This document shows positions 1 through 34,976 of a stretch of DNA of 34,976 nt, one piece after another. A program made the position numbers and the translations under genes. Position 1 is the stretch's first letter. Every line of letters starts with the position of its first letter. Below the pieces are notes generated by a model. That model saw only the letters and a program-made list of their open reading frames with translations, ran no database searches and was not told the DNA's origin. The stretch is from Ruminiclostridium sp. (GTDB taxonomy: Bacteria > Bacillota > Clostridia > Oscillospirales > Ruminococcaceae), in the NCBI GenBank assembly GCA_017635095.1, contig JAGBMA010000110.1:1-34976 (forward strand), given 5' to 3'.

Positions 1-291
1 AAATGCTTGAATTTTCAGAACAGCGCTGTTTCGCTGTTTTTGAGCTTTCTACCATTAAAAAGCCCCATGGAATCGGATTTTTTTGTGTGACTCAGTGTGA
101 CTCGGTGGTACTCAGTGTGAAATTGGTTTGATAATACCATAAAACAAGATGAAACGCAATAGAATTCATAATAATAATTGTGTTTTCCTGCAAGAATGTA
201 ATCGGAAATACAAAAAGGACACATCGGGAAGTTTTCCATAAGCGCATTATGTGCGCCTATACCGTCAGCGTCCTTTTTATAATAGTTTCTA
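1..291. other. Left edge without a convincing gene
   Basis: I see no credible coding region here. A 74-codon leftward reading frame (15-239) has no ribosome binding site and no family-like composition. A short hairpin at 19-41 (arms AACAGCG and CGCTGTT, 6-nt loop, then five T) resembles a rightward intrinsic terminator for a gene lying left of the window. A 5-bp inverted repeat (GCGCA/TGCGC) at 242-256, downstream of the leftward gene ending at 292, is too weak to call as a terminator. Confidence 0.5.
91..120. repeat. Three tandem 10-bp units
   Basis: Units are CTCAGTGTGA, CTCGGTGGTA and CTCAGTGTGA. The outer two are identical and the middle one differs at three positions. No gene or known site overlaps it, so function is unknown. 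Confidence 0.6.
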
Positions 292-1992
292 TCAGCCTTT
301 TTTTATCAGGCATTTCTTGCCCTCAAAAGCCAATCCGTATTTCAGGATATTTTCCTCAAGAAAGCCGTTTGTGATAAGCTCGGTAGCATATTTCTTTTCC
401 TCTATCTGCTTCAGGGCATTCGCGGCAGATCCTTCCAGATCGCTTTCTCCTTCATCCTTGGCGATGACCTTGAATTCCAGTATGACAGCTTTCAGCGTTT
501 TATCCTTCGGTTCCATTACGACATCATATCTGCCGTATCCGCTCTCTCTGTTTGACCGGATGATGTAGTCGTTAGCGTTATTGACAAGCAATCCGAGAAC
601 AAACCCGTGATAAAATCTCTCCGGTTCTTTCTCGGAAGACTTGGTTCCCGTATCAAAGGAACTGAATGTGGCTAAAGCAACATCATTCATGTATCTGTTC
701 ATATCTCGGACATTTCCAGTCAGCATCGCTTTCACGAAACCATTGAAAGACTGGTCTTGCGCGAACCACTCGCGTATCAGCTTGCCGAATGTTACTTTGA
801 CCTCATAGTTTGTCAGCGCCAGTGTGTACAGCTCGGTAGGCTCATAGGGGGTATCGTATTTTTCTGTTATTTTGACCACTTTCAGGTATCCCGACGCAAG
901 CAGCAGGCTCCATATCGCGTCCTCGTTCTCATCAAGCTGAGAAAATACGATCTGCTCATCTATTGATGTATCTATGGGCTCATCCTTTAACAGATCTTCA
1001 AAATCCATTTTTACCTTCGGAGCGCTTCTTTTCAGCAGATGTCCGACAAGTGCATTCCCGCTTGTATTTGCCCAATGAGTTCCGACCTTGTGGTCCTTGA
1101 TATACATTGTGACCGACCACGGATTATATATATCAGCAGTATCTCCGAATGTAAAGCCGTCATACCACAGTTTTATCTTGGATTTGTCTTCTGGAGGCAT
1201 TTTCTGCGCATCCATAGCGGCAAAGACCTCGCTCTCGGTAAACCCGAACGCAGTCGCGTATTTCTTTGATGTTGTAGTTACTGCGTATAGGTTATTGAGA
1301 TCCGAGAAAATAGACTCCTTGCTGACTCTTGTGATACCAGTCATCAAAGCCCGTTCCATTGACGGATTTGTCTTGAAAGTGTTATTAAAGAACGAGCGGA
1401 TAAATGCAGTCAGCTTATCCCAGAAACCGTTAAGATACGCTTCCTGTAATGGCGTATCATACTCATCGAGGAGAATAATGACTCTCTTTCTGCTGTACTT
1501 TTCAAGCAGCCTTGACAAAAGATTGAGTGAAAATGCAGCATCGACCTCGTCCATATCCTCAGTTATTCTGTTAAGAGCGTTTTTTTCGTTGGCATCAAAG
1601 CCGTCATACGAATACAAGTACCCATAAGAAGAATACAAGCTCACTATCTGCTTCTTTATCTCCTTGACGATTTGCTCATAAGTGGTACCTTTTACGCCGG
1701 CAAACGAGAGAAAAATCACGGGATAATTTCCTTGCTTTTGCATCATATCGCTGTCCCGCGATATATCAAGCCCCGCAAACAACTCTTTCCGGTTCTCATA
1801 TTTATCGGAGAAAAAGCATTTCAGCATTGACATATTCAGCGTTTTACCGAAACGCCTCGGTCTGGTAATGAGCGTTACGGGGTCGCCGCTTTCCCACCAC
1901 TCTTTGATAAATGCTGTTTTATCTATATAAAAGTAATCATTCTTTCGGATAGTCTCATAATCCTGCTCACCTATTGCTACAGTCTTTTTCAT
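292..1992 (-). CDS. AAA-ATPase-like / PD-(D/E)XK nuclease-superfamily protein
   Basis: A 566-aa protein with the two-part architecture common in Clostridia and Bacteroidetes: an N-terminal AAA-ATPase-like domain and a C-terminal PD-(D/E)XK nuclease-like domain. Visible signs are the opening block with DYFYIDKT, a P-loop variant RPRRFGKT near residue 50, a Walker B-like IILLDEYDTP, and near the C-terminus an Asp in YDVVM followed by ILEFKV, fitting the D...ExK nuclease signature. I chose the ATG at 1992 because GGAGG lies 8 nt before it; an earlier in-frame ATG at 2016 lacks a site. The gene stands alone behind its own sigma-A promoter and lacks the shared motif of the block to its right, so it is probably an unrelated neighbour. 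The family is widespread and often multicopy; its substrate is not established, and a defence or mobile-element role is only a guess. Confidence 0.85.
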   Translation of the reverse strand: MKKTVAIGEQDYETIRKNDYFYIDKTAFIKEWWESGDPVTLITRPRRFGKTLNMSMLKCFFSDKYENRKELFAGLDISRDSDMMQKQGNYPVIFLSFAGVKGTTYEQIVKEIKKQIVSLYSSYGYLYSYDGFDANEKNALNRITEDMDEVDAAFSLNLLSRLLEKYSRKRVIILLDEYDTPLQEAYLNGFWDKLTAFIRSFFNNTFKTNPSMERALMTGITRVSKESIFSDLNNLYAVTTTSKKYATAFGFTESEVFAAMDAQKMPPEDKSKIKLWYDGFTFGDTADIYNPWSVTMYIKDHKVGTHWANTSGNALVGHLLKRSAPKVKMDFEDLLKDEPIDTSIDEQIVFSQLDENEDAIWSLLLASGYLKVVKITEKYDTPYEPTELYTLALTNYEVKVTFGKLIREWFAQDQSFNGFVKAMLTGNVRDMNRYMNDVALATFSSFDTGTKSSEKEPERFYHGFVLGLLVNNANDYIIRSNRESGYGRYDVVMEPKDKTLKAVILEFKVIAKDEGESDLEGSAANALKQIEEKKYATELITNGFLEENILKYGLAFEGKKCLIKKG

Positions 1993-2029
1993 TATGAACA
2001 CCTCCATACTCCACATATACTATCATATT

Positions 2030-2058
2030 ATTATACCAAATCTTTGCTTTAATTTCAA
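2030..2058 (-). promoter_or_regulatory. Sigma-A promoter of the AAA-ATPase-like gene
   Basis: On the minus strand TTGAAA (2053-2058) is followed by a 17-bp spacer and a perfect TATAAT (2030-2035), about 38 bp before the start codon at 1992. It is a housekeeping-type promoter, unlike the shared motif used by the larger block. Confidence 0.75.
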
Positions 2059-2129
2059 GGGTTTTATGCTATCTCGTTATTAACGCCAAAAAATATAGGC
2101 GTTATTTGTCAAACATTACTATTATACTC

Positions 2130-2161
2130 AAACAAGGGTACGCAGTTGCGCACCCCTGTTT
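2130..2161 (-). terminator. Strong hairpin after the SSB-like operon
   Basis: A 15-bp stem including two G-U pairs with a very small loop (arms 2130-2144 and 2147-2161) sits 18 bp after the stop of the leftward SSB-like gene. Only a short T-rich stretch follows on the minus strand, so termination may be imperfect. A second, 7-bp inverted repeat (TAACGCC/GGCGTTA) lies at 2081-2104. Confidence 0.55.
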
Positions 2162-2179
2162 GATTTGTGAGAAGATCAC

Positions 2180-2989
2180 TTAAAACGGATAAACATCATC
2201 GTCCGGATTGTTTCCGGTTCCGCCCACTGTTGCCATTTCAGGTTTTTTGACGCTCATTATAAACGTTGCAGTATCGCCGCCCATAAACGCATCCGCGATA
2301 TCAGATGATACATCTGTTCCGGTATCCGAAGAATCCGAAGAGTCCTCCTCTTCCAGACCGTCGTTGAGGTCATATATGGAGAACCCGGTTGCTGAGAAAC
2401 CGACATCGCCGTCCTTCTTGGTATATTCCTCGATCTCCGAGATACCGATAGCATACATCGACTTGTCTTTCAGCAGCTTTGACGCTTTTGCTGCAAGTCT
2501 CTCGGTATCGTTATCCCAGAATTTGAGAGATACCCAGTCCATAGACTTTTCCTCGCCGTTGAATGTCCTGAGTCCGATAGAACACGAGAAGTAGGTTTTA
2601 CCGGTAGTGGTTTTCTTCAGAGGATCTTCGAAAATATATACTTTTCCGAAGTAGATACGGCTTTCCTTTTCCTTTCCGCTCTTGTCCTTGTACTTTGTAC
2701 GGACAATGTTGTTCGAGAAATTGAAGTCATACGCCTGAAGCACGCCGTCCTTCTGTCTTGCACACTGGAGTATGAGCTTCTTGCCGTTGAAATCGAAGCT
2801 CCTCATTCTCTGGACATTCTTACGGAACTTGTTGTCCTTGAAAACAATAGGTTCCGTATCGATAACATAGTCCTTCTTTTCGCCGTCCCAGCGAGAGTAA
2901 GTCACATCACCGGAGAAATACTCCTCCTGATCCTGCAGGTTGCTGAGAATACCCACGATTATGAGTGCGTTGCCCAATACTTTTATCAT
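2180..2989 (-). CDS. SSB-like OB-fold protein with acidic C-terminal tip
   Basis: A 269-aa protein resembling a single-stranded DNA-binding protein. The central part (about residues 115-200) reads like an SSB OB-fold: a TYFSCSIGL strand, then a DWVSLKFWD strand, then a helix running into a KLLKDKSMYAIG strand. The sequence ends in an acidic Ser/Asp-rich tail closing with DDDVYPF, very like the DDDIPF-type tip through which SSBs recruit partner proteins. It is longer than a typical 110-180 aa SSB and has an extra N-terminal region. Start chosen at 2989, where AAGGAAGG sits about 7 nt upstream; ATG two codons earlier abuts the site. It is last in a three-gene operon led by the 77-aa gene. The fold is read by eye and the SSB call is an inference. 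Confidence 0.6.
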   Translation of the reverse strand: MIKVLGNALIIVGILSNLQDQEEYFSGDVTYSRWDGEKKDYVIDTEPIVFKDNKFRKNVQRMRSFDFNGKKLILQCARQKDGVLQAYDFNFSNNIVRTKYKDKSGKEKESRIYFGKVYIFEDPLKKTTTGKTYFSCSIGLRTFNGEEKSMDWVSLKFWDNDTERLAAKASKLLKDKSMYAIGISEIEEYTKKDGDVGFSATGFSIYDLNDGLEEEDSSDSSDTGTDVSSDIADAFMGGDTATFIMSVKKPEMATVGGTGNNPDDDVYPF

Positions 2990-3006
2990 ATTCATCCTTC
3001 CTTTCC

Positions 3007-4242
3007 TTATGCTGTTAAGCCTAACATCGTTGTTCCGCATATTTCTTCAAAGTCCACAAAGAAGACATCTTTGGTACAGTTTGCAAACGCTTCTCTGGCA
3101 TAGTCAGACATTCCCATTATCCTACCGGGTACTTTGGAGATAAAGTCGGCTATGTCAAATGCGTTATAGCTCTTTGCCGGAGAAAACTCCTGTGATGCTG
3201 CCTCGGCAAACTGTTCCGAATACTTTCTGCCGATTATTTTTGCAAGTCCGGAGCGGTTCATGACCTCTTTAATGGTCTCCTTGACATCATACACATCTAT
3301 TGCCAGCAGTTCAAGTATTCTCACGGGGAGCTTTGAGTACTCGGTAAAGATATTGCTGCGGACATCATCGATATACTTGTCAATATCGACATCTCCACGG
3401 TGTATCCTCGATACCTTCCCGACATAGAACGGAAGACCTTCCTCAGTGCGCTGTGTACCGCGTACCGTAAGTGAGGAATCGCCCACATCACTTGTCGTTA
3501 TGCACAGCCCCGGCATCACGGTCGTATCCAGACCGTACACCTTCCTGAACTCTTCAGCAATAGACGGAAACTCAAAATACATCCTTGTGACGAAATTATC
3601 CGCTGTAATTCCGCAGAATTCTGACTTTTCGCCTTCAAGCAGCTCGTCCTCGGCTGCTGTCACGATATCCTTGATAGCATTCTGCGGGATAGGCGTATAT
3701 GTACCGCCGAGAACAGCAAATACTTTCTTCATGCCCTCATCGCTGCACCTCATGACTACGCTGCACTTGACCCTCCTCTGTGCCAGCTTTTCGGTTATGA
3801 AACTGTCACGGAGTATCGAATATTTGTCAGTAAGCCCGGAACCGCCGAGATTGCATCTTGAGCATACAGTGCCAAGCGTCTCGGAGCTGCAGGAGTACAG
3901 CGTTCCACCGATGTTCAGCAGATAGCCGTTTCTTTTAAGCTCCGTATAAAACGCCTCATTGCCGCCAAGCCAACTATCCACGAACTCCTGCTTGTCCATT
4001 TCGGTAAAGCCGGAAGGCATTCCGATGTTACGCGTCCTTTTCGGAGAACTCGGGTCGGGCGGATCGCATATTGCGAAAGAAACCTTTCCACCGCTCTCGC
4101 CCATATAGCTTACCAGCTTTATCTCGTTGCTGCGAAGCTCTGTAACCGCGACCGACGAGCTGAGCTCATCGAGTATCCTGTACGCTTCGTCAATGTCTTT
4201 TGTTGTCCAGATTTTGCTATCCAGAAGATCAGACTGTTTCAT
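3007..4242 (-). CDS. Unknown 411-aa protein (possibly DUF932-like)
   Basis: I do not firmly recognise this protein. It has no signal peptide or membrane segment, so it is probably cytoplasmic. It contains several Cys (a CSRC pair near residue 130, and others at CSVVMRC), and a middle stretch (KCSVVMRCSDEGMKKVFAVL, then TPIPQ and a helix) recalls the DUF932 plasmid/phage family often found near SSBs, but I cannot confirm that. Start at 4242 has GGAGG 6 nt upstream. It lies between the 77-aa gene (gap about 30 bp) and the SSB-like gene (gap 17 bp), so all three are probably one transcript read from the shared motif at 4542-4559. The neighbours suggest a DNA-handling role. Confidence 0.7.
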   Translation of the reverse strand: MKQSDLLDSKIWTTKDIDEAYRILDELSSSVAVTELRSNEIKLVSYMGESGGKVSFAICDPPDPSSPKRTRNIGMPSGFTEMDKQEFVDSWLGGNEAFYTELKRNGYLLNIGGTLYSCSSETLGTVCSRCNLGGSGLTDKYSILRDSFITEKLAQRRVKCSVVMRCSDEGMKKVFAVLGGTYTPIPQNAIKDIVTAAEDELLEGEKSEFCGITADNFVTRMYFEFPSIAEEFRKVYGLDTTVMPGLCITTSDVGDSSLTVRGTQRTEEGLPFYVGKVSRIHRGDVDIDKYIDDVRSNIFTEYSKLPVRILELLAIDVYDVKETIKEVMNRSGLAKIIGRKYSEQFAEAASQEFSPAKSYNAFDIADFISKVPGRIMGMSDYAREAFANCTKDVFFVDFEEICGTTMLGLTA

Positions 4243-4272
4243 TATAAACCTCCAATTCAACTCAGATTTTCC

Positions 4273-4506
4273 TTATGCTGCGCTGCCGCGAGCTATCATA
4301 ATGCACTCATTGAGCAGGCTGATAGCGTATGCGCCGCGTTCATCACGCTTTTCTTCCTCGATATACATCACAAACTCCTGCGGAGATATTCTTTCGTTCA
4401 CATAGTCCGAGATCTTCGCGTACAGAGACTTCTTATCTATACGGTTTGAGGCTCTTGTGAGCGAGGAATAGACTTCCGCAAGCTGCTTTGCTTCAAATCT
4501 TCTCAC
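4273..4506 (-). CDS. Small hypothetical protein, 77 aa, GTG start
   Basis: A charged, helical-looking 77-aa protein of unknown function without membrane segments. It starts with GTG at 4506, supported by AAAGGAG about 6 nt upstream. It is the first gene of the leftward operon that continues with the 411-aa unknown and the SSB-like protein. The shared promoter-like motif ends 35 nt before its start codon, the main reason to regard it as a real gene and to place it in the same regulon as the pilus and helicases. Confidence 0.65.
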   Translation of the reverse strand: MRRFEAKQLAEVYSSLTRASNRIDKKSLYAKISDYVNERISPQEFVMYIEEEKRDERGAYAISLLNECIMIARGSAA

Positions 4507-4541
4507 GATATCACTCCTTTCATCGAATATAGTTACACTCC

Positions 4542-4559
4542 TATTATGATTACGACAAG
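4542..4559 (-). promoter_or_regulatory. Shared regulon motif, copy A
   Basis: On the minus strand this reads CTTGTCGTAATCATAATA, matching the other four copies but with one extra base after CTTG, as in copy E. It ends 35 nt before the GTG of the 77-aa gene, a distance compatible with a promoter whose CATAAT serves as the -10 element. Confidence 0.7.
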
Positions 4560-4582
4560 GTTTCGATTAGAGAGAACCCTCG

Positions 4583-5518
4583 CTACTGATTACGATTATT
4601 TCCTGCGAGCTTTCCGAAATCCCTGTTAAAAGCATACATGGCATTGCGTTCCTCGTTATTGTCCTTGAGTGTCTTGCTGTTCACCTCGTTGAAAAGCGTA
4701 CTGATAAGATATTTTTCGTAAATGCGTATATCATCAGCCGTTTTCATTCGTTCAACAGCGTTTTCAAGGCATTCTCTATCGACCTTCAGCATTGTTGAGC
4801 GTATTACCTCGCGGGGGACCCTCTGCCCGCAGATCAGTTCATCGGGTTTATCCGAACATACCGCCCTTGTGATCATAGAAACGATATCGTCAAGCTCCCG
4901 AACAGTCATATACCCCTTAGAGCCTTCGATCCAGTCTATGTAGTCGGTATATTCTATGTTATCTCTGATAACAGCGATATAGGCATTGAATCGCTGTAAA
5001 TATCCATCGGTCTGTCCGTCCTGCTCGGATTGATTGATAGATTTTTTTTCAGTTCGTTTTTGATTTTTATTTATTTGATTATTATTTATTATATTATCGT
5101 CGCGGTTTTCTTGATTATCAGATTGTATATTTTGCTTCCCTTGATCTTCAATACCTTGATTCAGGTTTTCTGAATCAAGGTTTTCTGCATCTTGATTGCC
5201 GGGATCTTGTGAAGTCGTTCCTTCTGTCATAGGCTCATCACTGAAAACATATTCCCAGTCTGCTATTTTTCCGTTCTCATATATCCGCCGTCTAATAAGA
5301 TAGCCCGCTTTTTCAAGATTTTTAAGTGCTGTGGAGATTTTGGTAAGACCGTCCGGCAATATATGCATAAGTCCCCTTATAGAAAAATCCCAGCTTTCGG
5401 GCAATGAAAGCATGGTTATCAACAGCCCGCGCTCGGTCGCTCCCAGATTTGTGTCCCGTATCATTGCGTTATGAATTATCGTGTAATCCCTTTTGACCTC
5501 TTTTTTCAATCTTGGCAT
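4583..5518 (-). CDS. wHTH replication-type protein with DUF6017-like C-terminus
   Basis: A 311-aa protein. The N-terminal part (residues 1-100) is the winged-helix fold of replication initiator/replisome-organiser proteins on Firmicutes plasmids and integrative elements: RDYTIIHNAMIRD, GATERGLLITMLSLPESWDFS, then a helix-turn-helix in which LTKISTALKNLEKAGYLIRR is the recognition part. A 65-residue Asn/Gln/Asp-rich linker follows, then a C-terminal domain (IRDNIEYTDYID, LDDIVSMITRAVCS, the VPREVIRS helix, YLISTLFNE) that resembles DUF6017. Start chosen at 5518 because GGAGTG lies 7 nt upstream; the longer frame to 5677 runs through the preceding hairpin. Genes like this usually mark a mobile element's replication or control module. 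It follows the pilus operon after a hairpin, with a possible degenerate copy of the shared motif at about 5529-5555. Confidence 0.75.
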   Translation of the reverse strand: MPRLKKEVKRDYTIIHNAMIRDTNLGATERGLLITMLSLPESWDFSIRGLMHILPDGLTKISTALKNLEKAGYLIRRRIYENGKIADWEYVFSDEPMTEGTTSQDPGNQDAENLDSENLNQGIEDQGKQNIQSDNQENRDDNIINNNQINKNQKRTEKKSINQSEQDGQTDGYLQRFNAYIAVIRDNIEYTDYIDWIEGSKGYMTVRELDDIVSMITRAVCSDKPDELICGQRVPREVIRSTMLKVDRECLENAVERMKTADDIRIYEKYLISTLFNEVNSKTLKDNNEERNAMYAFNRDFGKLAGNNRNQ

Positions 5519-5552
5519 AGCAAACACTCCTATTATCACTGTACACTTCAAC

Positions 5553-5581
5553 AAGCCCGGAAACAAGCCGTTCCCGGGCTT
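5553..5581 (-). terminator. Intercistronic hairpin at the end of the pilus operon
   Basis: Arms 5553-5563 and 5571-5581 form an 11-bp GC-rich stem (AAGCCCGGGAA with TTTCCGGGCTT on the minus strand, one G-U pair) with a 7-nt loop, 5 nt after the stop of the last pilus gene. No T-run follows, so it may act as an attenuator or mRNA 3' stabiliser rather than a complete terminator. Confidence 0.5.
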
Positions 5582-5586
5582 TATTC

Positions 5587-6825
5587 CTATTGAGTGGCTT
5601 TCACATAATACAATCTGCACCCTGAAATATTTACTGATTTTCGTCCCGAGCCTGTTGTGCCATTCGTGTATGCACACACAGGCGCTGTACCGCTGAACCC
5701 TGCGCTGCTGTCGGAGCCATCCGTTACCGTTGGTCTTATGAAGTAGTAAGTTCCGTCCGAACCGACCGCAAAGGTAATACAGCCCTTGTTCGCCATTTCC
5801 ACAGCCTCACTTACAGCGCCAAGAGTTCCGAATCTTGATGTGTCATTTATATTTATCCTTCCGAGTTCAACTCCTTTGTGACCTTTATTCCAGTCATAAT
5901 AAGTGCTTCCGTTCGATGAAGCCCCCGTGTTAAGGGTATATCTGGGCAGTTCACAGCCCATAGCGACAGAAATATCCCATAACAGCGTATCTGAAGCCGT
6001 GAGAGAGACCGCATTACCTCGTCCGCCGTAAACATAATCGTCCGCAAACTGATGTATGTCATATTGTGCGTATTCGGATTCCACATATCTTGCAGTCTGA
6101 AGCTCACCGAGACCGAATTGATCCAGCACAGCGTCATACAAAGCCGCAGAGCGATTGTCAGCTATATTGTCGAGCTTTTGCCCTTTATATGACTCCCACA
6201 GGCTTGTCCCGGGAACATACTGATAAGCATTAAGCAAAGTTGTTCCGGTGTTGCTTGTGAGCGCGGAGATAGGGATACGCGGATCGTTAGGGTACATATC
6301 CGAAAATCTTACGGTATCCTCAAGCGGTGTCTCCGTTCCGATTATATATACTGTCCCGAGACCGTCAACACGATATGTGGGTCGGGGCAGCAGATTAAAG
6401 ATATTCCTACCCTCAACTCTCCCGACAGCAGTAAATAAACGTTGGTTATAGCTTAACTGCGGCAGACCGTTGCAGGGACCGAGAGCGTTGCTGTTATAGG
6501 TATAGTTTGTAACAAGACCGGGCATGACCTGCTTGTTGGCATCATATATCCTGTCCGCCATCTCTTTGGCATCTCTGCCGGAAAGCTCGGTCTTATCCTT
6601 ATAGCTGTTTGTAACGATGTCTATATCATAGGAATTGATAATGCCGGTATCCGCTGCCACCGAAGCTCCTTCGATAATAGCGTCGGTCTTTGTCTGCACT
6701 GCCGCGGCGCAGACATACTTCCCGCCGATCTCAACGACAACGCAGAAAGCGGTCAATATAATGAGCCATACAGACATCATCATAAGCGTCATTCCGCTTC
6801 CTTCGCGCCAATTTATCCGTTTCAT
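5587..6825 (-). CDS. Large pilus-associated pseudopilin-like protein (TadE/TadG position)
   Basis: A 412-aa protein with a short basic N-terminus (KRINWREG), a Gly-Ser-Gly, and one hydrophobic segment at about residues 12-35, followed by a long extracytoplasmic domain. This is the layout of TadE/TadF/TadG-type pseudopilins, but the C-terminal domain is much larger than a TadE and I do not recognise it. It is rich in Asn, Gly, Thr and Tyr, with Cys near the C-terminus (SGCRLYY). Start chosen at 6825 with GGGGTGAGAAG just upstream; it begins 4 nt after the tadE stop. As last gene of the tad operon it could be a minor pilin or tip adhesin. That role is inferred from position and topology. Confidence 0.75.
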   Translation of the reverse strand: MKRINWREGSGMTLMMMSVWLIILTAFCVVVEIGGKYVCAAAVQTKTDAIIEGASVAADTGIINSYDIDIVTNSYKDKTELSGRDAKEMADRIYDANKQVMPGLVTNYTYNSNALGPCNGLPQLSYNQRLFTAVGRVEGRNIFNLLPRPTYRVDGLGTVYIIGTETPLEDTVRFSDMYPNDPRIPISALTSNTGTTLLNAYQYVPGTSLWESYKGQKLDNIADNRSAALYDAVLDQFGLGELQTARYVESEYAQYDIHQFADDYVYGGRGNAVSLTASDTLLWDISVAMGCELPRYTLNTGASSNGSTYYDWNKGHKGVELGRININDTSRFGTLGAVSEAVEMANKGCITFAVGSDGTYYFIRPTVTDGSDSSAGFSGTAPVCAYTNGTTGSGRKSVNISGCRLYYVKATQ

Positions 6826-6829
6826 CTTC

Positions 6830-7333
6830 TCACCCCGCTCGTATAACATCGTTGCCGGAGTCAACAGGGGTCTCTACCATCATAACAATTGAAGCCTGCA
6901 CAGTACGAGGAGTGGTGCCTATAAAGCTGACTGTACGCATTGTGACAGTATATTCGGCAAGTACACCCTTCGTCCAAGCGGAATCGGACTCTACAAGCCT
7001 CAGCTCACCGTGCCATTGTTTCGCAGAAAGGTCGGAAGAAGCAGACTGTCTGTACCCTCCGACTGCCATTGTCTGCTCGACAACAGCGTTTGCGGCTCCC
7101 TGTGCGGCTGCTATTCTGTGATCCGTGTCAGCCCCTATATCCTGTGTCGTCACTACAGCGGCTCGCCCGCCTACATAAGCGCAGTATTCCGCTATCTGTC
7201 CGGCTCTTATGTACGCAAACACATTCAGCGAAACAAGTATCAGGTACAGTACGAAGGGACACATCACACAAAATGACAGTATTTCAGCGGAACCGCGCCT
7301 GTTTTTCAACCTCTTCAGTATTTTTTTCAACAC
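6830..7333 (-). CDS. tadE: TadE-like pseudopilin, GTG start
   Basis: A 167-aa protein with a basic start (KKILKRLKNRRGSAEILSFCV) leading into a single hydrophobic helix at about residues 18-42. The RRGSAE boundary is the type of short, Gly-preceded cleavage site processed by prepilin peptidases, with Glu near position +5, typical of TadE/TadF minor pseudopilins that help assemble Flp pili. The start is the GTG at 7333, with GGAGG 7 nt upstream; the alternative TTG next codon is less likely. It begins 14 nt after the prepilin peptidase stop and lies in the same leftward operon. Confidence 0.8.
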   Translation of the reverse strand: MLKKILKRLKNRRGSAEILSFCVMCPFVLYLILVSLNVFAYIRAGQIAEYCAYVGGRAAVVTTQDIGADTDHRIAAAQGAANAVVEQTMAVGGYRQSASSDLSAKQWHGELRLVESDSAWTKGVLAEYTVTMRTVSFIGTTPRTVQASIVMMVETPVDSGNDVIRAG

Positions 7334-7346
7334 ACCTTCGCCTCCT

Positions 7347-7826
7347 TTACTGGATAAACCTGTCTATCACGAAATAGGCAAGATATGAGGCATATCCCAC
7401 CAGCATATATGGCGCAAAAGGTACTTTTTCGCCTTCCGCAGCTTTATCGGCATCTTTGAGCCTTCGAATATCCACCTTGTACCTGCCTTTTATTACTTTT
7501 ACTATAAGCAGAGCGGAAGAGGCTATAAAGAGCGTTATAAGCGTAGGCAGAACGCCTTGTAATGCCGTCAATGCCATAACCAGCTTCAGGTCTCCGAGTC
7601 CCAGACAGCCTGTTGCTCCGACAAAGAACAGAGCCGTTATAGCGAGTGTTCTGACAATACCTTCCTGCCAGTCCATAAGATAGATCATCACCAGACCGGC
7701 TATCAGAGAGCCAAAAGTAAGAATGTTTGGTATCTTTCGTGTATGTATATCATAAATGCAAGCCGTAATAAATGACATCAGGGTAAATCCCATTACGGAT
7801 GCTTCCAAAATCATCTGTTCAGTCAT
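7347..7826 (-). CDS. cpaA: Prepilin peptidase, A24A (TadV/CpaA)
   Basis: A 159-aa polytopic membrane aspartic protease that cleaves Flp-type prepilins. Both catalytic motifs are visible: YDIHTRKIPN (first Asp, near residue 26) and GLGDLKLVM (the GxGD motif). Hydrophobic segments alternate through the length, and the short size is normal for TadV/CpaA enzymes, which lack the methylase domain of PilD. Start chosen at 7826 with AAGGAG 5 nt upstream; an earlier in-frame ATG (7850) overlaps the hairpin after the pilin gene. It lies directly downstream of its probable main substrate, the Flp pilin. Confidence 0.9.
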   Translation of the reverse strand: MTEQMILEASVMGFTLMSFITACIYDIHTRKIPNILTFGSLIAGLVMIYLMDWQEGIVRTLAITALFFVGATGCLGLGDLKLVMALTALQGVLPTLITLFIASSALLIVKVIKGRYKVDIRRLKDADKAAEGEKVPFAPYMLVGYASYLAYFVIDRFIQ

Positions 7827-7846
7827 AGTTTCTCCTTGAATTTTGT

Positions 7847-7877
7847 GCAACGGGCATTGGTCGTCAATGCCCGCTGC
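7847..7877 (-). terminator. Hairpin after the Flp pilin gene
   Basis: A 13-bp stem (arms 7847-7859 and 7865-7877, one G-U pair, 5-nt loop) begins 10 nt past the pilin stop. No T-run follows on the minus strand. In pilin operons such a hairpin usually protects the abundant pilin mRNA or causes partial termination, lowering expression of the peptidase and pseudopilins downstream. Confidence 0.55.
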
Positions 7878-7886
7878 GCATGTTTC

Positions 7887-8135
7887 TTAGCCTTCGCCGC
7901 CGCCAGCTTCTCCGCCGCCGGAACCGCCGCTGCCGTTCGCATTCTGGAGACCCGAAACGAGGTTATCCTGAAGCATCTGGTCAGTTGAGTTGAGGGAGCC
8001 CTGCATAGTGTTCATGATCGCTATTGCAGCTGTTACAAGGATAGCCGCAATCGCGACTACTATCGCCCACTCGATCAGTTCTGCGCCCTCCTCATCACGG
8101 AAGAAGCGCTTTGCGTAGTTCTTGAATTTAACCAT
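7887..8135 (-). CDS. flp: Flp-type major pilin
   Basis: An 82-aa prepilin. The leader MVKFKNYAKRFFRDEEG ends in Gly17, the expected cleavage point, and the mature form begins AELIEWAIVVAIAAILVTAAIAI, with Glu at +5 as in class-IVb/Flp pilins, followed by one hydrophobic helix. The C-terminus is a flexible Gly/Ser tail (residues 67-82), longer and more glycine-rich than usual, perhaps an exposed spacer on the filament surface. It lies between tadC and the peptidase gene; the order ATPase-tadB-tadC-flp is that of Gram-positive tad loci. AAAGGA is 10 nt before the ATG. Confidence 0.92.
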   Translation of the reverse strand: MVKFKNYAKRFFRDEEGAELIEWAIVVAIAAILVTAAIAIMNTMQGSLNSTDQMLQDNLVSGLQNANGSGGSGGGEAGGGEG

Positions 8136-8198
8136 GGCTAATTCATCCTTTCTGAAAAAATTTGTTTTATATGTATGACACAGGAGTTAAGGCGTTCA

Positions 8199-9074
8199 TC
8201 AGAACATACCTTCCTCCATTATCATAAATACCGGGATCAGGAGTGCCGCCATAAGCGGTATCATTTTAAACATCATTGTCGGCACCAGAATTTTGCTTGT
8301 GAGTGCAGCAGCCTTTTCTTTGGCTGTAAGCAGGTTTGCCGATTTTATCTGTCTGCTCTTGCGTTCAACAGCTTCAATGACCGAAACGCCTTTGTTATAT
8401 GCCGTTGAAAGGTCAACCGCAAAATCCGAGAAATTCGGATTTGCATACTTAGCCGCCACATCAACGAGCGCCTCGTTCCAGTCCTTTGCGCCAAGCTCTG
8501 TTTCGGCAAGCGCAAGCCGCATTTCCTCAGCAAGAACTCCGTCCAGATACCGGGTAGTGTACTCTATAGCGTTCTGAATAGTCATACCGGCTATAAGCCC
8601 GGAATCGAGCATATCGAGGAACCGAGGTATCTCAGCGTCAAATCGTGCCTTACGGTCTTCCGCAATGCTTTTCGCTTTTCGCTTAGGCGCATTCATTATA
8701 GCAACCGAAAGCATCATGCCGACAAGCGATATATATGTATTGCCGGTCAGGATCAGCGCCACAGCCGCAAACAAGAACACGATACCTATTATCCGGCAAA
8801 TGACGAGAGAGTAAAAGTTGGGCTCTATTGAAGCTATACGGCATTCCTGGATATACTCGGTAGGGTCAATACCGACCTTTTTGAGCATTACATTGATATC
8901 CGTTCCGATGTACTCCTCGTACATGTCTCTTTGCTTATCTCCGGTCTCGGCTCTTTTGAGTATCCTCTTACGGCTTATGATGACCGAAACGCCGATAACG
9001 GAGATTATGGCAAACAAAGCGACTCCTATTATAACGGCTACCACGCCCGCACTTAATAATGTACCTATCTGCAT
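8199..9074 (-). CDS. tadC: Pilus inner-membrane platform protein TadC
   Basis: A 291-aa protein with the type II secretion F (T2SSF) domain. The conserved cytoplasmic stretch RFDAEIPRFLDMLDSGLIAGMTIQNAIE (about residues 146-173) is the family signature, flanked by hydrophobic segments near the N-terminus (about 10-35), at 90-130 and at the C-terminus. It forms the membrane platform with TadB and is driven by the TadA ATPase. Start chosen at 9074 with GGAG 8 nt upstream, immediately after the tadB stop (TGA at 9076-9078); the GTG at 9083 has poor spacing. Confidence 0.88.
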   Translation of the reverse strand: MQIGTLLSAGVVAVIIGVALFAIISVIGVSVIISRKRILKRAETGDKQRDMYEEYIGTDINVMLKKVGIDPTEYIQECRIASIEPNFYSLVICRIIGIVFLFAAVALILTGNTYISLVGMMLSVAIMNAPKRKAKSIAEDRKARFDAEIPRFLDMLDSGLIAGMTIQNAIEYTTRYLDGVLAEEMRLALAETELGAKDWNEALVDVAAKYANPNFSDFAVDLSTAYNKGVSVIEAVERKSRQIKSANLLTAKEKAAALTSKILVPTMMFKMIPLMAALLIPVFMIMEEGMF

Positions 9075-9075
9075 A

Positions 9076-9984
9076 TCATTCACTCCTTACGTCTGCCGAT
9101 TTCATCATTTTGTGGGAAACTACCGAGCCTATCAGGAACAGCAGCATTATAGCGCCCATAACAAGCAGACCGGTTATGCCTTCTTTGTAAAAATCCATAA
9201 GGTCGCCGCCTGTAAGGATAAGACCTATGAGCAGTATAGGGGGAACAAAATCCATAGCATAGACCGTGATTTTAGCTGTCGTGAACAGCGTTCGGATCTC
9301 CTTGCGAACCATAATACGCTCGTTTATATTCGTTGCCACCAGCTCAATGACCTCAGCTTCGCTGCCGCCGACCTCTGACTGCATTGCGACAGCCGCTGTC
9401 ACATCACGGGTATCAATGGTTGAGCGCATATTGGAAACCTTTGCGAACGCTTCCGCGACCGGTATGCCTATCTTTATATCCGCACTGATCTGCTTGAACA
9501 TCTCCTTTATCTCATTGTCAAGAAACGGATTTGTGCAGATATCATCGACTGACTGCTGTATAGTCATTCCTGCACGCAGCGTGGAGGACATCTGTTTTAA
9601 AGCTCTGCCATACTTTTCATCGAAGTCCTTGTCGGATTTTGATTTCTGGATACGAACTATAAGCTCAGGAGCCACCACACCGACTGCAAGACCGATTACC
9701 GCTGCTAACGCCGATTGTGTCAGCACAAATGCTGCAATGCCGAGCACTATAGGTGCGATCACCATTATTACCGCATATACCTTGAAGCTGATAGCGCCCG
9801 GGATAGCGTAGAGCTGTTTCTTTTTATCGTCTGCGAATATGTCTATAAGGTCTTTCTCACGCTCGCCTGTTATGGTTGACTTCTGTTCGCGTATTGCAAT
9901 AGCGATGGCAATACCGACAGCAAATACGGTCAGTGCCGTAAAGATAACGGGGAGTGCAAGACTTGCAACACTTTCAATATTCAT
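9076..9984 (-). CDS. tadB: Pilus inner-membrane platform protein TadB
   Basis: A 302-aa T2SSF-domain protein, paralogous to TadC. Hydrophobic segments at about residues 8-32, 66-110 and 245-292 frame the cytoplasmic domain with YGRALKQMSSTLRAGMTIQQSVDDI (about 136-160). Its ATG overlaps the tadA stop as ATGA and has GGAGGG 6-7 nt upstream, which implies translational coupling. It is expected to sit beside TadC at the base of the Flp pilus. Confidence 0.88.
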   Translation of the reverse strand: MNIESVASLALPVIFTALTVFAVGIAIAIAIREQKSTITGEREKDLIDIFADDKKKQLYAIPGAISFKVYAVIMVIAPIVLGIAAFVLTQSALAAVIGLAVGVVAPELIVRIQKSKSDKDFDEKYGRALKQMSSTLRAGMTIQQSVDDICTNPFLDNEIKEMFKQISADIKIGIPVAEAFAKVSNMRSTIDTRDVTAAVAMQSEVGGSEAEVIELVATNINERIMVRKEIRTLFTTAKITVYAMDFVPPILLIGLILTGGDLMDFYKEGITGLLVMGAIMLLFLIGSVVSHKMMKSADVRSE

Positions 9985-11648
9985 TCATTTCCCTCCGTTC
10001 CTTTCGCACCACCGCCGGCTTGTCCTTTTTCGGCGCTCTTTTCGCTCCGGTCAAGGCTTTCAAGCTTCTCTTTTTTCTTCATTTCACGGGATTTGAATAT
10101 TTCCGGGTCTATATAGATGCCCTTCTCAAGCATTCTGTCGAGTATTTTCCTCGGTTTGTACCCGGTAGCGTAGTATTCCTTGTTGATCTCATCGAAACGG
10201 AAAATATCGTTTAACTTGACCCTTGTTCCTTCCATACCGGAAACCTCGGTTATGGACTGTATCGCACGCAGCTTACCGTATCTCTTTATCTGCACTATAA
10301 GGTCGATTGCCTCAGCGATCTGAATGGCTTCGGATTCTTCGCTGAATGAAGCATCAGCCATCGAATACAGCATCGGAAGTCTTACATTTACCAAGTTTAC
10401 AGCGCTGTTGGCGTGTACCGTACACATTGAGCCTTCATGACCCGTGCTCATCGCCGAGACCATATCAGTGATCGTGCCGTCGCGTATCTCACCTACAACG
10501 ATCCTGTCGGGACGCATACGCAGAGATGCCTTCACGAGTGCGCGAATATCGACATTCATAGCGTTATCGTTCTTTCCGCTGCTGATAGTCCTTGTCTCCA
10601 ACCGCCTTACATTCGGAGACTCCAGCTTCAGCTCGCAGCTATCCTCGATCGTAATGATCAATTCATCCTCCGGTATGGCTCCGGAAAGCATATTGAGAAG
10701 AGTCGTTTTGCCTGTGCCGGTACCGCCGCTTACTATAATACTCGACTTTGCCTGAACAGCTTTGCGGAGAAAATCAAGCATATCCGGGGTCATAGAGCCA
10801 AGGCGGATATAGTCCTCTCCGGTGAGCGCTATGTCGAAAAAGCGTCGTATATCGAGTGTTGCACCGTCAGGAGATGCAGGCGGGATAGTAGCGCATACAC
10901 GGGAACCGTCAGAAAGTCTTGCGTCAACTATCGGACGGGAGACATTTATCTGTCTTCCTATCGGCTGCACGATACGCTGAATGATGGTCTGCAGGTGTTT
11001 TTCGTCCGTAAATGTTGCCTGAACACGATGTATTTTGCCCTCGCGCTCGATACAGATGTGATCCCAGTGCTGTACTATTATCTCGGTCACTTTAGGGTCA
11101 GCCATATACGGGTCAAGCGGTCCGAGACCGATTATCTGCGAAATAACAGTCTTTTTTATTCGCTGCTGCGTCTCATAAAGGACAGGTAAGCGATCACATT
11201 CTATGGCTATCGCTTTTTCTATCTCGTCCGTGAGAGCCTTTGACATAGTAGAAGAGCCGGACACCTGCTGCTTGAACCTTTCGGATATTATTGAAGTGAC
11301 GGAATCAACATATTTACGCTCGTCATCGGTTATCCGAATGATCTCTTTATCAACGCTTTCCGCTATGGCACGTTTTTCTTCTTCAAGTGTTTCCAAGCGC
11401 TCCAGAAGCAGGCTGGAATCAGATGACTCCATAACCTCTTCCTTTGACAATTCAGGTTCTTCCGTCTTCCGGGGTCTTGCTTCTCTGTCACGAACCGGCG
11501 GTTTGCGTTTCATCTCACGCTTAACTGCTCTGCGTCCATCGTCTGATGATGCTGAATGCAAATATGCGGACTTGTGAGCAGGTTCAGACCTTTCAACAGA
11601 TTTTGAAGCAATAGAGGCGTTCTGAAGTCTTTTATCTATAAGGCTCAT
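9981..11648 (-). CDS. tadA: Tad pilus assembly ATPase TadA/CpaF
   Basis: A 555-aa secretion ATPase of the GspE/VirB11 superfamily that powers Flp pilus assembly. Seen directly: Walker A GGTGTGKTT at about residues 306-314, the Asp/His boxes (ITIEDSCEL, then GHEGSMCTVHAN) and Walker B RIVVGEIRDG near 381. A charged N-terminal region of about 130 residues (Arg/Lys then Glu-rich) precedes the conserved DPKVTEIIV domain, and a Lys/Glu-rich tail of about 45 residues follows the core; both are longer than in compact CpaF proteins. ATGA overlaps with tadZ upstream and tadB downstream indicate translational coupling. Confidence 0.93.
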   Translation of the reverse strand: MSLIDKRLQNASIASKSVERSEPAHKSAYLHSASSDDGRRAVKREMKRKPPVRDREARPRKTEEPELSKEEVMESSDSSLLLERLETLEEEKRAIAESVDKEIIRITDDERKYVDSVTSIISERFKQQVSGSSTMSKALTDEIEKAIAIECDRLPVLYETQQRIKKTVISQIIGLGPLDPYMADPKVTEIIVQHWDHICIEREGKIHRVQATFTDEKHLQTIIQRIVQPIGRQINVSRPIVDARLSDGSRVCATIPPASPDGATLDIRRFFDIALTGEDYIRLGSMTPDMLDFLRKAVQAKSSIIVSGGTGTGKTTLLNMLSGAIPEDELIITIEDSCELKLESPNVRRLETRTISSGKNDNAMNVDIRALVKASLRMRPDRIVVGEIRDGTITDMVSAMSTGHEGSMCTVHANSAVNLVNVRLPMLYSMADASFSEESEAIQIAEAIDLIVQIKRYGKLRAIQSITEVSGMEGTRVKLNDIFRFDEINKEYYATGYKPRKILDRMLEKGIYIDPEIFKSREMKKKEKLESLDRSEKSAEKGQAGGGAKGTEGNE

Positions 11649-13201
11649 ACTTGTGTTACCTTCTTTCTTTCAGCTTCTCCGCTGCGTCTGAAAAGGGATA
11701 AGCCCTTTCTGGTATCAGCTACGACTTCGCCGTCGTTGATTATGATCGAGATGATGTTGCGAAGCTCCTTCGTGTACTCATGAGAGGATCTGAAAACGAG
11801 CGGAACCGACTTGTTATTCGCCTTTATGACATCTGCGTGATGCCTGATGACCGCTGCCGTGGGATATTTGACGAATGACTGGATATCCTGAACAGAAACA
11901 GCCGTATCCTTTTGAGACATAACATTGTTTATGACCACTCTGATCCTTTTCTCGTCGTATTTGATCTTGCGTATGGACGCAAGGAAAGTGTCATTGCAGT
12001 TAATGGTCGATATATCCTGTGTGAGAACGAGGAAAACGAAATCCGCAAAGTCAAGCGCAAGTATCGAGGACGGTCGTGTATCGTTGCCGGTATCGCATAT
12101 CACATAGTCAAATCCGCCGTTGCGAACTACATTATCAATAATGATAAACAGAATCTTGTCATCTATTTTCTGGGATTTTTCATGTGACGGATCCGCTATC
12201 AGACCATAGATCTCGGTTTTATCATCAAAAGTCTTGCGCTGTATGAAGTTATCAAGCATTTCTTTGGCTGTGTATTCCGTTGATTCGTTGTTTTCCTGCC
12301 GTTTCCGGATATCGTCTGCCCACATACCCATATGCACGCCTTGGGAATCAAACCCCAGCGTAGTCGCAACATCCCCGAATACGGTGTTGAAGTCTATAAT
12401 ACAGCATCTGAGACGTCCGCGCTTTTTACAGGTCAGCGCCAGATATGCGCCTATCTCCGAAGCTAAAGTCGTCTTTCCGACTCCGCCTTTAGCGGAATAG
12501 ACGGTTATGACCTTTGCCCGTTCGGGTATTTCATCCGTATCTTCTTCTGAAATTGCAGGCAGTGTCTTATTTTCGGCGTTTACCCGGCTGTTCGCTTTAG
12601 GAGCGGTGCGCTGCCGCTGATGCCGAGGTGCAGGTTCATCATCTTCTTCATCGTATTCATCACCATACTCATCATCATCGTCTTCTTCATCCTCATATTC
12701 CTCATCGTATTCCTCCTCATACCGCTTTTTCGGTGAGGAACGAGCCTGCTTGCGCGGAGACCGGGAAGCATTATGTACTGTATGTGTGTTTCTCTGTGAA
12801 GTGTCGGGTGCCCTTTTCCTGTATCTTTCTGCCGGCTGTGTATTCTTTCTGACAATATGTTCAGGTTCAGATTCACCGGCTTCGAGAGAAGCAAGATAAT
12901 CTACCAGAGCCTTGGGCTTACGCATGAACCCGATATTATCAAGGTCTTGCTGATAAAGTGCCTCCTCATATTCTTCTCTCGTGGCATAACCGACAATATT
13001 TTCCGTCGGTGCGCTGAAATCGGGATCAGCGGCTATATTGTCAGCTATAAGTACAAGATCGGCATCGTCGATATAATCGTCGATCTCATCTATATCCGAC
13101 AAATATGCAATTACATCGATCTCTGTATCATCAACCATAGACAGCCTGTTCTTTACATCAATCAGGAAATTTGTACGCCTGTCAACTATTATCACGTTCA
13201 T
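11645..13201 (-). CDS. tadZ: TadZ/CpaE, MinD-like pilus localisation ATPase with acidic linker
   Basis: A 518-aa protein of the CpaE/TadZ family, which positions the pilus machine. Residues 1-110 resemble a degenerate response-regulator receiver domain (MNVIIVDRR, DLVLIADN). Residues 111-230 are a low-complexity linker whose core (about 160-195) is almost entirely Asp, Glu and Tyr. A MinD/ParA-like ATPase follows with the deviant Walker A YSAKGGVGKTT at about 232-242, then VICDTGND. GGAGG lies 6 nt before the ATG; the gene follows cpaB by 12 nt and overlaps tadA. The long acidic linker is unusual and may hold a binding site for a basic partner. Confidence 0.9.
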   Translation of the reverse strand: MNVIIVDRRTNFLIDVKNRLSMVDDTEIDVIAYLSDIDEIDDYIDDADLVLIADNIAADPDFSAPTENIVGYATREEYEEALYQQDLDNIGFMRKPKALVDYLASLEAGESEPEHIVRKNTQPAERYRKRAPDTSQRNTHTVHNASRSPRKQARSSPKKRYEEEYDEEYEDEEDDDDEYGDEYDEEDDEPAPRHQRQRTAPKANSRVNAENKTLPAISEEDTDEIPERAKVITVYSAKGGVGKTTLASEIGAYLALTCKKRGRLRCCIIDFNTVFGDVATTLGFDSQGVHMGMWADDIRKRQENNESTEYTAKEMLDNFIQRKTFDDKTEIYGLIADPSHEKSQKIDDKILFIIIDNVVRNGGFDYVICDTGNDTRPSSILALDFADFVFLVLTQDISTINCNDTFLASIRKIKYDEKRIRVVINNVMSQKDTAVSVQDIQSFVKYPTAAVIRHHADVIKANNKSVPLVFRSSHEYTKELRNIISIIINDGEVVADTRKGLSLFRRSGEAERKKVTQV

Positions 13202-13213
13202 AATGTACCTCCG

Positions 13214-13888
13214 TTACTTTCCTGTATATGTTCCGTAGGATATATCACTGCCGATGGGCTGGTACTCCGAAGCATTGACAAGTCCGAGATGAACGGAAGT
13301 GTATTCGGTAGCGTATATCATCTTCAAAGCCTCTTCCTGAGTGCATTCGATAGTTACGGAAGACAGGGACCCGTCCGTCTTGTTGACCTTTATGATGCGC
13401 ATATTTTCCAGCAGAAGCGTTGTGATGCCGTCAACCGATGAATATACATTCACACGGGAGCCTATACGCAGACCGCTTGTTACGCCGGAAGTATTGTTAA
13501 GATTGATCGATACAGCGATAGCGTCTGTTCTCATGTTCTTTTCTATTGCCGTGCCGCTTGCTACATTCAGGTCGGATAATGTCAAAGCTTGTCCTTTAAA
13601 GACATTTGTAAGCAGCGAGTCACCGGAGCTTAAAACAGAGCTTATATCCTGCGCCGTTATATACTGCTCATTTACACCCGCACTCCTGCCGTTTATCACA
13701 ATGCTGCTGTCAACAACGATCGGTGTTATCATATCACCGGATATTGTCTTTCCGGCTTCGTAGTTATTGTTGTACACATAGATCGTTGTTTTGAGCGGTG
13801 TCAGATAAACAAACAGCCCGTAGCCTGCGATAGCAGCAAAAATAGCCGCTATCAAGATCACGATAAGGATCTTCTTTCCTTTTGACAT
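13214..13888 (-). CDS. cpaB: CpaB/RcpC-like pilus assembly protein with SAF domain
   Basis: A 224-aa protein, anchored by one N-terminal membrane segment (about residues 7-30) with an extracytoplasmic SAF-type domain: IYVYNNNYEAGKTISGDMITPIVV is the opening SAF motif and RIGSRVNVYSS is typical of CpaB/RcpC. In Gram-negative loci CpaB works with the secretin; in a Gram-positive cell it probably acts in the wall-facing part of the pilus base. It is the first gene of the tad operon; GAGGAGG is 9 nt upstream of the ATG and the shared motif lies 51 nt upstream. Confidence 0.85.
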   Translation of the reverse strand: MSKGKKILIVILIAAIFAAIAGYGLFVYLTPLKTTIYVYNNNYEAGKTISGDMITPIVVDSSIVINGRSAGVNEQYITAQDISSVLSSGDSLLTNVFKGQALTLSDLNVASGTAIEKNMRTDAIAVSINLNNTSGVTSGLRIGSRVNVYSSVDGITTLLLENMRIIKVNKTDGSLSSVTIECTQEEALKMIYATEYTSVHLGLVNASEYQPIGSDISYGTYTGK

Positions 13889-13938
13889 AAAATATGTCCT
13901 CCTCTTTGAAATAGATTTGAAGTTTTTCAGCTTCCATA

Positions 13939-13957
13939 TATATTATGATTACGCAAG
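13939..13957 (-). promoter_or_regulatory. Shared regulon motif, copy B (pilus operon)
   Basis: CTTGCGTAATCATAATATA on the minus strand, identical to copies C and D, in the 86-bp gap between the giant ATPase gene and cpaB. Similarity to copy C continues about 25 bp further upstream (both have CAAAGTC directly before NTCTTGCG). It is the probable start point for the pilus operon. Confidence 0.75.
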
Positions 13958-13974
13958 ACGACTTTGAAAATCAA

Positions 13975-16900
13975 TTACGAAGCATTCCTGATAAGTCTTC
14001 TCGCAGCTTTGAATGTAAGGATACTGTCAAGTTCCTCGTTATTGGGTGATTTATCGTTCAAACGGGCTATTTTGACGAGCACAGGCTCCGCACTTTTGTA
14101 GTCATAACCGCGTGCAGACTGGCAAACCAGCCAACCGATGGGCGCTCGCGGAAACCATTTTGTCATATCACGGTCTTCGTATCGCTCCTCACGGGCTATC
14201 TTACGGATAACTATTGCCGTATCATCCGGGCGCACCTGTCTTCCGGCGAACATCATACCGGAGTTCGCAATCACCGACGACGGCATATCCGCGACCTTCT
14301 GGGTGATAGCGAATACGAACAGACCATATCCGGCAGCCTGATCCAGTATCTCCTCAAACTCGGACTGTCCCGGCAAACCGATATTTCCGCCGCCTCCGCT
14401 GGTAGCATTGTCGTTTCCTGTTAAAACCTTATTTGCCTCCTCTATGAACAGGACGGTCTCATACTGGCTCTTATCCAGAAAACCGGCTTCATAGGACTTT
14501 GCAACCTTGTAAAAGCCGCTGGTTATAACGCCGAACACGAAATTGCTGAATGTGCTCTCCAGTCCGGAGGACTCCAATACTGTCACATCGTCATCTCCGA
14601 TAAGCTCATCGACACTAAGCCCATCCTCGTTGGAGAAAAGCCGTCTTTCAATCGAAAAATCACGGGAAAAAGGCTGTAATCTGTCAAGCAAGCGTGCGTA
14701 TGCATCGCGGGTATCGTTTCCTGCTTTGCCCTTCGGATTGCCCGGGTCCTCAAGAGCGGCTTTCAGCTTTGTCATTCTGTCGAATATTTTGTCGAATGTA
14801 ACTCTTTTGGACAGGTCAGGTACAAGATCTCTCCAGTTTTCCTTGTCACAGGCTCGGAATACCCCGGCATCCTCATATAACGAATAAACAGTTTCTCCGA
14901 TCATCTGCTTACCGCGTTCAAGAAGCCCGTATGCGCGGCAATAGATGTCTATAATACCGTCGATCCATATCTGCGGCCAGATGTTCTTCGGTATTTTCCA
15001 CGGGTTGAGATTTATCGGACGGAAGTTGATGTTGCCGAGTGAATAGTATTTGAACCGTTCCGGCTCGACATATCTCGCAAGCACACGCCAGTCGGTTTTC
15101 GGATCCATACAGACTATTCTGAGTCGCTTTCCGGTTTTCTTTCGCCTTACTTTCGATAGTTCAGCCGCGAAACGTATAGCGGCGACTGTCTTACCGCTTC
15201 TTGAAGCGCCTGCAAAGATACCGTGCATCAACTCAGCCTCGCTCAGCCGGTAATCAAACGGTGTACTGTATCCATTATTAAAGGAATACCTCTCTGCCGA
15301 AAGAATGGTTCCCATATATATCTCGCCCTTCATCATAGATGGAACGGCATATTTGGGTATGTCGTCAACATTGGCATAGATGCCGCCCTCGGAGATGCGG
15401 GGAAGATGTGTAAGAGCTGTGAGTTCGCCCGGAAGTAGTACAGTTGCGTACTTGTATTCCTCGGCTCCCGCAACTATTTCACGGGTAACATCGGCGCTGA
15501 AAGCGGAAAACCTGTACAGAAGATGATCCTGCTCATTCTCGTTGAGATCCAACACCTGAAGCGGCTGTATCATTGCAAATTCGTTCTGCCAAGTGGATTT
15601 TGCCGTAGTCATTGCTGTTGCAAGAGCATCCGGGTTCGGGCAGGCTACATAAACATAGGTATACATAGCCCCTTCGCCGCGAAGTGCCTTTTTCAAGCGA
15701 TGATTCTGAAATTCGAGAAGCTCAAGGATATCCTTCACCTGCTGATCTACCCATTGATAAGACTTTGAATAGCCTATAGACGGCCCGAGACCCATAGAGG
15801 AAGATGTTCCGGAGGAATATCCGCCCGAGGAGCCGATTGACTCACCCGTGTTCCTGCCTCGGCTCGTGCCACTGCTTGTGCCGTTTGTGACTGATTTGCT
15901 TGCGCCCTTAGTGTCGGTTTTGCCCGTGCTGTGGCTCTCAGATGTGCTGTCACTGGAAGATGTTCCGGTACTTCTCCCGTTTGTCGTGCCTTCGCTGACA
16001 GAACTGCTGTGAGAAACGCTGTCAGACTGCGACCGTGAGAAGCTCTCCGATGAACGGTTGGAAACGCTGTGAGATGTACTGTCGGATGTCCCATGCGACC
16101 TGCTGTTGGATAAGCTTTGCGAATCGCTGTATGAAAGGCTTTGTGAATGACTGTTGGATAGGGAGTCCGAATGTGACCTTGACTGAGACTGTGATACACT
16201 GTCGGAATAACTATCCGTAAACGAGTGTGTCGTCCCGTCGGAAACGCTCTGTGTGGTTGATACCGTATGGCTTGTCCCGTCTGAGATACTCTGTGAGTAT
16301 GAAGTTCCGTCCGATGAACCGTAGCTTTGAGATGTCCCGCTGCTTACCCCGGTGGAATGTGATGTCCCGTCCGTATATCCGGTCGAGTGTGATGTTCCGT
16401 ATCCGTCTGAAACAGAAGCGCCGCCGCCCTGACTGTGCGAAAGGCTCTCGGAAACACTTTCCGATGTTCCGTTGGTAACGCCGTAACCTATAGAATTTGA
16501 GGTACTGTGCGATGTTCCTTCTGTGGAAGAAGCCGTACTGCCGTGTGATGTGCTGTCAGATATACCCTGTGAGAGCGAAGTCGAGCTTGAAGTCGTTTCT
16601 CCGCGGCTTGACGAAGCACCTCTTGAATTGGAAATTGAAGAACTGTCGGATGTACTGTAGCTCTGTCCTTGTGAAAAGCTGCTCGATGTTCCCGAAGTCC
16701 TGCTGTTGGAGCTGCTGTAGCTGTCACTTGATCCGGTAGTATCCGATGAACTGCGTCCGGAGGATGTCCCGCTGCTGTATCCATCAGATGAACCGGTACT
16801 TGTGGAACGACTGCTTGATGTAGAGCCGGAAGTGCCGTCAGAAGTACCTCTGCTCCAGCCGTCGCTGCTGCCTTCGCTGTACGACTGCGTTCTGCTGCCT

Positions 16901-19185
16901 GTAACTGAGGTCGATGTGGATTCCCCGTCCGATGAACCCTGCGTATGGGAATCGCTGTAACCGACCGAGGTGGAATCTCCGGTACCGGAAGTGCTTGACG
17001 AGCTCGAACCTGTACCGTCGGACGCGCCTGAACCGTCACCGTGGGAAGAACTGTGGCTGCCGCCGATGTTAAAACCATAGGCGTTCGCTCCCATGCTTCC
17101 GCCTGACGAGGTGCTGTCATTGGTACTTGTCGAATCGCTGTGACTTGTAGACTGTGAAGAACTGTCTGAATTGCTCGATGACTGAGAGCCTGTATATGAG
17201 CTGCCGCCGGTATCGGAGCTGCTTGTCCCATATGTTGACCCCGATGTGGTGCTCCTTCCGGTACTAAAGCCGCCGCTGTTGGAGCTGGTATCAGAATGTG
17301 TATTGGAATTTGAATCGCTGTGGCTCCAGCCGTTGGAATTGCTGGTTCCCGAACTGTCGGAATGGGAGTCGGAGTGACTTGTGCCGTAATTTGAACTGCT
17401 GCTCTCTCCCGTGGAGTGTGATGAGCTTGTCGAGTGACCGGTTGTAGTGCCGCTCGTGCTTGACTGGCTTGTTCCGGTAGAATGGCTGTAGCTGGAACCT
17501 GATGTCGTTCCGGTCGTATGTCCGGAAGTAAGACCCGACGAATTGCCTTGTGAAGTGCTTTCGCTTCTCCCGAAAGACTGTCCGTAGCTGTTAGAATTTG
17601 AGTGGGAGCTGCTTACCGATTCCGAATATCCCTCGCTCTGGCTCGTCCCGTAGCTTTCACTCTGTGAATTTGACGCGGATGTGGAGTGAGATGTACCGTG
17701 GCTCGATGTTTCCCCATAGCTGTTGCTCCAAGACGACGAATCCGAATTTGAATGGCTTGTGCTGATCCCATTATTCACGCTGTCAGAATGGGAATCGCCC
17801 CAGGTCTCGCTACTTGACTGTGATGTTCCGTAGTTCTGCGAATCCGAGTGAGATGTTCCGAACGTTTCTCCGACTGTATGCGAGGTTCCGAACGACTCTC
17901 CATAAGAATTCCCGACAGTGTGTGTATATGAGTTTCCTTCGGAATGTCCGACAGTATGCCCGGTAGTTGTGCCTACTGTGGTTCCGTCTGTTATCCCCGT
18001 AGAAACGCCGTCGGTCGTGCCGTGAGTGATCCCGTGGGTTTCTCCTTCGGTGATGCCTTCGTTATAGCTTACAGAATGTCCTATCGTATCTCCGACTGTA
18101 ACGCCTTCCGTATGTCCGACAGTTTCCCCGGTGGTATGCCCGACTGTATCGCCTTCAGTGACAGAATGTGAGAACGAGACCGATTCGCCGCTCGACACCC
18201 CCTCGGTATGCCCGGTAGAACTTCCGAAGGTCTCTGAAAGAGAGGTTCCCGTATTTTCACCGTATGAGGTGGAATATGATGTCCCTTCATTATACGATAC
18301 GGATTCCGCATCGGTATATGCCTGAGACCAGCCGCTTGATGCTGATTGATTTGCCATATACATCATCGGGATACTCAGATTAAAGGAATACCCCTTCGTG
18401 CCTTGGAGCTGCCCGTACCAGTCCGTCATATCCTTTTCAGTACGAAGTGACCATGCTTTCAGGGTATCCGTATATACGGGAGTTGATATGACTTCGATTA
18501 TATATTCATAATCGACCATGCCGACTATAAGCTCCTCAAGTGTAGCCTGTCCGTCAGGATTGGCAAGAGAACCCGAATTTCCTTTTCCTTTGGAAATATC
18601 AACACCCTCGTTGTGGGATTTCGGGATACCGCGAACGGCTGTTATGTACTTCATACCGTACATTTTTTCCAACAGCCATTCTCCTTCTTCGCTGGTAAGC
18701 ATACTGAGTTCCAGCACGCGGTATGTACCCTGAATTGTGCCGATAAAACCCAGAAAATCTTTATGCGCGTTCTCTTTGGCTTCCTCTATATCATTCCCGA
18801 CCCCTTGAACGCCGTACAGGAACAACAGTCCTATCGGCACAGGCTCAATGATATTGGCTATTACCGTCACAAAGTTTATTTCGTTCTCCCACACAGCCGT
18901 CAGCACTTGTGTGTGCATATCCATTAGGCTGCGTGACTCTTTCGCGCTTTTGGGAAGACGGCGGACACGGCAGAACTGTATTGCTTTGAAAATATGCGAT
19001 TTCTCACCCGTGACGGGGTCCGCCATTTCAAGCTCAAAGCACATATATTCAACCGTCTGTTCGGCTACCGGCTTCGCCCCGGAACCGGAATACTCCGTCC
19101 ACGAGTCGATTATTCTGAAGTCGTCGGAAGGCTCTATATGCTGTCTCGCTGTAAGGATCCTTCGGATATCTGCTGATGTTATCAT
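13975..19185 (-). CDS. Giant HerA/VirB4-type ATPase with inserted Gly/Ser/Thr repeat region
   Basis: A 1736-aa protein in three parts. Residues 1-290 form an ordered domain without a signal peptide. Residues about 293-1135 are a low-complexity region with a regular small-residue alternation, often a strict tetrad G-x-S/T-x (for example GHTTGETVGHTEGVTV). Residues about 1150-1736 are a HerA/FtsK/VirB4-type pumping ATPase: Walker A GASRSGKT near 1325, VCMDPKTDW, Walker B ETVLFIEEANK near 1580, and a conserved ITQKVADMPSS segment. Such ATPases translocate DNA or protein through membranes. Start chosen at 19185, with AAAGGAGG 6 nt upstream; an upstream GTG abuts the site. Two membrane-protein genes precede it, as VirB3/VirB6-type genes often precede virB4. 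Coupling DNA export or uptake is the most likely role, but this is inferred. No frame break was found. Confidence 0.85.
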   Translation of the reverse strand: MITSADIRRILTARQHIEPSDDFRIIDSWTEYSGSGAKPVAEQTVEYMCFELEMADPVTGEKSHIFKAIQFCRVRRLPKSAKESRSLMDMHTQVLTAVWENEINFVTVIANIIEPVPIGLLFLYGVQGVGNDIEEAKENAHKDFLGFIGTIQGTYRVLELSMLTSEEGEWLLEKMYGMKYITAVRGIPKSHNEGVDISKGKGNSGSLANPDGQATLEELIVGMVDYEYIIEVISTPVYTDTLKAWSLRTEKDMTDWYGQLQGTKGYSFNLSIPMMYMANQSASSGWSQAYTDAESVSYNEGTSYSTSYGENTGTSLSETFGSSTGHTEGVSSGESVSFSHSVTEGDTVGHTTGETVGHTEGVTVGDTIGHSVSYNEGITEGETHGITHGTTDGVSTGITDGTTVGTTTGHTVGHSEGNSYTHTVGNSYGESFGTSHTVGETFGTSHSDSQNYGTSQSSSETWGDSHSDSVNNGISTSHSNSDSSSWSNSYGETSSHGTSHSTSASNSQSESYGTSQSEGYSESVSSSHSNSNSYGQSFGRSESTSQGNSSGLTSGHTTGTTSGSSYSHSTGTSQSSTSGTTTGHSTSSSHSTGESSSSNYGTSHSDSHSDSSGTSNSNGWSHSDSNSNTHSDTSSNSGGFSTGRSTTSGSTYGTSSSDTGGSSYTGSQSSSNSDSSSQSTSHSDSTSTNDSTSSGGSMGANAYGFNIGGSHSSSHGDGSGASDGTGSSSSSTSGTGDSTSVGYSDSHTQGSSDGESTSTSVTGSRTQSYSEGSSDGWSRGTSDGTSGSTSSSRSTSTGSSDGYSSGTSSGRSSSDTTGSSDSYSSSNSRTSGTSSSFSQGQSYSTSDSSSISNSRGASSSRGETTSSSTSLSQGISDSTSHGSTASSTEGTSHSTSNSIGYGVTNGTSESVSESLSHSQGGGASVSDGYGTSHSTGYTDGTSHSTGVSSGTSQSYGSSDGTSYSQSISDGTSHTVSTTQSVSDGTTHSFTDSYSDSVSQSQSRSHSDSLSNSHSQSLSYSDSQSLSNSRSHGTSDSTSHSVSNRSSESFSRSQSDSVSHSSSVSEGTTNGRSTGTSSSDSTSESHSTGKTDTKGASKSVTNGTSSGTSRGRNTGESIGSSGGYSSGTSSSMGLGPSIGYSKSYQWVDQQVKDILELLEFQNHRLKKALRGEGAMYTYVYVACPNPDALATAMTTAKSTWQNEFAMIQPLQVLDLNENEQDHLLYRFSAFSADVTREIVAGAEEYKYATVLLPGELTALTHLPRISEGGIYANVDDIPKYAVPSMMKGEIYMGTILSAERYSFNNGYSTPFDYRLSEAELMHGIFAGASRSGKTVAAIRFAAELSKVRRKKTGKRLRIVCMDPKTDWRVLARYVEPERFKYYSLGNINFRPINLNPWKIPKNIWPQIWIDGIIDIYCRAYGLLERGKQMIGETVYSLYEDAGVFRACDKENWRDLVPDLSKRVTFDKIFDRMTKLKAALEDPGNPKGKAGNDTRDAYARLLDRLQPFSRDFSIERRLFSNEDGLSVDELIGDDDVTVLESSGLESTFSNFVFGVITSGFYKVAKSYEAGFLDKSQYETVLFIEEANKVLTGNDNATSGGGGNIGLPGQSEFEEILDQAAGYGLFVFAITQKVADMPSSVIANSGMMFAGRQVRPDDTAIVIRKIAREERYEDRDMTKWFPRAPIGWLVCQSARGYDYKSAEPVLVKIARLNDKSPNNEELDSILTFKAARRLIRNAS
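15780..18305 (-). repeat. Coding repeat region, about 842 aa of G/S-x-S/T-x tetrads
   Basis: A 2.5-kb stretch inside the giant ATPase gene encodes small residues (Gly, Ser, Thr) at nearly every second position, with His, Glu, Asp, Asn, Gln, Val, Tyr and Phe at the others. The N-terminal part favours GHT/GET/GHS units and the later part Ser-rich SHS/GTS units. Synonymous codons vary among units, so the repeat is old and kept at protein level rather than a recent DNA slippage product. It could form a beta-solenoid, a fibre-like sheet or a flexible spacer. Confidence 0.85.
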
Positions 19186-19197
19186 ATACACCCTCCT

Positions 19198-19731
19198 TTA
19201 TCTGTTCGTTTCTCTTATAGAGCGTATTCTGTCAAGAGCTTTATTCTTTGCCATAAGTCTTCTGAACTGTACGAGCTTCTTTGCCTGCATACCTATGAAT
19301 CCTATCGGAACCATAATGGCTGATATCCATAGGATATTCTGGATATATCCCTGAACAGCGCTTCCTCCCGTAAGAGATATTATCTGCCCGTATGACGCGA
19401 TAAGCATCTCCGTTGATACGCCGGAAATCAACTGCAAGGCGTATCTTAATCCCATAAGCACCACGCTGTACCCGACAAGAGCTATTACGGTTTCATTCAG
19501 CGTCGTACGCCGATGAGAGGGCAGTATCAGTCCCGTTACAAGTCCTGCGACCCATATCGCGGCAGATAATGGAGCGATAAGCTCTGTTCCGAATGCCCGA
19601 AAGTTTGTAATCGTCCATATATTCACAGCAAATGCGACGAGTGGGAAGCCAATGGCTTTTGCATATTTGGATATATCCTGTCTGGTCATACATTCTTTGT
19701 ATGTAATACGCTCGTTCTGTTTCCTTTTCAT
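19198..19731 (-). CDS. Polytopic membrane protein upstream of the giant ATPase
   Basis: A 177-aa protein with about four hydrophobic segments (roughly residues 25-42, 52-70, 82-102 and 130-152) and a basic C-terminal tail (KKLVQFRRLMAKNKALDRIRSIRETNR) that is probably cytoplasmic. I do not recognise the family. Start chosen at 19731, with GGTGG about 9 nt upstream; the GTG at 19740 is too close. Its stop overlaps the ribosome binding site of the giant ATPase, so the two are probably made together. By position it could be the membrane partner of that ATPase, analogous to VirB3/VirB6 in type IV secretion; that is inference. Confidence 0.72.
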   Translation of the reverse strand: MKRKQNERITYKECMTRQDISKYAKAIGFPLVAFAVNIWTITNFRAFGTELIAPLSAAIWVAGLVTGLILPSHRRTTLNETVIALVGYSVVLMGLRYALQLISGVSTEMLIASYGQIISLTGGSAVQGYIQNILWISAIMVPIGFIGMQAKKLVQFRRLMAKNKALDRIRSIRETNR

Positions 19732-19746
19732 ATATATCACCCACCT

Positions 19747-19917
19747 TTATACAATGTTCTGCTCCTCCTGTACCGACATTGTGACCTCCTCTTTGAGATA
19801 GAGAAACACAAATGCTGCTGCACAAAGCATAATAAGGAGTATGCTGAGATTTGAACCTATGAGAAAAATCAGATTGTTGAATGCGTTTTCGTTGTATGCT
19901 TTGAATGACTGTATCAT
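19747..19917 (-). CDS. Small single-pass membrane protein, 56 aa
   Basis: A 56-aa protein with one hydrophobic segment at about residues 17-41 (LIFLIGSNLSILLIMLCAAA), a soluble N-terminus (MIQSFKAYNENAFNN) and an acidic C-terminus. The start at 19917 is preferred: AAGAAGGTG lies upstream and the ATG begins 4 nt after the stop of the preceding gene. A longer frame from 19950 overlaps that gene. Function is unknown; its position between the coiled-coil/nuclease-like protein and the ATPase module suggests a small channel or assembly factor. Confidence 0.6.
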   Translation of the reverse strand: MIQSFKAYNENAFNNLIFLIGSNLSILLIMLCAAAFVFLYLKEEVTMSVQEEQNIV

Positions 19918-19921
19918 AATA

Positions 19922-21403
19922 TCACTCACCTTCTTTTTTGGCTGATTCATTATTTTCGCTTAGATTAGTAGTTTGGCTGGTTTCGGTATTGTATTCATAC
20001 ATCCACGCATTCTTTGTACCGGGTTCATGTGTGGAGTAATACTTAACTGTACTGATACGAACAATGACCTTCCGCTGTTTAGGCACTTCGGATTCTTTGC
20101 CCCACTTCTCCACATCCTTCAGGATAGCATCAAGCTGGGGAGTATTCTGAACAACAATATTTATGTATCTCGATATATGAGACAGCTTAGTGAGTTTCAC
20201 CTGAAAATCCGGATAAGTGTGATTTGCACGCTCATACTCAAAATATTCCGTATATTTATCTGTTTTTGCAATTATGTCAGGTATAACGGACTGCCCGTCT
20301 TTAAGGACTATGGGCTTTCTGCCGTTCTTCCAGGTAACAGCTCTATATTTTCCGCTTGCTTCCAGCACTTCAGCCAGTTCCTTTATTCCGTATCCGTGTT
20401 CGGTATTGTCGTGTTCAGCTGTTATCATATCCATTTCCGAGATGACAGCCTTGCTGCCGAACAGATCTTTGTATATCATATTTCCTTGAAGCGTCAGCTT
20501 CATAATGTTAATATTACCCTTAAGCGGAGAGTGAAAGCTGCCTTTCTGTATCGTGCCGCTCTGCACAAGTTCGTTGACTGCCGCCCTTATGCGCGACTCA
20601 CTGATTCCTTTTTCCAAATCCTTACAGCGTTCACTAACCTTGTCGCGTATATCCGGATACAGTGAAGCACCTGTTTCTCCCATAACATGAATGATCTCAT
20701 TCATCACATTATTGAATTTTGACTTTACCTCATTCAGATCTATAAGCGCCGGCTTGACAGCCTTACTTACCTTTTCCTTTACTTTTTTGGTCCGTTCGAC
20801 CATAGCACGCGGCTCAGATATAGGGATAACAGGTGGAGTAACCTTCACGGATTCGTTTAATCTGATAGCATCAACCATAGAAGACATCATAGCATTGGTC
20901 AAATCATCGTCCTCGATCTTAATACTTTCACATTCAACTGTCCGCTCCTGTTCTGCGGGAGCCTCTTTGTTTGATTGTTCCTGTTGGCTTGCAGGAGCCT
21001 CTTCATTCTGATTTCCGGTCTCATACATATTTTTATATTGCTCGATTTGCTCACAAAGGGACGATATCTGTTCAGCTCGTTCTTCAGCAAGGTCAGCCAG
21101 ACGCATCATCAGCTCCGCTCTGTCACGGTTATACTTGCGATAGCTGATAGTTGTGCGTTCTATAAGCTCGTATATTGACATACGGCTCCATGAATACTCT
21201 GTACCTACTACCATTTCATCATTGTCTTTGGAGAGTATCTCTTCACAGATCGCCCGTATGCTGTCATAATCCCGCTTGATCTCCGTTTCTCTTGTCTCCA
21301 TGCGCTGATTATTCTGCCGAAGCTGATCCTTGAGGCTGAGATTCTCGCCGACAGCCCGGTTATACTTTGCTAATAGGCTGCTGTATTCACTGTTGCTGTA
21401 CAT
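19922..21403 (-). CDS. Coiled-coil, wHTH and PD-(D/E)XK-like protein (Replic_Relax-like C-terminus)
   Basis: A 493-aa protein. Residues 1-125 are charged and helical, likely coiled coil; a Glu/Gln-rich linker follows (about 125-190); residues about 235-320 look like a winged helix (DIRDKVSERCKDL, SRIRAAVNELVQSGTIQKG). The C-terminal third resembles the restriction-endonuclease-like domain of replication-relaxation (Replic_Relax) proteins on mobile elements: SVIPDIIAK, then TEYFEYERANHT, a Lys in FQVKLTKL, then YINIVVQN, giving a D...ExE...K pattern. Whether it cuts DNA is unclear. AAAGGAACAG precedes the ATG at 21403, which overlaps the upstream gene by 17 nt. The context suggests DNA processing or targeting for transfer. 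The family assignment is by eye. Confidence 0.6.
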   Translation of the reverse strand: MYSNSEYSSLLAKYNRAVGENLSLKDQLRQNNQRMETRETEIKRDYDSIRAICEEILSKDNDEMVVGTEYSWSRMSIYELIERTTISYRKYNRDRAELMMRLADLAEERAEQISSLCEQIEQYKNMYETGNQNEEAPASQQEQSNKEAPAEQERTVECESIKIEDDDLTNAMMSSMVDAIRLNESVKVTPPVIPISEPRAMVERTKKVKEKVSKAVKPALIDLNEVKSKFNNVMNEIIHVMGETGASLYPDIRDKVSERCKDLEKGISESRIRAAVNELVQSGTIQKGSFHSPLKGNINIMKLTLQGNMIYKDLFGSKAVISEMDMITAEHDNTEHGYGIKELAEVLEASGKYRAVTWKNGRKPIVLKDGQSVIPDIIAKTDKYTEYFEYERANHTYPDFQVKLTKLSHISRYINIVVQNTPQLDAILKDVEKWGKESEVPKQRKVIVRISTVKYYSTHEPGTKNAWMYEYNTETSQTTNLSENNESAKKEGE

Positions 21404-22217
21404 TACTGTTCCTTTCTATAATGCCTCTGATGACCGATATGTCCCACTCGGATATGTCAGATAAGCTGATGTCCTTTACATCATCTCCAAGCGAAAGAAG
21501 ATTCTCTGTGACCTTACAGAATGTGCGGTATATAGTCTCGCGGTCTATCATAGCCTTCTGCCAGCGTTCTTCATCGTTCTTTGCTGTTGCGGCTGAAATG
21601 TTCTGCAGATAGACGGCTATATCCGTTTTGATCAGCTCTGTCATCAGGTCATAGGTCTGCCTGTATTCGGATGAGGGTGAATATGCTTCAAGCTGTATGA
21701 CAATATAGCTTACATCATCAAGGAGTTTGTCGTATTCGCTGGACAACGAGATATAGTCAACACTGTCATCGGAAGAGAAAAGTCTTTGATCGAGGGAGAT
21801 AGTCTCTTCATACAGCTCACGGATGCTGTAATAAAATGCTGAAAAGTCCTGAAAATCCTGTTTTTTCTGTATATCACTTACTGAAAGCACCAACGGTACA
21901 GCGTTCCCACGGTCATCATATATGTAATCCGTGATGATGACACCGTAGGTCAGGAAAGCGGTATAAAGAATAAGTATGACAAGCAGTACCCTTGACACTT
22001 TGCCTATGACAGCCTTTCTTCTTTTTCGGTCTTCAAAAGTCCTGATTTTGAGTATCTCGGCATCATCGCATTCCTTCTCAAAGGTTTTCTCATCAAATAC
22101 TGCTCTTTCAAGTTCGGAAAAGCGTTCCGTTTTTGTTTTCTTATCCAGCATTGTTCTTTTTACATTACGATTTTCGCCTTGCTTTCCTCCAAGCTTTTCC
22201 TCAAGAAGACTGCTCAC
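21387..22217 (-). CDS. Single-pass membrane protein, 276 aa, GTG start
   Basis: A cytoplasmic, highly charged N-terminus (about residues 1-80, Lys/Glu/Arg-rich) leads into one membrane segment (VLLVILILYTAFLTYGVII, about 90-110) and a helical extracytoplasmic domain rich in Tyr, Ser and Asp (about 115-276). I do not recognise the family. The start is the GTG at 22217, overlapping the SSB-like stop as GTGA, with GGAGG 7 nt upstream; the frame could extend to 22262 but has no better site. The overlaps at both ends place it in the same translationally coupled operon. A structural role in a trans-envelope machine is possible. Confidence 0.7.
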   Translation of the reverse strand: MSSLLEEKLGGKQGENRNVKRTMLDKKTKTERFSELERAVFDEKTFEKECDDAEILKIRTFEDRKRRKAVIGKVSRVLLVILILYTAFLTYGVIITDYIYDDRGNAVPLVLSVSDIQKKQDFQDFSAFYYSIRELYEETISLDQRLFSSDDSVDYISLSSEYDKLLDDVSYIVIQLEAYSPSSEYRQTYDLMTELIKTDIAVYLQNISAATAKNDEERWQKAMIDRETIYRTFCKVTENLLSLGDDVKDISLSDISEWDISVIRGIIERNSNVQQQ

Positions 22218-23044
22218 GATGTACCCTCCGGTTTTCTTTCCGTTGGCTCCGGTAATGTACAATCGGACAAATATTCAACGGAATAAGGCACTATTTCGCA
22301 GGCTAGCTCCTCGGACATATTGGCGTGACCCTTGCTGCACTGCCTTGTGACCGGAAATCTTCTTGCCTGTACACAGCCGTCAATAAACACCATAGAACCG
22401 GTATGCAGTGAATTTATATCCATTTGCGCCTGTGCGCCGTAAGACTTTACCCACGGATAATCGGTACGTGCGGCCGGATCGTCTTCTTTTATAAGGAATT
22501 TACGGTTTGAAGCGAGCTGATACTGAGTTATCACATATTTATCCGTTGTGATCATTTCCGGTTCGCGGCATAAGTAACCGATGATTTTCACGCAGTTGCT
22601 TATTTCCGCCTGCTGCCTGAGTATGGATAGTCCGTTGATAATCGGAAAGCCGTCCGGAGCGTCGTCGCATTTAGCTCTTTCAAGCAGCCTGATAAAGATA
22701 GGTGTAATAAAGGTCATAGTTCCCGGAGTTATTATTTCTTCACCGCAAACAGCACAGTAGCTTTTCTTTATATTGCATTTTGTCGTATATACTCCCCGCA
22801 GCTCTATCATATCGTTTACTCTAATATTCCGTAAAATCGCTATACAATCGGGATTGAACGATGCTATAGGGACAAAATCAAATGTTCTGCTGTTGCTTAC
22901 CTCCGCAATGTTCTCCCTCAGAATGTGGCGGCGTACCGTTTTCATTATCAGGTAGGCTTTCAGTGGTGTCCCATCAATAGCCGAAATTATCATAGGCTCC
23001 TGATAGACCTGCCCCGAAAGCAAAACGAAATTTTCCTTTGCCAT
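22214..23044 (-). CDS. SSB-like double OB-fold protein with zinc-binding Cys
   Basis: A 276-aa protein with two SSB-like OB-fold halves. The N-terminal half begins like an SSB (NFVLLSGQVYQEPMI) and includes FDFVPIASF and a MIELRGVYTTK strand. The second half repeats the theme (NCVKIIGYLCREPEMI, TQYQLASNRKFLI, SMVFIDGCVQARRF). A CAVC pair at residues 97 and 100 and a C-x3-H with a later Cys (235, 239, 248) suggest one zinc ribbon made from both halves. There is no acidic SSB tail. Start chosen at 23044, where GAGG lies 8 nt upstream. It follows the lipoprotein gene and is coupled to the next gene. Protecting or guiding single-stranded DNA is the likely function. Confidence 0.6.
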   Translation of the reverse strand: MAKENFVLLSGQVYQEPMIISAIDGTPLKAYLIMKTVRRHILRENIAEVSNSRTFDFVPIASFNPDCIAILRNIRVNDMIELRGVYTTKCNIKKSYCAVCGEEIITPGTMTFITPIFIRLLERAKCDDAPDGFPIINGLSILRQQAEISNCVKIIGYLCREPEMITTDKYVITQYQLASNRKFLIKEDDPAARTDYPWVKSYGAQAQMDINSLHTGSMVFIDGCVQARRFPVTRQCSKGHANMSEELACEIVPYSVEYLSDCTLPEPTERKPEGTS

Positions 23045-23054
23045 AATGTTATCC

Positions 23055-23534
23055 TCAAAAAGCCTTGAGCGCGGTAAAATCACTCTTGATAATTCCGGCG
23101 TACTTTTCGGCCTCTTCCTTTGTTATTGTTTCATCGGACATAAGCCTTTCCTTATATCCAACAAGATGCTCCCGTGTCATATCCAGCAGCGATAAAAGGT
23201 TTTCCCGTATTTTTTCACTGTCAGAAGCAGCTCCTATCCCCTTGATATCCTCAACGGCTTCGTCAATTGAAGCGATAGTGACACCCAATGACTCAATTTC
23301 CGTTCCTGTATCATATTCCGGGTCGGATATGTTTCGGGTCAAGGCGGCATGGGATACCAGCATATTCAGTATTCCGGATGTCTTCTTGGCTAAAAAAGTC
23401 CGGTATTCAAGCTCCGACATCCGTATCTCCGTGTAATAGCCGTCATCGGGATCAACGGTGGAGCCGACCTGCATACAGCCAGATGAACACAGCAGAGCCG
23501 CTGCAAGCAGTACGGTATATGGTTTTAAAGACAT
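23055..23534 (-). CDS. Small predicted lipoprotein, 159 aa
   Basis: An N-terminal signal (MSLKPYTVLLAAALL) is followed by CSSGC, a plausible lipobox with the lipidated Cys at about residue 20. The rest is helical and charged, without further membrane segments, so the mature protein is probably held on the outer face of the membrane. Start chosen at 23534, where GGAGG lies 7 nt upstream. It is the second gene of the operon leading to the giant ATPase and may be an envelope component of the same machine. I know no family. Confidence 0.7.
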   Translation of the reverse strand: MSLKPYTVLLAAALLCSSGCMQVGSTVDPDDGYYTEIRMSELEYRTFLAKKTSGILNMLVSHAALTRNISDPEYDTGTEIESLGVTIASIDEAVEDIKGIGAASDSEKIRENLLSLLDMTREHLVGYKERLMSDETITKEEAEKYAGIIKSDFTALKAF

Positions 23535-23619
23535 AATTGTCCCTCCGTCCATTATTGATTTCTAAAACGGAAAAGGCGGTAATTTCCGCCTTTCCGTACA
23601 TTCCGAATGAAAGACAAAG

Positions 23620-24312
23620 CTATACATATTCGAGACATTCATTCTTTCGGGAGTCATACATACCGCCGAAGCTCATAAATAAGTCTGCGGCTCGTTTCAG
23701 ATACTCGCTTACATCACAGTTCAGTTCTTGTCCGATCTGTCTGTACACTCCGATAAGTTCATACGCCTTGCTCCGTATCAGCTCCTTGTATGCTTTAGGG
23801 TCACTTTCCCAAAGCACACGAAGCGGGTTCGGTACAGCAGTCTCATTGAAAACACTGCGATCTCCGTCAATATCCCAGCTTCCGTTCCGATTATCCGCTT
23901 CATTTCCGTGATTGTCGCATATCGCAGATGCTGTGGAAATAGGATCGTTTCTGATATGCAGGAACTCGCATTCTTCGGATGTTATCAACCTGAGAATGTC
24001 TTTCGTCTTCCGTTCCACAGTTCGCGATCCGCAGCCCGAGAACTCAGCAGCGTACTCCACGGCGTCCTTGAAGTCATAGCCCTTATATAGCATTATAAGA
24101 CCGATAATGTCTCCATGCTCACCGCAGGAAAAGCACTTGAACCGTCCGGAATCCGGGAATATATAGCAGTTATCGTGCCTATGCTCATAGTGAGCCGGAT
24201 TCGGGCATGGTATGCTGAAATTAGTGCCGCTGCGCTTCTTTGTTATCCCGAGACAGTCGCAGGCAGCGGTAATGCTAAGACTGCTCTTTATAGCGTCAAT
24301 GTCATAATACAT
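23620..24312 (-). CDS. CHC2 zinc-finger protein (DnaG-type primase zinc domain without TOPRIM)
   Basis: A 230-aa protein whose first 95 residues match the CHC2 zinc-binding domain of DnaG-type primases: a CPNPAHYEHRHDNCYIF segment, then FKCFSCGEHGDIIGL and a YDFKDAVEYAAEF helix. The zinc ligands (first Cys, His, and the CxxC pair) are visible. The rest (about 96-230) is unrecognised, and neither the TOPRIM nor the helicase-binding domain of a full primase is present. Start chosen at 24312, where GGAGG lies 8 nt upstream. It is the first gene after motif copy E and heads the ATPase operon. It may bind single-stranded DNA, supply a zinc module in trans, or be a specificity factor. Confidence 0.75.
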   Translation of the reverse strand: MYYDIDAIKSSLSITAACDCLGITKKRSGTNFSIPCPNPAHYEHRHDNCYIFPDSGRFKCFSCGEHGDIIGLIMLYKGYDFKDAVEYAAEFSGCGSRTVERKTKDILRLITSEECEFLHIRNDPISTASAICDNHGNEADNRNGSWDIDGDRSVFNETAVPNPLRVLWESDPKAYKELIRSKAYELIGVYRQIGQELNCDVSEYLKRAADLFMSFGGMYDSRKNECLEYV

Positions 24313-24346
24313 TCGGTCCACCTCCATTCATCATAACGCTTATATC

Positions 24347-24366
24347 TATATTATGATGACGGCAAG
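24347..24366 (-). promoter_or_regulatory. Shared regulon motif, copy E (ATPase operon)
   Basis: CTTGCCGTCATCATAATATA on the minus strand, the most divergent copy: one extra base after CTTG and one substitution (GTCATC for GTAATC). It ends 34 nt before the start codon of the CHC2 gene, inside the short gap after the TSP3-protein gene. Confidence 0.65.
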
Positions 24367-24381
24367 CGCCTTTTAAGTGTT

Positions 24382-26001
24382 TCAAAATGCAGAGAAGTCG
24401 AACGGGGCAGAAGTGGTGTCTGACTCAACGAGTTCCGTCGTTGAATCAGGAGCTTCTGTTTCAGTTGCTGCTGTCGTTTCTTCCGAAGGCGTATCGGTCG
24501 TATATGAAACATCAGAAGTGTCGGTGGAATCAGTTTCCTCTGGTGTAGCAGTAGTATCGGCATTTGATGTCATTTCTTCATAAGAAGTTACCACTGTTGT
24601 TTCGCTCTCGTTTGTGCTCTCCACGGGAGCAGTTGTTGTCACCGATGTTTCCGGCTTGTTTTCATTGTCTGTTCTCGCCGCTTCCTCATTTGAAGGCTGT
24701 TCGCTGCTCGCGGGTACATAAGGAGTACCGTCATATCCACCTGTATCATCAAACAGGAATACGATATTTGACCTGTTGGATGTCCTATAACCCGCACACC
24801 CGAAGGTAAACCACTGCTTCAGCTCCACAACGCCGTCAACATTCAGTATCCTGCCGCATTTTTCGTTCACAGACAGAATACCGAGCGGATTTAAGGTCTG
24901 AAGGTCGGCTGCCAGCAGGTCTCCGCCGGATGTATATCCATATATTATAATAAGTGTCTCGCCGTAGTTCTCACGGTACAGAGAAGCAGCAACCGTTTTC
25001 CCATTATTTATTGCAGAATACACCTTCGCTATATCTTCAAGAGATGTGCTGTTCATGGAAAAGCGCTCCGGTTCAAGCTCATAAGGCGGTACGGTAATTT
25101 CCAGAACGGTATCCTGACGGTTTACACCGACCTTGTCACAGTCCATAACCGGATAGCACTTGAACAGCCCGTAATTCCCATAATCAGGCAATATGAAGTC
25201 CAGAATTTGCCCAAAGGTATCGTTATCGAGATAAGAGATGTCCCCGAAAGCTTCAAGCTTGTAATACTTCTTCATATTCTCTGTGAAAAATACAACTCTC
25301 CCGCCACCGCTAATATGATAGGCATTGCTGTCCGGATTGTACGGAAGCTCCTTATGTATGCCGTCCTTATACAGATATGCGTGTCCGTTATCGGGAAACT
25401 GCGCCCAGCCGCTGAAATTGGAGAATTCATACCCATCGAGCGTCTTTACTACTCCGCCGTAAGTCTTGCTGTACAGATTATCCGCCCATAATACGACATT
25501 TCCCACCTTATACGGCGTTCCCGTGGCATTTCCGTTGGATTCGTCTATTGACGATACATACGACTGGAGCTTGTTGTTCCATTGTATAGGGCTTGTGTTG
25601 AGCGAGTAGATCTCGATATAATCTGTAAGACCGTCGTCATCTGTGTCCTGTCTGTACGGATCTGTGCCGTACATAGTCTCCAGTGCATTTGAAAGCCCGT
25701 CACCGTCAAAATCTTCGTCCGGGTATGTGTTGTAGTACGCCTGCCCGGTTCTTATCATCTCTTTATCTACGGTTGCGAGTGCCGGGTAAGACAGCGCAGG
25801 AACAGGGGTAGAGATCATTGCCGGTATGTATACCGTTCCCAGAATGACGGAAGCGGCTCCCAAAGCTATAAGGGGACCTTTTTTCAAGGGTTTCTTAGCC
25901 TTTATAGGGCGTCCGCTCTCGTCAAAACCCAAAATCTCCGGCTTTTCGTTTCTGCGGGCGGCTCTGCTGTTCTTCATTTTCTTCTTGACCAAATTTGACA
26001 T
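24382..26001 (-). CDS. Membrane-anchored TSP3/EF-hand-like repeat surface protein
   Basis: A 539-aa protein. A basic cytoplasmic N-terminus (residues 1-41) precedes one membrane segment (about 42-63), so the remainder is outside. Residues 95-130 carry two thrombospondin type-3-like calcium loops (DEDFDGDGLSNALETMYGTD and DTDDDGLTDYIEI), as in many bacterial surface proteins. A large unrecognised globular domain (about 150-440) and a Thr/Ser/Glu-rich tail (about 445-539) complete it. There is no LPXTG. AAGGAAC lies about 9 nt before the ATG. It follows the micro-ORF pair under motif copy C and precedes the ATPase operon, so it may be the surface or wall-spanning part of the system, perhaps a recognition protein. 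Function is inferred from layout. Confidence 0.72.
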   Translation of the reverse strand: MSNLVKKKMKNSRAARRNEKPEILGFDESGRPIKAKKPLKKGPLIALGAASVILGTVYIPAMISTPVPALSYPALATVDKEMIRTGQAYYNTYPDEDFDGDGLSNALETMYGTDPYRQDTDDDGLTDYIEIYSLNTSPIQWNNKLQSYVSSIDESNGNATGTPYKVGNVVLWADNLYSKTYGGVVKTLDGYEFSNFSGWAQFPDNGHAYLYKDGIHKELPYNPDSNAYHISGGGRVVFFTENMKKYYKLEAFGDISYLDNDTFGQILDFILPDYGNYGLFKCYPVMDCDKVGVNRQDTVLEITVPPYELEPERFSMNSTSLEDIAKVYSAINNGKTVAASLYRENYGETLIIIYGYTSGGDLLAADLQTLNPLGILSVNEKCGRILNVDGVVELKQWFTFGCAGYRTSNRSNIVFLFDDTGGYDGTPYVPASSEQPSNEEAARTDNENKPETSVTTTAPVESTNESETTVVTSYEEMTSNADTTATPEETDSTDTSDVSYTTDTPSEETTAATETEAPDSTTELVESDTTSAPFDFSAF

Positions 26002-26057
26002 CGTTAATAGTTCCTTTCTTCGGGTTCCTTCAAAAATAGTTTAAACTGTTTGCTTGT

Positions 26058-26254
26058 TCATAACCTTGGCGGCAAAGTATCGAAATCTTTTTTTCTGCAG
26101 CCATATAGTTTTCCGAGAGAGAATGCAGCCGTATTTATCATTTCTTCGGTAAAACCCTTCTCCTTCAGCTCGGTAAGATAGCAATTAGCTTCAGATCCAG
26201 TTGCCCATACAGTAATGAATTTGCTTGGTTTCTCAGACTCCTATGCTTCGACAT
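26058..26254 (-). pseudogene. Small gene apparently broken by a one-base frameshift near its start
   Basis: A strong AAAAAGGAGG followed by an ATG at 26254 opens a frame that leaves the expected track within five codons and stops after 29 codons. In the next frame a much more protein-like sequence continues to 26058 (SKFITVWATGSEANCYLTEL at first, ending FDTLPPRL). The span is 197 nt, one base short of 66 codons, so one inserted base near 26240 would restore a 65-aa protein. This may be a mutation, a sequencing error or a programmed frameshift. Protein family unknown. Confidence 0.5.
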
Positions 26255-26369
26255 AGTATACCTCCTTTTTCTTCATTGACCCGGAGTTCATGTGTAATGA
26301 ACCATTGCCGTTATTGCCTTTGTGCAACCATACAAGACATATCCTGATGGCTGCGATGTTGGATGACAT
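26241..26369 (-). CDS. Micro-ORF of 42 aa under motif copy C
   Basis: An ATG at 26369 with AAAGGAGG 9 nt upstream opens a 42-codon frame that ends in TAG, overlapping the next ribosome binding site and ATG (26254) by 14 nt. The peptide begins MSSNIAAIRICLVWLHKGNN and ends KKKEVYYVEA. The shared motif lies 49 nt before the start. It could be a leader peptide that couples translation of the following genes, or a functional microprotein. It is too short to assign a family. Confidence 0.5.
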   Translation of the reverse strand: MSSNIAAIRICLVWLHKGNNGNGSLHMNSGSMKKKEVYYVEA

Positions 26370-26417
26370 AGTTATTGACCTCCTTTAAGAAAATAGGTTT
26401 GAAAAAACTCTTCTATG

Positions 26418-26436
26418 TATATTATGATTACGCAAG
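26418..26436 (-). promoter_or_regulatory. Shared regulon motif, copy C
   Basis: CTTGCGTAATCATAATATA on the minus strand, identical to copies B and D. It precedes the micro-ORF, the frameshifted small gene and the TSP3 protein. The upstream 25 bp resemble those of copy B. Confidence 0.75.
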
Positions 26437-26486
26437 ATGACTTTGGAGAGCAATTGTGAACAGTTTCAAAATAAGAAGATAAGCTC

Positions 26487-26524
26487 TTGACAATATAACA
26501 ATATTTGTGTATAATATTGTTATA
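26487..26524 (+). promoter_or_regulatory. Toxin-antitoxin promoter with overlapping operator palindrome
   Basis: TTGACA (26487-26492), a 17-bp spacer and TATAAT (26510-26515) form a consensus sigma-A promoter for the rightward toxin-antitoxin pair. A perfect 12-bp inverted repeat (TATAACAATATT at 26494-26505, AATATTGTTATA at 26513-26524, 7-bp gap) overlaps the spacer and -10 element. It fits an operator for antitoxin autorepression. Confidence 0.85.
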
Positions 26525-26546
26525 GATTTTAAGAGGAGGGTTAAAT

Positions 26547-26810
26547 ATGCCGAATATAAGATCAAGCGCAGACCTCAGAAACGGTTACAATGAGATATCC
26601 ACTTTCTGCCATACCTATAATGAACCTGTATTTATCACAAAGAATGGCAAGGGCGATCTTGCTGTAATGAGTATTGAAGCTTATGAAGCACTTGTGGGAA
26701 GATTTGAGCTGTACGACTTGATAAAAGACGGACTGTCCGATGTCGAAAACGGGAACACCAGACCATTTGCCGAGGCAATGGCAAGTATCAGGGAGCGCCG
26801 CCGGAAATGA
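26547..26810 (+). CDS. Phd/YefM-family antitoxin
   Basis: An 87-aa protein with the Phd/YefM DNA-binding fold: MPNIRSSADLRNGYNEISTF, then EPVFITKNGKGDLAVMSIEAYEAL, the hallmark segment of this family. The C-terminal third, ending in a basic RERRRK, should wrap and neutralise the toxin. GAGGAGG is 7 nt before the ATG, and the stop overlaps the toxin start as ATGA. The preceding palindrome over the promoter is its likely operator. It is the only rightward unit inside the leftward block. Confidence 0.88.
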   Translation: MPNIRSSADLRNGYNEISTFCHTYNEPVFITKNGKGDLAVMSIEAYEALVGRFELYDLIKDGLSDVENGNTRPFAEAMASIRERRRK

Positions 26811-27142
26811 CATACAGCGTTCACATCACAAATAAAGGTGAGCAGGACATCATTGAAGCGGCAGATTATATTGAATTCACGCTGCTTAATCCCAGTGCCG
26901 CTGACAGTCTCCTTGATGCCGCCGAGAATGAGATAGGAAAGCTTTCCTTTATGCCGGAGAAGTATCCGATAATCGACGACCCGGTATTGAAGAAATGGGA
27001 AATTAGGTTTATCCCGGTCAAGAACTATCTGGCGTTTTATGTCATAGATGAAGATACCCACACAGTACACATAATCAGATTTCTCCACGGAAAGAGAAAT
27101 TGGCAAAAAATACTTTGTTATGAGTCGTTTACAACAGAATAA
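26807..27142 (+). CDS. RelE/ParE-family toxin
   Basis: A 111-aa toxin of the RelE/ParE superfamily: MTYSVHITNKGEQDIIEAADYIEF at the N-terminus, KLSFMPEKYPII in the middle, and the C-terminal strand IRFIPVKNYLAFYVIDEDTHTVHIIRFLHGKRNW. The HIIRFLHGKRNW ending and the P-x-x-YP segment fit ParE-type members (gyrase poisons) somewhat better than RelE-type ribonucleases, but the target cannot be read from sequence alone. Translation is coupled to the antitoxin through ATGA. Confidence 0.85.
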   Translation: MTYSVHITNKGEQDIIEAADYIEFTLLNPSAADSLLDAAENEIGKLSFMPEKYPIIDDPVLKKWEIRFIPVKNYLAFYVIDEDTHTVHIIRFLHGKRNWQKILCYESFTTE

Positions 27143-27146
27143 AAAG

Positions 27147-27179
27147 AAGAACCACTGTATTTATCATACGGTGGTTCTT
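27147..27179. terminator. Bidirectional terminator between toxin and recD2
   Basis: A 13-bp stem with one G-U pair (arms 27147-27159 and 27167-27179, 7-nt loop) lies between the convergent toxin and RecD2 genes. The minus-strand side is followed by CTTTTTATT, a good leftward terminator; rightward it is followed by GCGTTTTAA. Confidence 0.75.
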
Positions 27180-27193
27180 GCGTTTTAATGGTG

Positions 27194-29335
27194 TTAATCC
27201 TGTATCATCCAGCGCTTCAGCAAAGAGTTCCTGTTTATAGCAGAGACCTTTCGTATAGCCATGTCAACAGCCTTAGCTTCGCCGAACATGATCAGCCTTT
27301 CCTTGGCACGGCTTATTGCCGTGTAAAGCAAATTCTTCTGGAGCATTATATAATGCTCGTTGGTAAAGCAGGTTATGACGGTTTTGACTTCGGAACCCTG
27401 AGCCTTATGTATTGTAATAACATAAGACAGCGTGAGATTTTTGGCGTCAGCAGCAGTGTATTCCACAGTACGCCCGTCATCAAAGGTCACTGTCATATAG
27501 GCGTCGGATATTTCCGTTACCGAGCCGCAGTCACCGTTATAGACATCCCTCTCGTCATCGTTCTTTGTTTGCATCACGCGGTCATTGAGCCTGAATTCGA
27601 GATTTTTTGTGGCAGGAAAGGTTTTTGACCCGTCTTCCGGGTTTATTCTGTCCCGTATTACCTGATTAAGCGTGTTGGCCGCTGTATTGCTTCGGGTCTT
27701 CATAGGGACGATGACCTGTACATCCTTTACAGATGAAGCGGCTACTGCGTTTATGAAAGCGTCAACGACCGCCTGTCCGGTATCTTCCTTCGGCATTTCA
27801 CGGAAAATGAAGTCAGGACCGAGAGAGAAAAACTTCAGACCCCTGCCTTTCTTGATAGCCTCCGCGTTTGTAGCAATAGCGCCGCCAAATCTGTGTGTAA
27901 ACAACAGCGTTACTGTCGGTACTAACGGCGAATCGACAAGTTCCCTGAACAGACAGCCCGGTCCGATAGGCGGAAGCTGATCCACATCGCCTATCATAAC
28001 GACCCACACCTTTGCTTTCGGATTGCAGTCTATTGCCTTGAACATCTTGCTTGCAAGGAAAATGTCGATCATTGACGACTCATCAATAACAAACAGATAG
28101 TCCTCAAAGTCATCAAGTCTAAGACAATTATCCCCAAAGCCGCACATACGGTGAATGGTCGTTGCTTCAAGCCCGGTGGATTCTTTCATACGCCTTGACG
28201 CTTTTCCCGTAGGAGCCGCAAGGTATATATTGTCTTTACGCCCTCCACAAGCAATAAAAGCTGATATTATAGCTTTTATAACGGTTGTTTTTCCTGTACC
28301 GGGTCCGCCGGTCACAACGGAGATACAGTTTTTCAGCGCGTTGTGTACAGCGTTCTTCTGCTGTATCTCGTAGGTCATGCCAGTTTTGAGTTCAGCCTCT
28401 CGCAGCGCCTCATCTACTTTCTTTTCGTCATAGAGCCTGTAGTGATTTCTAAGACTTTTCGCAACAAACCGAGCGCAGAGCTTTTCACAGTTTAGCAGAT
28501 TCGTAAGATACAGCTTGTCGTTATCCACAAGCACCGCGTCTCCCGCCTGTATCATCTGCGCGATCTGCTCCGCTATGACATCATCTGATACCGTGATACC
28601 GTCAACAAGCTCATTGACCTTGCGGCGAACACTGTTCACATTGTAATAACAATGTCCTTCTTCGCAAATAGTTTCCATAGCGTAGTATATTGCCGCTTTG
28701 ACCCGCATAGGGTCGTTTGCGTCGATACCCGATTTCTTTGCCAGCTCATCAGCCTTCTTGAACCCAAATCCGTCTATCTCGATGATACGGTAAGGATTTC
28801 GCTGTATAGTTTCAACAGCTCTGTCACCGTATTTCCGGTAGATCGTATTGATCTGGTTTCTTGTTGCCTCTCCGCCAAAGTATGAGATAAGCTCCAGTAT
28901 GGTTGACGACTGGTTATAGCACTCATGTATGGTTCTTGCCTTATCAAGCGTTATTCCGGATACTTCCGCCAGTCTTTCCCAAGCCGTACTGATGATCTTT
29001 TCTGTATCCTCACCGAAGGTTTTTACTATTTTTTCGGCAAGTGCCGGTCCTACACCTTTTATAAAGCCAGACATCAGTACGCTCTTTATATCAACATTTC
29101 CGTCCGTATATATTCTGGCGCTTGTTGCCTTGAGCTGATATCCGTATTTCGTATTGACATATTCGCCCTCCATAGAAACTCTGTCTCCGACTGCTACACC
29201 GAAAAGCTTTGCAAAAAATCTCACCTTTGAGTGCATTCCGTCTGGGAAAGCGGTCGGCTTCTCCAGCGCCACAATGCCGGCAGCTGCGTCATCGCTTGAA
29301 AAAAACAGCTTTTCAATTGTGCCTTCAACCTGCAT
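27194..29335 (-). CDS. recD2: RecD2-type superfamily 1B DNA helicase (first)
   Basis: A 713-aa 5'-3' helicase of the RecD2 (ExoV alpha-like) family. After an N-terminal OB-like region and helix-hairpin-helix repeats (about residues 80-200: GVGPALAEKIVKTFG, VSGITLDKARTI), the SF1 motor begins at Walker A VTGGPGTGKTTVIKA near 337, Walker B is FVIDESSMID, and the C-terminal HKAQGSEVKTVI and YTAISRAKERL blocks are motifs V and VI. All helicase motifs look intact. GGAGGAG precedes the ATG, which overlaps the upstream RecD2-like gene by 11 nt. The pair is read from motif copy D. In this setting it may process DNA entering or leaving through the transfer machine. Confidence 0.92.
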   Translation of the reverse strand: MQVEGTIEKLFFSSDDAAAGIVALEKPTAFPDGMHSKVRFFAKLFGVAVGDRVSMEGEYVNTKYGYQLKATSARIYTDGNVDIKSVLMSGFIKGVGPALAEKIVKTFGEDTEKIISTAWERLAEVSGITLDKARTIHECYNQSSTILELISYFGGEATRNQINTIYRKYGDRAVETIQRNPYRIIEIDGFGFKKADELAKKSGIDANDPMRVKAAIYYAMETICEEGHCYYNVNSVRRKVNELVDGITVSDDVIAEQIAQMIQAGDAVLVDNDKLYLTNLLNCEKLCARFVAKSLRNHYRLYDEKKVDEALREAELKTGMTYEIQQKNAVHNALKNCISVVTGGPGTGKTTVIKAIISAFIACGGRKDNIYLAAPTGKASRRMKESTGLEATTIHRMCGFGDNCLRLDDFEDYLFVIDESSMIDIFLASKMFKAIDCNPKAKVWVVMIGDVDQLPPIGPGCLFRELVDSPLVPTVTLLFTHRFGGAIATNAEAIKKGRGLKFFSLGPDFIFREMPKEDTGQAVVDAFINAVAASSVKDVQVIVPMKTRSNTAANTLNQVIRDRINPEDGSKTFPATKNLEFRLNDRVMQTKNDDERDVYNGDCGSVTEISDAYMTVTFDDGRTVEYTAADAKNLTLSYVITIHKAQGSEVKTVITCFTNEHYIMLQKNLLYTAISRAKERLIMFGEAKAVDMAIRKVSAINRNSLLKRWMIQD

Positions 29336-31478
29336 TTTTATTCAACTCCTCCTTTATTCGTCTGGCAAGAGTAGTTCTTCTCTTACCCTCATCACTGTTA
29401 CTTACCGCAAGCTCAATACTTCCTTGTGAGCCGATAAGTATTACTGACTGCTTTGCACGCGTTACGGCGGTATATAGGATATTTCGCTTTAACATACCGC
29501 TTTTGGGCAGGGATATAATGACATTCTGAAACTCCGAGCCCTGCGCACGATGAACGGTTATAGCATACGCCAGCTGCAGCTCATCCAGATTATCTCTCGG
29601 TAGATGTATTATCGTTCCGTTCATATCTATAGTGATCTCATTACCAAGTATCTCCAAGATAATGCCGAGATCGCCGTTGGAATAGCCCTTATTGGGTCTG
29701 TTCTTCGTGAAGATAACCTTATCTCCGGTCAGAAAACGATTTTCACCATAAACAATGCTATTCCGTGGATTTGGATTAAGTATAGCCTGCATTCTCTGAT
29801 TTATCTCGATAGTGCCGCCCTTCCCCTTATTCATAGGACATAGGATCTGCAATCTGAACGGATCCTGCTTACAATGAAGCTTTGAGGTTATGGTACATAC
29901 GGTTTCCGTTATATGGAGCTGCTCCGCCTTGATTATCTTAAAGTCGTCCGCCTCAACAAGCCTTGAATTTCCTGTATTTATCGCATTTGCGTTCCTGATT
30001 ATCGAAGAACCTTCATTCTGTCTGAATACCTGCTTCAGCTGCATTACCGGAAGGCATCCGCTTGAGATACATTCTCCGAAGAAGTCGCCTGCACCTACCG
30101 ATTTTATCTGATCCATATCGCCGGAAATCAAAATGAATGCGCCGCTTTTCACAGCAGACAGCAGTATGCTTGCAAGGCTCTGGTCGATCATCGAACCCTC
30201 ATCAACTATTATAAGATTGGCAGGAATGGGATCGGACATATCCTTGTGCTTTGATTCTCCATTATCCCCGGGAATGTAATCAAGAAGCCGATGTATGGTA
30301 GTCGCTTCCATACCGGTAGATTCCGCAAGTCTCCTTGCCGCTCTTCCGGAGGGAGCACACAGCTTTATCTCGCCGTAAGGAACCATTTGCTTGAATGCAG
30401 CTATTATGACACGCATTACTGTCGTTTTACCCGTACCCGGACCACCGGTAATGATACCGATGCCCCTGCATTTCAGTATTCCGATAGCATTTTTCTGCTC
30501 ATCGGAAAGACGCACTCCGCATATCCTTTCGGCAATCTCTCCGACCCGCGGAGTGTATGGCAGCGGTTTAGCCGTATTCCGAAGCCGCATAAGCTGCTTT
30601 GCTATGTTTACCTCATCGTTATACGCTCTGCTCAGATATACTCTGATATCATCAGTGCCGTCTGTAACAAGGTATGGGTTCGACCTTACCGATGTCTTAT
30701 ACAGTGACGGCGGCAGAATAGTATCCGATATCACCATCAGCTTTTCCTTTGAGCGACTGTAAAGCTCGTCATAGGGCAGGAATATATCTCCGTCCTTTTC
30801 CGCGGCAGTCAAAACTTGCTTTAACAAAGAGATTATCCTGTTGCGGTTGTATAAGCTGCCGCCGTTTTCTATGGCAATAGCGTCACAGGTCTCGAATGAT
30901 ACCCCGTAGTTCTCCAGCTCATAGGGTTCGCTGCATATCTTCTTTATTGCACCTCTGCCGTACTCGGAGACGAGCCTTGACAGAGCATCGTAACCGATAC
31001 CACGCTTTATACTGTAATCAAGGATCTTTTTCCAGTACAGAGAGTTCGCCACAGCATTTACTATTGCGGCAGCCTGCTTCTGAGAAACAGGTATAACAGA
31101 GCATACCTTTATAATAGAGTCCGCAGAAGTTATCCACCTGTAAATATCGGTTCCGTATTCGATGATCAGACTTCCGGCATCTTCTACCGAAAGTCCTATA
31201 TACTCACTTGACAGGAACCTGATCGCCGCCGTATCCGTCTTATATTCCGATAAGATCTTCTTTACCTCCAGATACTTGCCGCGGTCGCTGCTCTTGACAA
31301 CACATTCCATTGAAATATATTCAGAAACATATATGGGAGGAGTAATCCCTTTACAGGTCACATTCCCATAGATATTTATGAAATCCAGCGTGCTGCCTAT
31401 TGGTTTCAGCGAAAATATCGTATATCCGGTCTTCTGGTCTTTTATCAGCGTTTTCTCATAATAACCTGATATTAACAC
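29325..31478 (-). CDS. RecD2-type superfamily 1B DNA helicase (second, paralogous), GTG start
   Basis: A 717-aa RecD2-like helicase, about the same length as the neighbour but clearly diverged. Motifs: Walker A ITGGPGTGKTTVMRV near residue 343, Walker B LIIVDEGSMIDQ, GDMDQIKSVGAGDFFGE, and the C-terminal HRAQGSEFQNVI and YTAVTRAKQSV blocks, so an active motor is expected. The N-terminal region (about 1-200) is less conserved. The start is the GTG at 31478, with GGAGGAG 5 nt upstream; motif copy D lies 34 nt upstream. It may unwind a different substrate or work as a partner of the downstream RecD2. Confidence 0.9.
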   Translation of the reverse strand: MLISGYYEKTLIKDQKTGYTIFSLKPIGSTLDFINIYGNVTCKGITPPIYVSEYISMECVVKSSDRGKYLEVKKILSEYKTDTAAIRFLSSEYIGLSVEDAGSLIIEYGTDIYRWITSADSIIKVCSVIPVSQKQAAAIVNAVANSLYWKKILDYSIKRGIGYDALSRLVSEYGRGAIKKICSEPYELENYGVSFETCDAIAIENGGSLYNRNRIISLLKQVLTAAEKDGDIFLPYDELYSRSKEKLMVISDTILPPSLYKTSVRSNPYLVTDGTDDIRVYLSRAYNDEVNIAKQLMRLRNTAKPLPYTPRVGEIAERICGVRLSDEQKNAIGILKCRGIGIITGGPGTGKTTVMRVIIAAFKQMVPYGEIKLCAPSGRAARRLAESTGMEATTIHRLLDYIPGDNGESKHKDMSDPIPANLIIVDEGSMIDQSLASILLSAVKSGAFILISGDMDQIKSVGAGDFFGECISSGCLPVMQLKQVFRQNEGSSIIRNANAINTGNSRLVEADDFKIIKAEQLHITETVCTITSKLHCKQDPFRLQILCPMNKGKGGTIEINQRMQAILNPNPRNSIVYGENRFLTGDKVIFTKNRPNKGYSNGDLGIILEILGNEITIDMNGTIIHLPRDNLDELQLAYAITVHRAQGSEFQNVIISLPKSGMLKRNILYTAVTRAKQSVILIGSQGSIELAVSNSDEGKRRTTLARRIKEELNKNAG

Positions 31479-31511
31479 CTATACTCCTCCCTTCATCAAA
31501 TCTTTCATACT

Positions 31512-31530
31512 TATATTATGATTACGCAAG
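31512..31530 (-). promoter_or_regulatory. Shared regulon motif, copy D (helicase pair)
   Basis: CTTGCGTAATCATAATATA on the minus strand, identical to copies B and C, ends 34 nt before the GTG of the RecD2-like gene. It faces away from the divergent sigma-factor gene. Confidence 0.75.
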
Positions 31531-31827
31531 TGACCGAATAGAAGAAAGAGGTGAAGGACTGATCCTGTAAAAGAAACATTGAGTATGAGAAATGGCACTA
31601 TCGCCATTATAACGAAGAAGTGTGTGCAATATGCACAAAAACGCCTTTTTTTTACTATCTTTACGACCTTTGCAAAGTATGATTTGTTTTATTTTCATAA
31701 AATCCATTTTAAATATTTGTGCAGGATTTTACGAACTTTCTTCCTAAATTCGACTATATTCGCCACAAAAATCGGTTATAATGAAGAAAAAAGGAGAATA
31801 ATCCGAATTATTACAGGAGGGATGTAT
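31531..31827 (+). promoter_or_regulatory. Divergent intergenic region with probable sigma-factor promoter
   Basis: An AT-rich 300-bp region with no convincing gene. TATAAT at 31777-31782 is a good -10 candidate for the sigma-factor gene about 46 nt before its start; no clear -35 box lies at the right distance. The shared motif is not seen upstream of the sigma gene, so it is probably driven by another form of polymerase or an activator. Confidence 0.45.
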
Positions 31828-32778
31828 ATGAAATCACCGGACTATTCAAGAAACCAGGAATTGATTAAGGCTTATCTGGAAGCCGAGTCGGATGCAAAGG
31901 CAAATATGTATGCAAACCAGATCGTTGAGCTGAATACACCTCTTGTGTATGCGGCAATAAAGCGGTGGTATCCGTGCTATTACTCATCTTCTTTCTTTGA
32001 GGATATAGTTCAGGCAGGGTTATTTGGCATATTTGAGGCGCTAAGGCATTACAGCCTCAATGTCAAAACCGCTTTTTCGACATTTGCGACTCATTACATA
32101 AAAGGGTCTATAAGCCAGACCATCTGCGAAGAGACTAACAAGACATCTCCGCACTTTACAAGAATGGGACGTATTATCAAGGAGGCAGAAGAGAAACTGA
32201 AAAGCGAGGGAGTAAAAGAACCTACCAGAGAGCAGATAGCAGCTGAAACCGGACTGTCATTTTTCGTTATCGATAACGCATTGAACGCAAACAATATAGG
32301 GAATACCGTATGTTTGGATGATATTTCACAGATGATGAGCAGCGAAAATGTTGAAAGAGATGTTGAAGAAAAAGCGTTAAGGGAGATGCTTATGGATGCT
32401 GTTTTGCGGTTGCCCAAGGAATATCGTCTGATAATCGGATACTCATTCGGTCTTCTTAATGGGATAGTTTACACTGCCCCGCAGATCTCACGCATCATAC
32501 GCTCGATGGGCATTGATGTAAGTTCTTCAAGAGTGAAAGCAATGAAGAACGCCGCGATCAAAATGTTGTTCAAGAATCCCGGTATACAAAAATTTGTAAT
32601 GGGTGATGATTTCTATGACGGTGAAAATCCATTTGAAAAAAGCGGTCCGTTCACAATTCCGGACAAGCTTTTTTTCCAGCAACAGATGCATATGCTTGAG
32701 GAGCTCGATGCCGAAGGCTTAAACTTCGATTTCTCGAAAGAATTCGTATCGTCCAGCAAAAAGACTGATGCAATATAA
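31828..32778 (+). CDS. Sigma-70-family RNA polymerase sigma factor
   Basis: A 316-aa sigma factor. Region 2 is clear (FEDIVQAGLFGIFEALRHYSLNVKTAFSTFATHYIKGSI, about residues 55-95), followed by a region-3-like segment (GRIIKEAEEKLKSEG, then EPTREQIAAETGLS, about 110-150) and region 4 (LPKEYRLIIGYSFG, then ISRIIRSMGIDVSSSRVKAMKNAA, about 195-245). A 65-aa tail with no obvious domain follows. No extended region 1.1 is present, so this is an alternative factor. Start at 31828, with ACAGGAGG 7 nt upstream; the frame can be read further up to 31579 but that has no site and unlikely composition. It lies divergently next to motif copy D, so it is the obvious candidate to read the five shared motifs. 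That link is inferred. Confidence 0.85.
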   Translation: MKSPDYSRNQELIKAYLEAESDAKANMYANQIVELNTPLVYAAIKRWYPCYYSSSFFEDIVQAGLFGIFEALRHYSLNVKTAFSTFATHYIKGSISQTICEETNKTSPHFTRMGRIIKEAEEKLKSEGVKEPTREQIAAETGLSFFVIDNALNANNIGNTVCLDDISQMMSSENVERDVEEKALREMLMDAVLRLPKEYRLIIGYSFGLLNGIVYTAPQISRIIRSMGIDVSSSRVKAMKNAAIKMLFKNPGIQKFVMGDDFYDGENPFEKSGPFTIPDKLFFQQQMHMLEELDAEGLNFDFSKEFVSSSKKTDAI

Positions 32779-32792
32779 CGAGGGGGAATTCT

Positions 32793-33479
32793 ATGAAAAC
32801 AAAGAGATATTTTTCACTTTTGCTCGCCATTCTTCTTATAAGCGGGTGCAATTCCGAATCCGATACCATACCGACAGTTGCTGCTGATAAGAAGGATGAT
32901 ACCAAAGTTCCGCTTATCACGGAAAATACGGAGACTTCAGATATTACGGTCACAGCTGAAACACCAATAACCTTTGACTCCCGCAACACTCTCGCAAACG
33001 AGGGACTGTCCGAGGAAACAGCTCACAGAATGCAGTATCAGACCGGTCATATAAACTTCATTCCGGTCAAGTTCAACAATGTAATGCTCACCGAAAGCAC
33101 TTTCAGCGAATTCGAATCGCTTCTGCGCAGCTCGGCGTCCATAGTCGCGGATAACGAGTGGGTCAAGGACGGTGAGACTACTGTGACAAACTTCATAATG
33201 GAGAACGGAGACAATTTTACCTTCTACGACTACAGACCTATCGAGCTTATGGTTGACAGCACAGCGATTTTCCCGATCGACTATCAGATGCTCGGCCTTA
33301 CATTCGGAGATACGGTAGAAGATGTTAACCGCCAGCTCGGAACAGAATTCGTAGAGTATCCGGAACTTACTACCCTTGTGATCCGGGATACAGATTCGGA
33401 CGGATACATACAGTTTACCTTTGATGAAAACAACAGGATAAGCCGTATGGAATACAGGTTCACTGAGTTTACAGCATAA
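32793..33479 (+). CDS. Predicted lipoprotein downstream of the sigma factor
   Basis: A 228-aa secreted protein with a clear signal peptide (MKTKRYFSLLLAILLISGC, lipobox LISGC, lipidated Cys at residue 19), a Thr/Ser/Asp-rich spacer (about 20-70) and a C-terminal domain (about 85-228) with a LGLTFGDTVEDVNRQLGTEF segment reminiscent of repeats in small Firmicutes lipoproteins. GAGGGGG lies upstream of the ATG, 14 nt after the sigma stop, so the two are one operon. It has no membrane helix or cytoplasmic domain, so it is not a typical anti-sigma factor, though it could sense something outside. Confidence 0.8.
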   Translation: MKTKRYFSLLLAILLISGCNSESDTIPTVAADKKDDTKVPLITENTETSDITVTAETPITFDSRNTLANEGLSEETAHRMQYQTGHINFIPVKFNNVMLTESTFSEFESLLRSSASIVADNEWVKDGETTVTNFIMENGDNFTFYDYRPIELMVDSTAIFPIDYQMLGLTFGDTVEDVNRQLGTEFVEYPELTTLVIRDTDSDGYIQFTFDENNRISRMEYRFTEFTA

Positions 33480-33526
33480 ATCTCGTTCTCCCTTCACAGG
33501 AAGATGTTTTATGGTTACAACAATAA

Positions 33527-33559
33527 AATGCGGGACTGCTCCATTTGCAGCCCCGCATT
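33527..33559. terminator. Bidirectional terminator between the lipoprotein and acetyltransferase
   Basis: A 13-bp stem with one mismatch (arms 33527-33539 and 33547-33559, 7-nt loop). The minus-strand side is followed by TTATTGTTG, the plus side by CTGTATATTTC. It ends the sigma-lipoprotein unit from the left and the acetyltransferase gene from the right. Confidence 0.7.
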
Positions 33560-33586
33560 CTGTATATTTCATATTTTCTTTATATA

Positions 33587-34135
33587 TCACTCAAATCTGT
33601 CCGCATCAAGCATTTTCACGACTTTTGCGGGATTACCAACGACCACCGCATAATCCGGGACATCCTTGGTAACAACAGAACCTGCACCTACGATAGCGTA
33701 TCTGCCAATTGAGATACCACGCAGGATGACCACATTTGCACCTATCCACGCGCCCTTCTTTATCAGTATGGGTTTACATGGGAGGATCATTCGCTCATAC
33801 GGGTCATGATTGTTCGTGAGAAGCGAAACATTTCCCGCTATCTGCACATCGTCTTCTATTGTTATACCGCCGCGAGCCATTGCAAGCAGGTTGCTGTTGA
33901 TGAAAACATTCTTTCCGATACTCATCATATCCAGCCTTGCACCGCTTAACGGTGATGCCACATACGAGCCTTTTCCGATTTGCTCACCGAAGATCTCCTT
34001 CAGTACTGAATTATATTCCTCTGACATCGGCATTGTATGGTTGAGCTTGAACAACAGTTCAGTCAGCTTCCTGCCTTGTTCCCGTTCTTCGTCAGTTGCA
34101 TTTCTGAGATCAACGATCATTTCTTCACATTCCAT
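33587..34135 (-). CDS. Sugar O-acetyltransferase, hexapeptide-repeat (Maa/LacA/NodL-like)
   Basis: A 182-aa left-handed beta-helix acyltransferase. The N-terminal helical part (EREQGRKLTELLFKLNH) matches the maltose/galactoside acetyltransferase type, and hexapeptide repeats follow (IGKNVFINSN, ITIEDDVQIAGNVSLLTNNHD, IKKGAWIGANVVILRGISIGRYAIVGAGSVVTKDVPDYAVVVGNPAK). The catalytic His is in NNHD. It transfers acetyl from acetyl-CoA to a sugar. AGAGGAT lies upstream of the ATG. It neighbours a broken aldo/keto reductase and is probably ordinary metabolism outside the regulon. Confidence 0.88.
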   Translation of the reverse strand: MECEEMIVDLRNATDEEREQGRKLTELLFKLNHTMPMSEEYNSVLKEIFGEQIGKGSYVASPLSGARLDMMSIGKNVFINSNLLAMARGGITIEDDVQIAGNVSLLTNNHDPYERMILPCKPILIKKGAWIGANVVILRGISIGRYAIVGAGSVVTKDVPDYAVVVGNPAKVVKMLDADRFE

Positions 34136-34164
34136 ATTATTATCCTCTGCATTTCGTGATAATG

Positions 34165-34778
34165 TCAGTCATGTATCTTATAGTTTTTGAGCAGCATTTC
34201 TCCAACTCCGGGAGCCTCGGGATCATGCGATCCCTTTCCCGTGTCAAGTGCGCGTATGCTGTTCATTTCGTCCTCTGTGAGCGCAAAATCGAAGATGTCA
34301 ATATTGCCTTTGATACGCTCGGGATTTGTGGATTTCGGCAGGACTATAAAGCCTTCCTGCACCTCAAACCGGAGAATGATCTGTCCGGCATTCTTGTTAT
34401 ATTTCTTTGCAAGCGCCGCAATAGCGGGATTTTCGAGCAGCGATTTATCACCGTGACCGAGAGGATACCAAGCTTCGAGCTTTACATCATCAGCTGCCAG
34501 CACCTCACGCAGTGCCTTCTGCTGGAACAGCGGATTGCACTCCACCTGATTTACCGCAGGCTTTGTCGCAAATCCGGCAGTCAACTCCTTGTACAGCTTT
34601 GGGGTCATGTTGCTGACGCCGATAGATTTTATCTTTCCGTCTGCTTTCGCGTCTTCAAGTGCTTTCCATGCACCGGCAACATCGCCGTAGGGCTGGTGGA
34701 GCAGATACAGGTCGATGTAGCCGGAATCAAGCTTTTCAAGAGAGGTTTCAATTCCCGTACGGGTCACCAGCGAAGGTT
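34165..34778 (-). pseudogene. Aldo/keto reductase lacking its N-terminal third
   Basis: Clear aldo/keto reductase sequence from GIETSLEKLDSGYIDLYLLHQPYGDV onward: KIKSIGVSN, NQVECNPLFQQ, then the C-terminal IVLPKSTNPERIKGNI. About 90 expected N-terminal residues, including the catalytic Asp, Tyr and Lys, are missing; only the His in LLHQP remains of the active-site set. The homology stops at about 34770-34778, immediately before a hairpin. An internal ATG (34803) gives a readable frame, but its first residues are not family-like. It is most likely a deletion or insertion remnant. Confidence 0.75.
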
Positions 34779-34820
34779 CTCGGAAGTGCCTATTTAAAGG
34801 CATTTCCGAGATTTTATTTT
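34779..34820 (+). terminator. Hairpin and T-rich tract at the aldo/keto reductase break point
   Basis: Arms CTCGGAAGTGCC (34779-34790) and GGCATTTCCGAG (34799-34810) form a 12-bp stem with one G-U pair, followed by ATTTTATTTT. Shaped as a rightward intrinsic terminator, yet no rightward gene lies before it. It sits at the end of the reductase homology and may be a remnant of the inserted DNA. Another 9-bp inverted repeat (TTGTCCGCT/AGCGGACAA) follows at 34836-34866. Confidence 0.55.
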
Positions 34821-34873
34821 ACTCCGTTTTGGGCTTTGTCCGCTATTTTGAAAAAGCAGCGGACAAGATGTTT

Positions 34874-34975
34874 TTATGCGCCTTTCTTCTCCTGCTCATC
34901 TTCCCTATTGAGAAAGCCGAAAGCGAAGTCCATTGCGTTTGAAACTCTCGCCTGCGCGGTCTGGAACATATGAGA
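34874..34975 (-). CDS. C-terminal end of an unknown leftward gene (partial)
   Basis: The window's right edge holds an open leftward frame of 33 codons ending in TAA at 34874. The visible end contains FQTAQARVSNAMDFAFGF followed by a charged LNREDEQEKKGA tail. I do not recognise it. It lies just beyond the aldo/keto reductase break point, so it may belong to a mobile element that removed or displaced the reductase 5' end. Confidence 0.45.
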   Translation of the reverse strand, partial: SHMFQTAQARVSNAMDFAFGFLNREDEQEKKGA

Positions 34976-34976
34976 A

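Follow-up and report, generated by a model that had tools for sequence, protein, structure and literature searches.

A block of Tad pilus and DNA-handling genes in the DNA analyzed here (the window, an open contig of 34,976 bp) is, as shown by synteny, the backbone conserved among a family of large megaplasmids of Bacillota, and the window itself is very probably a piece of such a megaplasmid. This plasmid nature is new relative to the first-pass annotation, which had proposed a Tad-pilus-based system for either DNA transfer or DNA uptake. Our preferred reading, to which we give a probability of roughly 0.45, is that the block serves as an apparatus for plasmid transfer assisted by its Tad pilus. 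We infer every functional step of this model from the anatomy and distribution of the genes, and it is on this footing that the transfer half of the earlier proposal is retained; no positive evidence was found for uptake.

Relatives of the block on megaplasmids

Reciprocal best hits on pRUMAL01 of Ruminococcus albus 7, a closed circular megaplasmid of 420,706 bp, were obtained for 19 of the 30 predicted window ORFs. Nearly the whole block is present on this plasmid with its order kept, and because of this the arrangement is more than a chance grouping. The core genes, encoding the SSB protein, the RR protein (Replic_Relax-like in the first-pass annotation), a serine-rich ATPase and the Tad pilus, were found in the same order on pB6464 of Alkaliphilus sp. 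B6464, also a closed circle (435,827 bp); a Lachnospiraceae contig of 139 kb shares this order. On pRUMAL01 the serine-rich ATPase gene is RUMAL_RS16760 and the RR gene RUMAL_RS16745. Between the window and the two closed plasmids, identity was highest for the ATPase C-terminus (67% on pRUMAL01) and fell to about 20-30% in the least conserved proteins. A shorter core of SSB, RR and Tad was carried by Pontibacillus and Priestia megaplasmids, RR and SSB adjoining Tad in both of these Bacilli; in Priestia the serine-rich ATPase was not detectable. The presence of the core and its order on megaplasmids argues for a megaplasmid backbone and not a chromosomal pilus island. The latter was rejected on two grounds: a pair of closed plasmids maintains the order, and the giant ATPase occurs in only 4 out of 119 relatives, a count that includes the genome of the window itself. 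Phage or phage-plasmid origin was set aside, as neither phages nor three scans of IMG/VR yielded a relative.

Among 72,556 plasmid records the RR protein was found on 4. On each of these it directly precedes a Tad locus or, where the plasmid is clostridial (two cases), the run of ATPase and Tad genes. In comparison, 1,695 of the same records have TadA-like genes (E<=1e-20). In the window, on pRUMAL01 and on the related contig G885:C2, the ATPase, RR, SSB, small membrane proteins and lipoprotein lie tight against Tad in one order. Pairwise identities across five taxa gave Spearman coefficients, from pairs which are not independent, of 0.77 for ATPase-TadA and 0.81 for ATPase-SSB, a fair sign of co-inheritance; the coefficient was 0.25 between ATPase and RR, and -0.02 between RR and TadB.

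The outer members were more loosely placed. On pB6464 a distance of about 66 kb separates RecD2 from the Tad genes, and on G885:C2 RecD2 is about 13 kb away from the core; neither has TSP3 or sigma genes next to its core, and CHC2 had no reciprocal hit on either. pRUMAL01 differs from the window in having dnaE between the CHC2 and lipoprotein genes, and the window differs in its antisense toxin-antitoxin pair, located between TSP3 and RecD2b. The first-pass annotation had regarded separate occurrence of the pilus and the ATPase/helicase genes in relatives as an argument against its proposal. Since ATPase, RR, SSB and Tad occur together in clostridial relatives, that argument does not apply to pilus and ATPase; the helicases proved separable.

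A near-identical copy of the window was found on contig C100 of a second genome (G042), with 3 differences over 27 kb (8.0 to 34.8 kb). The rpoB regions of the two genomes are 84.35% identical, and the genomes are held as different species. The near-identical copies may reflect recent spread between species or a misbinned contig.

Layout of the block and its outer members

The minus-strand genes are co-directional throughout 2180 to 31478, and the spacing of adjacent genes is -34 to +86 bp with a single exception of 1,192 bp (some starts placed by eye). The RecD2 pair was cut off from the rest of the block by the antisense toxin-antitoxin pair, at 26547-27142. Consensus promoters between 22000 and 34976 numbered 27 versus 25.0 in shuffles, giving no excess. 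The block was found to reach beyond its previously annotated end, to a divergent sigma-70-type factor on the plus strand (about 31819..32778, start by eye; Pfam Sigma70_r2 9.5e-8) for whose gene three relatives, pRUMAL01, pB6464 and G885:C2, each gave a reciprocal best hit.

The remaining genes described here and below are on the minus strand. A conserved megaplasmid protein of about 411 aa without a Pfam family (3007..4242) had reciprocal best hits on the same three relatives, and a small conserved protein of 77 aa (4273..4506) was 83% identical on contig G061:C3. The surface proteins of the earlier description were both recovered, namely a membrane-anchored TSP3 protein (24382..26001; Pfam TSP3_bac 1.8e-6) and a small lipoprotein (23055..23552; lipobox by eye), each with reciprocal best hits on pRUMAL01 and G885:C2, in a different place there for TSP3.

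The Tad pilus locus

The Tad pilus was complete, as had been claimed. Pfam and NCBIfam matches identified a Tad/Flp (type IVc) system with a single TadA/CpaF pilus ATPase (9981..11648; T2SSE 4.3e-52), a platform made up of TadB (9076..9984; T2SSF 3e-16) and TadC (8199..9083; T2SSF 1.7e-10), and an A24 prepilin peptidase (TadV/CpaA, 7347..7850; PF01478 5.6e-12). The Flp pilin (7887..8135) matched Flp_Fap at 8.3e-5, below the cut-off. The TadE-like minor pilin (6830..7333) was recognized through reciprocal best hits on pRUMAL01 and G885:C2, and the TadG-like surface pseudopilin (5587..6825) by its position and a pilin-like N-terminus seen by eye, with 88.8% identity on G061:C3. The TadZ/CpaE-type MinD-like ATPase (11645..13201; AAA_31 8e-8) and CpaB/RcpC (13214..13888) had NCBIfam matches below cut-offs (TIGR03815 4.6e-10 and TIGR03177 2.3e-10, respectively) and were assigned with the help of position and reciprocal best hits.

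The giant serine-rich ATPase and its membrane neighbours

Directly beside the pilus genes lies a giant serine-rich ATPase, probably of the HerA/DUF87 type (13975..19191; 1,738 aa), made up of an N domain, an insert of about 909 aa rich in Ser, Gly and Thr, and a C-terminal motor. It is a member of NF033849 (ser_rich_anae_1), which it matched with 1499.9 bits against a curated cut-off of 650. That family carries only the name "serine-rich protein"; the kinship of its motor and its plasmid setting were established in the present analysis. Among homologues the Ser/Gly insert varied from 191 to 909 residues and showed a two-residue alternation.

The motor, judged by profile comparison, appears to resemble HerA/DUF87 most, then VirD4, and VirB4 least. 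With five clostridial sequences hhalign scored plasmid DUF87 proteins at 99.2%, one HerA at 92.0%, VirD4 at 88.4% and VirB4 at 10.8%, the VirB4 side being one sequence; the controls TadA and RecD2 gave 5.8% and 4.0%. Inclusion of a Pontibacillus sequence raised the TadA control to 38.6%, over 16 columns. The DUF87 model of Pfam did not match the window ATPase and matched the Pontibacillus homologue at 2.8e-7. The first-pass annotation had named HerA/VirB4-type ATPases as drivers of conjugation; for the pumping ATPase seen here the profile comparison favors HerA kinship, and a VirB4 identity is not favored. An Enterococcus match proved to be something else, namely a HerA whose neighbour is a SIR2-domain protein, and DUF87 proteins of Streptomyces and Rhodococcus were distant kin, the serine-rich insert being absent by eye. 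A predicted structure of the motor was unusable (mean pLDDT 35.9 from 3 sequences).

Small membrane proteins had been noted beside the ATPase, and matches at the same position on relatives uphold this. A protein of 180 aa (19198..19740) was 46% identical on pRUMAL01 and 40% on G885:C2 with its position kept, and one of 67 aa (19747..19950) had tblastn matches at the same place on L016 and L018. A single-pass membrane protein of 291 aa (21387..22262) had reciprocal best hits on pRUMAL01 and G885:C2; a VirB8-like reading of this protein was dropped because its outer part looks helical by eye in the alignment.

The RR protein and other DNA-handling proteins

The RR protein (19922..21403) is a candidate PD-(D/E)XK-like nuclease. 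Residues D376, E389, E391 and K406 were invariant in all six aligned sequences, a PDB profile matched 8gy8 at E=0.0036, and coiled-coil and winged-helix-like parts were apparent by eye. The Replic_Relax label fared poorly: the window protein had no match to Pfam PF13814, two of the six aligned members matched below the cut-off (best E 0.0072), and the pB6464 protein, at 2.1e-4 in a separate search, was still below it. A two-sequence hhalign profile compared with Replic_Relax gave 0.44%, which is no support.

Two SSB-like proteins had been reported. The one at 22214..23083 is a good SSB (Pfam 9.7e-8) with reciprocal best hits on pRUMAL01, pB6464 and G885:C2; the other (ORF 2180-3040, start by eye giving 2180..2989) reached only E=0.0068 with NCBIfam PRK06293, a weak match for an SSB-like/OB-fold candidate with a 76% neighbour on G061:C3. 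The CHC2 zinc-finger, primase-like protein (23620..24327; Pfam 8e-12) was found as described, with a reciprocal best hit on pRUMAL01 only and no match to a primase core. Also confirmed were the two RecD2 helicases, a (29325..31478; HHH_RecD2 1.1e-10) and b (27194..29335; HHH_RecD2 9.9e-30), and the wHTH/DUF6017-like protein (4583..5677), which matched Pfam HTH_36 and DUF6017. The latter, with a PHROGs match to a DnaD-like loader at 2.6e-16, is likely a plasmid replication initiator or helicase loader. By eye, its true start may be an ATG near 5518.

Search for conjugation and competence genes

The first-pass annotation saw neither a MOB relaxase nor VirD4, and this agrees with the searches made here. 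VirD4 (PF02534) was found on none of the window contig, pRUMAL01 and pB6464, and MOBP (PF03432) on neither the window contig nor pB6464; the only MOBP match on pRUMAL01 was one short 260-aa gene far from the block and near a recombinase gene. The relaxase search covered PF03432 and PF01076, the latter absent from five records, a set to which the window genome does not belong. The host genome gave nine MOBP and five VirD4 matches, all on contigs other than the window. VirB4 (PF12846) was found on neither pRUMAL01 nor pB6464 with a model which also missed a Rhodococcus T4SS-like set, and the Pontibacillus VirB4 had no tblastn match on these two plasmids. At E<=0.1, pRUMAL01, pB6464, the window and four related contigs had no match to any of eight proteins from the Pontibacillus cluster, five of which did match Priestia. 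ComEC, DprA and ComFA were absent among the window proteins scanned with Pfam.

Discussion

In the transfer model the Tad pilus would bind a partner cell and pull it in. The RR protein, as a nuclease candidate with a DNA-binding part, would cut or process the plasmid, and SSB would handle the opened strand and aid establishment, as may CHC2 and RecD2, which are less tightly linked. The serine-rich HerA-type ATPase and the neighbouring small membrane proteins would form a pump driving DNA out, the role which VirD4 has elsewhere, and the sigma factor would switch the gene set on. Against this model, SSB, CHC2, RecD2 and DnaE fit plasmid replication equally well; RecD2, TSP3 and sigma are not beside the core on pB6464 and G885:C2, and Priestia has no detectable serine-rich ATPase. 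A bolder form, which we consider rather unlikely, is T4SS-free conjugation, in which a Tad pilus and HerA-type pump would spread Bacillota megaplasmids, the PD-(D/E)XK-like nuclease replacing a relaxase and the Ser/Gly insert spanning the cell wall as a long rod or conduit of beta structure.

The block may instead hold two neighbouring backbone functions, a pilus for adhesion or colonization and a set (RR, SSB, CHC2, RecD2 and ATPase) serving replication, segregation or repair of a large plasmid, and this we regard as the chief rival, plausible though less probable than transfer. DnaE, type I and type II topoisomerases and ParM/StbA are encoded on the closed plasmids themselves, pB6464 has RecD2 and sigma away from its Tad genes, and HerA-type ATPases are not known to be specific to transfer. 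Adhesion or colonization roles are also named for Tad pili of other bacteria in the accessible text of PMC5696575. However, replication needs no membrane proteins or lipoprotein, and these, with ATPase, RR and SSB, are packed against Tad in the window, on pRUMAL01 and on G885:C2, as are RR and SSB in two Bacilli. Transfer by a conventional route, through an unrecognized plasmid T4SS or a host ICE acting in trans, with Tad merely aiding mating-pair contact, appears unlikely. It would suit the MOBP and VirD4 genes elsewhere in the host genome, and the Pontibacillus and Priestia megaplasmids have a VirB4-type conjugation cluster within about 25-45 kb of Tad, because of which Tad there need not be a DNA conduit; in contrast, that cluster left no match on the clostridial plasmids and contigs or the window. 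We consider Tad-run DNA uptake very improbable. The Tad locus of Micrococcus luteus is required for transformation, as stated in the portions consulted of PMC6668835 and PMC5696575, yet the present block is carried by plasmids and not fixed in chromosomes, its pump is HerA/VirD4-like, and competence families were absent from the scanned proteins.

The M. luteus locus is like the transfer apparatus preferred here in tying a Tad pilus to DNA movement in a monoderm; it serves uptake, and the same portions of these papers name no HerA pump or nuclease. Linear plasmids of Cutibacterium acnes, as described in part of PMC5696575, likewise place a Tad locus beside DNA-transfer ATPase genes. By that description they carry FtsK-, VirB4- and TcpC-like genes, features which would fit the conventional route, and differ from the window with its serine-rich HerA-type pump, RR and SSB. 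A transferable C. acnes linear plasmid has been reported (PMC9119108), and the authors of PMC5696575, in the text available, left open the link between plasmid-borne Tad pili and conjugation or DNA transfer. Since two named strains, R. albus 7 and the Alkaliphilus strain B6464, have the conserved unit on plasmids, the question can be tested directly.

For the NF033849 family, the present analysis also provides an initial hypothesis of function. We know of no described route for the spread, among Clostridia of the gut and rumen, of plasmids of at least 400 kb that lack standard genes for conjugation. Such large plasmids can carry traits, e.g., dockerin proteins (PMC4081043, in the part accessible), and the block is a good but unproven candidate for how these megaplasmids move between cells.

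Conservation of the gene block on megaplasmids

The block is a conserved unit of a megaplasmid backbone. When the ATPase motor (window 13975..19191, minus strand) was searched by tblastn against 72,556 plasmid records, nine matched, two of them strongly, namely the Ruminococcus albus 7 megaplasmid pRUMAL01 (66.8% identity) and the Alkaliphilus megaplasmid pB6464 (47.4%), both closed circles of more than 420 kb each; the remaining seven had 22-25% identity. Common to the window and pRUMAL01 was the order RecD2a, RecD2b, TSP3, CHC2, lipoprotein, SSB, membrane protein and RR protein (window 19922..21403, minus strand), followed by two small membrane proteins, ATPase, CpaB, TadZ, TadA, TadB, TadC, A24 and TadE, with an extra dnaE after CHC2 on pRUMAL01. 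Reciprocal best hits to the 30 predicted window ORFs numbered 19 on pRUMAL01, 17 on G885:C2 (a 139-kb contig from a Lachnospiraceae MAG) and 10 on pB6464. On the latter two, the order of the SSB-to-Tad core was kept but the block ends were not: RecD2 lay ~66 kb from the Tad genes on pB6464, with the sigma gene at 320 kb, and on G885:C2 RecD2 was ~13 kb upstream of the core and TSP3 beyond the Tad genes. Neither gave a reciprocal hit for CHC2. For both the sigma factor and the 3007-4260 protein, reciprocal hits were obtained on pRUMAL01, pB6464 and G885:C2 alike, and maintenance genes were common to these and the related contig G061:C3, one being annotated ParM/StbA on both plasmids. The gene block which the first-pass annotation had proposed as a Tad-pilus-based DNA transfer or uptake system is real, and is better described, from its order on pRUMAL01 and its core on pB6464 and G885:C2, as a conserved megaplasmid unit. 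As the window is an open contig, its own plasmid nature is something we only infer.

Besides its Tad locus at 250 kb, pB6464 has two more T2SS/T4P-type ATPase loci at ~213-234 kb, one with RcpC/CpaB and SSB genes nearby. At 206.6-212.8 kb pRUMAL01 carries a three-gene set of an ATP-binding protein flanked by two hypothetical proteins.

A shorter core was found in Bacilli. The RR protein was detected in 4 of the 72,556 plasmid records: pRUMAL01, pB6464, Pontibacillus ALD_SL1 (898 kb) and Priestia pFDU301A (1.08 Mb), the last two having the order SSB, DUF1064, RR, CpaB-like, TadZ, CpaF, TadB, TadC, A24, TadE. Pontibacillus has, ~12 kb from RR and on the opposite strand, a DUF87 ATPase whose own insert of 191 residues is rich in Ser/Gly/Thr/Gln; no serine-rich/DUF87 ATPase was detectable on pFDU301A.

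Distribution and possible movement between genomes

Occurrence of the block is patchy. The ATPase motor was present in 4 of 119 relatives, counting its own genome. Eight of 391 genomes matched at class level (own genome alone strong, others at most 32.6 bits) and 13 of 396 at family level, comprising the own genome, G882 (a cut-off piece, 97 bits) and 11 weak matches of at most 38.6 bits. A scan of genome contigs gave 5 loci out of 49 pattern matches. At phylum level, 3 of 398 genomes had RR, the match being strong in its own genome alone. Plasmids are often missing from MAG bins, and these genome-level rates may therefore be underestimates.

The window and G042:C100, a contig from another genome, were 99.11% identical over 30,382 aligned columns, with 37, 131, 87 and 10 differences per kb in window kb 4-7 and 3 in total elsewhere. 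The peak (4390-7500) covers TadG and DUF6017, as if this segment had been swapped, and lies where the G042 contig ends. Identity between the rpoB-containing regions of the two genomes was 84.35% over 4,230 columns. The near-identical copies reflect either a recent crossing of species by the plasmid, with recombination or exchange of the TadG/DUF6017 segment, or a misbinned contig.

Block architecture and family assignments

The window is an entire contig of 34,976 bp from a genome of 3.83 Mb in 236 contigs. Its minus-strand ORF run extends from 2180 to 31478, with neighbouring ORFs -34 to +86 bp apart (their starts were in part picked by eye); the one exception is a spacing of 1,192 bp that separates TSP3 from the RecD2 pair. 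Family searches bore out the Tad set, two RecD2, CHC2, TSP3, DUF6017/HTH_36 and one of the two claimed SSB-like proteins; the second was weak (E=0.0068). Antisense within the block, at 26547-27142 (plus strand), are Phd/YefM antitoxin (7.4e-9) and ParE toxin (3.1e-12) genes with a perfect sigma-70 promoter upstream and a terminator-like hairpin downstream, likely a plasmid addiction module. Adjoining the block at 292-2016 (minus strand) is an AAA-ATPase_like/PDDEXK_9 protein with 80% identity to one at the equivalent position on G061:C3. The end of the contig (33587-34803) carries genes for a hexapeptide acetyltransferase and an aldo/keto reductase, in a stretch shared with G042:C100, which may be cargo or flank.

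The giant ATPase is a member of NF033849 (1499.9 bits versus a cut-off of 650). In single hhalign comparisons, with shallow profiles of unequal depth, a motor profile of five clostridial sequences gave 99.2% over 474 columns with Streptomyces and Rhodococcus plasmid DUF87 proteins, 99.5% with the Pontibacillus homologue, 92.0% with Enterococcus HerA, 88.4% with VirD4 proteins and a weak 10.8% with VirB4 (one Pontibacillus sequence), the controls TadA and RecD2 giving 5.8% and 4.0%. Adding the Pontibacillus sequence changed these to DUF87 99.4, HerA 96.5, VirD4 87.7, VirB4 8.2, TadA 38.6 (16 columns) and RecD2 9.4. Residues 258-1166 form the insert, which contains 33% Ser, 14% Gly and 14% Thr, along with 2 Pro and zero Cys. 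Up to a distance of 12 residues its Ser favours even spacings, and odd ones are depleted, a pattern kept in three clostridial relatives, whose inserts have 386-649 residues, and weaker in Pontibacillus; Gly has a period of 4, weaker in pRUMAL01. This alternation suggests that the insert is beta-structured and not simply a flexible linker.

By eye, six RR sequences share an N-terminal coiled coil and a winged-helix-like region, and D376, E389, E391 and K406 are invariant in their alignment, an arrangement like that of PD-(D/E)XK nucleases. A PDB profile search returned 8gy8_A (E=0.0036), its alignment covering the D/E/E/K motif. The Replic_Relax-like label given earlier was weak: 2 of 6 members matched the Pfam family, below cut-off, a separate search gave sub-cut-off values for pB6464 (2.1e-4) and pRUMAL01 (0.0076), and at a loose limit of 0.5 10 of 14 control genomes also matched. 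RR was not assigned to that family.

Transfer genes and role of the unit

In keeping with the first-pass annotation, which saw no recognised MOB relaxase or VirD4, VirD4 (PF02534) and MOBP (PF03432) were absent from the window contig; pRUMAL01 and pB6464 also lacked VirD4, and pB6464 lacked MOBP. PF01076 was found in none of 5 records, nor PF12846 on pRUMAL01 or pB6464, a model that also missed the Rhodococcus record. pRUMAL01 has one 260-aa MOBP gene near a recombinase gene, roughly at least 140 kb from the block around the circle, and a mobC gene elsewhere. The Pontibacillus and Priestia megaplasmids carry a VirB4 cluster; VirD4 gave one weak match on Pontibacillus and, on Priestia, a full match far from the cluster and a weak one close to it. 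Eight Pontibacillus VirB4-cluster proteins had no match on the clostridial plasmids or contigs, and five of them matched Priestia. That the unit helps another transfer route is improbable. At 351-385 kb of Pontibacillus NZ_CP062975.1, the VirB4-type conjugation cluster has a large flagellar gene cluster close behind it.

Among the full-text literature matches listed, no title or abstract start described the unit, preprints and most subscription papers lying outside the scope. In the portions available, the nearest paper, on C. acnes tad plasmids, calls the link between pili and conjugation unclear (PMC5696575), and another places dockerin genes on pRUMAL01 and pRUMAL02 (PMC4081043). Adhesion combined with plasmid maintenance is a possible role of the unit, but less likely than transfer. 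Transformation of M. luteus requires Tad, according to the part of that report available (PMC6668835); uptake of DNA by the present unit is very improbable. The best single reading, held tentatively at somewhat below even odds (about 0.45), is that this megaplasmid unit would serve in transfer.
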